Shown: one piece after another, positions 1-64,000 of the stretch | Layout: every line of letters begins with the position of its first letter | Position numbering within the stretch: the stretch's first letter is position 1 | Assembly: GCF_000768685.1 (NCBI RefSeq) | Contig: NZ_AVPK01000008.1 | Span: forward strand, 62,001 to 126,000 | Reading direction: 5' to 3' | DNA length: 64,000 nt | DNA from: Knoellia subterranea KCTC 19937 | Lineage (GTDB): Bacteria; Actinomycetota; Actinomycetes; Actinomycetales; Dermatophilaceae | The notes under the pieces: model-generated | Told to the model about the DNA's origin: nothing | Databases searched by the model: none | What the model saw: the letters and a program-made list of their open reading frames with translations, nothing else | Program-made: the position numbers and the translations under genes

Positions 1-3000
1 ACAAGGTTGATGCCGTCGCCGGACTGAGCTGGGTGGCTGCGGTGCGGCCCACCGAGATGTCGCCGCCCGACGCGGGGTCCTTCCTCAGTGAGGGCGTCTC
101 GCTGCACCGAGCCGACGACGCCCAGGCCATCGGAGTCGATGGTGGCGGGGTGTCCGTGGGAGTCATCTCCGACGGCGTCACCAGCATCGCGGCCGCCCAG
201 GCGCTCGGGGACCTTCCCGCGGGCGTCACCGTCCTCAACGCCGGTGGTGGCGACGAGGGCACCTCGATGCTCGAGATCGTGCACGACATGGCGCCCGGAG
301 CGGATCTGCTCTTCCACGGCACAGGCGGAGGAGTCGCCGGACACGTGACTGCCCAGAACGCTCTTGCGGCGGCTGGCGCCGACCTCATCACCGAGGACAT
401 ACCGTTCGACGGCGAGCCGGCCTTCCAGAAGGGCCTGGCCGCGACCAACGCGGAGACTCTGGCGGCTTCCGGTGTGTGGATGAGTTCGTCGGCCGGCAAC
501 CTCAACGACAGCCACGCCCCACGCGTGGCGGCCACCAGCACGGGGACGTTCCCCGACGGCGCGGCCGCGGCGCCAGCGGGATGCCCGGGGATCAACGCCA
601 ACGCGATCGCCCTCAACGGGACCGACACGACGTTCGACGTCAGCGTGGCCGCCGGTGCATCGATCGGTGCGACGCTCCAGTGGAGCGAACCCCGCGCGAT
701 CTTCCCGACGGCGGGTGCCGGTGGGTTCACCAACCTCGACCTCTACATCCTCGATGCCGGTGCTGCCAATTGCCTGGCCTCGAGCACGGGTGCACAGGGT
801 GGTGGCGCCGGGGACACGATCGAGCAGGCGTCCTGGACCAACGGCGGCGCCGCCGCCGCGACGGTCAAGCTCGTCGTCAACCGGACCGGTGCGACCGGTG
901 CCAAGGGTGTCCCGACCCTCGACCTGCGCTGGCGCGGGAACGCCGGCGCGATCGACGCCACCGGCGATGCCGGATCCCTCAACCCGGACAGCAACTACAC
1001 CGACTTCGCCACCTCGGCCGGAGCGGTGAACGGTGGAGCGAGTCAGGATCCGGGAGCGGTCGGGCTGGAGAACTTCAGCGGCCAGGGCCCTGTGACACTC
1101 CTCGGCAGCACGGTGTGCTCGATCAGCTACCCGTGCCCTGCCTCCGCCCCGGCGGGACAGAACCAGAGCGTCATGGGTGCTGCCGGACGCACCGTCATCG
1201 CACCGACCTACTCGGCTGCCGATGGTGTGTCGGTGAGTGGTGTGGGTGACTTCGGTGCGGGCAGCTGTCCCGCCGTCGCCCAGGGCGATTGCCGCTTCTT
1301 CGGCACCTCGGCGGCCACACCGTCGGCTGCCGGTGTCGCGGCCCTCGTCCTCGACGCATCCGGTGGTCCCGGCTCGCTCACCACGAGCCAACTCACCGCG
1401 GTGCTGGCCGCCAACGCCCGCGACCGAGGCCCTGCCGGTGCCGACAACGCCTGGGGCGCCGGCGTGCTCGACGCCTTCTCGGCAGCGACGAACCGAGCCG
1501 ACCTGCGGGTGGCAAAGAACTGCCTCCCCGACGGTGACGCCCCGGCTGGGGTGGCGCACCCGTGCACCATCACCGTGACGAACGACGGCCCGGCCATCGC
1601 ACGCGCCGTCACCGTCAGCGATCAGGTCCTCGGCAGTGGCAGCTTCACGCTGGCCACCACGTCGAGCGGATGCACGGCGCCTGCGGGTCCGCAGACCGGT
1701 TCGGCCACCGCGACGTGCGCGCTCGGTGACCTCGCCTCCGGGGCCTCCGTCGCCGTCGTGATCAGTGAACGCTCCGACGAGCCGCAGGATCTCGCCGACA
1801 CTGCGACGGTGGGCGCGGGCACGCTCGACCCGAACCTCGGCAACAACGTCGCGTCCGACACCCTGCACGTCGCCGGATCGGCCGACGTCGGCATCACCAA
1901 GACGGCGCCGGCGACCGCTCTGGCGGGCAACCAGATCACCTGGACGAGCACTGTCACCAATGACGGCCCGTCGACGGCCACCTCCGTGGTCGTTCGGGAC
2001 GTGCTGCCCGCAGCGGTCAGCGTCGTGTCGGTGACCGGGAGTGGTGGTGCTTCCTGCACGGCCGGAGTGCCGGGTCAGGCGAGCCAACCGACGACGTGTT
2101 CGTTCGGCAACCTTCCGGCGGGTGCCTCACGCACCATGACCGTCGTCGCCACGATCAACCCGACCTTCAGCGGGTTGATGCACAACGACGCTGTGGTCGC
2201 CTCGTCGACTCCGGACCCGGACACCTCCGACAACTCCGCGACCGTCACGACGACGGTCTCGGCCGAGGCGGACCTGTCCCTGACCCAGGTCGACAGCCCC
2301 GACCCGATCCTCGCCGGGCGGACCCTCACGTGGACGGTCACCGTCCGCAACCTCGGTCCGTCCACCGCGAGGGAGGTCGCGCTCGTCGACGCCCTGCCCG
2401 ACGAGGTGACCTTCACCTCGGCGTCGGCCACCTCGGGTTCGGCGACGTGCGCCTACACGGCGGTACCGGTCGACCCGCCGGCCCACCGCGTCGACTGCAA
2501 CCTCGGCACCCTCGCACCCAGCGACGGGCCGACGACCGTGGTCATCCGCGGCGTGGTGAAGTCCGGAACCCCGGCGGGAACGATCGCCAACACGGCGTCG
2601 GTCTCGAGTGCCACGACCGACCCGGCTGGGGCCAACAACGCGGCGACGGCCCAGACGACCGTCGGCACCTCCGCTGATCTGGTGATGTCCTTCGTGGCGG
2701 ACAAGGACGTCTACAAGCCGTCCTCGACGATCGTCTACACGGCGTCGGTCACCAACAACGGTCCTTCCGACGCACAGTCGCCCGTCGTGACCGTGGCCCT
2801 GCCCGACATGAAGGCAGCCGTCTACGTCTTCGACACGGCCGGTTGTTCCAAGAGCGGGCAGACGTTGACGTGCACCCGTCCGACCTCGCTGGTCGCCGGA
2901 GGCACGTGGACCTTCAACGTCCACCTGCTCGTCAAGGGCAACAAGGGCGTGGTGACCTCCACCGCGTCGGTCGCGTCGGCGACGACGGACCCGGCACCGG

Positions 3001-3041
3001 GCAACAACCTGGTGACGCGGTCGGTCAAGATCGGGAAGTGA
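1..3041 (+). CDS. Secreted subtilisin-like serine peptidase with four DUF11 repeats (5' end outside the window)
   Basis: The reading frame is open to the left edge, so the start, signal peptide and any propeptide are not visible. An S8-type domain runs to about position 1490. The Asp motif VISDGV lies near 155-180, the segment DEGTSMLEIVHDMAPGA near 253-297 carries the His, and GTSAATP near 1303-1323 carries the catalytic Ser. Four DUF11 immunoglobulin-like repeats of about 110-130 residues follow, beginning near 1497, 1879, 2268 and 2673, each opening with AD and containing a TNDGPS-type core. No LPXTG or C-terminal membrane anchor is present, since the protein ends in VKIGK. The expected role is a large extracellular protease. 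A strong hairpin follows the stop. Confidence 0.88.
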   Translation, partial: KVDAVAGLSWVAAVRPTEMSPPDAGSFLSEGVSLHRADDAQAIGVDGGGVSVGVISDGVTSIAAAQALGDLPAGVTVLNAGGGDEGTSMLEIVHDMAPGADLLFHGTGGGVAGHVTAQNALAAAGADLITEDIPFDGEPAFQKGLAATNAETLAASGVWMSSSAGNLNDSHAPRVAATSTGTFPDGAAAAPAGCPGINANAIALNGTDTTFDVSVAAGASIGATLQWSEPRAIFPTAGAGGFTNLDLYILDAGAANCLASSTGAQGGGAGDTIEQASWTNGGAAAATVKLVVNRTGATGAKGVPTLDLRWRGNAGAIDATGDAGSLNPDSNYTDFATSAGAVNGGASQDPGAVGLENFSGQGPVTLLGSTVCSISYPCPASAPAGQNQSVMGAAGRTVIAPTYSAADGVSVSGVGDFGAGSCPAVAQGDCRFFGTSAATPSAAGVAALVLDASGGPGSLTTSQLTAVLAANARDRGPAGADNAWGAGVLDAFSAATNRADLRVAKNCLPDGDAPAGVAHPCTITVTNDGPAIARAVTVSDQVLGSGSFTLATTSSGCTAPAGPQTGSATATCALGDLASGASVAVVISERSDEPQDLADTATVGAGTLDPNLGNNVASDTLHVAGSADVGITKTAPATALAGNQITWTSTVTNDGPSTATSVVVRDVLPAAVSVVSVTGSGGASCTAGVPGQASQPTTCSFGNLPAGASRTMTVVATINPTFSGLMHNDAVVASSTPDPDTSDNSATVTTTVSAEADLSLTQVDSPDPILAGRTLTWTVTVRNLGPSTAREVALVDALPDEVTFTSASATSGSATCAYTAVPVDPPAHRVDCNLGTLAPSDGPTTVVIRGVVKSGTPAGTIANTASVSSATTDPAGANNAATAQTTVGTSADLVMSFVADKDVYKPSSTIVYTASVTNNGPSDAQSPVVTVALPDMKAAVYVFDTAGCSKSGQTLTCTRPTSLVAGGTWTFNVHLLVKGNKGVVTSTASVASATTDPAPGNNLVTRSVKIGK

Positions 3042-3058
3042 GGGACGGAGCCGATCAC

Positions 3059-3093
3059 CGCGTGGCCCGTACCGCTCCGGTGCGGGCCACGCG
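3059..3093 (+). terminator. Hairpin terminator after the subtilase gene
   Basis: A 15-bp stem (3059-3073 with 3079-3093, one G-T wobble) encloses the 5-nt loop GCTCC. It begins 18 bp after the stop codon. There is no T tract, which is usual for GC-rich actinobacterial terminators. Confidence 0.7.
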
Positions 3094-3107
3094 CCTGCTC
3101 GGGCCAC

Positions 3108-3494
3108 GTGCCGCCCAGGACCCATCTGCTCGGGCGGGCCCGTCGAGCCTGGGTTCCGCACGGACGAGCGCCCCTCGGCTCGGACGTGTGGTCGGCAGTC
3201 CTGGCCGCCGCGCAGGCACAGGGATACGGGATCATCCGCGTGCTGGACACGCACACGCTCGAGCTGAGCGCTTCGCCCCGTTGGAATGCCCGGGTCTACC
3301 TCACGATTCGCGCCGGGCCGGACGGTGTCGACGCCGGAGTCGTCACCGTGTGGGCACGAGTGGAGGGCTGGAACCCGGCTCGAGCCCGCCGTATCGCCAA
3401 CGCGGTGCTGCGGGCCATTCCGGGCGTGCACAATCCGGGTGACGAACCGCAGGGGCCTTCGCAGACCGGATCGATCCGGTCATCGAGCGAGTGA
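3108..3494 (+). CDS. Conserved hypothetical protein, 128 aa
   Basis: I do not recognise the family. The frame begins with GTG at 3108, just after the terminator hairpin. A later in-frame start is possible because the first 20 residues are Arg-rich and less protein-like. The middle (residues about 25-110) reads as an alpha/beta domain, with the stretch QGYGIIRVLDTHTLEL followed by alternating hydrophobic residues and a helix rich in Ala and Arg. There is no signal peptide or membrane segment. The end of the gene contains an 18-bp perfect palindrome. The gene faces the fetB-like gene tail to tail. Confidence 0.55.
   Translation: MPPRTHLLGRARRAWVPHGRAPLGSDVWSAVLAAAQAQGYGIIRVLDTHTLELSASPRWNARVYLTIRAGPDGVDAGVVTVWARVEGWNPARARRIANAVLRAIPGVHNPGDEPQGPSQTGSIRSSSE
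3464..3481. terminator. 18-bp perfect palindrome between convergent genes, possible bidirectional terminator
   Basis: GACCGGATCGATCCGGTC can fold as a 7-bp stem with a TCGA tetraloop. It sits at the 3' end of the 3108-3494 gene, which converges on the fetB-like gene. A second, 12-bp palindrome (GGTTCGCGAACC, 3497-3508) lies just beyond it. Confidence 0.35.
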
Positions 3495-3571
3495 GTGGTT
3501 CGCGAACCGGATTGTGCAGCGTCGTGTCAGGCGGGCCAGGCGTCTGAGGCGGGTCAGGCAGAGCAGGCAGG

Positions 3572-4336
3572 TCAGGGGCGGAGTCGCTTGGTCAGGTCCT
3601 CGGGCAGGAGTTGCGCGCCCCGGATGAGCCGCCCCGCGACGACCGCGGTGGTGGTCTGCGCGGCCATGATGCCGAGCAGCACGAGCACCTGCGCGGCCGC
3701 GGCCTGCGCGGGCGAACCGCCTCCGAGCAGTACCCCGATGAAGGCCCCCGGGAGCGTCACGACACCTGCCGTCTTCACCTGGTCCAGCCCGGGGATGAGC
3801 GCCTCCGGCAGGCGCCGGTCGACGATCTCGCCGATCGACTGGCTCCGCGTGAGCCCCAGGGACAACCCCGCGTCGTACTGCCCCGTCTCCTCGCGCAGCG
3901 CCGCAAAGGCGCGCCGCCCCACCAACGTGTGACCGTTCATCGTGTTGCCCAGGATGATGCCGACGACCGGGATGAGCGCGATGCCCTCGAGGGGCACGGT
4001 CCGCGTGAGCAGGATGATGGCGACGACCGGGAGCAACCCGGCGAGCATCGCCACCGTCGCCCAGGGCCACGCCCTCGTCGCCTCGACCCGTCGCGTCGTC
4101 GTGAAGACCGCGACGCCGAACATGAAGCACAGGAGCAGCACCGACAGCAGGAGGTTCTGCGCCACCGCGGTGATGACAAGCGCTGCCAGCCCGAGCTGCG
4201 CCACGGCCCGCGCGGCGGCCACGAGAGTGGAAGCCGGCCGCGGAAGCCGCCCCACGGCATACATGACCAACGTCAGCACGAGAAGGGCGACGCACGCAAT
4301 GGCGACCGGCCACCCGGGATCGATGCTCACACGCAC
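3572..4336 (-). CDS. FetB/UPF0014-family ABC transporter permease
   Basis: The 254-aa membrane protein has about six or seven hydrophobic helices and the family signatures GNTMNGHTLVGRR near the middle and LPGAFIGVLLGG with AAAAQ toward the C-terminus. FetB works with the ATPase FetA to export iron in Escherichia coli, and homologues are annotated as putative iron or metal exporters. No ATP-binding partner lies next to it here, so the partner must be elsewhere and the substrate is uncertain. The ATG start is followed at once by a hydrophobic helix. One copy of the dispersed 8-mer (4255-4262) lies in the gene. Confidence 0.85.
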   Translation of the reverse strand: MRVSIDPGWPVAIACVALLVLTLVMYAVGRLPRPASTLVAAARAVAQLGLAALVITAVAQNLLLSVLLLCFMFGVAVFTTTRRVEATRAWPWATVAMLAGLLPVVAIILLTRTVPLEGIALIPVVGIILGNTMNGHTLVGRRAFAALREETGQYDAGLSLGLTRSQSIGEIVDRRLPEALIPGLDQVKTAGVVTLPGAFIGVLLGGGSPAQAAAAQVLVLLGIMAAQTTTAVVAGRLIRGAQLLPEDLTKRLRP

Positions 4337-4400
4337 ACGCTAGGGGTTGCAGCCCCCCGGGCGTCGGACCCCGGTGCCAGACTGGGGCCGGGAGGTGGCC

Positions 4401-4820
4401 ATGGAGTGGTGGAGTGCGGCGCTGGCGTTCATCGGCGCGGGTGTGGGGTCATTGGTGTCCTATCTCGTGGCTCGGCGCGACATCGCCCAGCGTGAGGCGG
4501 AGGCGCGCGCGGACGTCGGCCAGCGGGTTGAGCAGGGGCACCTCGAGGAATGGGGGCGGCGCTTCACCATCGCGCTCGACGGGGTGAGCAGCGAGAGTCC
4601 CCGGCGACGATCCCTGTCCCGCGTGCTCCTCGTCGAGCTCGGGCAGAGCGCGCTGGCCACTGACCAGGAGAAGGCGCTCGTGCTCTCGGTCCTCGACGCC
4701 GGTGCCCGAATGGACGGCGACGGCGACGACGTCACCCGGTTCCGGGCGGGGATGCTGGTGGACGAGGTCGTCTACGTGGAGGACACTGGAGAGGACGACG
4801 ACGAGGGAGGAGTGCCGTGA
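4401..4820 (+). CDS. Small membrane-anchored hypothetical protein, 139 aa
   Basis: ATG 4401 is chosen because GGAGG lies about 6 nt upstream and the protein then opens with a single transmembrane helix (AALAFIGAGVGSLVSYLVA). A charged, probably cytoplasmic helical region rich in Glu, Arg and Ala follows, with an acidic tail (EDTGEDDDEGG). It is translationally coupled by GTGA overlap to the 51-codon gene downstream. Family and function are unknown. The N-terminal anchor plus helix suggests a scaffold or membrane-bound regulator, but nothing specific supports that. Confidence 0.65.
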   Translation: MEWWSAALAFIGAGVGSLVSYLVARRDIAQREAEARADVGQRVEQGHLEEWGRRFTIALDGVSSESPRRRSLSRVLLVELGQSALATDQEKALVLSVLDAGARMDGDGDDVTRFRAGMLVDEVVYVEDTGEDDDEGGVP

Positions 4821-4972
4821 AGGACAAGCTCGTGGTCAAGGTGACCCGTGACCAGATCCAGTCCGCGCGCGCCCTGATCGAGTTCGCGGGCGGCGAGGAC
4901 AAGGTCGATCCGGTCATCGTCCGCATCGCTCGCGCACAGCGGCCGCCGCGTCAGGCGCGCACCGCTTCCTGA
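4817..4972 (+). CDS. Very small hypothetical protein, 51 aa, coupled to the upstream gene
   Basis: GTG 4817 overlaps the upstream stop as GTGA. The product starts [20 protein letters not shown] and ends in an Arg/Ala-rich tail. It is basic, has no membrane segment and looks like a short beta hairpin followed by a helix. A 4-bp overlap with a gene that has a good ribosome site supports real expression as a two-gene unit. Function is unknown. Confidence 0.5.
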
Positions 4973-5205
4973 TTCACCGTTCGCCTCCGGAGTCGTGTTC
5001 GGCTGCGCCGATTTCTCGGTATGCCGTGTGCTCTGGCAAACTTGATCCTCGCGTCCGTCGAACGACGCCCCCGCCACAGGGGGAGTGCCGATCCGCAGTT
5101 CCACTCGGGTCATCCGGCATGAGGCACGACGACGCACCACCATCGGACAAGCAACACCATCCTGCGTGGGTGACCTGTGGCACCGCACGAGAAAGCGAAG
5201 CAGTC
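4973..5205 (+). promoter_or_regulatory. Upstream region and leader of rplS
   Basis: These 233 bp lie between the stop of the 51-codon gene and the rplS start. They hold one copy of the dispersed 8-mer GTATGCCG (5019-5026). I see no confident -35/-10 pair and no clear ribosomal-protein leader fold. The promoter for rplS must lie here. Confidence 0.4.
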
Positions 5206-5565
5206 ATGCAGCGTTTCGACGAGATCGACAAGGCCTCCCTCCGTGAGGACGTCCCGGCCTTCCGCGCCGGCGACACCGTCAACGTCCACGTCAAGGTCAT
5301 CGAAGGCACGCGCTCGCGTGTCCAGGTCTTCAAGGGCATCGTCATCCGTCGCCACGGCGGTGGCCTGAGCGAGACCTTCACGGTCCGCAAGGTCTCCTTC
5401 GGCGTTGGCGTCGAGCGCACCTTCCCGATCCACACGCCGGTCATCGACCACATCGAGGTCGTCACCCGCGGTGACGTCCGTCGCGCGAAGCTCTACTACC
5501 TGCGCGACCTGCGCGGCAAGGCCGCCAAGATCAAGGAGAAGCGCGAGACCACCCCGGCGAACTGA
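5206..5565 (+). CDS. rplS: 50S ribosomal protein L19
   Basis: The 119-aa product matches L19 over its whole length, with the hallmark segments [32 protein letters not shown] and [20 protein letters not shown]19 sits at the 30S-50S interface. ATG 5206 begins the family-typical [13 protein letters not shown]; an upstream in-frame extension lacks L19 similarity. It heads the block with lepB and rnhB, as in other actinobacteria. Confidence 0.97.
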
Positions 5566-5607
5566 CGTTCCCGGAGCGACGGTCACGTCACTCTCAGGCA
5601 CGGCGAC

Positions 5608-5613
5608 TAGCAT
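5608..5613 (+). promoter_or_regulatory. -10 box TAGCAT, 7 nt before the lepB-like start (leaderless)
   Basis: TAGCAT fits TAnnnT and ends 7 nt before ATG 5621. No ribosome binding site is present. This predicts that the mRNA starts at or next to the ATG. Confidence 0.5.
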
Positions 5614-5620
5614 CGTCACG

Positions 5621-6313
5621 ATGACATCGCCGGCCACCCACGACACCGACCCGGTTCCCGCCACCACGGCAGGGGCCGGGTCGAGTCATGCCCGCCGGAT
5701 CACGGTCCTCCTGGCCGTCGGCGTCCTGACCGTGATGCTCGTGCGCGCCCTGCTCCTGCAGCCGTATGCCGTGGCGACCGACTCCATGTCACCGACGCTC
5801 ACGCAGGGGGAGAGGGTGCTCGTGGCCAAGGTGGGTGCCCCTGCGGTCGGTGACGTGGTGGTCGCCGACGTGACGACAGCGTGGCCGGGGCCGGACCGCT
5901 CGACGCACACGGGTGACGGATTCATCGGGCGTGCCCTCGGTTCGGCCTCCGGGGCCGTCGGCATCGACCTCGGTGAAAAGTCGGTCCTGGGTCGAGTCGT
6001 GGCCGTCGGCGGCGACGAGGTCGCGTGCTGCACGTCGGGTCGGTTGACTGTCGACGGGCACGAAGTCGGCCCACGGCTCGCCGAATCCGCCGCACCGTTC
6101 CGCCTCACCGTCCCCGATGGCCGATACTTCATCCTGAGTGACACCGCCGCCTCGGCATCGGACTCGCGCACCCACGTCGGTGCCGGCTCCGAGTCGACGG
6201 ACGGCACGATCGCCGCGGACGCCATCATCGGTACGGTCGTCACGCGCATCTGGCCGCTGGGTCGGATGGGCGGTTTGTCCAGCCCCACCCCGTCGACCAC
6301 CCACGAGCCCTGA
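5621..6313 (+). CDS. Signal peptidase I paralogue lacking the catalytic lysine
   Basis: The 230-aa protein has an N-terminal membrane helix (about residues 27-47) followed by the S26 box with nucleophile Ser55 in DSMSPTL. At the general-base position, where the neighbouring paralogue has [11 protein letters not shown], this protein has VLGRVVAVGGD, so the lysine is Gly124. The nearest lysine is Lys120. The later box is also altered (SDTAASASDSR instead of [11 protein letters not shown]). In the S26 family this Ser/Lys dyad is needed for cleavage, so the protein is probably inactive or has another role, unless Lys120 substitutes. It sits directly before the intact lepB, which suggests an old tandem duplication. 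Confidence 0.85.
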   Translation: MTSPATHDTDPVPATTAGAGSSHARRITVLLAVGVLTVMLVRALLLQPYAVATDSMSPTLTQGERVLVAKVGAPAVGDVVVADVTTAWPGPDRSTHTGDGFIGRALGSASGAVGIDLGEKSVLGRVVAVGGDEVACCTSGRLTVDGHEVGPRLAESAAPFRLTVPDGRYFILSDTAASASDSRTHVGAGSESTDGTIAADAIIGTVVTRIWPLGRMGGLSSPTPSTTHEP

Positions 6314-6330
6314 GAGCACGGATACCAGTG

Positions 6331-7209
6331 ATGACGAGCCACGAGGCCCGGTTCGACCCGGGCCAGTTCGACCCGGATGCTCCCCAGGAGGTCCCGGGCG
6401 ACACCCCCGGTTCGACGGAGTCCGGCGGACCCGAGGGACCCGAGGGACCCGGTCGAGGTCGTGCCGCGGTGGGGGCTGCCGGCGCGGCGATTCGGGAGTT
6501 CGTCGTCGTCGTCGCCATGGCGCTGGCGCTGTCGTTCGTCGTCAAGACGTGGCTGATCCAGGCGTTCTACATCCCCTCCGGGTCAATGGAGGACACGCTG
6601 ATTCTCAACGACCGCGTCATCGTCAACAAGCTCGTCCCCGACGTCGTCGACCTCCAGCGCGGCGACATCATCGTGTTCGAGGATCCGGGCGAGTGGCTGT
6701 CGACGATGCCCGAGGTGAGTCATGGACCGATCCGTGACGGCGTCGAACGGGTCCTGTCGTTCGTGGGTCTGCTCCCCAACACCTCGGACAACCACCTGAT
6801 CAAGCGCGTGATCGGCCTGCCGGGGGACCACATCGTCTGCTGCGACGCTCAGGGACGACTCACCGTCAACGGTGTCCCGATCTCCGAGCCCTACGTCAAG
6901 CCCGACGTCGCCAGTTCGATCACGTTCGACATCACCGTGCCCGAGGGCAAGGTGTGGGTCATGGGTGATCACCGGAGTGACTCCGAGGACTCCCGCTTCC
7001 ACGACCCGTCCGGGACGGGCGCCGAGGGCTCGGTCCCGATCGACCGCATCACCGGACGCGCGGTCGCCCTTGTCTGGCCGTTCGACCGCGCCGGGTGGCT
7101 CGGGCGCAGCGAGTCGACGTTCGCCGACGTCCCGGCGCCCGGTGCGTCGTCGCCCGCGTCGCCCAGTCCCTCGGGCACGTCGTCGGGCACCTCCTCCACC
7201 AGCCCCTGA
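6331..7209 (+). CDS. lepB: Signal peptidase I
   Basis: The 292-aa enzyme cleaves signal peptides of exported proteins at the outer face of the membrane. An acidic, Gly/Pro-rich cytoplasmic N-terminus (about 45 residues) precedes one membrane helix (about 52-72). The nucleophile is Ser85 in SGSMEDT and the general base is Lys158 in [11 protein letters not shown]. The last box, [12 protein letters not shown], is intact. A Ser/Pro/Thr-rich tail ends the protein. ATG 6331 directly follows an in-frame GTG (6328), so either could be used. It follows the degenerate paralogue and precedes rnhB. Confidence 0.95.
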
Positions 7210-7256
7210 CCCCTCGCTCCACCGTTTCGCCACCCAGAAAGTCCGCACCACCTGCC

Positions 7257-8057
7257 ATGCCCCCCATCCGCCGCTCCGGCAAGCCGAATCTCCGCGTCGA
7301 GCGGGCGCTCCAGCGCGATGGCTACCGGTTGCTCGCGGGGATGGACGAGGTGGGGCGTGGCGCGCTGGCCGGACCCGTCACCGTCGGCGTCGTCGTCATC
7401 GACGAGACCTGCCGGTCGGCGCCACAGGGCGTCCGGGACTCCAAACTGCTCCAACCCCATGTGCGCGAGGCGATGGTGCCGCGGATTCGGCGGTGGGCTC
7501 TTGCGCATGCCGTCGGACACGCATCGCCGGCCGAGATCGACGAGATCGGCATCATCGCCGCGCTGCGGTTGGCCGGTCGCCGGGCGCTGGCCATGCTCGA
7601 CGTCGTGCCCGACCTCGTGATCCTGGACGGGAACCACGACTGGCTCACCCAGCCCGACGAGGTCGGTCTGCTGGCTTTCGCCTCCGACGAGGGGGCGCAC
7701 ACTCCACCGGTCACGACCATGATCAAGGCCGATGTCAAGTGCTCGTCGGTCGCGTCGGCGAGCGTCCTCGCCAAGGTGGCGCGTGACCGGATCATGGTCG
7801 ACCTCGCTCCCGAGCATCCGGCCTATGCGTGGGAGCTCAACAAGGGCTACTCCGCCCCCGAACACCTCGACGCCCTGCGTGCTATGGGCCCCTGCGACCT
7901 GCATCGTCGATCGTGGCGGCTGCCCGGAACGATGGACGAGGATGGGCAGATCGTCGGACTGGCCGACGCCACGGAGCCGACACCTGAGAGGGTGGGGGCA
8001 CCGGACCTCGTTCCGGCCACCGCTGCACGAACCGATCACGAAGGTGGGGATGCATGA
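7257..8057 (+). CDS. rnhB: Ribonuclease HII
   Basis: RNase HII removes ribonucleotides from DNA by cutting the RNA strand of RNA-DNA hybrids. The 266-aa product has the active-site motifs [14 protein letters not shown] (Asp and Glu), RDSKLL, and a later Asp in MIKADVK followed by [18 protein letters not shown] 7257 is chosen because similarity begins there. An in-frame extension into lepB is unlikely to be coding. A C-terminal tail of about 35 residues is not conserved. It overlaps the DUF2469 gene by 4 bp (ATGA). Confidence 0.96.
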
Positions 8058-8368
8058 GCGCCGAGGATCTCGAGAAGTACGAGAGCGAGATGGAGCTCGC
8101 CCTCTACCGCGAGTACCGCGATGTCGTCGGCCTGTTCTCCCACGTCGTCGAGACCGAACGCCGCTTCTACCTGTGCAACTCCGTGGACGTGAAGGTGCGC
8201 AGCGACGGTGGCGAGGTGTTCTTCGACGTCACCATGCAGGACGCGTGGGTGTGGGACATCTACCGGCCGGCGCGATTTGCCAAGCAGGTCCGGGTGGTGA
8301 CCTTCAAGGACGTCAACGTCGAGGAGCTCGCGAAGTCCGAACTGCAGTTGCCCAAGGGCGATTTCTGA
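8054..8368 (+). CDS. DUF2469 family protein
   Basis: The 104-aa protein opens with [25 protein letters not shown] and carries the [16 protein letters not shown] segment, both typical of this small actinobacterial family. The gene lies immediately after rnhB across actinobacteria. No membrane segment or signal peptide is present. It starts inside the rnhB stop (ATGA), so translation is coupled. The biochemical role is not established. Confidence 0.92.
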
Positions 8369-8386
8369 TTCGCTGAGCACGGTTCG

Positions 8387-8424
8387 TCGTCCACAGGCGG
8401 GCTGATCGGCTCTCGTCGTCCACA
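8387..8424. other. Two DnaA-box-like 9-mers, 29 bp apart
   Basis: TCGTCCACA occurs at 8387-8395 and again at 8416-8424. Each differs by one base from the actinobacterial DnaA box TTGTCCACA. They lie in the gap between DUF2469 and yraN. The same 29-bp spacing recurs near 14.5 kb. A replication or titration role is only a possibility. Confidence 0.3.
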
Positions 8425-8477
8425 GATGTGGCGGCGTCGGTGGCGGACGCTGTGGTGGCCCGCCGAGGCTGTTCGGC

Positions 8478-8837
8478 ATGGACGAACACCTGGCGCTCGG
8501 CGCCCACGGCGAAGCACTTGCCGCCCGCTTCCTGCGTGATCGCGGCATGCAGATCCTCGAGCGCAACTGGCGCTGCCCCGAGGGGGAGATCGACGTCATC
8601 GCCCTCGACGGCGACTGCGTCGTCGTGTGCGAGGTCAAGACCCGCCGCGGCACCGGTGTCGGTGACCCGCTCGAGGCCGTGACCCGGGAGAAGGCCCTGC
8701 GTCTGCGCCGACTCGCCGCCGCCTACCTCCGGTCGCGTCCCGACGCCGTCCCACGGGTGCGGATCGACGTCATCGGCATCATCGCTCGGCGCGGTCAGCG
8801 ACCCCTCATCCGGCACCTCCGGGCGGTGGAGGCGTGA
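8478..8837 (+). CDS. yraN: YraN/UPF0102 family endonuclease-like protein
   Basis: The 119-aa protein has the full UPF0102 pattern: GAHGEALAARFL, then LERNWRCPEGEIDVIA with the Asp and Glu of a restriction-endonuclease-like core, then VVCEVKTRRG with the E-x-K. The fold is that of Holliday-junction resolvases and type II restriction enzymes, but the function of the family is unproved. It lies directly before comM and overlaps it by GTGA, as in many actinobacteria. Confidence 0.92.
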   Translation: MDEHLALGAHGEALAARFLRDRGMQILERNWRCPEGEIDVIALDGDCVVVCEVKTRRGTGVGDPLEAVTREKALRLRRLAAAYLRSRPDAVPRVRIDVIGIIARRGQRPLIRHLRAVEA

Positions 8838-10381
8838 GCGTGCGGCTTGGGCGGACCCTGAGCGTGGCTCTCTCCGGGCTCGACGGACGGCTCGTCGACG
8901 TCGAGGCGCACATCTCCGCGCAGCTGCCCCACTTCAGCGTCACCGGGCTGCCCGACAAGGCGTGCGGCCAGGCGCCCGACCGGGTGAAATCGGCGGCGGC
9001 CACGAGTGGCAGTCCGCTGCCCGCGTCCCGCATCACGGTGAACCTTTCGCCCGCCTCGCTCCCCAAGCAGGGCACCGGCTTCGACGTCGCCATCGCGCTC
9101 GCAGTATTGGCGGCGCACGGAGTCATCGACGGCAGGCGGATTGCACGGGTCGTCCATCTGGGCGAACTCGGCCTCGACGGTCGGGTGCGGGGTGTCCGCG
9201 GCATCCTGCCGTCCGTGCTCGCCGCTGCGCGTGCGGGCATCACCCACGTCGTCGTGCCGCCCGAGAACGTGGCGGAGGCGCAGCTCGTCGACGGGGTCGT
9301 CGTGCACTGTGCGCCCTCCCTCGCGACACTCGTGGCCTGGTATGCCGCGCGGGCCGGTGTGCATCCGCTGCCCGTTGCCGCGCCGGCCACGGACGATCGT
9401 CCCGCCACCACGAAGACGCCCGACCTCGCCGACGTGGTGGGCCAGCCCGAGCCGCGGCTGGCCATCGAGCTCGCCGCCGTGGGTCAGCACCACATCCTCA
9501 TGAACGGTCCGCCCGGGGTGGGCAAGACGATGCTCGCCGAGCGGCTCGTCACCGTTCTCCCGCCGCTGTCGCGCGAGCGCGCCCTCCAGAACCACGCCAT
9601 CAGGTCCCTGACCGGTGACGAAATCCGGGCGAGCGAGCTCGACCTCACCCCGCCCTTCGTGGCGCCGCACCACAGTGCATCGATGGCGGCGATCACCGGC
9701 GGCGGCTCGGGCGTGGTCCTGCCCGGCGCCATCTCCCGTGCTCACGGCGGTGTTCTCTTCCTGGACGAGGCCGGGGAGTTCAAGACCTCCGTCCTGCAGC
9801 AGTTGCGCCAACCGCTGGAGTCGGGCGAGGTGACGATCGCCCGGGCCAAGCAGCTCGTGCGCTACCCAGCGCAGTTCCAGCTCGTCATGGCGACGAATCC
9901 CTGCCCGTGCGGGCAGGCGTGGGGCAAGGGCATCGATTGTGTGTGCAGCGCTCTGGAGCAACGGTCCTACAAGGCCAAACTGTCGGGACCGCTCGTGGAC
10001 CGCATCGACATCCAGGTGGTCGTGGAGCCGGTGTCGCGGGCCGCCTTCGGGGACGACGGTGCGGGGGAGTCCAGTGCCGTGGTGCGGCAGCGGGTCCTGC
10101 AGGCGAGAGGCGCGCAGGTCGAGCGGTGGGCGAAACATGGGTGGGAGACCAACGCCCAGGTTCCCGGGCACGCACTGCGGCGTCGACCGTGGCGACTGCC
10201 GGGGGATCGGACGGCGGCCCTGGACCGTGCCCTCGACATCGGGGTGCTGACGCTGCGCGGATACGACCGCACGCTGCGACTCGCGTGGTCCTGCGCGGAC
10301 CTCGGGGGCCGGACGTCACCTGCGCTGGCCGACATCGAATTGGCCTACACCCTTCGGGGCGTGGGGAGGGAGGCAGCGTGA
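8834..10381 (+). CDS. comM: ComM/YifB-family AAA+ ATPase (Mg-chelatase-like)
   Basis: The 515-aa protein has an N-terminal ChlI-like domain (SGLDGRLVDVEAHIS, GLPDKA, NLSPASLPKQGTGFDVAIALAVL) and an AAA+ domain with Walker A GPPGVGKTM near residue 225 and Walker B VLFLDEAGEF. The zinc-like segment NPCPCG and a C-terminal Mg-chelatase-type domain follow. In Vibrio and Haemophilus, ComM is a hexameric helicase that promotes branch migration during natural transformation. It lies between yraN and dprA, joined to both by GTGA overlaps. Confidence 0.95.
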   Translation: MSVRLGRTLSVALSGLDGRLVDVEAHISAQLPHFSVTGLPDKACGQAPDRVKSAAATSGSPLPASRITVNLSPASLPKQGTGFDVAIALAVLAAHGVIDGRRIARVVHLGELGLDGRVRGVRGILPSVLAAARAGITHVVVPPENVAEAQLVDGVVVHCAPSLATLVAWYAARAGVHPLPVAAPATDDRPATTKTPDLADVVGQPEPRLAIELAAVGQHHILMNGPPGVGKTMLAERLVTVLPPLSRERALQNHAIRSLTGDEIRASELDLTPPFVAPHHSASMAAITGGGSGVVLPGAISRAHGGVLFLDEAGEFKTSVLQQLRQPLESGEVTIARAKQLVRYPAQFQLVMATNPCPCGQAWGKGIDCVCSALEQRSYKAKLSGPLVDRIDIQVVVEPVSRAAFGDDGAGESSAVVRQRVLQARGAQVERWAKHGWETNAQVPGHALRRRPWRLPGDRTAALDRALDIGVLTLRGYDRTLRLAWSCADLGGRTSPALADIELAYTLRGVGREAA

Positions 10382-11514
10382 GCAGCACGGCGAGGTTCGT
10401 GGTCCCCGGGGACGACGACCGTGAGCAGGAACGATGGGCCCGCGTGGCGTGGAGTCGTGTCGCCGAGCCGGAGACCGTGTCCGTCCGCGATTGGATCGCC
10501 CAGGAGGGTGCCGCGGAGTCCGTCCGAAGGCTCGTCTCCGGATCGCTGGCATCGGACGGTCGCTACGACCAGCGCGTCGCCACCCTCGACCTCGACCAGG
10601 CGCGTCATGCTCTGGACCGGCTCGACGTGCGCGTGCTCATCCCTGGCGACGAGGAGTGGCCCGAGGCTCTGGACGACCTGCCCTGCCCGCCGGTGTGTCT
10701 CTATGTCAAGGGCACCGGTCACCTGAGCATGACCGTCGGGAGCGTCGCTGTCGTGGGATCGCGCGCGGCGACCTCCTACGGCCTGCGGGTGGCCGCCGAG
10801 CTCGGCGAAGAGCTGGTGGACCGTGGAGTGGCGGTCGTGTCGGGCGCGGCGTTCGGGATCGATGCGGCGGCCCATCGCGGCGCGCTGGCCGGCGGTGGAC
10901 CGACGGTCGCAGTGCTCGCCCGCGGGCTCGACCGGGCCTACCCGCAGGCGCACGCAGGCCTGCTCCGCGAGATTGCCGACGGTGGGGCCGTGGTGAGCGA
11001 GTTGCCGCCGGGTTGGGCGCCCTATCGGCAGCGCTTCATCGCGCGCAACCGGATCATCGCTGCCCTCGGAGTGGGCACGGTCGTGGTCGAGGCAGGGCTG
11101 CGGTCCGGCTCGCTCAACACCGCCAAGGTGGCCCGCGAGCTCGTGCGTCACGTCGCGGCGGTGCCGGGTCCCGTGACCTCGGTCCAGTCCGCTGGTTGCC
11201 ACAAGCTCCTGCGCGAGACCGGAGCCACGCTCGTCACCGACGCCGCCGAAGTCCTCGACCTGATGGGACGTCTCAGTCTCGACTCGGTCGGCCTTGCGAG
11301 GGCGCCCGTCACCCCGGAGTCCGAACTCGACCCCACCGCGAGCAGCGTGTGGTCTGCCGTCCCGGTGCGCCGAACCACGGACCTGGCCGGGCTGCAACGC
11401 CTCACGGCGCTGGACCCGGCGACCCTGCTGAGTGTCCTGGGACGACTCGCCATGCTCGGGCTCGTCGAACGAGTCGATGGGGGGTGGCGCAAGATCCCGG
11501 CCTCGCGCCGCTGA
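10378..11514 (+). CDS. dprA: DNA processing protein DprA
   Basis: DprA loads RecA onto incoming single-stranded DNA during transformation. The 378-aa product starts at GTG 10378, which overlaps the comM stop as GTGA. The Rossmann-like core has VVGSRAATSYG, SGAAFGIDAAAHRGAL, RFIARNRIIAAL and EAGLRSGSLNTAKVA. A C-terminal winged-helix-like domain follows (about the last 60 residues). An upstream in-frame stretch inside comM is not coding for DprA. Confidence 0.95.
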   Translation: MSSTARFVVPGDDDREQERWARVAWSRVAEPETVSVRDWIAQEGAAESVRRLVSGSLASDGRYDQRVATLDLDQARHALDRLDVRVLIPGDEEWPEALDDLPCPPVCLYVKGTGHLSMTVGSVAVVGSRAATSYGLRVAAELGEELVDRGVAVVSGAAFGIDAAAHRGALAGGGPTVAVLARGLDRAYPQAHAGLLREIADGGAVVSELPPGWAPYRQRFIARNRIIAALGVGTVVVEAGLRSGSLNTAKVARELVRHVAAVPGPVTSVQSAGCHKLLRETGATLVTDAAEVLDLMGRLSLDSVGLARAPVTPESELDPTASSVWSAVPVRRTTDLAGLQRLTALDPATLLSVLGRLAMLGLVERVDGGWRKIPASRR

Positions 11515-11622
11515 CCGTCCACGGCTCCGTCCCGCCTGCGAGTGTCAGGAGGTTGACGGACACACCCTTGTTCGTCGCCCGGGTGGTTGATCCCGCTGGC
11601 GCCTGATGAGACGGTGCGGGGT

Positions 11623-12618
11623 GTGACAGCCAGCCGCACGGTCGTGATGGACGCCTTCGAGCGTCATCTCAGACTGGAGCGTGGGCGGTCTCCACACACG
11701 GTGAAGGCCTACCTCGCGGACCTGCGCGACTTCTTCAGCCACCTCGACGGTGACGTCGGCGGCGCAGGCGAGAGCGACGGTGCAGGCGAGGCCGGCAGAG
11801 CCAGCGGGGCGGGCGAGGACGTGGCCGGCACCCCCCGGGCCGAGACCGAATTGAGCGAAGTGCGGCTGGCCGACCTCCGGGCATGGCTGGGGGTCCTCGC
11901 GGCGGGCGGCGCAGCGCGTTCGACGATCGCGCGTCGGTCCGCCACGCTGCGGACGTTCTTCGCCTGGGCCACGCGTCAGGGGCATGTGGAGCTCGATCCG
12001 GCGCTGCGGCTCGTGGCGCCGAAGCGGCACCGCACCCTGCCGCCGGTTCTCGCCAGGGATCACGCCTCCGCGTTGCTCGACGTCGCCGCGGTCGCTGCCG
12101 ATGACGACGATCCGGTGCACGTCCGCGATCGCGCCATTCTCGAGCTCCTGTACGCGACAGGGATCCGCGTGGGGGAGTTGACCGGCCTGGACGTTGACGA
12201 CGTGGACCACGCCGCCTCTGTGATTCGCGTCATAGGCAAGGGGAACAAGGAGCGGCGCGTTCCGTTCGGCAAGCCGGCGGCGCAGGCCCTTGACCAGTGG
12301 TTGTCCGCCAGCCGCTCGCGGCTCACCACGCCGGAGAGCGGGCCGGCTCTCTTTCTGGGCCGACGGGGACGGCGAATCGATCCAAGACAAGTGCGTACCC
12401 TCGTCCACGACATGTTGACCCACGTACACGATGCGCCGGACCTCGGCCCGCACGGACTGCGCCACAGCGCCGCCACACACCTCCTTGAGGGTGGGGCCGA
12501 TTTGCGCATGGTTCAGGAGCTGCTCGGCCACGCATCCCTGGCGACGACCCAGATCTACACCCATGTGTCCATCGAGCGCCTCGCGGCCTCCTACGCACAG
12601 GCCCACCCTCGTGCCTGA
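11623..12618 (+). CDS. xerC: Tyrosine recombinase XerC
   Basis: XerC, with XerD, resolves chromosome dimers at dif. The product (about 331 aa from GTG 11623; ATG 11647 is an alternative) has a SAM-like N-terminal domain (HLRLERGRSPHTVKAYLADLRDF) and a catalytic domain with the Arg in YATGIRVGEL, a Lys in GKGNKERRVP, HGLRHS, LLGHAS and the nucleophile Tyr in TTQIYTHV. It contains a low-complexity Gly/Ala/Glu insert of about 40 residues (near 11755-11850), right after the first helices. The 3' end overlaps the next gene by 8 bp. Confidence 0.93.
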   Translation: MTASRTVVMDAFERHLRLERGRSPHTVKAYLADLRDFFSHLDGDVGGAGESDGAGEAGRASGAGEDVAGTPRAETELSEVRLADLRAWLGVLAAGGAARSTIARRSATLRTFFAWATRQGHVELDPALRLVAPKRHRTLPPVLARDHASALLDVAAVAADDDDPVHVRDRAILELLYATGIRVGELTGLDVDDVDHAASVIRVIGKGNKERRVPFGKPAAQALDQWLSASRSRLTTPESGPALFLGRRGRRIDPRQVRTLVHDMLTHVHDAPDLGPHGLRHSAATHLLEGGADLRMVQELLGHASLATTQIYTHVSIERLAASYAQAHPRA

Positions 12619-13834
12619 GAACTTCGACTCACCCGACTGGGTCAGCGAGCCGCGCTCTTCGCTCCTCGACGACGAGGGCCAGCCGGTCCTTCGTCGATCC
12701 GATCTGAAGCGTGGCAAGTCCGATCGCCGTCGGCGTGGCAGCCGTCGCACCGAGGATTCGTCGTCGCGGCGTTCGGCGGAGTCGCGTCGCGATCGCCGCC
12801 GCACCGAGCAACGGGACACACGAGTGCGGGACCGTCAGGAGCACCACCGCGGGGACCTGGGTCGAGGATCCGTTCGGCCCACTCCTGAGCTGGAGTCGTG
12901 GAGCCGCGCCGATCGTCGCGGACGGGCAACGTCCGGTGGTGGGCGGCAGGGCTCGACCCCGGACCACGACGTGCCGGACGTGGAAATGGTCCCCCCGACG
13001 CGGGCCCTCCAACGCCAGGGCCGTGGCAGTGGGGGAGCCGTGCCACGCACGCAGGCAAGCCCTGCCGTCTTCGCGCGCCGCCGCGTTCTCGCGGCGCTCG
13101 CCCTGACCACTGCCCTTGCAGTCTTCCTCTGGTCGTTCTGGCCCAGCCAGGAGTCGAGTTCGCCCGAACGGGCCGCAGCAGATCTCGCGGCCGCGGCACT
13201 GCGTCAACGCACCGACCCGGCTCCTGCGGCCGAAGAGTTGGCCTCGATCCCGGCGACCACGCCCCACGCCGGTTCGCAGCCCGTGCCACAGAAGGGCAGT
13301 GGAAAGGTCACGTCCGTGGCCCTGCCGACGATCGCCGTCCCCGAGGTCAACCCGAATCGGACCGTCAGGGTGGGACTGCAGGTCGAGAGAGGCGCTGGCG
13401 TCAATGCCAGCGAGGCCGCCAAGATCATCGCGGCGACGCTGGGGGACGCGCGGGGCTGGCAGACGCGCGACAAGGTTCGCTTCCGGGCCGTGTCCCCCGC
13501 GGCGGTCGCCGAGGGCAAGGTCGACATGACGATCGTCCTGGCCAGCCCGGAGCTCACGGACAAGCTGTGCGCCCCGCTCGAGACCCAGGGCCAGGTGTCC
13601 TGCTTCAACCTGCGCAAGGTTGTCCTCAACGTCCGCCGCTGGACCGAGGGCGTGCCGGGCTACGGAACGAACCTGGCGGCGTACCGGCAGTACATGGTCA
13701 ACCACGAAGTGGGTCACGGCCTCTACCACGGTCACGTCGCCTGCCCGGGCGCCGGCCAGCCCGCGCCCATCATGCTCCAGCAGACCAAGGGTCTCGACGG
13801 CTGCGCGCCAAACCCCTGGCCCACCGTGGGCTGA
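12611..13834 (+). CDS. Membrane-anchored DUF3152 protein with a zinc-peptidase-like motif
   Basis: The protein (407 aa) starts at GTG 12611, inside the xerC 3' end. The first 150 residues are highly charged (Arg, Ser, Asp, Glu) and probably cytoplasmic. A single membrane helix follows (RRRVLAALALTTALAVFLWS). The extracellular DUF3152 domain carries the motif NHEVGHGLYHGHVACPG, an HExxH-type sequence with a further His, as in zinc metallopeptidases. Actual peptidase activity for the family is not established. It faces the M23 gene tail to tail with 3 bp between them. Confidence 0.88.
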   Translation: MPENFDSPDWVSEPRSSLLDDEGQPVLRRSDLKRGKSDRRRRGSRRTEDSSSRRSAESRRDRRRTEQRDTRVRDRQEHHRGDLGRGSVRPTPELESWSRADRRGRATSGGGRQGSTPDHDVPDVEMVPPTRALQRQGRGSGGAVPRTQASPAVFARRRVLAALALTTALAVFLWSFWPSQESSSPERAAADLAAAALRQRTDPAPAAEELASIPATTPHAGSQPVPQKGSGKVTSVALPTIAVPEVNPNRTVRVGLQVERGAGVNASEAAKIIAATLGDARGWQTRDKVRFRAVSPAAVAEGKVDMTIVLASPELTDKLCAPLETQGQVSCFNLRKVVLNVRRWTEGVPGYGTNLAAYRQYMVNHEVGHGLYHGHVACPGAGQPAPIMLQQTKGLDGCAPNPWPTVG

Positions 13835-13837
13835 ACC

Positions 13838-14443
13838 TCACCGATCCGCCTCGAGCGGCAGCAGGATGACGCGGGTGCCGCCGAGCAGCGGTCGTGGATC
13901 GAGGTAGGCCTCCCCGTCGAGGGCCCCGAGGTGCAGGCACGCGCCACCACAATGCGTGCGTCCGAGGACGCGGCCGATGGGTTGCCCCTCGACGACCACG
14001 TCCCCTGATGACACGTTCGCGTCAACGGGCTCGTAGGTGCTCCGCAGCCCCGAGGCATGCGTGACACTCACCGTCCCGCGACCCGCGATGACACCGACGT
14101 GGGTGACGGTGCCCGCATCGACCGATCGCACTTCCTGGCCCTGACTCGCGCTGAGGTCGATCCCGCGGTGCCCGGCGCCCCAGGTCTCCCGGGGCCGGAC
14201 GAACCGGGCCAGGACCGTGGGGCGAGGGGAGAGCGGCCACGACCACGTCCCCCGGAGTGTCGTCGGGTCCGCGGTGGCTCCTGCGGAGGCGGTCGGGGCG
14301 AGCGCGCCGGGAACGGTTGTTGGCGAGATGTCAGGGGTGACCCCCGGACCGGCAGGGAGTCCCACGCCGGGGACGAGACTTCCGGCGGCCGCGAGGGCAA
14401 GCAGGAGCTGGCCCAGCGTCGCCATCGTGCGTGGGGTGGTCAT
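13838..14443 (-). CDS. Secreted M23-family peptidase-like protein
   Basis: The 201-aa product begins with a hydrophobic signal-like helix (residues about 8-25). Its LytM domain has GHRGIDLSASQGQEV with the zinc-binding His and Asp, and the beta-rich GLRSTYEPV segment. At the usual HxH site it reads CLHLGA, so the first His is Cys; I recall this from other actinobacterial homologues next to rpsB. M23 enzymes cut peptidoglycan cross-bridges. The Cys may alter or abolish catalysis. The ATG at 14443 is favoured because a signal peptide follows it. Confidence 0.88.
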   Translation of the reverse strand: MTTPRTMATLGQLLLALAAAGSLVPGVGLPAGPGVTPDISPTTVPGALAPTASAGATADPTTLRGTWSWPLSPRPTVLARFVRPRETWGAGHRGIDLSASQGQEVRSVDAGTVTHVGVIAGRGTVSVTHASGLRSTYEPVDANVSSGDVVVEGQPIGRVLGRTHCGGACLHLGALDGEAYLDPRPLLGGTRVILLPLEADR

Positions 14444-14494
14444 GCCACGACCCTGAGCCCCGCAGCCGCTCCCCACCAGACCACGAGCGCAATC

Positions 14495-14532
14495 TGTGGA
14501 CAACCAGACGCTTCCACCCAGCCTGTGGACGC
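14495..14532. other. DnaA box plus near-match, 29 bp apart
   Basis: TGTGGACAA (14495-14503) is the exact reverse complement of the actinobacterial DnaA box TTGTCCACA. TGTGGACGC (14524-14532) is a weaker copy 29 bp on. They lie in the intergenic gap upstream of the M23 gene. Confidence 0.35.
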
Positions 14533-14534
14533 AC

Positions 14535-15695
14535 TCAGCCGCGCAGTCGCGACAATCGCCGCGCCGCCTCCCGGAGCACGTCGTCCTGCTTGCAGAACGC
14601 GAACCGCACCAGCGTGCGGGCCGCGTCTTCGTCGTCGTGGAACACCGACACCGGCACACCGGCGACACCGGCCCGCCCAGGCAGCTCGCGGCAGAACTCC
14701 AGCGCATCGGTGGCACCCAGCGGCGCCGCATCGGCGACGACGAAGTACGTCCCTCCCGGCACGGCCACGTCGAGCCCGATCCCCGTCAGGGCCTCGACCA
14801 GCAGGTCACGTTTCGCCGACATCGAACGGGACAGGCCGGCATACACGGCGTCGTCGAGACCCAGCCCGAGCGCGACCGCCGGCTGGAACGGCCCCGACCC
14901 GACGTACGTGACGAACTGCTTGACCGTCCGCACCGCCGCGACAGCGGCCGCCGGACCGCTGACCCAGCCGACTTTCCACCCGGTGACCGAAAACGTCTTG
15001 CCGGCAGACGAGATCGTCAGCGTGCGGTCCCACATCCCCGGCAGCGTCGCGACCGGCACGTGCTCGAGTCCGTCGAAGACCAGGTGCTCATAGACCTCGT
15101 CGGTGACGACCCACGCGTCGTGCTCCCTCGCGAGCGCGCAGATCAGCTCGAGCTCGGCGCGGGTGAAAACCTTGCCCGTCGGGTTGTGCGGGGTGTTGAG
15201 CAGCACGAGCCGTGTCCGCGACGAGAAGGCGGCCCGCAGTGACTCCTCGTCGACCGCGAAGTCGGGAAACCGCAGCACCGACGTCCGACGGACGGCGCCC
15301 GCGAGGGCGATCGACGCGGCATACGAGTCGTAGTACGGCTCGAACGTCACGACCTCGTCTCCCGGCTCGCACAGGGCGAGGATCGTCGCGGCGATCGCCT
15401 CGGTCGCTCCCACCGTCACGAGCACCTCGCGGCGCGGGTCGACGTCGAGATCGTAGAACCGCTTCTGGTGCGCGGCGATGGCGTCGAGCAGCTCGGGGAC
15501 ACCGGGGCCGGGCGGGTACTGGTTGCGACCAGCGTCGATCGCCACCTTCGCGGCGTCGAGGATCTCCTGCGGGCCCTCCGTGTCCGGGAACCCCTGACCG
15601 AGATTGAGCGCGCCGTGCTCGTTGGCCAGCGTCGTCATCTCTGCGAAGATCGTCGATCCGAAGCCCTGCATCCGTTGCACGAGAGGCGAATCCAT
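14535..15695 (-). CDS. Class I/II PLP-dependent aminotransferase
   Basis: The 386-aa enzyme is a fold-type I aminotransferase: LGQGFPDTEGP near the N-terminus, NTPHNPTGK, DEVYEHL, and SSAGKTFSVTGWKVGW with the PLP-binding Lys. The family includes methionine or kynurenine aminotransferases and actinobacterial N-succinyldiaminopimelate aminotransferases (DapC-like); the sequence alone does not decide the substrate. The gene is transcribed away from the AlkD-like gene and the two ATG codons share two bases. A -10 box inside the alkD coding region suggests a leaderless mRNA. Confidence 0.9.
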   Translation of the reverse strand: MDSPLVQRMQGFGSTIFAEMTTLANEHGALNLGQGFPDTEGPQEILDAAKVAIDAGRNQYPPGPGVPELLDAIAAHQKRFYDLDVDPRREVLVTVGATEAIAATILALCEPGDEVVTFEPYYDSYAASIALAGAVRRTSVLRFPDFAVDEESLRAAFSSRTRLVLLNTPHNPTGKVFTRAELELICALAREHDAWVVTDEVYEHLVFDGLEHVPVATLPGMWDRTLTISSAGKTFSVTGWKVGWVSGPAAAVAAVRTVKQFVTYVGSGPFQPAVALGLGLDDAVYAGLSRSMSAKRDLLVEALTGIGLDVAVPGGTYFVVADAAPLGATDALEFCRELPGRAGVAGVPVSVFHDDEDAARTLVRFAFCKQDDVLREAARRLSRLRG

Positions 15696-16395
15696 GTCGG
15701 CAGGCTACGACGGTTCCGAGCTCGTCGACGCGATCCGCGCGGCGTTGCGATCGGGCGCCAACCCCGAGCGCGCGGTCGAGCAGCAGCGCTACATGAAGAG
15801 CGCTATGCCCTTCCTCGGCCTCACCTCACCCGAACGCACCGCGACTCTGCGTCCGCTCCTCGCCGATCCCGCCCTGCGGATCGAGACCCGCTCGGGCTGG
15901 GAACGCTCGATCCGATCCCTCTGGGACGGGGCCGAGTTCAGGGAGGACCGGTATGCCGGTCTCGCACTGCTCCGCCACCGCACCTATCGCTCGTGGCGCG
16001 ATCCGGACGTCATGCCGTTGGTCGAGCAACTGGTCGTGACGGGTGCGTGGTGGGACCTGGTCGACGAGTTGTCCAACGTCGTTGGGGAGGTGCTGATCGT
16101 CGACCCTGAGGGGGAGGGGCTCCGGATGCGGGCGTGGTCCGAACACGACGACCTGTGGCTCCGGCGGTCGGCGATCATCAGTCAGCTGCGCCACCGGGAG
16201 CGGACGGACACCGACCTCCTCGACGAGGTCATCGAGCCCAACCTCGACGACCGCGAGTTCTTCATCCGCAAGGCCATCGGGTGGGCGCTGCGGCAGTACG
16301 CCCGGACCGACCCGGACTGGGTGCGTGCTTTCGTCGAGCGCTACGACTCACGGCTGAGCGGGTTGAGCCGTCGCGAGGCCCTCAAGCATCTGTGA
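15694..16395 (+). CDS. DNA alkylation repair protein, AlkD-like
   Basis: The 233-aa protein is all helical with the HEAT-like features of AlkD DNA glycosylases: MKSAMPFLGL, LWDGAEFREDRYAGLALLRH, WWDLVDELSNVVGEVL, WLRRSAIISQL and FFIRKAIGWALRQYARTDPDWV. AlkD removes N3- and N7-alkylated purines. The AGAGG about 8 nt before ATG 15694 is a usable ribosome site. The ATG overlaps the aminotransferase ATG on the other strand as CATG. A truncated second copy of the C-terminal end lies at 17231-17392. Confidence 0.9.
   Translation: MSAGYDGSELVDAIRAALRSGANPERAVEQQRYMKSAMPFLGLTSPERTATLRPLLADPALRIETRSGWERSIRSLWDGAEFREDRYAGLALLRHRTYRSWRDPDVMPLVEQLVVTGAWWDLVDELSNVVGEVLIVDPEGEGLRMRAWSEHDDLWLRRSAIISQLRHRERTDTDLLDEVIEPNLDDREFFIRKAIGWALRQYARTDPDWVRAFVERYDSRLSGLSRREALKHL
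15702..15707 (-). promoter_or_regulatory. -10 box TAGCCT for the aminotransferase gene, inside the alkD 5' end
   Basis: On the minus strand TAGCCT ends exactly 6 nt before the ATG at 15695. The element lies within the first codons of the divergent AlkD-like gene. Confidence 0.5.
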
Positions 16396-16411
16396 GCTGA
16401 TGTGGCAGCCG

Positions 16412-17143
16412 TCAACCAGCCTGCGTCGCGACAAACTCATCGAGCGCCGTGGTCACTGTCGGCGACGCCAGGAGGGCGGTGCCGTGGTCGCTGGAGTCCT
16501 GGACCACCAACAGGTCCTTGTCCGCGGATCCCAGCGAAGCCAGGTCTGCCTTCGTCTCGGCCAGGGGCACATCAGGATCCGTTGCCGCGATCACGGACAG
16601 CACGGGCACAGTGACCTTCGGAAGGTGTTCGGCCAGAGGGGTTGGGTCCTGCCGATTCCACACCTTCGCGCAGCTGAGGACGCCCACCGCGGAAACGTCG
16701 GGATTCTGTGCCGCGTCGAGGAGGGCCAGGCAGCCGCCGCGCGAACCACCCACGACGACCACCTCGGATGAGCCGGCCCCGCGTACCTGGTCCACCACGG
16801 CGTCGAGCTCGGCGACCCGGTCCTCGACGGGACCGCCTGCCGTCGCGTAGTCCCAGGCCGCGACTCGGTGCCCGGCCTTCACGAGAGAGCTGGCGTAGTC
16901 GTACCAGTCACACGCGGTCCCGTCGGCGGTGTTCGCGAAGACCACGGCCAGCTCGCCGTCACCGGCGGTCATGCCTGCGGGGCCGCCGGGCGCCAGGGCG
17001 GACCACTCATCGCTGTCGACGCACGTCGGCAACGTGGACGTGCTGGGTGCGGGCGACCCGGACGCTGCGGCGTTCGGATCTCCCTCACCACCGCAGCCGG
17101 TCACCAGGATCAACGCAAGCAGTGCCAGGAGGAGTCGACGCAT
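16412..17143 (-). CDS. Lipoprotein with an alpha/beta-hydrolase domain
   Basis: The 243-aa product starts with a lipoprotein signal peptide ending in the lipobox LVTGC, so it should be anchored outside the membrane. The remainder has an alpha/beta-hydrolase pattern: GGSRGG (G-x-S-x-G nucleophile elbow), an acidic residue in ATDPDVP and a late His in SSDHGT. The substrate is unknown; such lipoproteins are often esterases or peptidases. It lies between the intact alkD and its broken copy, in opposite orientation. Confidence 0.85.
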   Translation of the reverse strand: MRRLLLALLALILVTGCGGEGDPNAAASGSPAPSTSTLPTCVDSDEWSALAPGGPAGMTAGDGELAVVFANTADGTACDWYDYASSLVKAGHRVAAWDYATAGGPVEDRVAELDAVVDQVRGAGSSEVVVVGGSRGGCLALLDAAQNPDVSAVGVLSCAKVWNRQDPTPLAEHLPKVTVPVLSVIAATDPDVPLAETKADLASLGSADKDLLVVQDSSDHGTALLASPTVTTALDEFVATQAG

Positions 17144-17230
17144 CGGTCCACCGTCGTTGACCCGCGACGGTGGATCAACGCGGATGGCGGATCGTGACCG
17201 CGTTGTGATGACGGCTGAGCACGGCTTGGT

Positions 17231-17392
17231 ATGCCGTCCGCCCACGTCTGCGAGGATCCGCGCCTCCGCAAGGCCATCGGATGGGCGCTTCGGCAGCACG
17301 CCCTCACCGAGCCGGCGTGGGTGGTCGAATTCGTCGACCGTCACACTCAGCGTCTCGCGGGTCAGGGGCGGCTCAGTCGCGCTTTCGGCTGA
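17231..17392 (+). pseudogene. Remnant of a second alkD-like gene (C-terminal end only)
   Basis: An open frame of 53 codons contains LRKAIGWALRQHALTEPAWV and continues EFVDRHTQRLAGQGRLSRAFG. This aligns without gaps with the C-terminal end of the AlkD-like protein at 15694-16395 (IRKAIGWALRQYARTDPDWV, then AFVERYDSRLSGLSRREALKHL). The rest of the domain is missing upstream, where the minus-strand lipoprotein gene begins. The ATG at 17231 lies within a copy of the dispersed 8-mer. It overlaps the 3' end of the DUF1232 gene. It is most likely a decayed paralogue and not a functional short protein. Confidence 0.75.
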
Positions 17393-17675
17393 AGTCGACG
17401 CCGGAGTCGCGCAGCACCTTGCGCGCCCGAGCGACCCGCAGCGCGAAGAGCACCGCCAGGCCCACGACCCCGGCGTCGTCGGCCAGTCCGAGCGGTCCGA
17501 GCACGGCCTCGGGGACGACATCGACGGGCACGACGAGGTAGAACCCGGCCATGGCCAGCGCGACGACTCCCCGCGGCGGGATGCGGTAGCGCCACATGAG
17601 GAACCCGACGACGAGCAGGAAGGCCCCGAGGATCACGCCGATCCCGATGAGCACCACCCGCAGCACGTCGTCCAT
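17373..17675 (-). CDS. DUF1232 (YkvA-like) membrane protein
   Basis: The 100-aa protein has an N-terminal membrane helix (VLIGIGVILGAFLLVVGFLM) and then the DUF1232 core, with FYLVVPVDVVPEAVLGPLGLADDAGVV and an ALRVARARK helix. The VVPVDVVPE segment is the family mark. The function of YkvA-like proteins is unknown. The gene ends within the alkD remnant and starts 18 bp after the MFS gene, so the two may form one transcript. Confidence 0.85.
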   Translation of the reverse strand: MDDVLRVVLIGIGVILGAFLLVVGFLMWRYRIPPRGVVALAMAGFYLVVPVDVVPEAVLGPLGLADDAGVVGLAVLFALRVARARKVLRDSGVDFSRKRD

Positions 17676-17693
17676 GCGCCCCAGTGTCCCGTG

Positions 17694-18959
17694 TCAGGCA
17701 GCCGGAGAGGGGGCAGCGGTGGCATCCGGATCGTCGTCGCCGGCGTGCGCGATCGAGTCGAGCTGCCGCCACATCAGGATGAGCGTGAGCCCGGCCCCGA
17801 CGAAGGCGAACCAGAACGGTGCCGCGATTCCCCAATGCGTGGCGATGAGCCCACCGAGGGCCTGGCCGACGAGCAGCCCCGCCGTGAGTCCGAACCAGTA
17901 GACCGAACCGACCCGTCCCTGGAACTCCAGGGGCGTGGCGCGTTGCCGCACCGTCGTCGAGACCGACCCCCACACGAAGGCGTAGCAACCGAAGACGAAC
18001 ATGAGCACCATGGCGAGCCACTGCGCCGTGGTGAGCGCAAACGCCAGGTGCACGACGACCTCGAGCGTGAGGCATACCTTCATGAGAGTCGCGAGCGAGG
18101 CGCGCGCCTGGAGGGCGTCGAAGACGAGGACCGCGACGATTCCGCCGGTCGCCGACGCCGTTGAGAGCAGGCCGAATCCGACCGGCCCCACGCCAAGGCG
18201 CTCCTGCGCCCAGAGGACGAGGACACCCCACGGCGCACCCCATGTGAGGTTGAAGACGAAGATCACGATCGACAGCGTGCGCACGGCGTGGTTGCCGCGG
18301 ATCCAGCGCAGGCCCTCAAGGATGTCGTGGCGGATGTGGGTGTCCGGGCGCTCCGACCGGTCGGTGCGCGGGATGTCGATCCGGGTGAACAACCATGCGG
18401 CCAGGAGCACCGCCGCGGCCTGCGCACCGAACGGGAGCGCCATTCCGGCAGCGAAGAGGAAAGCCCCGATCGGGGGACCGACGAGGTTGTTGGCGACGAG
18501 GTACCCGGCCATCATCCGCGCGTTGCCGACGGCCAGGTGGTCGCGGTGCACGATGAGTGGCAACACCGATCTGGTGCCCGCGTCGCTGAACTGCTCGGCC
18601 ACACCCACGAGGAACAGGGCGCCCAGGACGACCCAGATGCCGACGACGTCCGTGACGATCGTGGCCACGAGCGTCCCGATGACCAGAGCTCGCAGGACGT
18701 TCGCAACGACCACGAGGCGATGGCGACTGATGCGATCGGCCAGCGCACCGGCATACAGGGAGAAGACCAGGCTGGGCACCTGCTGGACGATGACCGCGGC
18801 AGCGATCAACGAGGGGTTGCGGGTCAGTGAGGCGACGAGCAGGGGACCGGCGGCGAGCGCGATGCCGTCGCCGAGGTTGCTGGCCCAGACCGACGCAAGG
18901 TTCCAGCGGAAGGGTCGCCCGAGCCGGGCCGGCGCGATGATTTCCCCCAGACGAGACAC
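17694..18959 (-). CDS. MFS transporter, putative drug exporter
   Basis: The 421-aa protein has about 12 membrane helices. The loop ALADRISRHRLVV between helices 2 and 3 is the MFS motif A (G/A-x-L-x-D-R). The layout resembles the enterobactin-exporter-like (EntS) or MFS_3 group. Substrate unknown. The start is taken as GTG 18959, because a -10 box sits 8 nt upstream. A much longer in-frame extension across rpsB and tsf is not coding. Confidence 0.9.
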   Translation of the reverse strand: MSRLGEIIAPARLGRPFRWNLASVWASNLGDGIALAAGPLLVASLTRNPSLIAAAVIVQQVPSLVFSLYAGALADRISRHRLVVVANVLRALVIGTLVATIVTDVVGIWVVLGALFLVGVAEQFSDAGTRSVLPLIVHRDHLAVGNARMMAGYLVANNLVGPPIGAFLFAAGMALPFGAQAAAVLLAAWLFTRIDIPRTDRSERPDTHIRHDILEGLRWIRGNHAVRTLSIVIFVFNLTWGAPWGVLVLWAQERLGVGPVGFGLLSTASATGGIVAVLVFDALQARASLATLMKVCLTLEVVVHLAFALTTAQWLAMVLMFVFGCYAFVWGSVSTTVRQRATPLEFQGRVGSVYWFGLTAGLLVGQALGGLIATHWGIAAPFWFAFVGAGLTLILMWRQLDSIAHAGDDDPDATAAPSPAA

Positions 18960-18967
18960 GAAGGGCG

Positions 18968-18973
18968 AGCCTA
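18968..18973 (-). promoter_or_regulatory. -10 box TAGGCT, 8 nt before the MFS start
   Basis: On the minus strand TAGGCT ends 8 nt before GTG 18959, with no ribosome site between. It fits the leaderless pattern seen at other genes here. Confidence 0.4.
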
Positions 18974-19331
18974 CGCGGGAGGCGAGCGCCCGGCATACCG
19001 GAATGTCGCGTGTCAGGAGAGCGCGACTTCTTGCCCGGGTGGGACAACTTGCTGGCGCTCGCCGTCCCAGCAGGGCAAGGAGTCGGGGCGCGGCGTGGAT
19101 TTCGTCCAGGGACCCCGGCACGCGTAGGATTGAGCGCGGTTTTCGTGTGCCCGCACACGGGAGCCAAATTCGCGCGACTCGCCACCACTGACTGGACCAC
19201 CACGAAGCGGGGCGCACCACGACAGTCCGACTGCCACGAGGCAGACGGCGGGGTGCGTCGAGTCGCCAGGCAGGTACCCACAATCCGTGGGTCACCGACG
19301 CAACTGAAACAACGCACAAGGAGAACACGGC
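18974..19331 (+). promoter_or_regulatory. rpsB promoter and leader region
   Basis: This 358-bp gap holds the rpsB promoter. A candidate -10 is TAGGAT at 19125-19130 with a weak -35 TTCGTC at 19101-19106 (18-bp spacer). That would give a leader of about 195 nt. The end has a strong ribosome site AAGGAG about 8 nt before the rpsB ATG. One copy of the dispersed 8-mer lies at 18991-18998. No other gene is visible. An S2-binding leader structure is possible but I could not identify one. Confidence 0.4.
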
Positions 19332-20231
19332 ATGGCCGTCGTCACCATGCGCCAGCTCCTCGAGAGCGGCGTCCACTTCGGGCACCAGACCCGTCGTTGG
19401 AACCCGAAGATGAAGCGCTTCATCATGACCGAGCGCAACGGGATCTACATCATCGACCTGCAGCAGTCGGTGACCTACATCAACAACGCCTACGAGTTCG
19501 TTCGCGAGACGGTCGCCCACGGTGGCTCGATCCTCTTCGTCGGCACGAAGAAGCAGGCGCAGGAGCCCATCGCCGAGCAGGCGACGCGCGTCGGCATGCC
19601 CTACGTGAACCACCGCTGGCTCGGTGGCATGCTCACGAACTTCCAGACGATCTCCAAGCGTCTGACCCGCCTCATCGAGCTCGACGAGATCGACTTCGAC
19701 GACGTCGCCGGCTCGGGCCGCACCAAGAAGGAGCTCCTGCTCCTCAAGCGTGAGCGCGACAAGCTCGACAAGACCCTCGGTGGCATCCGCGGCATGTCCA
19801 AGGTGCCGTCCGCCGTGTGGATCGTCGACACCAAGAAGGAGCACCTCGCGGTCGACGAGGCGCGCAAGCTCGGCCTCCCGGTCATCGCGATCCTCGACAC
19901 GAACTGCGACCCCGACGAGGTCGACTACAAGATCCCCGGCAACGACGACGCGATCCGCTCCGTCACGCTGCTGACGCGCGTCATCGCCGACGCTGTCGCC
20001 GAGGGCCTCATCGCCCGCTCCGGTGGCAACGCCGCTGCTGACGCCGAGGGCGCCGGCGACGAGCCGCTCCCCGAGTGGGAGCGCGAGCTCCTCGGTGGCG
20101 ACGCCGAGGCCGCTGTCGAGGCCCCTGCCGCTGAGGCCGCTCCGGCCGAGGCCGAGGCCGCTCCGGTTGCGGTCGAGGCTGACGCCGCTCCGGCGGAGGC
20201 TGCTGTCGAGGCTCCGGCCGAGCAGGCCTGA
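19332..20231 (+). CDS. rpsB: 30S ribosomal protein S2
   Basis: The product matches S2 throughout: [59 protein letters not shown] and [17 protein letters not shown]. It is 299 aa, about 40 longer than a minimal S2, because of a low-complexity tail of Ala, Glu, Pro and Val. Codon use is strongly biased to C-ending codons, fitting high expression. It is followed 60 bp later by tsf, the usual pair. Confidence 0.98.
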
Positions 20232-20291
20232 CGCACTCCGCTCTCCCTTTCCTGTAGATCCGTCTTTCAAGAGAAAGAAGCGCACACACAC

Positions 20292-21122
20292 ATGGCGAAC
20301 TACACCGCCGCTGACATCAAGGCGCTCCGTGAGGCCACGGGCGCAGGCATGCTCGACGTCAAGAAGGCTCTCGACGAGGCCGACGGCGACCAGGCCAAGG
20401 CCACCGAGATCCTGCGCGTCAAGGGCCTCAAGGGTGTGACCAAGCGTGAGGGTCGCACGACCTCCAACGGTCTGGTCATCGCCAAGGCCGAGGACGGCGT
20501 GGGCACGCTCGTCGAGGTCCTCTGCGAGACCGACTTCGTCGCCAAGGGTGAGAAGTTCATCGCCCTCGCCGACCAGGTCTTCACGCAGGCCGTGGCCGTC
20601 AACGCGTCCAACGCCGACGAGCTGCTCGACAGCACCCTCGCCGACGGCCAGACGGTCAAGGAGCTGCTCGACGCGTCCAACGCGACGATCGGCGAGAAGA
20701 TCGAGGTCAAGCGCGTTGCTCGCGTCGAGGCCCCGGTCGTCGCTGCCTACGAGCACAAGACCAGCCCGGACCTGCCCGCCCAGATCGGTGTCCTCCTGGG
20801 CGCCGACGGTGGCGACCAGGTCGTTGCCCGCGACGTCGCGATGCACATCGCCGCGTTCAGCCCGACCGTCCTCACGCGTGACGAGGTCGACGCCGAGACG
20901 GTCGAGAACGAGCGTCGCGTCGCCGAGGCCACGGCCAAGGAGGAGGGCAAGCCCGAGGCTGCGCTCCCGAAGATCGTCGAGGGTCGCGTCAACGGCTTCT
21001 TCAAGGAGAACGTCCTGCTCGAGCAGCCGTTCGCGAAGGACGCCAAGAAGTCCGTCGCCAAGGTCCTCGAAGAGGCCGGCGCCACGGCGACGTCCTTCGC
21101 GCGTTTCCGCGTCGGTGGCTGA
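20292..21122 (+). CDS. tsf: Elongation factor Ts
   Basis: EF-Ts recycles EF-Tu by GDP exchange. The 276-aa product is full length, with the N-terminal UBA-like module (IKALREATGAGMLDVKKALDEADGD), the core TDFVAKGEKFIALA and the later IAAFSPTVLTRDEVD segment. It follows rpsB. A 16-bp hairpin terminator lies 34 bp after the stop. Confidence 0.98.
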   Translation: MANYTAADIKALREATGAGMLDVKKALDEADGDQAKATEILRVKGLKGVTKREGRTTSNGLVIAKAEDGVGTLVEVLCETDFVAKGEKFIALADQVFTQAVAVNASNADELLDSTLADGQTVKELLDASNATIGEKIEVKRVARVEAPVVAAYEHKTSPDLPAQIGVLLGADGGDQVVARDVAMHIAAFSPTVLTRDEVDAETVENERRVAEATAKEEGKPEAALPKIVEGRVNGFFKENVLLEQPFAKDAKKSVAKVLEEAGATATSFARFRVGG

Positions 21123-21156
21123 CCTGCTGGTCTGACCCCCGCTGGCAACAGCATCC

Positions 21157-21192
21157 GGTATGCCGTCCGCTCACCAGAGCGGGCGGCATACC
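21157..21192 (+). terminator. tsf terminator built from an inverted pair of the dispersed 8-mer
   Basis: A 16-bp stem (21157-21172 with 21177-21192, one G-T wobble) encloses the loop ACCA. Each arm begins or ends with the dispersed motif: GTATGCCG at 21158-21165 and CGGCATAC at 21184-21191. It lies between tsf and the convergent ABM gene and could stop transcription in both directions. Confidence 0.8.
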
Positions 21193-21220
21193 TGCGTTTG
21201 TGGCCGCTTGCGTACCGACG

Positions 21221-21838
21221 TCAGTCGGAGGGAGTTCGGGTGAGCCAGGGCTGGAAGAGCTTCGTCACGCGAGGCAGCAATAGGTAGGTCATCCACGGCG
21301 TCGCGATGAGCGTCGTGAGCAGCACCCGGAGGACCACCGGCCAATGGTTCGTCAACGGCCCGAGGAGATAGGCCAGAGCCAACGAGGTCGGGAAGAACGC
21401 CAGCCAGATGACTGTCGCCTGCTTCCAGCGCGGCGGGGCGGCAGGGGCAGCTGGAGCCTGGAGGTCGTCGACGGCGCGCTCATCGGGCTCGTCGAACCAG
21501 CCCTCGATGCCGGTGCGGTGCTCGACTCGCGTGTCCTCGACGAGGTTCGTGCCGGCCGCGAGCCAGCGATTGCGCTCGGTCGATTCCTGCCACCGGGCGA
21601 GGGACTCTCGGCTGTCGAAGCGATAGAGCATGTGCCAGTCGGTCGAGCTCGTGGAGGGACGCACCCAGCCCGAGCCGAGGAAGCCGGGGAAGTGCGTGGC
21701 CATCTGCGTTCCGGCGTCGGCCCACGCCCGCATGAGGAGCTCGTCCTCCGGTCGGACCCGGCGCGTGATCGCCACCGTGACCGGGCCCGAGGAGTCGCCG
21801 GGCGTCGCGGCAGTGGTCGATGCAGGGGTGTCGCTCAC
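21221..21838 (-). CDS. Antibiotic-biosynthesis-monooxygenase (ABM) domain protein with C-terminal membrane helices
   Basis: Residues about 18-115 form an ABM/dimeric ferredoxin-like domain ([53 protein letters not shown]). The last 70 residues hold two membrane helices ([22 protein letters not shown] and a second). This ABM plus two-helix layout occurs in many bacteria. Its function is not known. The start is GTG 21838. It runs against tsf and away from pyrH. Confidence 0.85.
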
Positions 21839-21929
21839 GGGTCACAGTGTGCCAACCCGAGGGCCGGACGCCCACTCGCAGTGTGGGAGGATTCGGGGCA
21901 CCGCCAGCAGACACAGCCGAGGAGGCACG

Positions 21930-22682
21930 GTGACCACTGACGTCCAGACGCAGCTCGCTCCCACCACCACCGGAGAGCGCGCTCGACGGGTGCTTCTCAA
22001 GCTCAGCGGGGAGGTGTTCGGCGGCGGCAAGATCGGCGTCGACCCCGAGGTGGTGCGTGGCATCGCGGCCCAGATCGCGACCGCGATCCGCAGCGGGGCT
22101 CAGGTCGCCATCGTCGTCGGTGGAGGCAACTTCTTCCGCGGCGCCGAGCTCCAGCAGAAGGGCATGGAGCGCTCGCGCGCCGACTACATCGGCATGCTCG
22201 GCACGGTCATGAACTGCCTGGCACTGCAGGACTTCCTCGAGAAGGAAGGCATCGACACCCGCGTGCAGACCGCGATCACCATGGGTCAGGTGGCCGAGCC
22301 CTACATCCCGCGCCGGGCGATCCGCCACCTCGAGAAGGGTCGGGCCGTGATCTTCGGTGCCGGTGCCGGCATGCCCTACTTCTCCACCGACACCGTCAGC
22401 GCGCAGCGCGCCCTCGAGTGCCAGTGCGATGTCGTGCTCATGTCCAAGAGCGGCGTGGACGGCGTCTACGACTCCGACCCGCGCACCAACCCCGACGCTG
22501 CGAAGCTCGAGACCGTCACCTACGCGCAGGCGCTGCAGCAGGGCCTCAAGGTCGTCGATGCGGCGGCGTTCAGCCTCTGCATGGAGAACGGCCTGCCGAT
22601 GCGCGTGTTCGGCATGGAGGGCGAGGGCAACATCACCCGGGCTATCCAGGGCGAGAACATCGGGACGCTCGTCACCGCGTGA
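21930..22682 (+). CDS. pyrH: Uridylate kinase (UMP kinase)
   Basis: PyrH phosphorylates UMP to UDP. The 250-aa product has the amino-acid-kinase fold signatures [33 protein letters not shown], and [20 protein letters not shown] 21930 is chosen because GGAGG precedes it at good spacing. It opens the pyrH-frr-cdsA series that follows rpsB-tsf in most bacteria. Confidence 0.97.
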
Positions 22683-22752
22683 CCCGCGCCCGTCGGCGAC
22701 GCGGACCCCATCGTCGTCGCGGAGGCCGTGTGGCACGCCGCAACGGGAATCT

Positions 22753-22758
22753 TTGACA
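22753..22758 (+). promoter_or_regulatory. Possible frr promoter, -35 TTGACA
   Basis: A perfect -35 hexamer TTGACA lies 60 bp before frr. The matching -10 is poor (ACCACT, 22775-22780), so this is a weak call. Confidence 0.25.
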
Positions 22759-22817
22759 GACTGGACCTCGCCGCACCACTGGGCGGCACGGCATACGAAC
22801 GAAAGAGGCGTGACCAC

Positions 22818-23375
22818 ATGATCGACGAGACCTTGCTCGAGGCCGAGGAAAAGATGGAGAAGGCCGTCGAGGTCGCCAAGGACAACCTGGCCGGCATCCG
22901 CACGGGTCGAGCCCACCCCGGGATGTTCAACAAGGTCGTCGTCGACTATTACGGTGCGCCGACCCCGCTGCAGCAGCTCGCGTCGTTCCAGACCCCTGAG
23001 GCGCGCACGATCCTCATCACCCCCTTCGACAAGGGCGCGATGAACAACATCGAGAAGGCGCTGCGCGACGCGGACCTCGGCGTCAACCCGTCCAACGACG
23101 GCAACATCATCCGGTGTGTCCTGCCGCAGCTCACCGAGGAGCGCCGCAAGGAATACATCAAGATGGCGCGCAGCCAGGGTGAGGACGCCAAGGTCTCCAT
23201 CCGCAACATCCGCCGCGCCGCCAAGGAGTCCCTCGAGAAGCTCGTCAAGGACGGCGAGGTCGGCGAGGACGAGGGCGCGCGCGCCGAGAAGGACCTCGAG
23301 ACCACGACGAAGAAGTACGTCGACACGATCGACGAGGTGCTCAAGAGCAAGGAGTCCGAGCTGCTCGAGGTCTGA
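22818..23375 (+). CDS. frr: Ribosome recycling factor
   Basis: RRF splits the post-termination ribosome with EF-G. The 185-aa product has the standard pattern: [53 protein letters not shown] and a long C-terminal helix. ATG 22818 is 13 nt after AAAGAGG. The length is exactly typical. It lies between pyrH and cdsA. Confidence 0.97.
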
Positions 23376-23400
23376 CCTCGACCCGCAGGCTCGGGCTCAC

Positions 23401-24288
23401 ATGAGCGATCCATCCACGTCCGGAGGTGACGCGCCGACGCGCACCTCGCGTTCGGCGTCGAAGTCCCCGGCGAAGACGCCGACCAAGGCGGGGCGCAATC
23501 TCCCGGCGGCCATTGGCGTCGGCGTCGTTCTGGGCGCTCTCGTCGTGGCGTCGCTCGCCTTCGATCGACGGGTCTTCCTCGGCGTCGTCATCGTCGCCAT
23601 GGCCATCGGGGCCTGGGAGATGCGTCGGGCCGTCCGGCAGGCGGGCTTCGACGTGCCGCTCGTGCCGGTGGTCATCGGCGCGGCCTCGATGGTGCTGTCG
23701 GCCTATTTCCGGGGACCGGAGGCGTTGCTCCTGACGTTCGGGCTCACGTGTGTCGGGATTCTCGTCTGGAGGGTCGCGGACGGGCTGGACGGTGCCATCC
23801 GCGACATTGCCGCGGCGCTGTTCGTCGCGATGTACCCATGCTTCCTCGGCGGTTTCGCCGCCCTGCTGCTCTCGGCCGACGACGGGCACCTGCGGATCGT
23901 CCTCTTCGTCCTCGTGACCGTCGCGTCCGACATCGGCGGCTATGCCTTCGGCGTCTTCCTCGGCAAGCACCCCATGGCTCCGTCGCTCTCACCGAAGAAG
24001 TCGTGGGAGGGCTTCGGCGGATCAGTGTTCTCGTGCGCCCTGGTCGGCGCCATCGCCATCGTCACCCTCCTCGACGGGACCTGGTGGAAGGGCGCCGTCA
24101 TCGGCATGGTTGTCGCGGCCGCCGCGACCATCGGCGACCTCATCGAGTCGAGCATCAAGCGCGACCTCGGCGTCAAGGACATGGGCACGCTGCTGCCCGG
24201 CCACGGCGGCATCATGGACCGGCTCGACTCGCTCGTGGTCTGCATCCCTGTCGTGTGGGCGCTCCTGCTCTGGGCGCTGCCCGCCTGA
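23401..24288 (+). CDS. cdsA: Phosphatidate cytidylyltransferase
   Basis: CdsA makes CDP-diacylglycerol from phosphatidic acid and CTP at the membrane. The 295-aa protein has a polar N-terminus of about 35 residues (Ser, Lys, Thr) and then about eight membrane helices. The family signature near the C-terminus is present: SIKRDLGVKDMGTLLPGHGG with MDRLDS after it. It follows frr after 25 bp. Confidence 0.95.
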   Translation: MSDPSTSGGDAPTRTSRSASKSPAKTPTKAGRNLPAAIGVGVVLGALVVASLAFDRRVFLGVVIVAMAIGAWEMRRAVRQAGFDVPLVPVVIGAASMVLSAYFRGPEALLLTFGLTCVGILVWRVADGLDGAIRDIAAALFVAMYPCFLGGFAALLLSADDGHLRIVLFVLVTVASDIGGYAFGVFLGKHPMAPSLSPKKSWEGFGGSVFSCALVGAIAIVTLLDGTWWKGAVIGMVVAAAATIGDLIESSIKRDLGVKDMGTLLPGHGGIMDRLDSLVVCIPVVWALLLWALPA

Positions 24289-25137
24289 TCACCCGGTCGG
24301 TGACATCTCGGGACTGCCGAAGCGCGCGACGTAGTGCCAGACGCGCTTGAGCGACTGCTCGTCGTAGATGCCCGCGCGAGATGCGTCCCCGATGATCGCC
24401 GGGTCGAGGCTGCCGTCGCGTGCGAGCCGCTCCCCGAGCTCGACGAACTCCGGGCCGCGGTAGTCGGGGTGGTGGCGCATCTCCTCGACGGAGAGTCGGA
24501 ATCCACCGTGCCACTCGAGAGGGCATCCCAGCGCCGTGGCCATCGCCTCGACGGGCGTGCCCCTGTAGCAGGGGTCAAGCACGAGCGCCTCGACATCGCG
24601 ATCGAGCCGCACCGGCCCATGGACCTGTGCCTCGATGTAGTCGTCGAGCGGCTCCTGGTCGTCCACCTCGGCCATGGCGACGAGGGCGGACAGCCGGTGC
24701 ATCACGCCGAAGTGCTGGGGGTCGAGCCAGCTGTCCGGATAACAGAACGTTGTGCGGGCCAGAGTCTCCACGGAGAGTCGAAAGTGTGCGGAGCCGAACC
24801 GGGGCGACCCTCCGACCCGCCGTTCTCGGAAGTTGAGAGAGCCGTACTTCGGCCGCGACTCGGCGCCCTCACGGTCGTACGCGCCACCGAAGATCCGGCT
24901 CTCCCAGATCCACCGGCTCCCGCCTTCATGCGCGGTCAATCCGCCGTTGCTCGTCCCCGTCTCGAACTGAGACCGGTACAAGCCGTCGTGCGCCATGGCC
25001 TCGAGGATGGGGACATCGCCGCGATTCCTCACGAACCGGTCCGGGTGGAAATGCACCGTGACGCGATGTGTCGGGTCGACGGGCTCTCCCGTCGCAAGGG
25101 CTGCGACGTGTGCGAGAGCGCGGTCTTGCGGTGACAT
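24289..25137 (-). CDS. DUF3626 family protein
   Basis: The 282-aa protein matches DUF3626: [13 protein letters not shown], the segment [30 protein letters not shown] and [10 protein letters not shown]. The many conserved His, Asp and Arg residues suggest an enzyme, and the family is loosely related to ADP-ribosyltransferase-like folds; I am not certain of that. The start is ATG 25137. It is inserted against the direction of the core block, between cdsA and rlmN. Its stop directly abuts the cdsA stop. Confidence 0.8.
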
Positions 25138-25189
25138 GAGGGCAAGTATGGTCACGAGCGCCCCTATCAACAGTGGGAGACTGGTGCCG

Positions 25190-26419
25190 ATGACTTCTCT
25201 TCCTGAGCCCACGGTCGGCCGCCCGCAGCCCGGCCAGCTGACGTTCACCGCGCCGCGCCGGGGCAAGCCGCCGCGTCACCTCGCCGACCTCACCCCTGCC
25301 GAGCGCAAGGCCGTCGTCGAGGAGATGGGGCACAAGGGCTTCCGTGCCAAGCAGCTGTCGACGCACTACTTCGAGCGGCTCGTCGAGTCGCCCGAGGAGA
25401 TGACCGACCTGCCCAAGGCGGTGCGCGACCAGCTCGTGTCCGACCTCCTCCCGCCGCTCCTCACGCCGGTCCGGACGCTCGAGGCCGACCGTGGCGCGAC
25501 GCTCAAGTCGGTGTGGCGCCTGCACGACGGTGCCCTCGTCGAGTCGGTGCTCATGCGCTATCCCAGGCGCGTGACGATCTGCATCTCGAGCCAGGCCGGT
25601 TGCGGCATGAACTGCCCGTTCTGCGCCACCGGGCAGGCGGGCCTGACCCGCAACATGTCCGCCGCCGAGATCGTCGAGCAGGTCGTCGACGCCAACCGCA
25701 AGCTGCGTCACGGCGCCCTGCCGGCCATCGGTGCCACGCACCCGGCCGAGGCCGGACTCGGTGACGAGGCCGACGAGGACTACAGCGGCGACGGCGACAC
25801 CACGACCGGGGCCGGCCCCCAGCGCGTCTCCAACGTCGTCTTCATGGGCATGGGCGAGGCTCTGGCCAATTACAAGGCGGCGCTCGGCGCGATTCGCCGT
25901 CTCACCGACCTGGCACCCGACGGTCTGGGCATGAGCGCCCGCGGCATCACGATGTCGACGGTGGGCCTCGTCCCCGGCATCGACAAGCTCGCCGCCGAGG
26001 GCATCCCGGTGACGCTCGCGCTCAGCCTGCACGCCCCGGACGACGAGCTGCGCGACGAGCTCGTCCCGATCAACACCCGCTGGAAGGTCGACGAGGCGCT
26101 CGACGCGGCTTACCGCTACTACGAGGCGACCGGTCGCCGCGTGAGCATCGAGTACGCCCTGATCAAGGACATCAACGATCACGCCTGGCGCGCCGACCTC
26201 CTCGGCAAGAAGCTCGTCGAGCGCGGCAAGGGCTGGGTCCACGTCAACCCCATCCCGCTCAACCCGACGCCCGGTTCGAAGTGGACGGCGTCGCGCCGCG
26301 GCGTCGAGCAGCAGTTCGTCGAGCGGCTGCGCGCCCACGGCATCCCGACCACGGTGCGCGACACCCGTGGCTCCGACATCGACGGGGCCTGCGGGCAGCT
26401 GGCGGCCGCGACTGCCTGA
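25190..26419 (+). CDS. rlmN: Dual-specificity RNA methyltransferase RlmN
   Basis: RlmN adds the 2-methyl group to A2503 of 23S rRNA and A37 of some tRNAs. The radical SAM cluster motif CGMNCPFC follows ISSQAG. Later segments are [41 protein letters not shown] and the C-terminal Cys in [12 protein letters not shown]. At 409 aa it is somewhat long because of an acidic linker of about 30 residues ([18 protein letters not shown]) after the cluster domain. The ATG at 25190 is supported by context; in-frame GTG 25184 is an alternative. Confidence 0.96.
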
Positions 26420-26442
26420 CGCGGTCACCGAAGGGGACCGGC

Positions 26443-26471
26443 CGGCATACGCCGAAAGATTCTGTATGCCG
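26443..26471. terminator. Hairpin between rlmN and the convergent lipoprotein gene, made of the inverted 8-mer
   Basis: CGGCATAC (26443-26450) and GTATGCCG (26464-26471) form an 8-bp perfect stem with a 13-nt loop. It lies 24 bp after the rlmN stop and 15 bp from the stop of the opposing gene, a place suited to a bidirectional terminator. Confidence 0.6.
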
Positions 26472-26485
26472 CCCGCTCGCCCTCG

Positions 26486-26959
26486 TCAGGCGGGGTTGCC
26501 TCGTTGATCGCGGAAGCGAATCGGGGTGGGCAGGTCCTCGCGGTTCAGGCTCCACACCTCGACCTGGACGGGAGCCACGGCACAGTCCACGCCCTCGTCG
26601 CGTTCGATGACGAACGTGAGCACCTCGTCGTCGAGCTCCAGATGCGACGTCTCGGTGCACTTGCCGTACGAGCCCAGGACGATGACGTAGCGACCGAGGT
26701 CAATGCGCTGGATGGTGGACAGTTCCGCCCGGGGGATGGATGGCGGCAGGTGGTCGAGGAGCTCGTCGCGCTTCTGCGACGTGTCGATGAGGTGGGTCCG
26801 CAGCGATGGCGGCGTCGGGCCCACGGGCGAGAGCTCTGGGTGGTCGTTCTCGCTCCACCGGACGACCAACTCGCTCGCAGGCTCGGTGGGTCCGAAAACT
26901 CCGCAGCCAGCGAGGGCCACGGCGGTGGTCATGGCGGCGAGGAGCGCTCTCGGTCTCAT
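26486..26959 (-). CDS. Small lipoprotein, 157 aa, unknown function
   Basis: The product starts with a signal peptide ending in the lipobox VALAGC, so it should be lipid-anchored outside the cell. The mature part contains TIQRIDLGRYVIVLGSYGKC and ELDDEVLTFVIERDEGVDCAV, with two Cys that could form a disulfide. I recognise no family. It is transcribed away from the copper-monooxygenase-like lipoprotein, 70 bp apart. Confidence 0.78.
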   Translation of the reverse strand: MRPRALLAAMTTAVALAGCGVFGPTEPASELVVRWSENDHPELSPVGPTPPSLRTHLIDTSQKRDELLDHLPPSIPRAELSTIQRIDLGRYVIVLGSYGKCTETSHLELDDEVLTFVIERDEGVDCAVAPVQVEVWSLNREDLPTPIRFRDQRGNPA

Positions 26960-27017
26960 GATCGTGTGACGTTGGTGGGCGGTCCTCGGTTCCGCGAGCG
27001 GCCGCGGACCGCACGAC

Positions 27018-27023
27018 TATCCT
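27018..27023 (+). promoter_or_regulatory. -10 box TATCCT, 6 nt before the start at 27030 (leaderless)
   Basis: TATCCT fits TAnnnT and ends 6 nt before ATG 27030. No ribosome site is present. Confidence 0.5.
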
Positions 27024-27029
27024 GACGTC

Positions 27030-28214
27030 ATGCGCCTGCGTTCAGCTGCGGTCGGCATCGTCGCCGCCCTCACCCTCTCCGCCTGTGGTGGTGCCCTGCC
27101 CGACAACCTGCGCGGCGACGACTCGCACAGCTCGACCCACGGTGCGTCCGCCTCGGTCGCGCCGGCCAAGGTCAAGCCGGAGCCGCCGGACGTCGCCCTG
27201 CGCGCCGGTGAGAGCTTCCAGGAGCTGTCGATGGCGGCGAAGTACACGCCGAAGGCGCCCTACGGCACCGGCACCGACGACTACCGCTGCTTCCTCGTCG
27301 ACCCGAAATTCGCCCAGGACATGATCGTCAGCGGCGTCAAGGTCATGCCGGACAACCCGGCTGCGGTGCACCACGTCATCCTCTACAAGGTCGACGCAGC
27401 CAACGTCGCGGCGGCCCACGCCAAGGACGAGGCCGACCCCGGCGACGGATGGACCTGCTTCGGCGGGACCGGCATCAACGCGGGCCCGGGAGCGCAGCTC
27501 AACAACGCCGAGTGGGTGGGCGCCTGGGCTCCGGGTGGCGGTGAGCGCGTCATGTCCGAGGACATCGGCATCCCGCTGGCCAAGGGCACGCAGCTCGTCA
27601 TGCAGATGCACTACAACCTCCTGGCTGGCGGCGGCGCCGACCAGAGCAAGGCGCGTCTGCGACTCACACCGGCGAGCGCGGGCCAGAAGACTCCCCTCGA
27701 GACGATGCTGCTCCCGGCCCCCGTCGAACTGCCCTGCCGCAAGGGCACACCGGGCGAGCTGTGTGCCCGCACCCCCGCTGTGGCCGACATTCGCAAGCGC
27801 TTCGGCGAGCAGGTCGCGACGGCCGACCTGCTCCACCTGCTCTGCGGCGAGATCAAGCCCGGACCGACCCAGTCGTGCACCCGCCCGATCAACGAGACGT
27901 CGACGATCCGCGCCGTGTCCGGCCACATGCACCTGCTCGGCAAGTCGATCACGGTCGACGTCAACAAGGGGACACCGCAGGCCAAGCGCGTCCTCGACCT
28001 CCCGGTGTGGAACTTCGACGACCAGGGAGCCATCCCGCTCAAGAAGCCCGTGACCGTGAAGAAGGGCGACAAGATCACTGTCACCTGCACGCACGACCAG
28101 GCGATGCGCGATGTGCTTCCGGCCTATGAAGGCACGAAGGAGCGCTACGTCGCGTGGGGCGAGGGCACGACCGACGAGATGTGCCTCGGCATCGTCCTCA
28201 TGACCAGAGGCTGA
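27030..28214 (+). CDS. Lipoprotein with a copper type II ascorbate-dependent monooxygenase-like fold
   Basis: The signal peptide ends in the lipobox LTLSAC, so the 394-aa protein is predicted to be on the outer face. The mature protein shows the pattern of the peptidylglycine/dopamine-beta monooxygenase family: DDYRCFLVDP, the His pair in AAVHHVILYK (first copper site), QMHYNLL and VSGHMHLLGKS (His ligands of the second site), and a late Met in TTDEMCLGIVL. Eukaryotic members hydroxylate peptides or catecholamines. The substrate of bacterial members is unknown. All expected metal ligands appear present. A leaderless promoter is predicted. It converges on the GNAT gene. Confidence 0.82.
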   Translation: MRLRSAAVGIVAALTLSACGGALPDNLRGDDSHSSTHGASASVAPAKVKPEPPDVALRAGESFQELSMAAKYTPKAPYGTGTDDYRCFLVDPKFAQDMIVSGVKVMPDNPAAVHHVILYKVDAANVAAAHAKDEADPGDGWTCFGGTGINAGPGAQLNNAEWVGAWAPGGGERVMSEDIGIPLAKGTQLVMQMHYNLLAGGGADQSKARLRLTPASAGQKTPLETMLLPAPVELPCRKGTPGELCARTPAVADIRKRFGEQVATADLLHLLCGEIKPGPTQSCTRPINETSTIRAVSGHMHLLGKSITVDVNKGTPQAKRVLDLPVWNFDDQGAIPLKKPVTVKKGDKITVTCTHDQAMRDVLPAYEGTKERYVAWGEGTTDEMCLGIVLMTRG

Positions 28215-28216
28215 CC

Positions 28217-28705
28217 TCAGAGCAGGAACTCGAGATCGACCTCGTCACGCAACGGGATGCCGTCGAGGCCGGTCTCGGGGATCTGCGGTTTGAGCCTGCG
28301 CGCCTCGGCCACTGCGCCCACGCGCAGCGCGCTCAACCGGAACCCGGCCTGTTGGTAGAACCACAGCGCTCGGGTGTTGTCGTTCGTCGTCGTGACGCGG
28401 ACCCGCGTCGCGCCGACGTCCCGGGCGCTGTCGATGAGTGCCCGGAGCAGTGCCGACCCGACACCTCCGCGGTCGAACGCGTTGATCGTCACGAGGTCGA
28501 CCGTGTCGTCGCCCACGTGGTAGGTCAACAGACCGACGAGCTCGGTGCCCCGTTCGGCGATCCAGCCGGGGAGTCGGCTCGCGTCGACCCGGCCGAGCGT
28601 GCCCAGGGCGACGTGGATGTCGTGCCACTCCCGCGTGAGGATCTCCGCAACGACGTTGTGGTCGGCGTCGGTCACCGGTCGCAGGGTCAACTCCGTGTCG
28701 GTCAT
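28217..28705 (-). CDS. GNAT-family N-acetyltransferase
   Basis: The 162-aa protein has the GNAT core: TLRPVTDADHNVVAEIL, LVGLLTYHVGDDTVDLVTINAF, RGGVGSALLRALIDSARDVG as the acetyl-CoA loop, and NDNTRALWFYQQAGFRLS. Substrate unknown. Its ATG overlaps the stop of the upstream LOG gene by 4 bp, so the two are co-translated. Confidence 0.88.
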   Translation of the reverse strand: MTDTELTLRPVTDADHNVVAEILTREWHDIHVALGTLGRVDASRLPGWIAERGTELVGLLTYHVGDDTVDLVTINAFDRGGVGSALLRALIDSARDVGATRVRVTTTNDNTRALWFYQQAGFRLSALRVGAVAEARRLKPQIPETGLDGIPLRDEVDLEFLL

Positions 28706-29823
28706 GTCGTCCTCCCACGAGCGAGGACGACCTCCGCGGCTTCCTCGACAGTGTCGACGAGGTGCACGGCCTGACCCATCCCGCGGTCCCGACCGAGTGC
28801 CTCGATGGCGTGCCACACCGGCACCTCGCGCGACCAGTGGTCGGTGCCGACGAGGACAAGGGGCGGCAACGGATGCTCCGCCTCGGCGTAGTACAGCGGC
28901 GTGATCGACTGGAAGATCTCCTGCACGGTCCCCGCCGCCCCGTGCAGCACGATGAGCCCTGCGGTCGAGCGCGCAAGCAGCCCGTCCTCGCGGATGGCGT
29001 TGCTGAAGTACTTCGCGATGCCGTTGCAGAACACGTTGGGCGGCTCATGACCGTAGAACCACGTCGGGATACCGATGGAGCGAACTCCGTTGTCCCGCAA
29101 TGGTTCTGACACCAGGTCGTCATGGACGGCCAGGGCCGACGTGGCCCAGTCCGCGATCGAGGGACGGAAGGACGGTATGCCGGCCAGTCGCTTCACAGCG
29201 TCCGTGACCTGATCCTCGGTGCGGCACAGCGCGCCCAGGTTCGCGGCCTCCATCGCGCCCGGGCCACCGCCGGTTGCGACGACGAGTCCTGCGGAGGCGA
29301 GCCGATGTCCGAGACGGGCGGCGCCGGCATACGCCTCGCTGTCGCGCGTCAGCGCGTGTCCGCCCATGACCCCGACGACCGGTGCATTGCCGACGAACTC
29401 GGTCAGGGCGTCACTGACGGAGTCGTCGTGGATGGCACGCAACAGCGTGACGAAGACGTCGTGGTGCAGGTCGGCCTCTCGCGACCACGCGTAGGCGCGC
29501 GCATCGGGAGTCTGGTCGTATCCGTAGGGGGCGAGACCGGCATACAGCTCGTGGGGTTGGTAGAGGGACGCGCGATAGGGGTTGACCGGGGCGTGCGGGT
29601 CCGTCGGGAAGACGAGGGCACCGTGGAGGCGCAGGTGCTCGTCAAGCTCGGGGGAGAGGCGGCCGCCGAGGACGACGAGGCCCTCGAGGTCGGTGCGGGC
29701 GAGGAGCCGCTCCTCGTGCCGGGTCAGGTCGAGGTCCTGAAGCCGCAGGCCGCTCAGCGGTGCGCCACTGCCCAGAGCCTCACCGAGGTCGCGCAGGTTC
29801 TCGATCTCGTTCATGGTTCCCAT
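28702..29823 (-). CDS. LOG-family protein (Rossmann fold)
   Basis: The 373-aa protein contains a LOG/lysine-decarboxylase-like domain: VVGVMGGHAL, GLVVATGGGPGAMEAANLGA (PGxMEA-type), and LHGAAGTVQE at the second motif, usually PGGxGTxxE. Smaller LOG proteins release cytokinin bases from nucleotides. This one has an N-terminal extension of about 140 residues and the altered second motif, so substrate and activity are uncertain. The start is 29823; the in-frame ATG at 29814 is equally possible. It forms a two-gene unit with the GNAT gene. Confidence 0.85.
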   Translation of the reverse strand: MGTMNEIENLRDLGEALGSGAPLSGLRLQDLDLTRHEERLLARTDLEGLVVLGGRLSPELDEHLRLHGALVFPTDPHAPVNPYRASLYQPHELYAGLAPYGYDQTPDARAYAWSREADLHHDVFVTLLRAIHDDSVSDALTEFVGNAPVVGVMGGHALTRDSEAYAGAARLGHRLASAGLVVATGGGPGAMEAANLGALCRTEDQVTDAVKRLAGIPSFRPSIADWATSALAVHDDLVSEPLRDNGVRSIGIPTWFYGHEPPNVFCNGIAKYFSNAIREDGLLARSTAGLIVLHGAAGTVQEIFQSITPLYYAEAEHPLPPLVLVGTDHWSREVPVWHAIEALGRDRGMGQAVHLVDTVEEAAEVVLARGRTT

Positions 29824-29839
29824 CCTGCCCCGCTGGCCC

Positions 29840-29845
29840 TAGCGT
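29840..29845 (+). promoter_or_regulatory. -10 box TAGCGT, 6 nt before the PLD-like start (leaderless)
   Basis: TAGCGT ends 6 nt before ATG 29852. The LOG gene starts on the other strand only 28 bp away, so the two promoters overlap. Confidence 0.5.
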
Positions 29846-29851
29846 TGAAGC

Positions 29852-31594
29852 ATGCGCGCGCATGCCGTGTCGGGTGGGCTGACCGTCCACGCGATCGGGG
29901 GTACCAACACGGTGCTTCTCGGCTGGGACCTCGAGGACCCCGCGGGGTGTCTGGGGTTCGCCGTGCGTCGCACCGATCTCGGACCGTCGCCCTCGCGACG
30001 GCGCACCGGTGAGACGGTGTGGTTGCGTGGCATGAAGACGTTCGGGACGGTCGTCGCGGACCCGCCGCCGGGGAGTGACTGGTCGACGCGCGACCATCCC
30101 ATCCAGGGGTTCCAGTGGGGCGACTACACGGCGCGCCCCGGGCACACCTACCGGTATGCCGTTGTCGCCCTGGGCGGGGAGCCCGCGGCTCTCGTGGAGC
30201 TCGCCGAGACCAGCGTCAGGGTGCGTACGGAGGTCGAGGACGACGGCGTGCACGGGGTGTGGTTCAACCGGGGCGTCGCCGGGTCGCAGGCGTTCGCCAA
30301 GCGGTTCTGCGGGTGGATGCCGGCGCGTGCGATCGCCGACGCCGAGGAGTCTCCGGCGATGGTGTGGCTGTCACGAGGACTGGGGGAGGCGTTCGTCGCG
30401 TTCTGCGAGCAGGCGAGCGGGACCGGGTTCGGTCTGCGCGGCGCCTTCTACGAATTCACTTGGGAGACAGGGCTGTTGGCGCTGGCGGCGGCCCGGGATC
30501 GTGGCGCCGACGTCGAGCTCGTCGTCCATGGGCGCGACCGCGACGGCGCAAGATCGGACGACACCACCTCGACGCAGGCGAAGGCTGCGGCCGCGAAGTA
30601 CGGCCTCGACACGGGTGACACCATCCGGTGGCGCGACGCCGCGAACTCGTCCGCATTGCACCACCACAAGTTCCTTGTGCTGCTCGAGGGCGACACCCCG
30701 GTCGCGGTGTGGACTGGTTCGACGAACCTCACCCGCGGTGCCGTCTTCGGTCACTCCAACGTGGGCCACGTCGTGCGCGACCCCGCCGTGGCCCGCCAGT
30801 TCCTCGACGAGTGGGAACGCCTTCGGGACAACGAGACCACGGCCGAGCTGCGCCTTGCCCACGAGGCGTCCAACACCGTCGTCGAGGTGACCCCACCGCA
30901 ACGGGGGTCGACCGTGGTCCTCGCGCCACGTCATACGAAATCGACTGTCCTGCACTGGTTTGCCGACGTCTTCGACCACGGCGCGACCAGCGCGCACATC
31001 ACCGGTGCGTTCGGCCTCAACGAGCTGTTCCGCGACACCCTGCGCGTGGCGAAGCCGACCACCGTTCGCACCGTGCTGCTCGACAAGTGGCCGCCGCGCG
31101 AGCAGGCCGTCCCTCGCACCGACCCCAACGTGCGCATCTCCACGGGTGCGCACATCACCGGTGGCGGGCTGGCGCAGTGGGCCGAGGAATCGCTGACGGG
31201 CTTCAACACGCACGTGAAGTACGTGCACACCAAGATCATCCTCGTCGACCCGATGGGCGCCGACCCCGTTGTGCTCACGGGCTCGGCGAACTACAGCGCG
31301 GCGTCGACGGTGAGCAACGAGGAGAACACGCTCGTGCTGCGCGGCGGCGGTCGAGGCCCGGCCTCGTCACGCGCCGCGATCCGTCGCGTGGCGGACATCT
31401 ACCTCACCGAATACCACCGCCTCTTCATGCACTTCGTCTTCCGGGCCTGGTTGGAGCGACGCGAGATGGTCACGGGCGCGCGGCAGGAGCCGGGTCACCT
31501 CGTCGAGTCGGACGCGTGGACCGGGCCCTACTACCGCGCTGGGTCCTGGCAGGAGCTGCAGCGGCGGGTGTTCTCCGGGCAGGCGGCTGACTAG
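29852..31594 (+). CDS. Phospholipase D-like (HKD) domain protein, 580 aa
   Basis: An N-terminal domain of about 110 residues looks like a beta-rich, fibronectin-type module (LGFAVRRTDLG, RPGHTYRYAVVALGG). Two PLD half-sites follow. The second is canonical (VHTKIILVDP with TGSANYS). The first keeps His and Lys (HHHKFLVLLEGD with TGSTNLT), but the Asp at the HxKxxxxD position is Leu. PLD-superfamily members are phosphodiesterases acting on lipids or nucleic acids. There is no signal peptide or membrane helix, so it should be cytoplasmic, which favours a nucleic-acid or defence-type role over lipid hydrolysis. That role is inference. Confidence 0.85.
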   Translation: MRAHAVSGGLTVHAIGGTNTVLLGWDLEDPAGCLGFAVRRTDLGPSPSRRRTGETVWLRGMKTFGTVVADPPPGSDWSTRDHPIQGFQWGDYTARPGHTYRYAVVALGGEPAALVELAETSVRVRTEVEDDGVHGVWFNRGVAGSQAFAKRFCGWMPARAIADAEESPAMVWLSRGLGEAFVAFCEQASGTGFGLRGAFYEFTWETGLLALAAARDRGADVELVVHGRDRDGARSDDTTSTQAKAAAAKYGLDTGDTIRWRDAANSSALHHHKFLVLLEGDTPVAVWTGSTNLTRGAVFGHSNVGHVVRDPAVARQFLDEWERLRDNETTAELRLAHEASNTVVEVTPPQRGSTVVLAPRHTKSTVLHWFADVFDHGATSAHITGAFGLNELFRDTLRVAKPTTVRTVLLDKWPPREQAVPRTDPNVRISTGAHITGGGLAQWAEESLTGFNTHVKYVHTKIILVDPMGADPVVLTGSANYSAASTVSNEENTLVLRGGGRGPASSRAAIRRVADIYLTEYHRLFMHFVFRAWLERREMVTGARQEPGHLVESDAWTGPYYRAGSWQELQRRVFSGQAAD

Positions 31595-31597
31595 GGT
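31592..31597 (+). promoter_or_regulatory. -10 box TAGGGT, 6 nt before the aldehyde dehydrogenase start (leaderless)
   Basis: TAGGGT overlaps the stop codon of the PLD-like gene and ends 6 nt before ATG 31604. Confidence 0.5.
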
Positions 31598-31603
31598 CGA
31601 AGC

Positions 31604-33067
31604 ATGGCCGCAGTGACTCAGAAGTCCGTGCTCTCATCCGTCCCCACCCAGCTCCTCATCGGGGGTGAGTGGCGCGGTTCAGCGAACGGGGCGACCTTCC
31701 CCGTCGAGGATCCCGCGACAGGGTCCGTGCTCGTCGAGGTGGCCAACGGAACGATCTCCGACGGGGGCGCGGCACTGGATGCAGCCGTTGCGGCACAGGC
31801 GGATTGGGCCGCGACGGCTCCACGAGAGCGCGGCGAGATCCTGCGGCGCGCGTTCGAGGTCCTCACTGCTCGGGCCGACGAGTTCGCGATGCTCATGACG
31901 CTCGAGATGGGCAAACCGCTCGCCGAGGCGCGCGGCGAAGTCGCCTACGGGGCCGAGTTCTTCCGGTGGTTCAGTGAGGAGGCCGTGCGGATTCACGGCC
32001 GGTATGCCGTCAATCCCGCCGGGGGATCGCGTCTCCTCACGATGCAGAAGCCCGTGGGTCCCACGTTCATGATCACGCCGTGGAACTTCCCGCTCGCGAT
32101 GGGGACGCGCAAGATCGGGCCGGCGATCGCGGCCGGCTGCACGATGGTCGTCAAGCCGGCGCACGAGACGCCCCTGTCGATGCTGGCGCTCGCGGCACTG
32201 CTGGAGGAAGCCGGCCTGCCGGCGGGAGTCCTCAACGTCGTCACCACCGCCGACACTGCGGCCGTCTCCGAGCCGATCATCCGCGACCCGCGGCTGCGCA
32301 AGCTGACCTTCACCGGGTCGACGGCCGTCGGTCGGCTTCTCGTCGAGCAGTCGGCGGAGCAGCTGCTGCGAGTGTCGATGGAGCTCGGCGGCAACGCACC
32401 GTTCCTCGTGTTCGAGGACGCCGACCTCGACGCGGCCGTCGACGGCGCGATGCTCGCGAAGATGCGCAACATCGGTGAGGCCTGCACGTCGGCCAACCGG
32501 TTCCTCGTGCACCAGTCGGTGGCGGGCGAGTTCGCCAAGGCCCTGGCTGCTCGGATGGGCGGGCTCATGGTGGGGAAGGGGACCAAGAAGGGTGTCGAGG
32601 TCGGGCCGCTCATCACGGCCAAGGCACGCGAGGGCGTCGACGAACTCGTGCAGGACGCCGTGTCGCGAGGGGCTCGGGTGCTCACCGGTGGTGAGAAGGT
32701 CGCCGGGCGTGGACACTTCTACGCGCCGACAGTCCTGGCCGACGTGCCCTCCGACGCGCGGGTGCTGGCCGAGGAGATCTTCGGTCCGGTCGCACCCATC
32801 ACGACCTTCACCGACGAAGCCGAGGCGATCCGGCTCGCCAACTCCACCGAGTACGGCCTCGTCGCCTACGCCTACACGCGCGACCACGCCCGGGTGCTGC
32901 GGGTGAGCGAGGCTCTCGAGTTCGGGATGGTCGGCATCAACACCGGCATCGTCTCCAACGCGGCTGCCCCCTTCGGTGGGGTCAAGCACTCGGGGTTCGG
33001 GCGCGAAGGCGGCTTCGAGGGCATCCACGAGTACCTCGAGACCACCTACGTCTCCCTCAACCCCTGA
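31604..33067 (+). CDS. NAD(P)-dependent aldehyde dehydrogenase, succinate-semialdehyde dehydrogenase type
   Basis: The 487-aa enzyme has all ALDH hallmarks: TPWNFPLAMGTRKIGPAIAAG, FTGSTAVGRLL for the Rossmann loop, Glu260 in MELGGNAPF, Cys294 in GEACTSANRF and EIFGPVAPI. The sequence is closest in style to GabD/YneI-type enzymes that oxidise succinate semialdehyde to succinate. A GABA aminotransferase gene is not adjacent, so the physiological substrate is not fixed. Confidence 0.9.
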   Translation: MAAVTQKSVLSSVPTQLLIGGEWRGSANGATFPVEDPATGSVLVEVANGTISDGGAALDAAVAAQADWAATAPRERGEILRRAFEVLTARADEFAMLMTLEMGKPLAEARGEVAYGAEFFRWFSEEAVRIHGRYAVNPAGGSRLLTMQKPVGPTFMITPWNFPLAMGTRKIGPAIAAGCTMVVKPAHETPLSMLALAALLEEAGLPAGVLNVVTTADTAAVSEPIIRDPRLRKLTFTGSTAVGRLLVEQSAEQLLRVSMELGGNAPFLVFEDADLDAAVDGAMLAKMRNIGEACTSANRFLVHQSVAGEFAKALAARMGGLMVGKGTKKGVEVGPLITAKAREGVDELVQDAVSRGARVLTGGEKVAGRGHFYAPTVLADVPSDARVLAEEIFGPVAPITTFTDEAEAIRLANSTEYGLVAYAYTRDHARVLRVSEALEFGMVGINTGIVSNAAAPFGGVKHSGFGREGGFEGIHEYLETTYVSLNP

Positions 33068-33178
33068 CACCTGGCTCCATCGTTCGACCCGCCAGAAATG
33101 GCGGGCGATCGACGCAACGTTTTCCCCCGGCTCCCGCGTCTTGTTCCACACAGGGACAGTCGAGCTCGAGGGGGAGTC

Positions 33179-34504
33179 ATGGTTGGCACGGGGAACGGTG
33201 CACGGGGCGTGAGTCGCTCGGGGAACGGCGCGGTGGGGACGGAGCGCTTCACACCGCTCATCGTGGGAGGTGACATCGGCGCGTACTCGCTCGCCCGGTC
33301 ATTCCACGACGGCCACGGGATGCGATCCGTGGTCGTCTCCCGCCTCGCGGGGTGGCATGTCGCCGACTCGGCGATCATCGACCACGTACTGTGTGAGGAC
33401 CCCGGCGACCCGGAGGTCCTGGTCGACACCTTGCGCAGCATTGCGGCGCAACGCCCGGGTGAGCGCTTCCTGCTGCTCGGGTCGGCCGATGCCGCGGTCA
33501 CGTCGATCGTGCGGATTCGCGACGAGCTCAAGGGTCTTGACAGTCGGTGGGTGGCGCCCTACGTCGGGATGGAGCAGCTCCGGGCCGGGACCGAGAAGCA
33601 GAACTTCGCCCGACTGTGCGAGGACCTGGACGTCGGCCACCCACGAACGGTGACGATCGATCTCGGCTCCTCCGGGGACCTCGACGTCGACCTGCCGTTC
33701 GGCTTCCCCATCGTCGTCAAGCCGGCTGTCGGCTCGAGATGGAAGGAGGCTCCCTTCCCCGGCCAGAAGAAGGTCCATGTCGTCGGTTCCCGGGACGAGG
33801 CCATCGCCCTCGTGAACCGGGCGCGAGCCTCTGGCTATGACCACCACCTCGTCCTCCAGGAGTTCATCCCCGGTGACGACCAAGGCATGCGGATCCTCAC
33901 CTGCTACTGCGATTCCGACTCCCGAATCCGGTTCGCGTCGTGGGGCCGCACTCTTCTCGAGGAGCACACGCCCGGAGCGCTGGGAAACCCAGCGGCGATC
34001 CTCACCGGGGTGAACCCGGAGGCCGTCGAGCAGGCGCAACGGATCTGTTCCCGGTTGGGGTGGACGGGCTACGCGAACTTCGACCTCAAGGTCGACCCCC
34101 GTGACGGGCGCACGCTGTTCCTCGAGCTGAACCCCCGTCTCGGCCGGTCCAACGGCTACATCGAGGCGGCGGGCCGCAACCCGGTGTCCTGGTACGTCCG
34201 GGACCACTTCGATGGGGGACTCGGCGATGAGCCGGGCGCCGTCGTGCAGGCACAACGCGAGGCGCTCTACACGGTCGTGCCGCTGTCTCTCGTCAAGCAC
34301 TACACCACGCTCCCGGACGCACGTGCGGCCCTCGACCGCGTGCTCGCCACAGGGGCTGTGCTCAACCCGCTGATCAATCCGCGAGTTGAGCACAGCCCCA
34401 GGCGCTGGGCCCACATCGCCGCCGCCATGGCGAACTACGTGCTCAAGTTCCGACGCCACTACCAGCCCGCCCCGGCAGGCACCCAGTCACGGGTGTGGGC
34501 GTGA
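33179..34504 (+). CDS. ATP-grasp carboxylate-amine ligase-like protein (COG3919 type)
   Basis: The 441-aa protein starts at ATG 33179 after GAGGGGGAG. The N-terminal part has VVGGDIGAYSLARSFH-like Rossmann features, and the ATP-grasp region runs from FPIVVKPAVGSRWKEAP through LVLQEFIPGDDQGMRI to LFLELNPRLGRSNGYIEAAG. The group includes the D-aspartate ligase Aslfm of Enterococcus faecium, which builds peptidoglycan cross-bridges. Micrococcalean actinobacteria also have varied cross-bridges, so a wall role is attractive but unproved. There is no signal peptide. It converges on the ABC permease gene. Confidence 0.8.
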   Translation: MVGTGNGARGVSRSGNGAVGTERFTPLIVGGDIGAYSLARSFHDGHGMRSVVVSRLAGWHVADSAIIDHVLCEDPGDPEVLVDTLRSIAAQRPGERFLLLGSADAAVTSIVRIRDELKGLDSRWVAPYVGMEQLRAGTEKQNFARLCEDLDVGHPRTVTIDLGSSGDLDVDLPFGFPIVVKPAVGSRWKEAPFPGQKKVHVVGSRDEAIALVNRARASGYDHHLVLQEFIPGDDQGMRILTCYCDSDSRIRFASWGRTLLEEHTPGALGNPAAILTGVNPEAVEQAQRICSRLGWTGYANFDLKVDPRDGRTLFLELNPRLGRSNGYIEAAGRNPVSWYVRDHFDGGLGDEPGAVVQAQREALYTVVPLSLVKHYTTLPDARAALDRVLATGAVLNPLINPRVEHSPRRWAHIAAAMANYVLKFRRHYQPAPAGTQSRVWA

Positions 34505-34505
34505 G

Positions 34506-35906
34506 TCAGGCGTCGATGCGCAGAGCCTCGACGGGGGACACGGCGACGGCTCGACGCGCCGGGCGTTGGGACGACACGAGGACGAGCACGACGCCCGCGA
34601 CAGCGATGCCGACAAGGGCACCGACCGGCATACCCCAGACGAGACCTGCGGTCTCGGCACCGACGAGCGACTGCGCACCCGCCGTCCCGTAGACGATGCC
34701 GAGCACCGCCCCGAAGACCACCGCGGAGGCGGACAGAGCGACGGACTCCTTCGTGATCATCGAACGCACCTGGCGTCGAGTGAACCCGAGCGAGCGGAGC
34801 AGCCCGATCTCGCGATGGCGCTGGATGACGGTGAGCGACATGGTGCTGACGAAGCCGACGGCCGCAATGATCGCCGAGATGACGATGATGCAGATGAGGA
34901 TGATCGTCGTGACCTCGTAGACCTGGTCGGCCTGGGCGCGCTGGGCCGGGTCGAGCTCCCACGAGGTGATCGACTCGCGCAGTGCCGACATGCCCGACGC
35001 GAAGGTCGTGACGAGGGCAACGCCGATGACCAGCCCCATCGTCGATCGCGTCGTCCGCAGCGGGTCGAGCAGGGCGTTGCGCCGGGCGACGACGCTCGAC
35101 GGGTCGCGGCCGAGCACCGAACTCAGGGTGGCGACGACCCGCGGGATGACGAACCGTGCACCGATGAGGAACCCGGTCCCCGACCCGGCAGCACCGACGA
35201 ACGCGAGGAGGAACCCTGCGCCGGGGTTGGACTCACCGACCACGGCCCCGAGGAGCAGGACGGCGAGGCCGCCGACGATTCCGATTCCTGCGAGGAGCGC
35301 CCGGATGACCGAGGTGCGGTGCGGTGCGGGGGTGTAGGCGGCCGTGCCGGCGAGCGCCGCCGCCGGCGACACACGCAGGATCCCGCGCGACCCGAACCAG
35401 CCGGCGATCATCGCCGACAACGTGATCGCGACGAACGCCACGACGAGCTGCACGTCTCCGAGCGCGTATTCGGCCTCCGGCAGGGTGTCTCGCGCGACGA
35501 GCACCATCCGGACGAGGTGCGTGAGGAGGGTGCCCAGGACGATGCCGGCCACGGCACCCATCCCACCGACAGCGGCCGTGCTGCGCATGACCGACGTCCG
35601 CAGCTCCCGACCGCGGGATCCGAGGAGTCGGAGCAGCGCGATGTGCCGCAGTCGCCCCGAGATGACCGTGTCGACGGCGCCGACGATGACGACCGTCCCG
35701 ACATACAGCGCGATGAGGATGAAGACTCCAGCGACGATGCCGAGGAGGAGTCCGACTGACCCGCCCGACGCCTCGCTCATCGTCGTGAGGATCGACGAGG
35801 TCATGATGAGGACGGCGGCGTACGCGCCGCACAGTCCCGCGACGAGCCCCACGGTGCCGAGTTCACGCAGGCTGCCGAGGGTGAGGTTGCGGTTCGGGCC
35901 AGTCAT
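34506..35906 (-). CDS. FtsX-family ABC transporter permease
   Basis: The 466-aa protein has about eight membrane helices in two FtsX-like halves. The typical FtsX segment appears in each: LRHIALLRLLGSRGRELRTSV in the first and HREIGLLRSLGFTRRQVRSM in the second. The C-terminus RRAVAVSPVEALRIDA is the usual MacB/FtsX end. It overlaps its ATPase gene by 4 bp (ATGA). Such pairs export or sense antimicrobial peptides and lipids. The two-component system at 37222-39104 could regulate it. Confidence 0.92.
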   Translation of the reverse strand: MTGPNRNLTLGSLRELGTVGLVAGLCGAYAAVLIMTSSILTTMSEASGGSVGLLLGIVAGVFILIALYVGTVVIVGAVDTVISGRLRHIALLRLLGSRGRELRTSVMRSTAAVGGMGAVAGIVLGTLLTHLVRMVLVARDTLPEAEYALGDVQLVVAFVAITLSAMIAGWFGSRGILRVSPAAALAGTAAYTPAPHRTSVIRALLAGIGIVGGLAVLLLGAVVGESNPGAGFLLAFVGAAGSGTGFLIGARFVIPRVVATLSSVLGRDPSSVVARRNALLDPLRTTRSTMGLVIGVALVTTFASGMSALRESITSWELDPAQRAQADQVYEVTTIILICIIVISAIIAAVGFVSTMSLTVIQRHREIGLLRSLGFTRRQVRSMITKESVALSASAVVFGAVLGIVYGTAGAQSLVGAETAGLVWGMPVGALVGIAVAGVVLVLVSSQRPARRAVAVSPVEALRIDA

Positions 35907-36676
35907 GCCGCACCGACCTCGAAGCCGATGAGGAGGTCGGAGATCTCCTGCGGTGTGAGCGGTCCGTGATCGCCGACGAGGTGACCGTCGGCGATGACGA
36001 GGATCCGGTCGGCGTACGACGCGGCGACGGGGTCGTGGCTGACCATCGCGATCGTCTGACCGTATTCGCGCGCCGCCGTGCGCAGGAGGGTGAGCACCTC
36101 GCGCGACGACCGGGAGTCGAGGTTGCCCGTCGGCTCGTCGGCGAAGATGATCGCCGGTCGCGAGGCCAGGGCGCGGGCGATGGCGACGCGCTGCTGCTGG
36201 CCGCCGGAGAGTTCGCTCGGCCGGTGGCTGATCCGCTCCGCGAGGCCGAGCGTCCCCACGAGATGCTCGATCCACCGCCCCTCCTCGGCACTGACCCGGC
36301 GACCCGCCAGCTCGAACGGGAGCAGGATGTTCTCGTGGGCCGACAGCGTCGGGACGAGGTTGAACGCCTGGAAGATGAAGCCAACTTCGCTGCGCCGCAG
36401 CAGGGTTCGCGCGTCGTCGCCCAGGTGGGTCACGGGCTGTCCGGCGAGCATCACTTCACCGCTCGTGACGTCATCCAGGCCGGCCGCGACGTTCATGAAG
36501 GTCGACTTGCCCGAGCCTGACGGGCCCATGATCGCCGTGAACCCACCGCGGTGGATGTCGACGTCGATCTCGTCGAGGGCGGCCACCCTGCCGGTGCCCT
36601 CGCCATAGATCTTCGACACGCGCCGCATCGACACGACGGGCTGAGTTGGGCTGTGCTGGAACGTTGTTGAGGTCAT
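35903..36676 (-). CDS. ABC transporter ATP-binding protein (MacB/LolD type)
   Basis: The 257-aa ATPase has Walker A GPSGSGKST, the Q-loop FIFQAFNLVPTLSA, the signature LSGGQQQRVAIARAL, Walker B IIFADEPTGNLD and the H-loop MVSHDP. It is coupled to the FtsX-type permease by ATGA overlap. ATG 36676 gives the usual length; a longer in-frame reading has no family support. Confidence 0.95.
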   Translation of the reverse strand: MTSTTFQHSPTQPVVSMRRVSKIYGEGTGRVAALDEIDVDIHRGGFTAIMGPSGSGKSTFMNVAAGLDDVTSGEVMLAGQPVTHLGDDARTLLRRSEVGFIFQAFNLVPTLSAHENILLPFELAGRRVSAEEGRWIEHLVGTLGLAERISHRPSELSGGQQQRVAIARALASRPAIIFADEPTGNLDSRSSREVLTLLRTAAREYGQTIAMVSHDPVAASYADRILVIADGHLVGDHGPLTPQEISDLLIGFEVGAA

Positions 36677-36786
36677 GGTGCCGAGTCTTCCGAGCGCAGC
36701 CGCTCGCCACATCGGGCTCACGAGCGATCCTGCATCCATCCAGAGATGTATGCCGTGTGGTCACCTCGCCGTCCGGCTCCGGTCCG

Positions 36787-36792
36787 TAGGGT
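36787..36792 (+). promoter_or_regulatory. -10 box TAGGGT, 7 nt before the start at 36800 (leaderless)
   Basis: TAGGGT ends 7 nt before ATG 36800 and no ribosome site is present. The region also serves the divergent ABC operon and holds an 8-mer copy at 36748-36755. Confidence 0.5.
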
Positions 36793-36799
36793 GGTCGCC

Positions 36800-37225
36800 A
36801 TGACCGACGCACCGCAGCCCCGATCCATCGACCAGCTCGCCGAGGTCGTGCGGACGTCGGGGGCCGACGTCCAGGCGCAGAGTGCCCTGTGGAGTGCCGT
36901 GTTCGCGCTGGAGAAGTGGTGGTTCATCGCGCAGGGCACGATGCCCGACGTCGCACCCGTCGTCGCGTCCGTCGATGGCGTGCCCTCGCTCCTGGCCTTC
37001 ACGGAGGGTCCTCGCGCGCGGGAGTGCGCGCTGTCCATGGGGTTCACCGAGGAGGAGGCGGGGCAGGTGCTTGCGATCCCGCCCCAGAGTGTCCTCGAGA
37101 CGATCGATCACCTGGCGGCACAAGGCGTTCAGCGTCTCGTCATCGACCAGGGCGTGACCGGCTTCTTCGCTCCGCTCACGCAACTGCGCGCCATCCACGA
37201 CTTCATCGGTGGTGGCGGCGCCTAG
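36800..37225 (+). CDS. Conserved hypothetical protein, 141 aa
   Basis: A soluble alpha/beta protein. The segments LWSAVFALEKWWFIAQG, VVASVDGVPSLLAFTEGPRA and GVQRLVIDQGVTGFFAPLTQL resemble the N-terminal SseB-like domain seen in many actinobacterial proteins; this match is tentative. It has no membrane segment. It starts divergent to the ABC operon and its stop overlaps the response-regulator stop by 4 bp. Confidence 0.7.
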   Translation: MTDAPQPRSIDQLAEVVRTSGADVQAQSALWSAVFALEKWWFIAQGTMPDVAPVVASVDGVPSLLAFTEGPRARECALSMGFTEEEAGQVLAIPPQSVLETIDHLAAQGVQRLVIDQGVTGFFAPLTQLRAIHDFIGGGGA

Positions 37226-37869
37226 AGCAGGCCGTGCTCGTAGGCGTAGACGACGAGCTGCACCCGGTCGCGCAGTGCGAGCTTGGTGAGGATTCGTGAG
37301 ACGTGGGTCTTCACCGTGGCCTCGGAGAGGAACTCGACCTCGGCGATCTCGGCGTTCGACAGACCCTGTGCCGCACGCAGCAGGATCTCGCGCTCGCGGG
37401 GGGTGAGGCGGTCGTACTCCGCACCCGGCGCCGCCGTCGCCCGCTCCCGGAACCGCTCGAACACGGCGCGCGTCGCACCCGCGGCGACGACCTGTGTGCC
37501 CTCGGCGACGGTGCGGATGGCAGCGAGCAGCAGCTCGGGTCGCGTCTCCTTGAGGACGAACCCGGATGCACCGGCTTCGATGGCGTCGGCGGCGAGCTCG
37601 TCGAGGTCGAAGGTCGTGAGCACAAGGACGCGGGGAGCGTTGTCCCCGAACCGATCCAGGATCCGACGCGTCGCCTCGACCCCGTCGACGCGGGGCATGC
37701 GCACGTCCATGAGCACGACGTCGGGCCGGGTGGACTCGACGAGCGCCACGGCCTCGTCGCCGTCGCCGGCTTCACCCACCACCTCGAGGTCGTCCTGGCT
37801 GCCGACGACCATGGCGATGCCGGCGCGGAAGAGTGCCTGGTCGTCGACGAGGGCGATGCGGGTGGTCAT
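37222..37869 (-). CDS. NarL/FixJ-family response regulator
   Basis: The 215-aa protein has a receiver domain with the acidic pair at residues 9-10 (ALVDDQ), phospho-acceptor Asp55 in VVLMDVRMP, and a LuxR-type helix-turn-helix (LTPREREILLRAAQGLSNAEIAE then VKTHVSRILTKL). It is paired with the histidine kinase next to it by a 4-bp overlap. The neighbouring ABC exporter is a likely target. Confidence 0.93.
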   Translation of the reverse strand: MTTRIALVDDQALFRAGIAMVVGSQDDLEVVGEAGDGDEAVALVESTRPDVVLMDVRMPRVDGVEATRRILDRFGDNAPRVLVLTTFDLDELAADAIEAGASGFVLKETRPELLLAAIRTVAEGTQVVAAGATRAVFERFRERATAAPGAEYDRLTPREREILLRAAQGLSNAEIAEVEFLSEATVKTHVSRILTKLALRDRVQLVVYAYEHGLL

Positions 37870-39104
37870 GCGGTGCCTTCGGTCGTGGTGCCGTCTGTCG
37901 CAGTGTCGCCCGTCGCCCCTGGAATCGCTTCGTATGCCGGCACGTGCGCCCTGACGACCCAGAGGTCTCCTTCGCGTCCGGCCGAGAACGTCCCGCCCGC
38001 CACCGTGGTCCGCTCCGCCATCCCGACCAGGCCGTGCCCAGAAGGCACGGCGCGACCACTGCGATCCCGGTCGGGCAGGTCGACTCCCGAGACGTGGTTG
38101 GTCACGGTGAGACGGTAGCCGTCGGTCCAGTCGATCTCGGCGCGCACGGGCTGGTCGAGGTCACCATGCTTGAGGGCATTGGTCAGCGATTCCCCGAGGA
38201 GTCGGTGGGCGGTGAGGGCCAGCAGCGGGGAGTCGTCTCGCTCACCCCGCTCGACGAGCTCCAGGTCCATGCCGGAGGCGCGCATGCGCCCCACGAGCTC
38301 GGCCTGCTGTTCGTAACCAGGTGTGCTCGGCTGCAGCGCGGGATCACGCAGCTGCGCGACGATCGTCCGGAGGTCGGCGATGGCCGTGCGTGCCGTCTCG
38401 CCGATGACCGAGAGTGCCTGCTCGGCACCAGCAGGGTTGTCCCGCAGCGCATATCGCGCGCCATCACTCTGCGCGGCGACCACGGCCCACGAGTGCGCCA
38501 CGACGTCGTGCATGTCGGCGGCGATGCGACGTCGTTCCTGCTCGACGTCGTAGAGATCGCTGATCCGTCGCCGCTCCACCGCTTCGATCTGCGCGTCGAT
38601 GCGGGCCTGCACAGTCTGCCGGCTCTGCCACCTCAGCAACCCGGCCAGCCAGCCGCCCCCGACGACGAGTGCACACATCGACCCGAGCCCCACGGCGGTC
38701 GCCCACCCACCGCTCCGGCTGAACTCCCCGGCTCCTCGGGTCGCGCCATAGGCCGCGGCACCCGCGACCGCCAGACCGGCGGCAGCCAACCCGAACCGGC
38801 GCACGCGCGCATCCCGGTGGGACCCGAGGGTGAAGAAGAAGGCGGCGTACGCGACGTTCGCGAGGTAGGCGATGTCTGGTCCGACGACCTGCAGGACCGC
38901 CGCCCCGAGGGCGATCACGGACGTCAGCTGCCACGAGACGCGACGCACGGCCAGGCCCACCGCGAGGACGAGCGCCGCCACCCCCGGCACGGTGCCCTGG
39001 CCGATGTGGATGGCGAACATGAACAGACCGAAGAGCGCAGCACCGACGACGTCGACCGCGACCTGCCGCCGGCTCGGCCGTCGGTCACCCCACACGTCGG
39101 TCAT
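37866..39104 (-). CDS. Two-component sensor histidine kinase (HisKA_3 type)
   Basis: The 412-aa kinase has about five membrane helices in residues 1-150 with almost no extracellular loop, suggesting it senses membrane or lipid state. The phospho-acceptor His is in RRRIAADMHDVVAHSWAVV, the ATP-binding part in LLGESLTNALKHGD and SGHGLVGMAERT. The DesK/LiaS-like layout fits cell-envelope stress sensing. A -10 box lies 7 nt before its ATG. Confidence 0.92.
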   Translation of the reverse strand: MTDVWGDRRPSRRQVAVDVVGAALFGLFMFAIHIGQGTVPGVAALVLAVGLAVRRVSWQLTSVIALGAAVLQVVGPDIAYLANVAYAAFFFTLGSHRDARVRRFGLAAAGLAVAGAAAYGATRGAGEFSRSGGWATAVGLGSMCALVVGGGWLAGLLRWQSRQTVQARIDAQIEAVERRRISDLYDVEQERRRIAADMHDVVAHSWAVVAAQSDGARYALRDNPAGAEQALSVIGETARTAIADLRTIVAQLRDPALQPSTPGYEQQAELVGRMRASGMDLELVERGERDDSPLLALTAHRLLGESLTNALKHGDLDQPVRAEIDWTDGYRLTVTNHVSGVDLPDRDRSGRAVPSGHGLVGMAERTTVAGGTFSAGREGDLWVVRAHVPAYEAIPGATGDTATDGTTTEGTA

Positions 39105-39111
39105 GCCACCA

Positions 39112-39117
39112 AGGCTA
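39112..39117 (-). promoter_or_regulatory. -10 box TAGCCT, 7 nt before the histidine kinase start (leaderless)
   Basis: On the minus strand TAGCCT ends 7 nt before ATG 39104. No ribosome site is seen. Confidence 0.5.
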
Positions 39118-39188
39118 GGTGCCCGCGAACCGCGCGGCATCCGCCCCGGGAACGACCGGCGTACATCGTTCGGCGTAGGCCTCCCACC

Positions 39189-39288
39189 TTCTGCGCCGGT
39201 CGTCCGACCGGCGCAGAAACTGGTGACCGGCGTCCGCATGCCAGCGCCGTTCACCACGACGAGCGCCGGTGGCGCGACCGGCGCAGAA
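39189..39288. promoter_or_regulatory. Cluster of inverted repeats with core GCGCCGGT/ACCGGCGC, candidate operator
   Basis: A 14-bp perfect inverted repeat (TTCTGCGCCGGTCG at 39189-39202, its complement at 39205-39218, 2-bp spacer) is followed by a second repeat with the same core (39263-39270 with 39277-39284). The 14-mer right arm recurs exactly at 39275-39288. The cluster lies between divergent starts, so it is not at a terminator position. It is close to the RNase start and may control that toxin gene or the kinase. Confidence 0.55.
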
Positions 39289-39310
39289 GGCTCTGAGCAA
39301 CCCTTTGGGC

Positions 39311-39808
39311 ATGATGGGGACCGTGACCTCCCTTCCAAGCGGACGCGGCTCGACCCTGACGTGGCTCGCGCCCCTGCTCGTCATCGCCCTCGTGGTCGGC
39401 CTGTGGTGGGTCGCCACCCGCGACACCAGCACCACGGACTCCAGCTCGCAGGGCACCCGGGCGACGGCGACCACGGAACCGGGCGGGACGGCATACCCCT
39501 CTGACGCGAACACGCCCGACTCGGGACTGGACACGATCGCGGAGTCCCGACTGCCCAAGGAGGCGAAGGCGACGCTCGCGCTGATCCGCGCGGGCGGGCC
39601 GTACCCGTACGACCAGGACGACAAGACGTTCCAGAACCGCGAAGGGATCCTGCCGCAGCAGAAGCGCGGCTACTACCGCGAATACACCGTCGAGACACCC
39701 GGATCCGACGATCGTGGCGCCCGTCGGATCGTTGGTGGGCGCGATGGTGACAGGTACTGGACCGACGACCACTACGACAGCTTCCGGCAGATCCAGGAGG
39801 GCCAGTGA
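39311..39808 (+). CDS. Membrane-anchored guanyl-specific ribonuclease (RNase Sa/barnase family)
   Basis: The 165-aa protein has an N-terminal membrane helix (WLAPLLVIALVVGLWWVA), a Thr/Ser-rich linker and the RNase domain. The catalytic set of Streptomyces RNase Sa is fully present: Glu124 in YREYTVETPG, Arg135, Arg139 in ARRIVGG, and His154 in DDHYDSF. It should act outside the cell or be released. The barstar-like gene follows directly, overlapping by one base. The start is uncertain among ATG 39311, ATG 39314 and GTG 39323. Confidence 0.92.
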   Translation: MMGTVTSLPSGRGSTLTWLAPLLVIALVVGLWWVATRDTSTTDSSSQGTRATATTEPGGTAYPSDANTPDSGLDTIAESRLPKEAKATLALIRAGGPYPYDQDDKTFQNREGILPQQKRGYYREYTVETPGSDDRGARRIVGGRDGDRYWTDDHYDSFRQIQEGQ

Positions 39809-40152
39809 TGCGCGTTCTCGGCGACAAGGTCGATCTCGACGGGCTCATCGCCGACGCCGTCGAGGAGGGCCGCCAGGTGCAGGTCGTGCGGGGCGGTGCG
39901 ACGAAGCAGGCCACGCTCGAGGCGTTCTCGGACGCCCTGAATTTCCCCGAGTGGTTCGGCATGAATCTCGACGCCCTTGCGGACTGTCTCGACACGCTCG
40001 CCCGGGACAGCGAGGGGGAGTGGGAGATCGTCTGGGACGACGCCGCCGCCCTGCGGGAGGCCGACCCGCGGGCCGCCGCTGGCATCGAATCCGTGCTCGC
40101 CGACCTCGACGAGGACCACCCGGCCGTGCACATCACGATCATCAACCGCTGA
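39808..40152 (+). CDS. Barstar-family ribonuclease inhibitor
   Basis: The 114-aa acidic protein matches barstar: an early [33 protein letters not shown] (helix that plugs the RNase active site), and a late IVWDDAAAL segment. It starts on the last base of the RNase stop (TGATG), so the pair is co-translated. It protects the cytoplasm from the RNase before export. Its 3' end overlaps the convergent vapC by 11 bp. Confidence 0.93.
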
Positions 40153-40558
40153 CGCGAAGGCGCTCCATCGGCTGGGCCGTCAGTCCGGCGACGATGTCGA
40201 AGTCCTTGTCGACGTGCAGCACCGTCAGTCCGGCAAGTTCGGCGGTGGCTGCAATAAGCAGGTCAGGGATCGAGGGGGCTCGGTGGTGGCCCCTGCCGGC
40301 CAGGAGCATCTGGACCTCCAGGGCTCGGTCCTCGATGGCGGGAGTCAGGTACTCAACCGGCATCATCGCGAGCGGTGGTGAGGCGAACGCGGACCGTGCG
40401 TCCGGGGCCGTTCGCGCCGAGTAACCCACCTCCAGCCGCGTGACGCTGGCCAGGCGGACGAGTCCGCGCTCAATGCGCTCGGCCCAGACCTCGGCGTCAG
40501 AGCTCTGGCCCAGACGGACCAGGGCAGACTTGTCGATGAGCCAGGCCGTCACTGCCAC
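40142..40558 (-). CDS. vapC: VapC-family PIN-domain ribonuclease toxin
   Basis: The 138-aa PIN protein has the acidic metal-binding positions: Asp in AWLIDKSAL, Glu in TRLEVGYS, Asp in [11 protein letters not shown] and Asp in LHVDKDFD. VapC toxins cut tRNA or rRNA. The start overlaps the vapB 3' end. It lies tail to tail with the barstar gene, so two toxin systems adjoin. Confidence 0.92.
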
Positions 40559-40770
40559 GCGTCGCCCATCACCTCGTCGTCCAGAAGGTCGGCGAACCGG
40601 TCCCCGAAGGCGATCAGGTCCTGTGCCGAAATGCGGAGGTTCGCCGTGGCTGCATCGGCCGCGAGTCGCCGGCGAATGTATTCGGCTCTGGAGAGGCCGA
40701 GGCGCGATGCGTGCGCGTCGACGCCGCTCAGCACAGCGTCGGGGATGTCCCGGATGAGCACGTCAGCCAC
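40549..40770 (-). CDS. vapB: VapB-family antitoxin
   Basis: The 73-aa protein has an N-terminal ribbon-helix-helix ([19 protein letters not shown] followed by [13 protein letters not shown]) and a C-terminal acidic tail for toxin binding. The start is GTG 40770 after GAAGGAG. VapB usually represses its own operon; a symmetric site overlaps the predicted promoter just upstream. Confidence 0.92.
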
Positions 40771-40800
40771 GGTGCAGCTCCTTCGATGTGGGTGGGTGTG

Positions 40801-40816
40801 GATATCTCAGGATATC
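40801..40816 (-). promoter_or_regulatory. Candidate vapBC operator/promoter, GATATC-TCAG-GATATC
   Basis: Two GATATC palindromes separated by 4 bp lie 31 bp upstream of vapB. On the minus strand the sequence includes TATCCT, a good -10 box, so a VapB dimer bound here would block transcription. Confidence 0.5.
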
Positions 40817-40878
40817 ATCACTGCTGACGGCGGGCGGTTGTCGGGCAGCTGTCGGGGGGTTGTGGGACGGTGAAGGGC

Positions 40879-41472
40879 ATGACGAACCCACCCGACCTGC
40901 GCCCCGCCGCCGACCGGCTCAGCGACATCGTCCGTCGCGTCGACGATCGCCACCTCGACCGGCCCACGCCCTGCGAGGGCCGCACCGTGTCGCAGCTCCT
41001 CGCGCACCTCGACGGTCTGACCCGGGCCTTCCGCGCCAGCGCAGACAAGGAGCTCGGCCCGCTCACCGACAGCAACCCCGACGCCGCGGGCTGGCCCGAA
41101 GCGGGCTCGACGTGGCGCGAAGACATCCCGACCCAGAACGGCAGGCTCGCCGACGCCTGGCAGCGGCCCGAGGCGTGGATCGGCATGACCCGCGCCGGAG
41201 GGTTCGACGCTCCGGCCGAGGTCATGGGCCTCGTTGCTCTCGGCGAGATCACCTTCCACGGCTGGGATCTCGCCCGGGCGACCGGCCAGGAGTTCGAGCC
41301 GGACGAGGCGACGACGCAGGCTCTCGCCGCCTATGTCGAGGGTTTCGACCCTGCCGGGACACCCGGCACGTTCGGCCCGGCGGTCAACCCCATGACGGCT
41401 CGCACCGACTTCGACCGGGTCATCGCCCGGACCGGTCGCGACCCGCGTTGGCGGGCTCCCGACCGCGCCTGA
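40879..41472 (+). CDS. TIGR03086-family (DinB-like, maleylpyruvate-isomerase-type) metal-binding protein
   Basis: The protein (197 aa from ATG 40879; GTG 40870 is an alternative) has the family marks PTPCEGRTVSQLLAHLDGL near the N-terminus and LGEITFHGWDLARATGQ in the middle, with the metal-binding His residues. Members of this actinobacterial family often use or handle mycothiol, but the substrate here is unknown. Confidence 0.85.
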   Translation: MTNPPDLRPAADRLSDIVRRVDDRHLDRPTPCEGRTVSQLLAHLDGLTRAFRASADKELGPLTDSNPDAAGWPEAGSTWREDIPTQNGRLADAWQRPEAWIGMTRAGGFDAPAEVMGLVALGEITFHGWDLARATGQEFEPDEATTQALAAYVEGFDPAGTPGTFGPAVNPMTARTDFDRVIARTGRDPRWRAPDRA

Positions 41473-41480
41473 CGCGCTGG

Positions 41481-41486
41481 CAGGAT
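41481..41486 (+). promoter_or_regulatory. Possible -10 box CAGGAT, 6 nt before the thioesterase start
   Basis: CAGGAT ends 6 nt before GTG 41493. The match to TAnnnT is imperfect, but spacing agrees with other leaderless starts here. Confidence 0.3.
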
Positions 41487-41492
41487 GGGGCC

Positions 41493-41990
41493 GTGACGAC
41501 ACCGAGCGAGACCCGCGTCAACCTGTCCGAAATCATGCGCGCGACCGAGGCGAACCTCCTCGGCACCGTGCACGGTGGCAACATCATGAAGGCGGTCGAC
41601 AGCTGCGCCGGAGTCGTGGCCAACCGCTACGCCGGAGGACCTGCCGTCACGGCGGCCCTGGACGAGATGTCCTTCCTCACGCCCGTACGCGTCGGCGACA
41701 TCCTCCACACGAGCGCGCAGCTCAACTGGGCCGGACGGTCCTCCATGGAGGTCGGCGTGCGCGTCGAGGTCGACCGCTGGGACACCCACACGGATCGGGT
41801 GCACGTCGCGAGTGCCTACCTCGTCTTCGTCGCCGTCGACGAGCACGGCAAGTCCAAGGCCGTGCCGCCGCTCGACCTCGAGACCCCCGAGGAGAAGCGC
41901 CGCTTCCGTGAGGCCGAGATCCGCCGCGAGCACCGGCTCGCCAGCCGTGCCGCCATCGAGGCCCTGCGCGCCGAGGGTGACGACGCGTGA
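41493..41990 (+). CDS. Acyl-CoA thioesterase, hotdog fold (YciA-like)
   Basis: The 165-aa protein has the acyl-CoA hydrolase signature GTVHGGNIMKAVDSCAGVVA, then FLTPVRVGDILHTSAQLNWAGRSSMEVGV. YciA-type enzymes hydrolyse acyl-CoA to free acid and CoA as hexamers. GTG 41493 is used because the sequence before it is not conserved. The stop overlaps dxr by GTGA. Confidence 0.9.
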   Translation: MTTPSETRVNLSEIMRATEANLLGTVHGGNIMKAVDSCAGVVANRYAGGPAVTAALDEMSFLTPVRVGDILHTSAQLNWAGRSSMEVGVRVEVDRWDTHTDRVHVASAYLVFVAVDEHGKSKAVPPLDLETPEEKRRFREAEIRREHRLASRAAIEALRAEGDDA

Positions 41991-43177
41991 GCGCACGTTC
42001 GGTCTCGCTCCTCGGGTCGACGGGTTCGATCGGTACGCAGGCCCTCGACGTCATCGGCCGCAACCGGGACCTCTTCACCGTCACCGCGATCAGCGCTGGC
42101 AGCAACGTCGACCTCATCGCCCGCCAGGCCGTCGAGTTCGAGGTGCCTCTGGTCGCCGTCGCGTCCGGCTCGCCTGACGACGTGCGCACCGCGATCGGTG
42201 CGTATGCCGGTGAGCTGGGGCGGACGGCATACGCACCAGAAATCGTGGTCGGGGAGGAGGCCGCCGAGACGGCGGCCGCGGTCGGGGCCGACGTCGTCCT
42301 CAACGGCATCACGGGATCGATCGGTCTGCGGCCCACTCTGGCGGCGCTTGCCGCAGGGTCCACCCTCGCGCTGGCCAACAAGGAGTCGCTCATCATCGGC
42401 GGCGACCTCGTGCGCGCGGCCGCGCACCCCGACCAGATCGTGCCGGTGGACTCCGAGCACTCGGCGATCGCGCAGTCGCTGCGGGGCGGACGGTCCGAGG
42501 AGGTGCGGCGACTCGTCGTCACGGCGAGCGGCGGCCCGTTCCGTGGACGATCGCGCGCGGAGCTGGCCGACGTCACGCCCGAGCAGGCGCTCGCGCACCC
42601 GAACTTCTCGATGGGGCGGGTCATCACGACGAACTCGGCGACCCTCGTCAACAAGGGCCTCGAGGTCATCGAGGCGCACCTGCTCTTCGACATCCCGTTC
42701 GACCGGATCGACGTCGTCGTGCACCCGCAGCAGCTGATCCACTCCATGGTCGAGTTCCGCGACGGGTCGACGATCGCGCAACTCGGGCCGCCGAGGATGC
42801 TCGTGCCCATCGCGCTCGGGCTGTCCTGGCCGGAGCGGCTCGACGACATCGACGAGCCGTGTGATTGGTCGATGGCGCAGTCGTGGGACTTCGCTCCGCT
42901 CGACGACGAGGCCTTCCCGGCCGTGCAGTTGGCCCGGCGGGTGGGGGAGGCCGGGGGCACGTTCCCCGCCGTCTACAACGCCGCCAACGAGGTCGCAGTC
43001 GACGCGTTCCATGACGGACGCATCGGGTTCGTCGACATCGTCGACTCCGTCGAGCGGGTCGTCGATGCGCACGCCGAAGCGCATACTGGGAGTGATTTCG
43101 ACGCGTCGACCGTTGAGGGAGTGCTCAGCGCCGACGCATGGGCCCGGGGGCAGGCCGCCACCGTGCTCGGGCTCTGA
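41987..43177 (+). CDS. dxr: 1-deoxy-D-xylulose 5-phosphate reductoisomerase
   Basis: Dxr makes 2-C-methyl-D-erythritol 4-phosphate in the MEP isoprenoid pathway. The 396-aa product has VSLLGSTGSIGTQALDV for NADPH, LANKESLIIGG, PVDSEHSAIAQSL, TASGGPFRG, HPNFSMGRVITTNSATL and the late FPAVYNAANEVAVDAF. It carries a 12-bp inverted repeat built on the dispersed 8-mer. It is coupled to the thioesterase gene and precedes rip1. Confidence 0.97.
   Translation: MSARSVSLLGSTGSIGTQALDVIGRNRDLFTVTAISAGSNVDLIARQAVEFEVPLVAVASGSPDDVRTAIGAYAGELGRTAYAPEIVVGEEAAETAAAVGADVVLNGITGSIGLRPTLAALAAGSTLALANKESLIIGGDLVRAAAHPDQIVPVDSEHSAIAQSLRGGRSEEVRRLVVTASGGPFRGRSRAELADVTPEQALAHPNFSMGRVITTNSATLVNKGLEVIEAHLLFDIPFDRIDVVVHPQQLIHSMVEFRDGSTIAQLGPPRMLVPIALGLSWPERLDDIDEPCDWSMAQSWDFAPLDDEAFPAVQLARRVGEAGGTFPAVYNAANEVAVDAFHDGRIGFVDIVDSVERVVDAHAEAHTGSDFDASTVEGVLSADAWARGQAATVLGL
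42202..42232. repeat. Inverted pair of the dispersed 8-mer inside dxr
   Basis: GTATGCCG (42202-42209) and CGGCATAC (42225-42232) face each other. With flanking bases the arms are 12 bp and perfect (GTGCGTATGCCG, 42198-42209, with its complement at 42225-42236), with a 15-bp spacer. It encodes GAYAG and RTAYA of Dxr. Confidence 0.6.
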
Positions 43178-43259
43178 CGCCAGGCAGCGTCGCACCCATC
43201 ACCCGCTCGCTCCGCCCGACCACCGCCGCAAGGCACTGATGTTCTGAGGTTCGCAACAG

Positions 43260-44624
43260 ATGACCGTTCTCGCATACATCGTGGGCGTGCTCGTCCTCGC
43301 CTTCGGCGTCGCCGCGTCCATCGCGCTGCACGAGATCGGCCACTTGGTGCCGGCGAAGAAGTTCGGCGTGCGCGTCACCCAATACATGGTGGGTTTCGGG
43401 CCGACGGTGTTGTCGCGTCGACGCGGTGAGACGGAGTACGGCATCAAGGCCATCCCGCTCGGCGGCTACATCCGGATGATCGGCATGTTCCCGCCCCGGG
43501 CCGGCGAGGACCCGTCGATGGTGCGCGTGTCTTCGACCGGGCGCTTCAGCCAGCTCGCGGACGAGGCCCGCAAGGCTTCCCTCGAGGAACTGCGCCCCGG
43601 CGACGAGAACCGCGTCTTCTATCGACTGCCGGTGCTGCGCAAGATCATCATCATGCTCGGCGGCCCGTTCATGAACTTCGTCATCGGAACGGTCCTGCTG
43701 ACGATTCTCGTCACGGCGCACGGCCTCCAGAGCGTCCAGGAGGGCGCCCGGGTTGCGAGCGTGGCTCAGTGCGTCAAGACGGTCGAGGAGGTGCGGAGCG
43801 ACCCCAGTTGTACCGGCGCCGCCGACACCCCGGCCAATGCCGCCGGAATCCTGCCCGAGGACGAGATCCGCAGCATTGACGGACAGGCCGTGAAGTCCTC
43901 GGCCGACGTGGGGCGGTTGATCCGGCCCCGGGTCGACAAGCCGACCGAAATCGTCCTCCTGCGTGACGGCGTCGAGAAGACCGTCACGGTCACGCCGATC
44001 CTCAACACGCTCCCGGCCTATGACGACCAGGGGCAGCCGATCCTCGATGCCAACGGCGAGCAGAAGATCATCGAGACCGGCTACCTCGGTGTGTCATCCG
44101 GTGCGGTGCTCGGCTACGAGACGCAGCCGTTGACAGCTGTGCCCGGAATCGTCGGCGAGAGCCTGTGGCGCACGGCCGGTGCCGTCCTCAAGATCCCGCA
44201 GAAGATGGTCGGCGTCTGGAACGCCGCGTTCAGCGGTCACGAACGCGATGCCGAGAGCCCGATGTCGGTCGTGGGTGTCGGCCGCGTCGCCGGTGACGTG
44301 TCCGCGGGCAAGCTCGACGGACTCGTCGGGGAGTCGTGGAGTGACAAGGCCTGGTTCCTCGTCATGCTCATCGCCTCGCTGAACTTCATGCTGTTCGTCT
44401 TCAACCTCATCCCGCTGCTGCCTCTCGATGGTGGACACGTCGCGGGCGCGGTCTGGGAGGGCGTGAAGAAGGGTTGGGCGAAGCTGCGCGGCAACCCCGA
44501 CCCGGGTCACGTCGACGTCGCCAAGGCACTACCCGTTGCGTATGCCGTGTCGCTGGGTCTGTTGGTCATGTCGGCTCTGCTGATCTATGCGGATGTGGTG
44601 AACCCGATCAACCTCGGCGGCTGA
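43260..44624 (+). CDS. rip1: RIP metalloprotease (site-2 protease, RseP/Rip1 type)
   Basis: The 454-aa intramembrane zinc protease has HEIGH in IALHEIGHLVPAKKFG within the first helix, a PDZ domain (about residues 175-290, with AAGILPEDEIRSIDGQAV), and the second metal site in NLIPLLPLDGGHVAGAV. In mycobacteria Rip1 cuts anti-sigma factors. The position between dxr and ispG is the usual one. The stop codon lies inside the first unit of an 87-bp tandem repeat. Confidence 0.95.
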   Translation: MTVLAYIVGVLVLAFGVAASIALHEIGHLVPAKKFGVRVTQYMVGFGPTVLSRRRGETEYGIKAIPLGGYIRMIGMFPPRAGEDPSMVRVSSTGRFSQLADEARKASLEELRPGDENRVFYRLPVLRKIIIMLGGPFMNFVIGTVLLTILVTAHGLQSVQEGARVASVAQCVKTVEEVRSDPSCTGAADTPANAAGILPEDEIRSIDGQAVKSSADVGRLIRPRVDKPTEIVLLRDGVEKTVTVTPILNTLPAYDDQGQPILDANGEQKIIETGYLGVSSGAVLGYETQPLTAVPGIVGESLWRTAGAVLKIPQKMVGVWNAAFSGHERDAESPMSVVGVGRVAGDVSAGKLDGLVGESWSDKAWFLVMLIASLNFMLFVFNLIPLLPLDGGHVAGAVWEGVKKGWAKLRGNPDPGHVDVAKALPVAYAVSLGLLVMSALLIYADVVNPINLGG

Positions 44625-44814
44625 CGAAGAAGTGGAGGAGGGTTGGGACGACGGAGGAGTCCCGGCCCGGGGGAACGGATGAGGAGCCGCCGCAACGGGT
44701 ACGGCGGCTGACGAAGAAGTGGAGGAGGGTTGGGACGACGGAGGAGTCCCGGCCCGGGGGAACGGATGAGGAGGCCGCCGCTCAGGCTCGGCGGCTAACG
44801 AAGGAGTGGGGGAG
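44615..44814. repeat. 87-bp tandem repeat, about 2.3 copies
   Basis: Copies start at 44615, 44702 and 44789, each with CGGCGGCT(G/A)ACGAAG. The first two are nearly identical until their last 15-20 bases; the third stops after about 26 bp. The first unit includes the rip1 stop and the third encodes the C-terminal tail of the opposing histidine kinase. The period is 29 codons exactly, and one plus-strand frame stays open through it (unit RLTKKWRRVGTTEESRPGG). It lies between convergent genes and its CCCGGCCCGGGG core can form hairpins. Confidence 0.85.
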
Positions 44815-46527
44815 TTCCGCATGGACTCGACCGCCCTGAGGCGTGGGCTGCGCGCTCACCTGACCACCCATCTCTGCGGCCCGTTCGTGCATGGACGTGA
44901 GACCCACCCCGGGGACCCATTCGCTGTTCGGTGATCCAGTGTCGGTGACCTCCACGACGAGGACGTCGTCCTCGCACCGAAGGGTCACCGTCGCGGAAGT
45001 GCTGTCGCTGTGGCGTGCGACGTTCGTGAGTGCCTCGACGATGATGCGGTACGCCGCGACCTCGGCTGCGGCTGACAGTGGCGGCAGTTGCGCTGCGGCG
45101 GTGGTGACGGCGAGGTGCGTGCCGTCCCTGGCTCGCAGGGTGTTCACCTGCTGACGAACGGCTCCGACGAGCCCGAGTTCGTCGAGGGCGGGTGGACGCA
45201 TCGCATAGACGAGTTGGCGCACCTCCGAGATGGCCGAAGTCGTCTCGGCCCGCAACGTTCGCAGGAGGGCCTCTGAACTGCTCGGGTCACTCCGGACGGT
45301 GTTGCTCGCGGCGTCTGCGGTCATCGCGATGCCGGAGAGGCGTGGGCCGAGCCCGTCGTGCAGGTCGCGGCGCAGGCGTCGGCGCTCGTCCTCGAGCGCG
45401 CGGACGCTCTGCGCCCTCGACTCCCTCAGATCCTCTGCCAGCGCCTCTGCGCGGAGGAGCTGGACGAAGACCGGAGCGACGAGCCGCAGGACCTGTTGGT
45501 CGGGTGCCGGCACTGCCACGTCGCCGGGTCGCAGTCCCACGACGAAGTTCGCCCCCTCGAGGGACAGCGAGCGGGTCTCGTCCGCAGGTTCCCCCGATGT
45601 CACCTCGCCCGCGGCGGGGACGACCAGCGACAGGTATGGCAGGGCCAGTTCGGCGCGCACGGCGTCGAGCGCCTGAGTGGAATCGGTCCAGGGCCGAGTC
45701 GCGAGATGCGTGGCGGCCGTGAGCGGATCGGGCCTCGGCCCGAACAGGAGGTGGTCGAAGACTCCGCGGAGCGCCCCTTGCAATGGGTGCAGTCCGAGGG
45801 CGGCAATCGCTCCGACAGTGGCGAGGACCCCGATGGCCGGCGGGGTGCCGCCGAGGATCTCGAGGAACGAGCTCACCAGCACGAGAGCGGAGAGATAGAC
45901 GATGCCGGCGACGACGAAGACGACGACGCGCACCACGAGAGTGCGGACGTCGATGATGTCGGGCAGGGCCACGCCCACGTACATCGACGGCGCGAGCAGG
46001 GTCCACAGGAGGGTTCCGGCGGCGGCGCCCGCCGGGGTCGGGGAGAGGAAGAGCAGGAAGCCCGAGGCGAGCGCGACCGCCCCGCCGACCAGCGCCACCC
46101 ACACGAGGGCCCGCCGATCCTGCTCCCGGGCGTGCTCTATCCGCCACCACGTGTGCGCGATCAGCACAGTGACGGTCGCGATGCCGAGTGACCCCAGTGC
46201 GGTGTCGTTGTGTGACTGGAGCGCTCCGAGCGCCGTGGCTCCCATGACGGTCGTGGCGGCGATGAAGTCGGCCGGATTGCGCCACGTCCATCGCGGGTAG
46301 AGCACCACCCCCAGCAGGAGCAGCCCCGCGCTCACGATCCACAGGCCGACGGCAGCGTCGCTTCGATCGCGCGAGTCGAGGACGGTGCCGATGAGGCATC
46401 CGAGACCGGCGGCGACGAGGCATCCGGCGGCGTTTCGGGTGGCCCCTTTGACGAGCAGTGCCGTCCCGCCGCAGAGGAGGGAGAGCCCGACCGCAGTGAG
46501 CGCCGCGAGAACCGGGTAGGGCGTCAC
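44782..46527 (-). CDS. Two-component sensor histidine kinase with a large membrane domain
   Basis: The 581-aa kinase has about eight to nine membrane helices in the first 270 residues, then a GAF-like linker and a HisKA_3 domain with the phospho-acceptor His in RRRLRRDLHDGLGPRLSGIA. The ATPase part has EALTNVARHSDS and PGVGLTSMHERAAEMGG. Membrane-heavy kinases of this type are often found with small membrane partners, as here. It overlaps its regulator by 4 bp. Its last codons lie in the tandem repeat. Confidence 0.92.
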   Translation of the reverse strand: MTPYPVLAALTAVGLSLLCGGTALLVKGATRNAAGCLVAAGLGCLIGTVLDSRDRSDAAVGLWIVSAGLLLLGVVLYPRWTWRNPADFIAATTVMGATALGALQSHNDTALGSLGIATVTVLIAHTWWRIEHAREQDRRALVWVALVGGAVALASGFLLFLSPTPAGAAAGTLLWTLLAPSMYVGVALPDIIDVRTLVVRVVVFVVAGIVYLSALVLVSSFLEILGGTPPAIGVLATVGAIAALGLHPLQGALRGVFDHLLFGPRPDPLTAATHLATRPWTDSTQALDAVRAELALPYLSLVVPAAGEVTSGEPADETRSLSLEGANFVVGLRPGDVAVPAPDQQVLRLVAPVFVQLLRAEALAEDLRESRAQSVRALEDERRRLRRDLHDGLGPRLSGIAMTADAASNTVRSDPSSSEALLRTLRAETTSAISEVRQLVYAMRPPALDELGLVGAVRQQVNTLRARDGTHLAVTTAAAQLPPLSAAAEVAAYRIIVEALTNVARHSDSTSATVTLRCEDDVLVVEVTDTGSPNSEWVPGVGLTSMHERAAEMGGQVSAQPTPQGGRVHAELPHSFVSRRA

Positions 46528-47174
46528 GACGGAGAACCCAGACCTCCGTCGCGAGCCACGATGATCGCGGCGGAACGGTCGGCCACCTCGAGTTTGGCGA
46601 AGATGCTCGTGAGGTGGTTGCTCACCGTCTTGGGGGAGAGATACAGGCGCTCCGCGATCCTGGCCGTGGGAAGCCCCGACGCCAGGAGGTCGAGCACGGC
46701 GCGCTCGCGCTCCGTGAGCTGCGGGAACGGATTCGTCTCGGGCTGCGGCGCCTCGGCGAAGAACGCGAGCATGCGTGCAGCCACCCCAGGACCGAAGATC
46801 ACCTGACCCGTCACGACAGCCCTGATGGCCCCGAGGATCTCGTCCTGACTCGCACCCTTGAGGAGGTACCCGCGGGCCCCGGCCCGCATCGCCGTCAACA
46901 CCGTCGCGTCGTCGTCGTACATCGTCAACATGAGCACGGCCGTCGCGGGCTGGACCGCACGGATCCGGCGCGTGGCCTCGACACCGTCGACACCCGGCAT
47001 ACGGACATCCATCAGGACGACATCGGGACGCAGGATCTGCACTTCGCGCACGGCGTGTTCGCCGTCGGCGGCTTCTCCGACCACGATGAGCCCCTCGAGT
47101 GTCCCGATGAGGGCGCGCAGACCGCTCCGCACGACCGGGTGGTCGTCGGCGATGAGGATCCGGATCGACTCCAC
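46524..47174 (-). CDS. NarL/FixJ-family response regulator
   Basis: The 216-aa protein starts at GTG 47174. The receiver has the acidic pair in LIADDHPVV and Asp56 in VVLMDVRMPGVDG. The LuxR-type helix-turn-helix is LTERERAVLDLLASGLPTARIAE with VSNHLTSIFAKL. It is paired with the kinase downstream and is divergent from the two small membrane genes, its probable targets. Confidence 0.93.
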   Translation of the reverse strand: MESIRILIADDHPVVRSGLRALIGTLEGLIVVGEAADGEHAVREVQILRPDVVLMDVRMPGVDGVEATRRIRAVQPATAVLMLTMYDDDATVLTAMRAGARGYLLKGASQDEILGAIRAVVTGQVIFGPGVAARMLAFFAEAPQPETNPFPQLTERERAVLDLLASGLPTARIAERLYLSPKTVSNHLTSIFAKLEVADRSAAIIVARDGGLGSPS

Positions 47175-47329
47175 GACCCCATCATGAGGGGCAGAGTGGC
47201 TCCGTGACCCGGGAACACTTTCCTGCGTGGTCGGGAAGCCGCCGGCACCACGAAGGGAACTCAGCGTCTGGAAACAGGAAGCGCACGTCGCGCAGCGTGG
47301 AGGCATCCACTTCCGACACAGGAGCAACC

Positions 47330-47716
47330 ATGAAACCGTCGTCCACCCGTCAGAAGGTCGGCCTCGTCCTCGCCGGCCTGCTGAGCTTGAGTTCCATTCC
47401 GTCCGTTCTCGCGCCCACCCCTGACGGCGAGGTTGGAGCCCCCTTCGGCATCCTCGTCCTGTCGTCCGTCCTCGGCGTCGTCGGCCTCGTGGCCGTGGTC
47501 GTCGCCTGGGTGCGTTCGAGCGGCACCGCGATCAGGGTGGCGGCAGGCTGCCTGATCGTCACTCTCCTGGGGTCGTTGCCGGCGTTCTTTGTCGACGTGC
47601 CGGCGATCGTCAGGTTCGGCACGGCCGCGTCCGCTCTCGTCACCGTCCTCACGATCGCACTGATGTTCTCCGGCGTCCGCGGCAACGCGGTCGGCGCGGA
47701 GGGGAGCGCGTCATGA
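47330..47716 (+). CDS. Small membrane protein, 128 aa, four helices
   Basis: The protein has four hydrophobic segments: [19 protein letters not shown], a [22 protein letters not shown] helix, [19 protein letters not shown] and [20 protein letters not shown] 47330 follows GGAG with 6 nt spacing. It is divergent from the two-component genes by 155 bp and overlaps the next gene by ATGA. No family recognised. Confidence 0.75.
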
Positions 47717-48006
47717 TCGCCATCGTCACGCTTCTGGTCGCGTTCCCGGTCGGCTACTTCTTCCGCAGCCGGCTGGCAGCAAACACCGTGTATGCCGTTG
47801 CCTATCTCTGGGCGTTCGTCTTCCAGAGCGTCTATCTCCTGCTTTCGGTCGGCCAGCCCGAGGCCGCGTTCACTTCGGGCGACTTCCCGTGGGACTACGG
47901 GCTGGTCACGGCTGCCGTCTTCGGAGCCGGTTTTGCCCTCGTGGCCGCGGGGCAGTGGGCACGATCCCGCCGCGGGGCTGCCGCGTCGGCGGTCCAGGAG
48001 GCGTGA
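47713..48006 (+). CDS. Small membrane protein, 97 aa, three helices
   Basis: Three hydrophobic segments ([52 protein letters not shown]) and a basic tail. It is coupled to the upstream small membrane gene by ATGA. The pair and the divergent two-component system probably act as one response unit. Function unknown. Confidence 0.72.
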
Positions 48007-48020
48007 GGGATACTGGAGGC

Positions 48021-49181
48021 ATGACTGTTGGTCTCGGAATGCCGTCCCTGCCCGCCCCTGTGCTGGCGCCGCGTCGCAAGACCCGCAAGATCCAGGTTGG
48101 CAAGGTCGCCGTCGGCGGAGACGCCCCCATCTCGGTGCAGTCGATGTGCACGACCCCCACGACGGACATCAATGCGACCCTCCAGCAGATCGCCGAACTC
48201 ACCGCCGCTGGCTGCGACATCGTGCGTGTCGCGTGCCCCAGCCGTGACGACGCCGAGGCCCTGCCGGCCATCGCGCAGAAGTCGCAGATCCCCGTGATCG
48301 CCGACATCCACTTCCAGCCGAACTACGTGTATGCCGCTATCGACGCCGGTTGTGCCGCCGTGCGCGTCAACCCCGGCAACATCCGCGCGTTCGACGACCA
48401 GGTCGGTGAGATCGCCAAGCGCGCCAAGGCCGCTGGCGTCTCGATCCGCATCGGCGTCAACGCCGGTTCCCTCGACAAGCGCCTGCTCGAGAAGTACGGC
48501 AAGCCCACCGCCGAGGCCCTCGTCGAGTCGGCCGTCTGGGAGGCGAGCCTCTTCGAGGAGCACGACTTCCACGACTTCAAGATCTCCGTGAAGCACAACG
48601 ACCCGGTCGTCATGGTCAAGGCCTACGAGCTGCTCTCCGAGCGCGGCGACTGGCCCCTGCACCTCGGCGTCACCGAGGCCGGCCCGGCCTTCCAGGGCAC
48701 GATCAAGTCGGCGACGGCCTTCGGCGCGCTGCTCTCCAAGGGCATCGGCGACACGATCCGCGTCTCCCTCTCGGCTCCGCCGGTCGAGGAGGTCAAGGTC
48801 GGCAACCAGATCCTCCAGTCGCTCAACCTCAAGCCGCGCAAGCTCGAGATCGTCTCCTGCCCGTCGTGCGGTCGCGCCCAGGTCGACGTCTACACCCTCG
48901 CCGAGCAGGTCACGGCCGGGCTCGAGGGCATGACCGTGCCGCTGCGTGTCGCCGTCATGGGCTGCGTCGTCAACGGGCCCGGCGAGGCCCGCGAGGCCGA
49001 CCTCGGTGTCGCCTCGGGCAACGGCAAGGGCCAGATCTTCGTCAAGGGTGAGGTCATCAAGACCGTTCCCGAGAGTCAGATCGTCGAGACCCTCATTGAA
49101 GAGGCCATGCGCATCGCCGAGGAGATGGGCGAGCCCATCGACGAGGAGTCGGCAGGCGCCCCGAGCGTCACCGTCGGCTGA
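48021..49181 (+). CDS. ispG: 4-hydroxy-3-methylbut-2-en-1-yl diphosphate synthase
   Basis: IspG (GcpE) is the iron-sulfur enzyme of the MEP pathway that makes HMBPP. The 386-aa product has [63 protein letters not shown] and the cluster ligands in [11 protein letters not shown] and [21 protein letters not shown] precedes ATG 48021. It belongs with dxr and rip1 but is separated from them here. Confidence 0.97.
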
Positions 49182-49258
49182 ACGCATCGGCGAGCGGACG
49201 GCTTACACATCGTTCGTGAATTGATGCACGACGGCAGGTGAACGCCAGCGACGCCGCC

Positions 49259-49264
49259 TAGGCT
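49259..49264 (+). promoter_or_regulatory. -10 box TAGGCT, 6 nt before the GNAT start (leaderless)
   Basis: TAGGCT ends 6 nt before GTG 49271. There is no ribosome site. Confidence 0.5.
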
Positions 49265-49270
49265 GAACGC

Positions 49271-50116
49271 GTGCTCCGCACCCGCACCCCGGTGAGGTCG
49301 CTCACCAAGGCCGACGTCGACGACGCCCTCGAGCTCTGCTCGCGCAACGTCCCGGCGCACGTCTTCGTGGCCGCGCGGATCCTCGAGGCGTCCTCGACGG
49401 GAACGCTCGGTTCCGCGATGGTGGTGCGAGAGGACGGGCACCTGTCGTCGCTGTGCTGGGCCAGCGCGAACGTCGTCCCCGTCGAGACCACGGCCGAGGC
49501 CCGTCGCCTGTTCGCCGAACGCATCCGCCGGTGGCGAGGTCGCGTCGCGTCACTGCTCGGTCCCCGTGAAGAGGTCGTCGACCTGTGGGACGACGTCGAA
49601 CCGCACTGGGGGCCGCCGCGAGCGATCCGTGCGCACCAGCCCTTGCTCGCGACGTCGACGCCACCCTCGGCCCTGGGCGTGGTCCCGGATCCGCGGGTCC
49701 GTCCCGCTCGGGCCGACGAGGTGGACCTGGTGCTGCCCGCCGCCGAGCACATGTTCACCGCCGAGATCGGGTACGCGCCCTATACGGGTTCGGCGCGCGG
49801 CTATAGGGGGTCGCTCGCGGCCCTGATCGCGCAAGGTCACACGTATGTCGTCGTCGAGGGCGGCGAGGTGATCTTCAAGACCGACATCGGGTCGCTCGCC
49901 CTGGGGTGCGCACAGTTGCAGGGCGTGTGGCTGGCACCGCGGCTGCGTGGACAGGGACTGGCTGCGCCGATGCTCGCCGGGGTCATGGAGCAGGTGATGG
50001 CCGGGCCGGCGCCCCTTGTGTCGCTCTATGTCAACGACTTCAATGCGGCGGCGCTCGCGACGTACCGGCGATTGGGGTTTGCGCCGGTGGGAGATTTCAC
50101 GACTGTCCTGCTGTGA
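49271..50116 (+). CDS. GNAT acetyltransferase with N-terminal DUF4081 domain
   Basis: The 281-aa protein has an N-terminal DUF4081-type domain (SSLCWASANVVPVE, RRWRGRVASLLGPREEVVDLWD) and a C-terminal GNAT domain with FKTDIGSLALGCAQLQGVWLAPRLRGQGLAAPML and NDFNAAALATYRRLGF. The same protein follows ispG in mycobacteria (Rv2867c). Its substrate is unknown. A leaderless promoter separates it from ispG. Confidence 0.92.
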   Translation: MLRTRTPVRSLTKADVDDALELCSRNVPAHVFVAARILEASSTGTLGSAMVVREDGHLSSLCWASANVVPVETTAEARRLFAERIRRWRGRVASLLGPREEVVDLWDDVEPHWGPPRAIRAHQPLLATSTPPSALGVVPDPRVRPARADEVDLVLPAAEHMFTAEIGYAPYTGSARGYRGSLAALIAQGHTYVVVEGGEVIFKTDIGSLALGCAQLQGVWLAPRLRGQGLAAPMLAGVMEQVMAGPAPLVSLYVNDFNAAALATYRRLGFAPVGDFTTVLL

Positions 50117-50210
50117 CGCGCAGGCTCGGAGAAATCCCTTGGCCGGGTGTCGATGCGAGACCTGCTCGTTCGTCATGGGGTTGACCGTTCACAAAGGGAA
50201 GGACCACACC

Positions 50211-50564
50211 ATGCAGTTCCTCATGCTTGTCTGCCGCGACCGTTCCGACTCCGCGCAGCCGCCGTCGCAGGCCGATCGGGAGGGGGCGCCGGACGTCGAG
50301 CAGTGGTGGCGGGCCGCGAACGACGCCGGGAAGTACGTCATGGGCGAGCGGCTCCGCCCCGTCGAGGAGGCTCGCAGCGTGCGCGTGCGCGGCGGAGAGG
50401 TGCTCGTGAGCCAGGGCCCCTTCACGGAGACGAGTGAGCTGATCGCCGGGTTCGACGTGCTCGAGTGCGACTCCATGGAGGAGGCCGTGCAGATCGCCTC
50501 GGGTCACTCGATGGCGCACGGCGGGGTGATCGAGGTCCGGCAGATGTGGCCCTTCGAGGACTGA
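50211..50564 (+). CDS. YCII-related (DGPF-domain) protein
   Basis: The 117-aa protein matches the YCII-related family: MQFLMLVCRD at the start, VLVSQGPFTETSELIAGFDVLE at the family core (usually DGPFxE), and a C-terminal GGVIEVRQMWPFED. Such proteins often go with ECF sigma factors, but none is nearby. AAGGGAAGG precedes the ATG. A large hairpin follows. Confidence 0.88.
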   Translation: MQFLMLVCRDRSDSAQPPSQADREGAPDVEQWWRAANDAGKYVMGERLRPVEEARSVRVRGGEVLVSQGPFTETSELIAGFDVLECDSMEEAVQIASGHSMAHGGVIEVRQMWPFED

Positions 50565-50573
50565 CGGCGCCCG

Positions 50574-50627
50574 CGTCACGGTCCTTGCACAGGCGTAACG
50601 GGTGACGCCTGTGCAAGGACCGTGACG
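50574..50627. terminator. Bidirectional terminator with a 23-bp perfect stem
   Basis: Arms 50574-50596 and 50605-50627 are perfect complements around an 8-nt loop. It lies between the stops of two convergent genes (50564 and 50644). The arms end in CGTCACGGTCC and its complement. Confidence 0.85.
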
Positions 50628-50643
50628 TCGATGTCAGTGCGCG

Positions 50644-51150
50644 TCAGCAACCGCCGCAGTTGTAGTAGAGGATGTCCCAGTGGTTGCTCTCGCGGGCGTA
50701 GATGTTGCCCGCGCCGGACTTGTACTGCCGGGCGCCATCACCGCGCAGCCCGATGTAAGGGAACGTGCCGGTGATGTAGTTGCTGATGCAGGTGTAGGGC
50801 GAGATGTCGAGCTTGTAGCCATTCCAGTGGCTGTACGTGCCTGACGCGTGACCGGTCTCGGTGCCACCGGTGATGAGGATCGAGCATCCGCTGGCTCGCT
50901 TGAGGGTGATGATGCCGTCGATGGTCGCGCTGTTGACCTGGTCGAAGGACGTGCACGTGGACACGTTGCGGTTGCTGCACCCGCCGCTCGAGGTCCAGCT
51001 GATGCCTGCGGCGCTGAGCTTCGCGGTGGCCTGGGCGTGGGTGAGCTTGGTGACCGCGGACGCGGACGGTGCGGCGGTGAGGACCGCTGCGACGGAGACG
51101 GCCGCGACGGCGGATGTGCGCGCCGCGCGTGAAGAGAGGGCGTTCAGCAT
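50644..51150 (-). CDS. Secreted M15-like (D-Ala-D-Ala carboxypeptidase fold) protein
   Basis: The 168-aa precursor has a signal peptide ending in APSASA. The mature protein begins with a short helix (THAQATAKLSAAGI), then VNSATIDGIITLKRASGCSI, then GGTETGHASGTYSHWNGYKLDIS, whose His and Asp match the M15 zinc-site pattern (SHxxGxxxD), and a final His in ESNHWDILYYNCGGC. Six or more Cys suggest disulfides. Homologues I recall in Streptomyces are annotated as hypothetical secreted proteins. A peptidoglycan role is likely but not shown. Confidence 0.8.
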   Translation of the reverse strand: MLNALSSRAARTSAVAAVSVAAVLTAAPSASAVTKLTHAQATAKLSAAGISWTSSGGCSNRNVSTCTSFDQVNSATIDGIITLKRASGCSILITGGTETGHASGTYSHWNGYKLDISPYTCISNYITGTFPYIGLRGDGARQYKSGAGNIYARESNHWDILYYNCGGC

Positions 51151-51292
51151 GATTCCTCCTGCATCGATGGATGAAGCCGGTGCCTTCGACGCTAGGTGGG
51201 CTCGGGCAAACGTCCGGTCAACACTGCCTCTGGACTTGGTCAAGGGATGTCGCCCGGGCGGCGCGTTGGCAGTCCTCTGACACGATGAGCCC

Positions 51293-51715
51293 ATGCCGAA
51301 GACGACGAAGCTGACGAACCCGACTCCACCGCTCGACAAGGCCACGATCGGGCTCGCGACCCTCTTCCTCACGTCCGGGACGACCCACCTCGTGCGGCCC
51401 CAGGTTTTCGAGGGCATCGTCCCCAAGGTGCTGCCGAAGCGGCGCGAGCTCGTCTATGTCAGCGGTGTGGCCGAGATCGTGTGCGCCCTCGGACTGCTCC
51501 ACCCGCGCACCCGCAAGGTCGCCGGTCTCGCCAGCGCAGCACTGCTTATCGGCGTGTTCCCGGCCAACGTCAAGATGAGCGCCGACAACGCGAAGCGCGC
51601 TCAGCGCAAGGACGACGTCGGGTCGAAGGCCTTCTTCGCCGGCACGGTTGCCCGCCTGCCGATGCAGTGGCCGATGATCCGCACGGCACTGCGCGCCAGC
51701 GGCCGTCTGCGCTGA
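51293..51715 (+). CDS. DoxX-like family membrane protein
   Basis: The 140-aa protein has the DoxX-like pattern: ATIGLATLFLTSGTTHLVRP, ELVYVSGVAEIVCALGLLHP and VAGLASAALLIGVFPANVKM, with a last amphipathic part. Family members are four-helix membrane proteins of unclear function, sometimes linked to oxidative stress. It stands alone, with a convergent neighbour. Confidence 0.85.
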   Translation: MPKTTKLTNPTPPLDKATIGLATLFLTSGTTHLVRPQVFEGIVPKVLPKRRELVYVSGVAEIVCALGLLHPRTRKVAGLASAALLIGVFPANVKMSADNAKRAQRKDDVGSKAFFAGTVARLPMQWPMIRTALRASGRLR

Positions 51716-51736
51716 GCCTCGACCTCAGTCCCGGCC

Positions 51737-52390
51737 TCAGTACAGCCCGGAGGAGTAGCTCGCGCCGTAGTACACCTCCAGCGCCGCGACACTGTCGAGG
51801 GGGCGCTCGGTGAGGTGCGCGATGTTGGCGCGTGACGGCACTGCCCCCGGCTGCCACGTGTCGGGGTGCCACAACTTGCTGCGCATGAACGCCTTGGCGC
51901 AGTGCCCGAAGATCTCGTCGATCTCGACCACCAGCGCGAGCACCGGCCGGTGTCCCTTGACGACCATGTCGTCGAACCAAGGCGCGTCGGACACGAGATG
52001 GGCGCGTCCGTTGATGCGCAGGGTGTCGCCGCGACCGGGCATGACGAACAGCAGCCCGACGTGCGGGTTGGCGAGCACGTTGCGGTAGCCGTCGGCCCGG
52101 CGGTTGCCCTTGCGCTCGGGGATGGCGATGGTGCGGTCGTCGATGACGTGGACGAACCCGGCAGGGTCACCCTTGGGTGAGGCATCGCACGACCCGTCGG
52201 GGGCGGACGTCGAGACGACGACGAAGGGTGTCGCCGCGATCCACTGCCGGTCGATGTCGAGGAGCTCGTGGCGCACCTTGTTGCGCACCGCGTCCGTCGG
52301 GTCGCCCAGGAGGGCGGTGATTTCCGAGTCGGTCGTGATGCGGTGGGCGTTCGCAGGGTGCGCGGCGGTCCCGGGTTGCACGTCGGTCAC
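51737..52390 (-). CDS. Pyridoxamine 5'-phosphate oxidase-like FMN-binding protein
   Basis: The 217-aa protein has the split-barrel features ATPFVVVSTSAPDGSCDASPKGD, FVHVIDDRTIAIPERKGNRR and LLFVMPGRGDTLRINGRAHLV, as in the MSMEG_1061-type subgroup. These bind FMN or F420; the cofactor cannot be told here. GTG 52390 overlaps the stop of the upstream gene by 4 bp. Confidence 0.88.
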   Translation of the reverse strand: MTDVQPGTAAHPANAHRITTDSEITALLGDPTDAVRNKVRHELLDIDRQWIAATPFVVVSTSAPDGSCDASPKGDPAGFVHVIDDRTIAIPERKGNRRADGYRNVLANPHVGLLFVMPGRGDTLRINGRAHLVSDAPWFDDMVVKGHRPVLALVVEIDEIFGHCAKAFMRSKLWHPDTWQPGAVPSRANIAHLTERPLDSVAALEVYYGASYSSGLY

Positions 52391-52917
52391 GGCTTCCACT
52401 CCAGGTCGGCGTCGGTCAGTGCGGAGTCGAGGATGCCGAGTGCCTTCGGGCCCATGCCGTGCAGCGCGGCGATGTCGGCGCGAGTCCACTCGGACAGCTC
52501 CTCGAGCGTCGTGATGCCGACGTGCTCCATCGCGTTCTGGGCCGGATTGCTCGTCTTCGGCAGCGGAGTCCCCATGGCTTCGAGAGTAGCCGCGATCCGT
52601 TGCCGGTATGCCGCGGCCAGGGCCTCGAGGTCCGCGCGGTAGTCCGCGATCCGGCAACCCAAACCGTTGCGCTTCACGAGGATTCCCTCGTCGGCCCAGT
52701 GGGGGCGTGCCTGCGTGAGCAGCGGTGGGGGAAGGTCTCCGGCGGCGTTCGTGATCCGCCACCAGGGCAGTCCCTCGCTGTGGTGACGCATGAACGCGCC
52801 CACCTGTCGCGGGCCGATCCCGACGATGGCGGCGAGGTCGCCGTAGGACACGACCCGCCCCCTCGGCACGAGCTCGACGAGGGTCAGCACCCGCTCGATC
52901 GTCAGCTCACTGGCCAT
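52387..52917 (-). CDS. Alkyltransferase-like (ATL) DNA-binding protein with C-terminal helix-hairpin-helix domain
   Basis: Residues 1-95 match the MGMT DNA-binding domain (VPRGRVVSYGDLAAIVG, RQVGAFMRHH), but the active PCHR is replaced by PWWRI, so no methyl transfer is possible. ATL proteins bind O6-alkylguanine and hand it to nucleotide excision repair. The last 60 residues (EHVGITTLEELSEWTRADIAALHGMG) form a helix-hairpin-helix of the RNA polymerase alpha-CTD type. Such a fusion would add a second DNA- or protein-binding surface. It is coupled to the PPOX-like gene. Confidence 0.87.
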   Translation of the reverse strand: MASELTIERVLTLVELVPRGRVVSYGDLAAIVGIGPRQVGAFMRHHSEGLPWWRITNAAGDLPPPLLTQARPHWADEGILVKRNGLGCRIADYRADLEALAAAYRQRIAATLEAMGTPLPKTSNPAQNAMEHVGITTLEELSEWTRADIAALHGMGPKALGILDSALTDADLEWKP

Positions 52918-52940
52918 GAGGGCGAGCCTGCCACGACACC

Positions 52941-52946
52941 TAGGAT
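52941..52946 (+). promoter_or_regulatory. -10 box TAGGAT, 6 nt before the MFS start (leaderless)
   Basis: TAGGAT ends 6 nt before GTG 52953. The region also holds the start of the divergent ATL gene. Confidence 0.5.
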
Positions 52947-52952
52947 GAAGCG

Positions 52953-54233
52953 GTGGTGGGACCCGAGATCGTCGTGAGCACTCAGTCGCTCCCGAGCCTC
53001 TGGCGGGACGGCGACTTCCTGCGCTACTGGGGCTCCCGCGCGGTCACGATGATCGGCTCGTCCGTCACCGCGGTTGCCCTGCCCGTCCTCATCTACCACC
53101 TCACCGGTTCACCCGCCCTGACGTCCGGCCTCAGGGCGACGAGCACCCTGTCGATGGCGGCTTTCGGCCTCGTCGGCGGCGTCCTCGGCGACCGCTTCGA
53201 CCGCCGCCGCATCATGATCACCGCCGACCTCGTCAGCGCGCTCGCCATCGCGAGTCTCGTCGCGGCTCACCTTGCCGGGGTCCTCACCGTTCCTCATGTG
53301 TATGCCGCCGACTTCGCCTCCGCGTCGGCGGCTGTCCTTTTCGACGGGTCCAGTGCCGGAGCACTGCCGACCCTCGTGGGTCGACCACGATTGCCGGAGG
53401 CCAACGCCCGCATCTGGGGCACGCAGGGAGTCCTCGACGTCGTCATGCCGGCACTCGCCGGGCTGGCGCTCGCGATCTGGTCGCCGGCCAGTCTCCTGGT
53501 CATCGATGTCCTGTCGTTCGTCGGGAGCGCCCTACTCGTGCGCGCCATCCGCGGTGCCCTCAACGAACGGCGTGCCAGGACCGTCAGGACGACCGCCCGG
53601 GACCTCTGGGCGGACCTCGTCGAAGGCGTCACCTTCCTCCGACGCCATCCGACCCTGTGGCCGCTCGCGATGGTGGCGGTCTTCGGGGCCGGGTCGGCGG
53701 CCGCCCTGCTCGGCCTCATCGTGCCGTGGGCCGACCGCGTCCTCGGTGTGGGCACGAGCGGGTGGAGGTTCGGGATGCTCTTCGGCAGTTGGGCGGCTGG
53801 TGCGTTCTTCGCGTCCTTCCTCATGCCGCGACTGAGCCGGCGGTATGGAGCGATCCGGCTCGCGCAGTGCCTCTTCCCGGCCATGACCGTGCTGTTGCTC
53901 GTCCTCAGCCGGCTTGATCGCTACGGCGGGGCGCTCGCGGTCTACCTCGCCCACGCCACCCTGCACGTCCTGGTCATCAGCGCCACCGTCACCTATCGCA
54001 TGCAGATCGTTCCCGAACGCCTCCTGTCCCGAGTGAGCACTGCATCACGCACGCTCTCGTGGGGTGGCGGCGCGACGATCGGGGTTCTCGTCTCGGGCCA
54101 GCTCGCCTCGCACTTCGGCGTGAGGGCCGCCCTCCTCGCGGTGGCCGTCGCCAACGGCTGTGCCGCCCTGCTCGCCTGGGTGCCCGCCCTGCGGCGAGCG
54201 GCACCCACGGCGCGGTACGCGGAAACGGCGTGA
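52953..54233 (+). CDS. MFS transporter
   Basis: The 426-aa protein has about 12 membrane helices. MFS motif A appears as GGVLGDRFDRRRIMI. It resembles the macrolide-efflux/EntS-like MFS group, like the transporter at 17694, but the two are only distantly alike. Substrate unknown. The GTG start follows a leaderless-type -10 box. Confidence 0.9.
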   Translation: MVGPEIVVSTQSLPSLWRDGDFLRYWGSRAVTMIGSSVTAVALPVLIYHLTGSPALTSGLRATSTLSMAAFGLVGGVLGDRFDRRRIMITADLVSALAIASLVAAHLAGVLTVPHVYAADFASASAAVLFDGSSAGALPTLVGRPRLPEANARIWGTQGVLDVVMPALAGLALAIWSPASLLVIDVLSFVGSALLVRAIRGALNERRARTVRTTARDLWADLVEGVTFLRRHPTLWPLAMVAVFGAGSAAALLGLIVPWADRVLGVGTSGWRFGMLFGSWAAGAFFASFLMPRLSRRYGAIRLAQCLFPAMTVLLLVLSRLDRYGGALAVYLAHATLHVLVISATVTYRMQIVPERLLSRVSTASRTLSWGGGATIGVLVSGQLASHFGVRAALLAVAVANGCAALLAWVPALRRAAPTARYAETA

Positions 54234-54403
54234 CCGGCATACCTGCCTGCATGGGCCATCCGAACCAGCCCGAACCGGTGGGTCCGGCTGGCCCGCCCGA
54301 GTGATGTGACCACGCTGCGCAGCGAGGACAGTTGAAGTGACGACGCGACGGGCAGGCCGTCGCAATGCCGGGTCGTCTGGTCTGGGGTGGAAGGAGACCA
54401 GAC

Positions 54404-55330
54404 ATGACACTCGCGCAGATCGCCGCAGGAACGAAGAACGTGTCGGTGCAGGACTACACCGGCGGGGTCCCGTTGGCCAAGGAGTTCCAGAACCGTCTCA
54501 CCGTCCTCGGGTGCCTCGACCCGCCGGCGGACGGTTCCGTGGGTCCGGTGACCAAGCTCGTCGTCCCGACGTTCGCCAAGGTGCTCAACCTGCCCGCGGC
54601 CGACGGCATCACCCCCGCTGTCGCCAGGGCGATGCTGTCGCAGACCGCCGCGACGTTCCTGCCGTGGTCGTTCGGCAACGACTTCCCGAGCAAGCTCGTG
54701 CGGTTCATGTTGGACAAGGGCTTCTTCGTGGCGCGACTTCCGGGCTTCCTCACGATCGTCTACATCGAGGGTGCCGACGAGAACGGCCGTCCCAACCCGG
54801 ACAAGTTCAACCAGTTCAACGACCGGCGGATCGTCCTGCGCCGAGAGCCGAACGGGCGGCCGGTGATCCTGCACAACGCCCTCGCGACGACCGAACCGGG
54901 GAAGTTCTTCACGGAGAATCCGCCCAAACCCGAGGGCGCCGCCCGCATCGCCTTCGGGCAGTACAAGGCGTGGCGGGTCGGCTTCCACAAGGCCAGCCAG
55001 TCGCCGCCGACGCGGCACGAGGCGTTGGTCCAGGTCGGAAACATCACGATTCACCGGGACAAGAACAAGGACGGGAAGCGCGTTGACGCGCAGGGCAGGG
55101 AGGACAAGAAGTTCACTGGTGACGGGTTCGGGATCAACCAGCACAACGGGCACGACAACCCCGTGGACAACGTCGGGAAAACCAGCGCGGGCTGTCTCGT
55201 CGGCCGGAGCGTGGCAGAGCACAAGGAGTTCATGGCTCTCGTCAAGACCGACCCACGGTTCAGGGCGACCAAGGGTTACGTCTATCTGACGACGGTCCTC
55301 AACGGGGACCACTTCGGCGCCTTCGCCTGA
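54404..55330 (+). CDS. Peptidoglycan-binding-like protein with an L,D-transpeptidase-like His/Cys motif
   Basis: The 308-aa protein starts at ATG 54404 after AAGGAGA. Residues about 25-60 (FQNRLTVLGCLDPPADGSVGP) look like a peptidoglycan-binding repeat. Near the C-terminus GFGINQHNGHDNP followed by GKTSAGCLVG supplies a His and a Cys in the order and spacing of YkuD-type L,D-transpeptidase folds (HxG ... SxGC). There is no signal peptide or membrane helix, which is unusual for a wall enzyme and more like phage-type or contact-dependent enzymes. Activity is inferred only. Confidence 0.75.
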   Translation: MTLAQIAAGTKNVSVQDYTGGVPLAKEFQNRLTVLGCLDPPADGSVGPVTKLVVPTFAKVLNLPAADGITPAVARAMLSQTAATFLPWSFGNDFPSKLVRFMLDKGFFVARLPGFLTIVYIEGADENGRPNPDKFNQFNDRRIVLRREPNGRPVILHNALATTEPGKFFTENPPKPEGAARIAFGQYKAWRVGFHKASQSPPTRHEALVQVGNITIHRDKNKDGKRVDAQGREDKKFTGDGFGINQHNGHDNPVDNVGKTSAGCLVGRSVAEHKEFMALVKTDPRFRATKGYVYLTTVLNGDHFGAFA

Positions 55331-55392
55331 CGTGAGTCGCGCGGCCGTGCGGACGACACGGAATCCGCGTGAACGGCATACCGGGTCGTCGT

Positions 55393-55398
55393 TATCCT
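55393..55398 (+). promoter_or_regulatory. Candidate proS -10 box TATCCT
   Basis: TATCCT lies 37 bp before GTG 55436. Here a short leader with CTGGAG remains, so this mRNA would not be leaderless. An 8-mer copy sits at 55374-55381. Confidence 0.4.
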
Positions 55399-55435
55399 TG
55401 GCGGGTTCCCACCCACGAAACCCTGGAGACCCACT

Positions 55436-57223
55436 GTGGCCATGCGCATGTCCTCGCTGTTCCTGCGAACCCTGCGCGACAACCCGGCGGACGCCGAGCT
55501 GCCCGGTCACCGGCTCCTCGTGCGCGCCGGCTACATCCGTCGCGCAGCCCCCGGCATCTACACGTGGCTGCCGCTCGGGCTCAAGGTGCTGCGCAAGGTC
55601 GAGGCGATCGTGCGTGAGGAGATGGACGCGATCGGCGCCCAGGAGCTGACGTTCCCCGCGCTGCTGCCGCGTGAGCCCTACGAGGCGAGCAACCGCTGGA
55701 CCGAGTACGGCGACAACATCTTCCGCCTCAAGGACCGCAAGGACGCCGACTACCTGCTCGGGCCGACGCACGAGGAGATGTTCACCCTCGCGGTCAAGGA
55801 CATGTACTCGTCCTACAAGGACCTGCCGCTCAGCCTCTACCAGATCCAGAACAAGTACCGCGACGAGGCGCGTCCGCGCGCCGGGCTCCTGCGCGGCCGC
55901 GAGTTCATCATGAAGGACTCGTACTCGTTCGACGTCTCCGACGAGGGTCTGGACGCGTCCTACCAGGCGCACCGCGAGGCCTACATCCGGATCTTCGACC
56001 GGCTCGGCTTCGAGTACGTCATCGTCTCCGCGATGTCCGGCGCGATGGGCGGCTCGGCGAGCGAGGAGTTCCTCGCCGTGAGCGAGATCGGCGAGGACAC
56101 GTTCGTCCGCAACGACGCCGGGACGTATGCCGCGAACGTCGAGGCAGTCGTCGTGCCGACCGCTGACGCGGTCGATGCGTCGGGTATGCCGGCCGCCCAC
56201 GTCGAGGACACGCCTGACACTCCGACGATCGAGACGTTGGTGTCGGTGCTCAATGCCTCGCATCCGAGGTCGGACGGGCGCGAGTGGACGGCCGCGGACA
56301 CGCTGAAGAACGTCCTCGTCATGCTCGTCCACCCGGACGGCACCCGCGAGCCGCTCGCCATCGGCGTGCCCGGGGACCGCGAGGTCGACGCCAAGCGACT
56401 CGAGGCTCAGGTCGGCCCGGCCGAGGTGGAGGCCTTCGAGGAGAAGGACTTTGCGCGCTACCCGATGCTCGCCAAGGGCTACATCGGCCCGGGCGTCCTC
56501 GGCGAGGAAAAGTCGTCGGGAATCCGCTACCTCCTCGACCCGCGCATCGGTGCGGGTTCGGCGTGGGTGACAGGTGCCGACGAGACGGGCAAGCACGTGC
56601 TCGACCTCGTCCACGGGCGCGACTTCACCGCCGACGGCACGATCCAGGCGGCCGAGGTGCGTGAGGGCGACGCGAGCCCGGACGGCAACGGTGTCCTGCA
56701 CACGGCTCGCGGCATCGAGATGGGCCACATCTTCCAGCTCGGCCGCAAGTTCGCCGAGGCGCTCGACCTCAAGGTGCTCGACGAGAACGGCAAGCTCGTC
56801 ACCGTCACGATGGGGTCCTACGGCATCGGTGTCTCGCGCGCCGTCGCCGCGATCGCCGAGGGGAACCTCGACGACGCGGGCCTGATCTGGCCCCGCAACG
56901 TCACGCCGGCCGACGTCCACGTCGTTGCCACCGGCAAGAACCGTGAGCGCGACGGCGACGTCTTCGCCAAGGCCGACGAGCTCACGGAGGCGTTCGAGGC
57001 CGCGGGTCTCGACGTGATCTATGACGACCGCGAGAAGGTCAGCCCCGGCGTGAAGTTCAAGGACTCCGAGCTCATCGGCGTCCCCACGATCGTCGTCGTC
57101 GGCAAGTCCCTCGAGAACGGCATCGTCGAGATCAAGGACCGTCGCACTGGCGAGCGCCGAGAGGTGCCCGTCGACTCGGTGCTGGACGAGGTGCTGGCCG
57201 AGGTCCGCGGAGCCACCGCGTGA
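55436..57223 (+). CDS. proS: Prolyl-tRNA synthetase
   Basis: The 595-aa class II enzyme is of the bacterial type with an editing insertion. Motif 1 includes [25 protein letters not shown]; motif 2 is [22 protein letters not shown]; the insertion runs about residues 225-400; motif 3 is [19 protein letters not shown]. An anticodon-binding domain follows ([18 protein letters not shown]). GTG 55436 or ATG 55442 can be the start. The next gene overlaps its stop by GTGA. Confidence 0.97.
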
Positions 57224-58005
57224 CGTCGGGCGTGAGCGGCGCCCGCCCGCTCGACGCAGTCATCTTCGACTGGGGCGGCACGCTCACGCCCTGGCACGAC
57301 GTCGACCTGCCCGAGCAGTGGCGCGTCTTCGCCCGTGAGGTGCACGGCGTCCCCGTCGACTCGCCCGACGTCAGCGAGGCCGACCTCGAGCACGCCCAAG
57401 AGCTCGCCGACAAGATCCTCGCCGCCGAGGACGCCGCGTGGAAGCGCGGTCGCGAGGACCACTCCAGCGCGACGCTCGAGCAGGTCCTCGACGCGGCTGG
57501 GGTGGACGCCGAGAACGACCGGCACCACCTGGCGCTCGCGGCGTACCAGGGGTTCTGGGAGCCGCACACGTTCACCGATCCGCAGGTGCGTCCGCTCTGG
57601 GAGGGGCTGCGCAAACGCGGTCTGCGTGTCGGCGTCCTGTCCAACACGATCTGGTCGCGGGAGTACCACCGCGAGATCTTCGAGCGTGACGGCGTTCTCG
57701 ACCTCATCGACGGTGACGTCTACTCGTCCGAGATCGACCATGTGAAGCCGCACCCTGAGGCGTTTCGGGCGGCCTGCGCCGCCGTGGGTGTGGAGCCGGC
57801 CGCCGCCGTCTATGTCGGCGACCGAATGTTCGAGGACGTCCACGGACCGCAGCAGATCGGGATGCGCGCCATCTGGATCCCGCACAGCGACATCCCGACC
57901 AACCAGCGCGTGGAGGTCACGGCCGTCCCCGACGCCCGCGCCCACGAGCTGATCGACATCCTCGACATCGTCGACGGCTGGGGCGCAGCCGCCTCGCGCG
58001 ACTGA
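57220..58005 (+). CDS. HAD-superfamily hydrolase
   Basis: The 261-aa protein has motif I in [13 protein letters not shown] (nucleophile Asp; the usual second Asp at +2 is Gly, as in dehalogenase- and phosphonatase-like members), motif II in VGVLSNT, the Lys in VKPHPEAF and motif IV in [14 protein letters not shown] helical cap lies between about residues 30 and 110. Substrate unknown. It is coupled to proS by GTGA overlap. Confidence 0.9.
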
Positions 58006-58018
58006 GTCTGCTGCGGCC

Positions 58019-58798
58019 GTGCCGGATCCCGACCTGACGACCTTCGCGCTCATGGCGCTGGCGGGTTTCGTCGCGGGTTGGGTCGATGCGGTCGTCGGTG
58101 GTGGCGGGCTCGTGCAGCTTCCGGCGCTGTTGCTCGGTTTCCCCGGCGCGACGCCGGCGCAGCTGCTCGCCACGAACAAGTTCGGCTCGATCTGGGGCAC
58201 GGTCACGAGCGCCGCCACGTACTGGCGGCGGGTCAAGCCCGACCTGCGTACCGCCCTGCCCATGGCCGGCGTGGCCTACATCGGCGCGATCGGTGGAGCG
58301 CTCATCGGGCTGCACATCCCGAAGCCGGCGTTCAACCCGATCATCCTCGTGATGCTCATCGGCGTCGGTGCCTACACGCTCTTCAAGCCCTCCCTCGGCA
58401 CGTCGACGGCTCTCCGGTGGGACGGCACGCGGCACACAGTCGTCGCGATGCTTGTCGGGTTCGTCATCGGTGTCTATGACGGCGCGCTCGGGCCGGGGAC
58501 GGGCTCGTTCATGGTGTTCGCGCTCGTCGGACTCATGGGCTATGCGTTCCTCGAGGCCAGCGCCAAGGCCAAGATCGCGAACTTCGCGACCAACCTGGGT
58601 GCGCTCACGGTCTTTGCGCCCGGGGGTCACGTCATGTGGAAGGTCGGCGCCGTCATGGCCGTCGCCAACCTGCTCGGTGGCTACGTCGGCGCTCGCACGG
58701 CCGTGTCGCTGGGGAGCAAGTTCGTGCGCATCGTCTTCATCTGCGTCGTCGTCGCCTTCACCATCCGGATCGGCGGGCAGGTCCTTGGCATCTGGTGA
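58019..58798 (+). CDS. TSUP (TauE/SafE) family transporter
   Basis: The 259-aa protein has about eight membrane helices and the repeated TSUP signature: AGWVDAVVGGGGLVQLPALL in the first half and GVYDGALGPGTGSFMVFALV in the second. TSUP proteins move sulfite, sulfonates or other organic anions. Its 3' end overlaps the kinase start. Confidence 0.92.
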   Translation: MPDPDLTTFALMALAGFVAGWVDAVVGGGGLVQLPALLLGFPGATPAQLLATNKFGSIWGTVTSAATYWRRVKPDLRTALPMAGVAYIGAIGGALIGLHIPKPAFNPIILVMLIGVGAYTLFKPSLGTSTALRWDGTRHTVVAMLVGFVIGVYDGALGPGTGSFMVFALVGLMGYAFLEASAKAKIANFATNLGALTVFAPGGHVMWKVGAVMAVANLLGGYVGARTAVSLGSKFVRIVFICVVVAFTIRIGGQVLGIW

Positions 58799-59471
58799 AT
58801 CCCGCTCTGTCGAGGACCTGTTGGGGCGGTTGGAGTCCCTCGTCGCTCGGGTTGCTCCGCGTCGGGCCGTCCTCGGGATCGCCGGGCCACCGGGAGCCGG
58901 CAAGACGACCCTGGTGAGCCGACTGCTCACCGCCGTGACGGCATACGAGGGTCTCTCTGGACGGGTCGCGCACGTGCCGATGGACGGCTTCCACCTCACG
59001 AACGCGGAGCTCGACGCGTTGGGGCGACGTGACCGCAAGGGCGCGCCGGACACGTTCGATGCCATCGCGTATGCCGGTGTGCTGGCTTCCACTCGCGCGG
59101 TGCCTCGCGCGGTGGTCGCGGCACCGACGTTCGATCACGGGCTGGGTGAGCCGGTGGCGGCTGGTGCGGTGGTGCCGGTGGATGCGGATCTCGTGGTGAC
59201 GGAGGGGAACTACCTGTTGCTGGGCTCGGGGGACTGGGCCGCCGTGCCGCCGCTGCTCGACGAGGTGTGGTGGTGTGCCCTGGACGGGGAGGTTCGCGTG
59301 TCGCGCCTCGTGGCGCGGCACGTGGAGACCGGGCGTGGCCTTGAGGACGCGACCGAGTGGGTGCTGCGGTCCGATGAGGCGAACGCGCAGGCTGTGGTCG
59401 ATGCTGCCGGAGAGGCCCGGGCCGACGTGGTGTTCGTCGATGGATCCGTTGTGCGAGAGGGACGTTCGTGA
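58785..59471 (+). CDS. Nucleoside/nucleotide kinase-like P-loop protein (uridine kinase/FrcK type)
   Basis: The product (about 228 aa) has Walker A in GIAGPPGAGKTTLVSRLL, VAHVPMDGFHLTNAELD with the substrate Asp, and VVTEGNYLLLGSGDW, the pattern of uridine-kinase/pantothenate-kinase-like proteins annotated as FrcK-like. No ATG or GTG starts the frame; TTG 58785, inside the end of the TSUP gene, is the best candidate. The product overlaps cobK by 4 bp. Confidence 0.85.
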   Translation: MASGESRSVEDLLGRLESLVARVAPRRAVLGIAGPPGAGKTTLVSRLLTAVTAYEGLSGRVAHVPMDGFHLTNAELDALGRRDRKGAPDTFDAIAYAGVLASTRAVPRAVVAAPTFDHGLGEPVAAGAVVPVDADLVVTEGNYLLLGSGDWAAVPPLLDEVWWCALDGEVRVSRLVARHVETGRGLEDATEWVLRSDEANAQAVVDAAGEARADVVFVDGSVVREGRS

Positions 59472-60238
59472 CTCGGGTGCTGTTGTTGGGGGGTACGGCG
59501 GAGGCTCGGGCACTGGCTGCGGCGTTGGTCGATGCCGGGGTGGAGGTCGTGTCGTCGCTGGCCGGGCGGGTGTCCCGCCCGCGACTGCCCGTGGGGGAGG
59601 TGCGAGTCGGCGGGTTCGGTGGGGTCGAGGGTCTGGCGGGTGAGATCGCCCGTGGTGGCTTCACGCATCTCGTCGATGCGACGCATCCGTTCGCGGTTGG
59701 GATGACGGCCAACGCGGGGGCCGCGGCGCGTTTCGCTGGCGTGCCGTGTCTGCGGCTGGCCCGGCCGGGGTGGGCCGGGCATCCGGACGCGGGTTCGTGG
59801 CACTGGGTGTCGGACTATGAAGCTGCGCGTGCCGTGGCGGAGTCGTTGAGGGCTCGGCGGCCGTTCGTCACAACAGGTCGGCAGACGTTGCAGCACTATG
59901 CGAGCTGGGCTGACCGGGACGCCGTGGTGCGGGTCGTGGAACCTCTGGACGCGGACGCACCCGCCCGGTGGACCGTGGTGTTGGACCGCGGACCCTACGA
60001 CGTGGCCGGCGAGACGGCGCTGATGCACGAGCACGCGCTGGATGTCATGCTCACGAAGGACTCGGGCGGTGATTACACCGCGGCCAAGCTGACCGCAGCA
60101 CGCGAGCTGGGTGTGCCGGTCGTCGTCGTGAAGCGCCCTGAGGTGCCCGTCGGTCTGGACGAGGTCGCCTCAGTGCCCGACGTCCTCACCTGGCTGAATG
60201 GCGGGAGCGGGTCAGGAGTCGGGCGGTGGCGAGGGTGA
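59468..60238 (+). CDS. cobK: Precorrin-6A reductase
   Basis: CobK reduces precorrin-6A with NADPH in aerobic cobalamin synthesis. The 256-aa product has VLLLGGTAEARALAAAL, VDATHPFAVGMTANAGAAA, FVTTGRQTLQHY and LTKDSGGDYTAAKLTAARELG, all typical. It begins inside the kinase stop (GTGA). Its last 53 bp overlap the 3' end of the convergent cobD. Confidence 0.95.
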   Translation: MTRVLLLGGTAEARALAAALVDAGVEVVSSLAGRVSRPRLPVGEVRVGGFGGVEGLAGEIARGGFTHLVDATHPFAVGMTANAGAAARFAGVPCLRLARPGWAGHPDAGSWHWVSDYEAARAVAESLRARRPFVTTGRQTLQHYASWADRDAVVRVVEPLDADAPARWTVVLDRGPYDVAGETALMHEHALDVMLTKDSGGDYTAAKLTAARELGVPVVVVKRPEVPVGLDEVASVPDVLTWLNGGSGSGVGRWRG

Positions 60239-61205
60239 CGAGGGCTGCCACCGAGAGGCGGCGTAGGTGCTTCGTGGTGCGGGCGATGTCGTTCACGGTC
60301 ACGGGTGGGCCGTCGCCAAGGTGCCCGCGGTCCTCGTCGACGCCGTCGTAGTGGTTCGTGCCGCCGAGTCGGACCCCCAGGGCTGCCGCCCATGAAGCTT
60401 CAACCGGCCCCGCGTTGGGGCTGGGGTGGGCGGGGGCATCGCGTCGCACGGTGTCGATGACCGCGCTGGCACGGTGGCGGTCCGTTTGCCCAGCGAGGGC
60501 GGCGTTGAGCGCCACCGTGAGACGTGCGGGGATCCAGTTGGCCACGTCATCGAGCCGGGCCGCGGCCCAGCCGAACTCGCGGTAGCGCTCGTTGCGGTGG
60601 CCCCACATCGCGTCGAGGGTGTTGATCGCGCGGTAGCCGACGAGGCCCGGCACGCCCGCCACGGCTCCCCAGAACAGTGGCGCCACCACGGCGTCCGCGG
60701 AGTTCTCCGCGAGACTCTCGACACAGGCGCGCGCGATCTCGTCCGCGTCGAGGGCGCTCGGGTCACGGCCCACGAGGTTGCGGATGCGCTGGCGTGCACC
60801 AGCTACGTCGTCGGCGGTGAGCAGGTCGTCGATGGCTTCACCCTCGCGTTCGAGGGAGCGTCCACCGACCACGGCCCACGTGGCTGCGGCCGTCACCGCC
60901 ACTCGGGCAGCGGTGGGGAATCGACGCTCGAGGAGACCGAGACCTGCGGCTGAAGCGACGAGCATTCCGACACCCACGGCGCCCCGGGTGCGGCTGGGCG
61001 CGTGGATCCGCTGCTCCAGAGCCGCGGCGAGCTGACCGAAACCGGCCACGGGATGGCCCCGTCGCGGGTCGCCGAACGCCCGGTCGGCCAGGAAGCCCAG
61101 CACGAGCCCGGCCGCGACCGGATCGAGTCGTCTCGAGGAGCCTGACAGGCGCCGTGAGACTGCAGTTTGCGTCGTGCTCTGGGACATCAGGGCAGGAGCC
61201 ATCAC
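60186..61205 (-). CDS. cobD: Adenosylcobinamide-phosphate synthase
   Basis: CobD (CbiB) attaches aminopropanol phosphate to adenosylcobyric acid at the membrane. The 339-aa protein has LADRAFGDPRRGHPVAGFG, ACVESLAENSADAVVAPLFW, GLVGYRAINTLDAMWGHRN and YREFGWAAARLDDVANWIPARL. The start is GTG 61205 or the next codon ATG 61202. It is coupled to cobU upstream and overlaps cobK at its end. Confidence 0.95.
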   Translation of the reverse strand: MMAPALMSQSTTQTAVSRRLSGSSRRLDPVAAGLVLGFLADRAFGDPRRGHPVAGFGQLAAALEQRIHAPSRTRGAVGVGMLVASAAGLGLLERRFPTAARVAVTAAATWAVVGGRSLEREGEAIDDLLTADDVAGARQRIRNLVGRDPSALDADEIARACVESLAENSADAVVAPLFWGAVAGVPGLVGYRAINTLDAMWGHRNERYREFGWAAARLDDVANWIPARLTVALNAALAGQTDRHRASAVIDTVRRDAPAHPSPNAGPVEASWAAALGVRLGGTNHYDGVDEDRGHLGDGPPVTVNDIARTTKHLRRLSVAALVTLATARLLTRSRHSAR

Positions 61206-61750
61206 GGCTGACTCAGGGGGAGGACGTGGCCGGCAACGACGAGGAGGACGCGGTCACTGGCCCGTGCGATGTCCTGGTTGAGCCGTCCGAGTTCGTCGGC
61301 GAAGATCCGCCCCGAGCGGTGCTCCGGGACGACGCCCCACCCGACCTCGTTCGTCACGGCCACGACGTCGTGGGGGCAACGAGCCCATGCCTCAACCACG
61401 GCGGAGGTGCGCTGGTGCAGGGCCTCCTGCCACGACTCCCGCGGGGCTTCCCACACGTCGAGCTCGTCGAGGGCGCTCGTGAGCCACGTACCGAGGCAGT
61501 CAATGAGGGCTGGCCCGGTCAGGGCTTCGAGGGCGTCGGCGAGGTCGCGGGTCTCCACCGTCGACCAAGACGTCGGGCGACGATCCCGGTGTGCGGCAAT
61601 GCGGTTCGCCCAGTCCGGGTCGTCAATGGACGGTCCTGTCGCGACGTAGGTCGCTGATCCGTGCGGCGCCATCTCGGCCAAGAGTTTCTCGGCCACCATG
61701 GACTTCCCGGAGCGGACCCCGCCGGTCACGAGTGTCCGCACGGTCACCAC
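61202..61750 (-). CDS. cobU: Adenosylcobinamide kinase/guanylyltransferase
   Basis: The 182-aa enzyme phosphorylates and then guanylylates adenosylcobinamide. P-loop GGVRSGKSMVAEKLL, VATGPSIDDPDWANRI AAHRDRR with the GMP-accepting His, LIDCLGTWLTS and VTNEVGWGVVPEHRSGRIF are present. The start is GTG 61750 (GTG 61747 also possible), overlapping cobS. Confidence 0.95.
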   Translation of the reverse strand: MVTVRTLVTGGVRSGKSMVAEKLLAEMAPHGSATYVATGPSIDDPDWANRIAAHRDRRPTSWSTVETRDLADALEALTGPALIDCLGTWLTSALDELDVWEAPRESWQEALHQRTSAVVEAWARCPHDVVAVTNEVGWGVVPEHRSGRIFADELGRLNQDIARASDRVLLVVAGHVLPLSQP

Positions 61751-62511
61751 CTCCCTGACGCGAGGACGACGAGCAGGACGGTGAAGGCCACTTCGGTCGA
61801 CGCCCCCATGACGTCACCCGTGACGCCACCGAAGACGCGACGGCAGGTTCGCAGGAGCAGCCCCACGGCCACGCCTGCCAGCACGACTACGACAGCCCCG
61901 CTCCAAGGAGACAGCCCCGATGCGGCGGCGACCAAAGTCAGTAGTGCCGCGACGACGACACCCCCGAGACCAGCCACCCAGATCGGGACGGAACCAGCGA
62001 CGACGGCGCCGAGGCCGCTGGGGCGGGCGGACGGCATACCGGATCGGCAGGTGAGCAGGAGGGCTGCGCGCGAGGCGACCACGACGGCTGCGGTGAGCAA
62101 CCAGCCCCACGGGCGAGCCACGACCGCCGACAGTGCGGCGACCTGGACGAGGAGGATGAGCACGACGGCAGCCACACCCATCGGGCCGACGTCACTGCGA
62201 CGCATGATCTCGAGGGCCCGTTCGCGGGTCCACCCGCCACCGATCCCGTCGACCGTGTCGGCGAGCCCGTCGAGGTGCATCGCACGGGTTCCACCAGCAA
62301 GCACCGCGACCGTGAGAGCCGCGACGACGAGCGGCGGCAACACAGCCAGGTCACCGAGCGCGACGACGACCGCGGCCGCCATCGCCACCGGCAACGCCGC
62401 CACGGGGGAAAGCGACATGGCCCAGCGCGCGTGCCCGGGAGTGGGGTCGGCGATCTGGCCAACCGGTACGACGGTCAGCGTCCCCACTGCCAGGCGCAGC
62501 CCAGAAGCCAT
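61744..62511 (-). CDS. cobS: Adenosylcobinamide-GDP ribazoletransferase (cobalamin synthase)
   Basis: CobS joins the lower base to adenosylcobinamide-GDP in the membrane. The 255-aa protein has about six or seven helices and the signature HLDGLADTVDGIGGGWTRE, with RRSDVGPMGVAAVV and, near the C-terminus, GGVTGDVMGASTEVAF. ATG 62511 is the start. It follows cobA after 15 bp. Confidence 0.95.
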   Translation of the reverse strand: MASGLRLAVGTLTVVPVGQIADPTPGHARWAMSLSPVAALPVAMAAAVVVALGDLAVLPPLVVAALTVAVLAGGTRAMHLDGLADTVDGIGGGWTRERALEIMRRSDVGPMGVAAVVLILLVQVAALSAVVARPWGWLLTAAVVVASRAALLLTCRSGMPSARPSGLGAVVAGSVPIWVAGLGGVVVAALLTLVAAASGLSPWSGAVVVVLAGVAVGLLLRTCRRVFGGVTGDVMGASTEVAFTVLLVVLASGRW

Positions 62512-62526
62512 GTCGGACAATGGAAC

Positions 62527-63534
62527 TCAGTCCTCGAGCGCTGCGACGACCGGACCGATGACGGTGATGGCCGGCGCGGTGATGTCCTGCTCGGCAGCGG
62601 CGTCGGCGATCTGAGACAAAGAGGCCCGTGCCATCCGCTGGCTCGGCATCGCGCCGTCGGCGATGGACGCAGCGGGCGTGTCTGGATCGAGGCCGTGCTC
62701 GATGAGGACATCGGCGATCTCGGCGATCGCGGCCACGCCCATGAGCACGACGATCGTCAGGCCGCTCTGCGCCAGCGCCGCCCAGTTGGCGTCGTTGCGC
62801 TCATCCCGGGGGCCGACGTGGCCGGACACGACGACGAAGCCCTGCGTGAGCCCGCGGTGGGTGAGGGGGATGCCGGCGAGCGCGGGTACGGCCACCGCGG
62901 ACGTCACTCCCGGAATGACCTCGACGGGTATGCCGTGTGCCCGGCACGCCAGCCACTCCTCGCCTCCGCGGCCGAAGACGTAGTTGTCGCCGCCCTTGAG
63001 GCGGACGACGTACTTGCCGGCGAGGGCGTGCTCGACGAGGAGGTCGTTGATCGCCTCCTGTGGCGTGAAGGCACCCCGCGGGATCTTGCCCACGTGGATG
63101 ACCTCGGCGTCGGGTCGTGCCTGCGAGAGTGCGGACAGGGGAGCGAGCCGGTCGCAGACGAGGACGTCCGCGTGTTGGATCGCGCGCAGGCCCGCGACAG
63201 TGAGGAGGTCGACGGAGCCTGGGCCGCCGCCGACGAGGCTGACCCGGCCCTGGGGCGTGTCGGCTGTGGCTGCTGTGTTGTCGGGGGAGGTCGTCATGGG
63301 GTCGCGCAGGACGACGTCGAAGTCGGTGATGTGGACCTCGTCGATGACCGTGGCGAGCTGCCGTCCCTCGAGGTCCGCCATGACAGCACGGGTCTCGGGG
63401 GTCGTGGACCCCATGGGAGTGATCGTGACGTGGGCGCCCTGGTCGGTGAGGGCATGCACGGTCTCGGCGACGCGGGGTCCCGGCCACGTGATCAGGACGC
63501 GCGCACCGTGCGGCACGGGAAGGGTGAGGCTCAT
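62527..63534 (-). CDS. cobA: Uroporphyrinogen-III C-methyltransferase with short N-terminal extension
   Basis: The enzyme makes precorrin-2 from uroporphyrinogen III with SAM. The methyltransferase domain spans about residues 95-335: RVSLVGGGPGSVDLLTVAGL, VIHVGKIPRGA, YVVRLKGGDNYVFGRGGEE, PVEVIPGVTSAVAVPALAG. The first 95 residues read like a shortened NAD-binding siroheme-synthase domain (ARVLITWPGPRVAETVHALTD), but have lost length for full activity. The related Mycobacterium protein Rv2847c has a longer one. The start overlaps the aminotransferase gene by ATGA. Confidence 0.93.
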   Translation of the reverse strand: MSLTLPVPHGARVLITWPGPRVAETVHALTDQGAHVTITPMGSTTPETRAVMADLEGRQLATVIDEVHITDFDVVLRDPMTTSPDNTAATADTPQGRVSLVGGGPGSVDLLTVAGLRAIQHADVLVCDRLAPLSALSQARPDAEVIHVGKIPRGAFTPQEAINDLLVEHALAGKYVVRLKGGDNYVFGRGGEEWLACRAHGIPVEVIPGVTSAVAVPALAGIPLTHRGLTQGFVVVSGHVGPRDERNDANWAALAQSGLTIVVLMGVAAIAEIADVLIEHGLDPDTPAASIADGAMPSQRMARASLSQIADAAAEQDITAPAITVIGPVVAALED

Positions 63535-64000
63535 GCGATGCGCTCCTTCGAGGTGGCGACGGTGGCGAGCTCGCGGAGCATTCCGTCGATGGTGTGGGGG
63601 TCACGGACCGCGATGCGTACCCACGTCGGGCCGAGCCCGGGGAAGGTGTCACCGCGACGCAGGGCGTACCCGCGCTCTCTCATGGTCTCGCGCACACCCG
63701 CGCCAACCTCGACGAGGACGAACGATGTGGCGGAGTCGACAGGGGCCAGGCCGAGATGCCGCAGACCGCGGAGCAGGTGCGCCCGCCACAGTTCGGTCTC
63801 GGCAACGGCGGCCTCCGCTTCGCGCTGGGCAGCCGGTGTCGTCGTCGCCTCCATGACCGTGGCCGCGAGAGTGCTGACCGACCAGTGCGGTTGGTGACGC
63901 GCGAGGCCGGCGACGACGTCGGGTGCACCGATGACGTAGCCCGCCCGCAGACCCGCGAGACCCCAGGTCTTCGTCAATGACCGTAGGACGAGCACGCCGT
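63531..64000 (-). CDS. CobC-like class I aminotransferase (5' part outside the window)
   Basis: Only the C-terminal portion is inside. The PLP-Lys motif SLTKTWGLAGLRAGYVIG is followed by WSVSTLAATVM and TWVRIAVRDPHTIDGML. This is the histidinol-phosphate-aminotransferase-like group that includes CobC/CobD threonine-phosphate decarboxylases, which make the aminopropanol linker of cobalamin, fitting the neighbours. The frame is open to the right edge. Confidence 0.85.
   Translation of the reverse strand, partial: GVLVLRSLTKTWGLAGLRAGYVIGAPDVVAGLARHQPHWSVSTLAATVMEATTTPAAQREAEAAVAETELWRAHLLRGLRHLGLAPVDSATSFVLVEVGAGVRETMRERGYALRRGDTFPGLGPTWVRIAVRDPHTIDGMLRELATVATSKERIA

Follow-up and report, generated by a model that had tools for sequence, protein, structure and literature searches.

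The stretch analysed here (the window) comprises 64,000 nt of Knoellia subterranea KCTC 19937 (GCF_000768685.1, NZ_AVPK01000008.1, positions 62,001 to 126,000, forward strand). Two genes on its plus strand are related to natural transformation. One encodes a YifB-family Mg-chelatase-like AAA ATPase (8864..10381; TIGR00368, 441.6 bits, cut-off 362.4), a family that also goes by the name of ComM, the transformation helicase; the other encodes DprA, the DNA-processing protein of transformation (10399..11514; TIGR00732, 221.7 bits, cut-off 191.15). These profile matches bear out the original prediction, which had placed comM and dprA here. Dispersed through the window are 40 copies of the 8-mer GTATGCCG, and every position and strand listed previously was exact (22 plus, 18 minus).

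A crude gene call places 11 of the 40 copies outside genes. Seven of these stand alone, at 5019..5026, 17229..17236 and 36748..36755 (plus strand) and at 18991..18998, 22789..22796, 54235..54242 and 55374..55381 (minus). The other four form two intergenic inverted pairs flanked by convergent genes, namely 21158..21165 (plus, left arm) with 21184..21191 (minus), and 26443..26450 (minus, left arm) with 26464..26471 (plus). One copy falls within the comM/yifB-family gene (9340..9347, plus), and further genic copies were called at 5764..5771, 15951..15958, 30154..30161, 32002..32009 and 47790..47797 (plus) and at 4255..4262, 14837..14844, 15317..15324, 18749..18756, 29325..29332, 29538..29545, 34626..34633 and 46995..47002 (minus). 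Genic copies in antisense orientation include 29175..29182 and 37932..37939 (both plus). A third inverted pair is located within dxr (42202..42209, plus, left arm; 42225..42232, minus, antisense). Inverted pairs had been proposed to act as hairpins, and all three do fold as such, two of them strongly (-35.8 kcal/mol, z -5.8, for the pair at 21158; -28.8 kcal/mol, z -6.0, in dxr) and one moderately (-19.4 kcal/mol, z -3.1, at 26443).

Abundance, reading frame and footprint of the word

In 100 dinucleotide shuffles of the window, GTATGCCG occurred 0.80 times on average and at most 4 times, and no shuffle reached 40 copies; the earlier chance estimate of two to three copies was therefore somewhat too high. 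The word is the top over-represented 8-mer both of the window (40 versus 1.16 under an order-2 Markov model) and of a 464-kb genome sample that takes in the window (320 versus 14.6, order 3). The whole genome of 3.57 Mb contains 2,444 copies (1,233 forward and 1,211 reverse), far above the 54 (22 and 32) of a reversed-word control, and the near-even strand use proposed from the window thus extends to the genome. GTATGCCG is accordingly a short non-palindromic word present genome-wide at about one copy per kb or two, as is looked for in a DNA-uptake sequence. Its one-mismatch neighbours were mostly not enriched in two genome samples; CTATGCCG reached 3.4x and 2.4x. A few small-count one-mismatch words exceeded the enrichment of CTATGCCG in one of the two samples.

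The word is enriched in both orientations relative to genes, in every frame and also in intergenic DNA, indicating that the enrichment acts at the nucleotide level, independently of frame and codon. This is in keeping with the several reading frames and intergenic placement reported for the window copies. The intergenic density is raised, to 11.0 versus 6.2 per 10 kb in the genome itself and, as a modest excess (p 0.016), to 7.9 versus 5.5 per 10 kb in a second Knoellia genome (G003). Synonymous choice is overridden in matching contexts: tyrosine is encoded by TAT in 118 of 144 xxG-TAy-GCC-Gxx contexts, versus 510 of 2,362 tyrosine codons overall (22%), and alanine before TAC is encoded by GCA in 77 of 119 cases after xCG versus 6 of 176 otherwise. 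In G003 the corresponding values are 73 of 81 for TAT, and 70 of 98 versus 4 of 158 for GCA. The claim that codon bias does not suffice to explain the word is thereby upheld.

In Knoellia, GTATGCCG forms a rigid 8-bp core inside a weak consensus, phased with it, that spans about 59 bp (-12 to +46) and in which T+18, T+8, T+36, A-9 and C+33, among others, stand out; the far flank of the copies gave a chi2 of 3.5 for 3 df. T+8, T+18 and T+36 are each evident when sense (189), antisense (160) and single intergenic copies (79) are taken apart, and the signal stays when copies less than 150 bp from another are dropped (442 copies). T+18 and T+36 were absent in G011, G012 and G034, genomes with fewer copies (66, 113 and 50).

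Orthologous copies were identical in 25 of 31 between-species comparisons, against 24-27% for 8-mers as a whole and 14 of 61 for control words. Copies at 52606..52613 (plus, antisense in a gene), 55374..55381, 56125..56132 (plus, in proS) and 59069..59076 (plus, genic) are identical in three of three aligned relatives; those at 44540..44547 and 53300..53307 (plus, genic), 62032..62039 (minus, genic) and 62928..62935 (plus, genic, antisense) in two of two; and the copy at 39489..39496 (minus, genic, antisense) and both arms in dxr in the sole aligned relative, K. sinensis. The antisense genic copy at 58939..58946 (minus) is identical in one of three relatives, the second proS copy (56184..56191, plus) is absent from three of three, and the copy in ispG (48329..48336, plus) reads CTATGCCG in relative L001 and is identical in L002. 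Sites are both gained and lost by substitution.

Distribution, dialects and the competence apparatus

Among 186 genomes of the family, 112 are enriched for GTATGCCG and 9 for the one-base dialect GGATGCCG, these counts including 4 enriched for both, and neither word is enriched in 69. The 112 enriched genomes together hold 101,822 forward and 102,178 reverse copies of GTATGCCG. Strong enrichment of GTATGCCG is limited to this family (f1) among 394 genomes of the class; a second family carries a related word, CGGATGCCNCG, in 16 of 17 genomes, and ATGCC is common to all three words. Dialects replace each other among related genomes, some genomes of genus g230 carry both GTATGCCG and GGATGCCG, and the motif is patchily lost within genera. 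One genome, G033, has 3,949 copies of GGATGCCG and only 40 of GTATGCCG. Its GGATGCCG flanks share significant offsets with Knoellia at -8, +8, +12, +13, +14, +16 and +18, with several bases unlike those of Knoellia at these offsets, and show no significant position beyond +18. In G024 (140 copies of GGATGCCG), the flank is significant at -1, +8 and +9 only.

The competence set of K. subterranea includes ComEC, ComEA, DprA and ComM. All 36 family genomes tested have ComEC, which is equally present in motif-poor genera, so the competence apparatus is not predictive of the motif. A ComEA-like protein adjoins ComEC in 12 of 30 loci (9 motif-rich and 3 motif-poor), as recognised with a simple one-strand pattern. 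We found no Tad pilus locus that tracks the motif, the Tad ATPase of the helicase neighbourhood having been followed through 186 family genomes; it is below cut-off in 18 of them, including motif-rich G012, where the best E value is 5e-74. For a second Tad type, three or more of nine Knoellia genomes gave no assignable match (G000, G004 and G008; G002 is ambiguous). Surveys of ComEC, Tad and PilT in family genomes yielded no receptor for the motif, and literature searches returned no data on how these organisms take up DNA or are transformed.

Support for scarcity of the motif in acquired DNA is mixed. Six low-GC bins among 86 bins of 10 kb hold 11 copies versus 40 expected, a single copy lies in a bin that carries an IS110 transposase gene and an integrase-core gene, and codon-atypical genes show no depletion. 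Over all bins, a correlation of GC with copy number is seen only for G003 (rho 0.34, p 0.03), the K. subterranea sample showing none (rho 0.06, p 0.70). A Tetrasphaera jenkinsii phage has 2 copies in 49.0 kb, against 28 for a T. australiensis locus of 21.8 kb, a comparison in which the phage differs in GC (57.7%) and the locus is not from its own host species.

Uptake sequences of the Neisseriaceae occur on both strands, are scarce in acquired DNA and are read by the minor pilin ComP. In the sections of PMC12616744 and PMC3630211 that treat them, DNA-uptake sequences are reported only for Neisseriaceae and Pasteurellaceae. The neisserial word, as outlined in part of PMC3630211, is short and non-palindromic, with thousands of copies, intergenic inverted pairs capable of forming stem-loops and dialects between related species, all of which GTATGCCG appears to share. 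It differs in belonging to another phylum (Actinomycetota), in its longer footprint, in lacking the inner core CTG (as given in an excerpt of PMC12616744) and in its setting, since PilT of the type IVa pilus is above cut-off in just 1 of 36 family genomes (G032). In G013, two strong partial PilT matches lie on separate contigs. The uptake sequence of the Pasteurellaceae, according to portions of PMC7811141 and PMC12616744, has a rigid core, weakly conserved flanking segments and two sequence types; GTATGCCG likewise has a rigid core, weak flanks and, with GGATGCCG, two words. In those portions, however, this uptake sequence measures 9-11 bp and has AT-rich flanks and the inner core GCGG (PMC12616744), which GTATGCCG lacks, whereas the Knoellia flank reaches +46; uptake preference is demonstrated there and inferred here. 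Within the same phylum, Micrococcus luteus is described in passages of PMC8467076 and PMC6370729 as having Tad/Flp-pilus-dependent transformation and com genes, together with a pair of tad clusters, one of them adjoining an FtsK/SpoIIIE translocase. A Tad locus next to an FtsK/SpoIIIE protein also occurs in G033, G017, G018 and G030, of which G033 alone is motif-rich. Uptake-sequence terms were absent from two M. luteus papers searched by term.

Alternative explanations and a possible self-DNA tag

The original prediction had offered an uptake-like or an architectural role. The latter, in which the 59-bp element is recognised by a DNA-binding protein specific to the family that organises the chromosome or segregates it, would account for the wide footprint, the phased flanks, the excess between genes and the spread of copies along the whole sampled chromosome (gap CV 0.97). 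The copies are nearly Poisson, though, so that nothing holds their spacing even, and over 20 sampled stretches of the complete G003 chromosome, whose origin position is not known, strand skew stayed within what chance gives (maximum 0.054, equalled in 48% of random draws). Patchy loss and dialect swaps within genera would require the binding protein to be repeatedly retuned, and the architecture signals known to us are far rarer or strand-polarised. This part of the prediction is weakened, and we regard such a role as rather unlikely.

Methylation is weakened as well. A non-palindromic, family-specific word with dialects could be what an orphan methyltransferase acts on, or what a self-recognising defence system looks for in the DNA it protects. 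Genomes normally avoid restriction sites, yet GTATGCCG is multiplied, and a methyltransferase has no need of a 59-bp footprint, which makes this origin quite improbable. A Chi-like recombination hot-spot, recognised by RecBCD, AdnAB or a similar helicase-nuclease, would suit a lineage-specific 8-bp core in many copies. Chi, KOPS and HIP1 are over-represented short words too, but Chi sites are strand-biased relative to replication, KOPS is strand-polarised and HIP1 is palindromic, whereas GTATGCCG has no strand polarity or replichore bias and is not its own reverse complement. A consensus out to +46 is also ill-suited to a short helicase-read word, and with this poor fit a Chi-like role is highly improbable.

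A mutational or repair bias, a bias in codon pairs or a dispersed mobile element would explain abundance and nothing more. The mostly unenriched one-mismatch neighbours, the frame-independent enrichment, flanks that are weak and position-specific rather than a copied insert, and the single copy in the transposase-bearing bin fit these options so poorly that they are barely credible. Transcription terminators or RNA hairpins as the selected unit, with all other copies as decay, were already disfavoured and have a negligible likelihood: inverted pairs do fold, but among 553 copies only 28 opposite-orientation pairs (and 3 same-orientation pairs) lie less than 80 bp apart, and the flank consensus is kept in single genic copies and without close neighbours.

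The uptake-like part of the prediction, in contrast, was strengthened by the synonymous-site enrichment, the wide phased footprint, the dialects, the hairpin pairs and the presence of ComEC, ComEA, DprA and ComM. As judged from sequence, this set of features is the signature of DNA-uptake sequences, and GTATGCCG is probably the core of a tag that marks self-DNA throughout the genome, in the manner of the Neisseria and Haemophilus uptake sequences. We infer that whatever reads the motif belongs to the machinery for DNA uptake, and that uptake is where the bias acts. Natural transformation would include a sequence-biased step, at surface capture or later, that favours tagged DNA; because the incoming fragments would recombine into the genome, tagged alleles would replace untagged ones, and copies would build up by this uptake drive wherever codons and function permit.

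With somewhat less confidence, we favour the view that Actinomycetota have a sequence-specific transformation of their own. They would then be the third lineage with uptake sequences and the first among monoderms, spanning at least two families with the related words GTATGCCG, GGATGCCG and CGGATGCCNCG and with dialect switches inside genera; in Knoellia, about 59 bp would be read, and the receptor would not be a ComP of type IVa pili. If so, Gram-positive soil bacteria would provide an independent case of uptake sequences, with gains, losses and dialect swaps over 186 genomes, and thereby a comparative test of how such sequences originate (receptor bias and drive versus selection for kin DNA). 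Across a large environmental group, the tag would also predict gene-exchange partners, and it would give a practical means of transforming these organisms.

Abundance of the word and its independence of codons

The original prediction placed 40 copies of a dispersed 8-mer, GTATGCCG, in the window, 22 on the plus strand and 18 on the minus strand, and every one of these positions and strands proved exact. Shuffled versions held a mean of 0.80 copies and a maximum of 4, and under an order-2 Markov model this was the top over-represented 8-mer of the window (40 versus 1.16). The abundance also held in the genome-wide count proposed as a check: the 3.57-Mb assembly, among whose 33 contigs the window occupies C33:62001-126000, contains 1,233 + 1,211 copies on the two strands, versus 22 + 32 of the word read backwards, which served as the control. 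Most one-mismatch neighbours were without enrichment in two samples, namely 464 kb of the source genome (the window and 20 further stretches; own sample) and 400 kb of G003, a complete second Knoellia genome. The neighbour CTATGCCG was enriched 3.4-fold and 2.4-fold, respectively, and the highest neighbour ratio belonged to a low-count word in G003 (6 versus 1.3). No Rfam family matched within the window at gathering thresholds.

Codon bias had been discounted as an explanation, and codon choice bears this out. In the own sample, tyrosine is encoded by TAT in 118 of 144 contexts in which this codon completes the word, versus 510 of 2,362 tyrosine codons overall; when only the last G is absent TAT is used in 0 of 18 cases, and when only the first G is absent in 17 of 53 (G003: 73 of 81 word-completing contexts, 3 of 18 without the last G, 15 of 48 without the first). 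Before TAC, alanine is encoded by GCA in 77 of 119 cases that follow xCG versus 6 of 176 that do not (G003: 70 of 98 versus 4 of 158), and GGT is the glycine codon in 12 of 15 instances of Gly-Met-Pro(CCG) (G003: 13 of 16). Within genes, the own-sample copies occupy all six combinations of frame and strand (118 sense-2, 77 antisense-1, 21 antisense-2, 19 sense-1, 5 and 5); 3 more are at gene edges, and 72 of the 320 copies are intergenic, a count that is approximate since genes were called with a crude script. Copies are denser between than in genes: per 10 kb, the own sample has 11.0 versus 6.2, and G003 (233 copies) has 7.9 versus 5.5. Genes in the top codon-bias quartile carry 2.8 copies per 10 kb versus 8.3 in the bottom quartile (4.2 versus 5.5 in G003), as expected if the word carries some cost.

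Arrangement of copies and a footprint around the core

Strand use was originally described as nearly even; in the complete genome G003, the 20 stretches sampled show no replichore bias above chance. Spacing, checked for evenness, is near random (CV of gaps, 0.97; variance/mean, 1.07 in 10-kb bins). Pairs less than 80 bp apart are in opposite orientation in 28 of 31 cases and in the same orientation in 3; as predicted for inverted pairs, many give long stem-loops, three of which were folded. Orthologous copies in three relatives are identical in 8 of 11, 12 of 13 and 5 of 7 cases, versus 24-27% for all 8-mers and 14 of 61 control words, the same window sites being reused for the three relatives in these 31 comparisons.

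Sequence preference extends beyond the core. With flank positions corrected for codon phase and index 0 at the first G of the core, preferences in Knoellia are significant from -12 to +46, a 59-bp footprint; position +57 is barely over the same threshold (chi2 21), and the background far from the core has a mean chi2 of 3.5 at 3 degrees of freedom. Upstream, the preferred bases are A at -10 to -8 and -5, C at -3 and G at -1 (where A is avoided). The near downstream flank comprises T +8, G +11, C/G +12, T +13, C +14, C +16/+17 and T +18/+19, and the far flank G +24, C +33 to +35, T +36/+37 and T +42. Because T+8, T+18 and T+36 are prominent in each of three sets taken alone, namely 189 sense copies, 160 antisense copies and 79 single intergenic ones (near-flank background in these sets, 2.9 to 4.7), neither codons nor hairpins make them. 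A CCTT-like element is seen at +16 to +19 and again at +33 to +37, recurring 18 bp apart (T+18/T+36), which suggests that a single reader, or a pair of subunits, makes two contacts of a similar kind. The core plus T+8, GTATGCCGT, has ATGCCGT in common with the 12-bp Neisseria uptake sequence (DUS), an overlap that is probably coincidence because the CTG core of the DUS is absent.

Beyond Knoellia, a Terrabacter-like genome (G028, 75 copies) has T+18 in 32 copies versus 8 expected, C+33 in 50 versus 32 and a weak T+36 (16 versus 8). Three further genomes with the same core (G011, G012 and G034; 66, 113 and 50 copies) are without the T+18, C+33 and T+36 flanks.

Distribution and dialects

Among 394 genomes of the class, strong enrichment is confined to the Knoellia family (Dermatophilaceae/Intrasporangiaceae), where five of the eight genomes in that draw have it. 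The highest count in the 386 genomes from elsewhere is 386 copies, versus 176 of the control, in a 7.5-Mb genome; a small outlier (G351) has 170 versus 27. A census of 186 family genomes from 53 genera, with thresholds of our own choosing (a minimum of 80 copies per Mb and of 2.4 times the control), found 112 rich in GTATGCCG, 9 rich in its one-base dialect GGATGCCG and 69 in neither, four of the 112 being rich in both; the nine GGATGCCG genomes were picked by eye, and two of them (G009 and G745) are weak. Over the 112 genomes, GTATGCCG totals 101,822 forward and 102,178 reverse copies.

Of 15 samples from genera poor in GTATGCCG, 3 had the dialect GGATGCCG as their top 8-mer; G033 carries 3,949 copies of this dialect and 40 of GTATGCCG, and G024 carries 3,816 and 235. 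Around 203 copies in G033, significant flanks fall at -8, +8, +12, +13, +14, +16 and +18, all of them significant in Knoellia too, with none past +18. The bases agree at -8 (A), +14 (C) and +18 (T) and differ or are broader at other offsets, and -1 is C in G033 and G in Knoellia. In G024 (140 copies), flanks are significant at -1, +8 and +9 only. We read the flanks of the two words as those of one putative recognition system whose specificity would have shifted. Both words are present in all four genomes drawn from the genus g230 (G653, G654, G655 and G656) in varying proportions, with 361 GTATGCCG and 4,480 GGATGCCG in G653 and 1,217 and 2,195 in G655, as if these genomes were in transition between dialects. 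At least 11 changes of motif state are required on a 54-row proS tree, which covers one gene and whose two outgroup rows do not fall on one side. The ProS of the window is 90-91% identical to those of Knoellia sinensis, K. locipacati and 'Janibacter sp. HTCC2649', and across the proS locus three of the eight congener genomes are 100% identical to the records of these three, in keeping with a Knoellia species as the source of the window. That of the congener G002 (L219) is 75% identical, versus 87-90% for the other seven, and its proS was perhaps replaced through horizontal transfer.

Another family of the same order, f19, has a word that in G055 takes the form CGGATGCC-n-CG. The f19 11-mer CGGATGCCNCG is at least 7-fold over control in 16 of 17 f19 genomes (192 to 2,671 copies, the largest versus 29 for the reversed control; G055 and f19, L268 and L289-L292), and the 17th, G191, has 59 versus 13. 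None of the 231 other genomes of the order (248 scanned) is above 95 copies. CGGATGCCNCG and GGATGCCG have GGATGCC in common.

Competence genes, acquired DNA and the case for uptake

A ComM/YifB-family gene and dprA both lie inside the window. ComEC was found in 36 of 36 family genomes tested and, without variation, its presence or absence is ruled out as the driver; a ComEA-like protein stands beside it at 12 of 30 loci by simple pattern recognition. The type IVa pilus was also rejected, with PilT over the cut-off in 1 of 36 genomes, as were Tad loci, none of which tracked the motif in the 26 stretches compared. Of 186 genomes, 183 match the Tad ATPase of the helicase neighbourhood at E <= 1e-60, a score that other Tad types can reach too, and 168 match it above the cut-off, motif-rich and motif-poor alike; the match in motif-rich G012 is below the cut-off. 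Of nine Knoellia genomes, three or more have no match assignable to a second Tad type. According to excerpts of published work, Micrococcus luteus has two tad clusters essential for transformation, one adjoining an FtsK/SpoIIIE translocase (PMC8467076; see also PMC6370729). A Tad locus likewise adjoins an FtsK/SpoIIIE protein in G033, G017, G018 and G030, of which G033 alone is motif-rich. Between tad-like genes and the Flp pilin gene, the helicase-neighbourhood Tad locus of G000 encodes a pair of related proteins, 151 and 142 aa long (L272:12310-13635); clustering among the 26 stretches found one relative, in G002, and no others.

Copies in acquired or atypical DNA gave a mixed result. Six of 86 10-kb bins are low in GC by a cut of our own choice (0.02 under the sample mean), and these hold 11 copies versus about 40 expected. 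Four 10-kb bins have at most one copy each. Integrase-core and IS110 transposase genes lie in one of these bins, glycosyltransferase or UDP-sugar dehydrogenase genes in two others, and in the last the gene tried matched no family. Over all bins, GC and copy number are correlated in G003 (rho 0.34, p 0.03) and not in the own sample (rho 0.06, p 0.70), and codon-atypical genes, taken as a proxy for foreign genes, showed no depletion. As a source of natural controls, prophages failed, the phage portal family being matched in 0 of 20 motif-rich genomes; prophages carrying such a portal appear to be uncommon in motif-rich genomes of the family. The portal family did match in 4 of 14 control genomes. 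A single record, a Tetrasphaera jenkinsii phage, stood in for them; its 49.0 kb contain 2 copies where 0.6-0.9 would be expected, and a T. australiensis locus of 21.8 kb contains 28.

The word matches the feature set of uptake sequences: it is non-palindromic, strand-even, dispersed and frame-blind, with a core and phased flanks, inverted pairs and dialects. No other kind of word known to us combines all of these. By sequence it is neither DUS nor USS, but it behaves like both in the features tested. Uptake sequences are described for the same two groups, Neisseriaceae and Pasteurellaceae, in the portions of the literature consulted (PMC7811141, PMC3630211, PMC2734928), and searches on uptake sequences or natural transformation in Actinobacteria, Actinomycetota, Microbacteriaceae, Intrasporangiaceae and Knoellia found nothing relevant.

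A chromosome-architecture or nucleoid-protein site would be another reading of such a word; it gains from the weaker flank outside Knoellia and G028 and from the mixed result with acquired DNA, and we judge it improbable. Because of the same two observations, we call uptake drive probable and no more than that as the explanation: a transformation bias for tagged DNA would let tagged alleles replace untagged ones. Lone genomes without an enriched word occur within the motif-rich genera g51, g242 and g25 (G637, G709 and G688), and these are of use for tracing the gene behind the motif.
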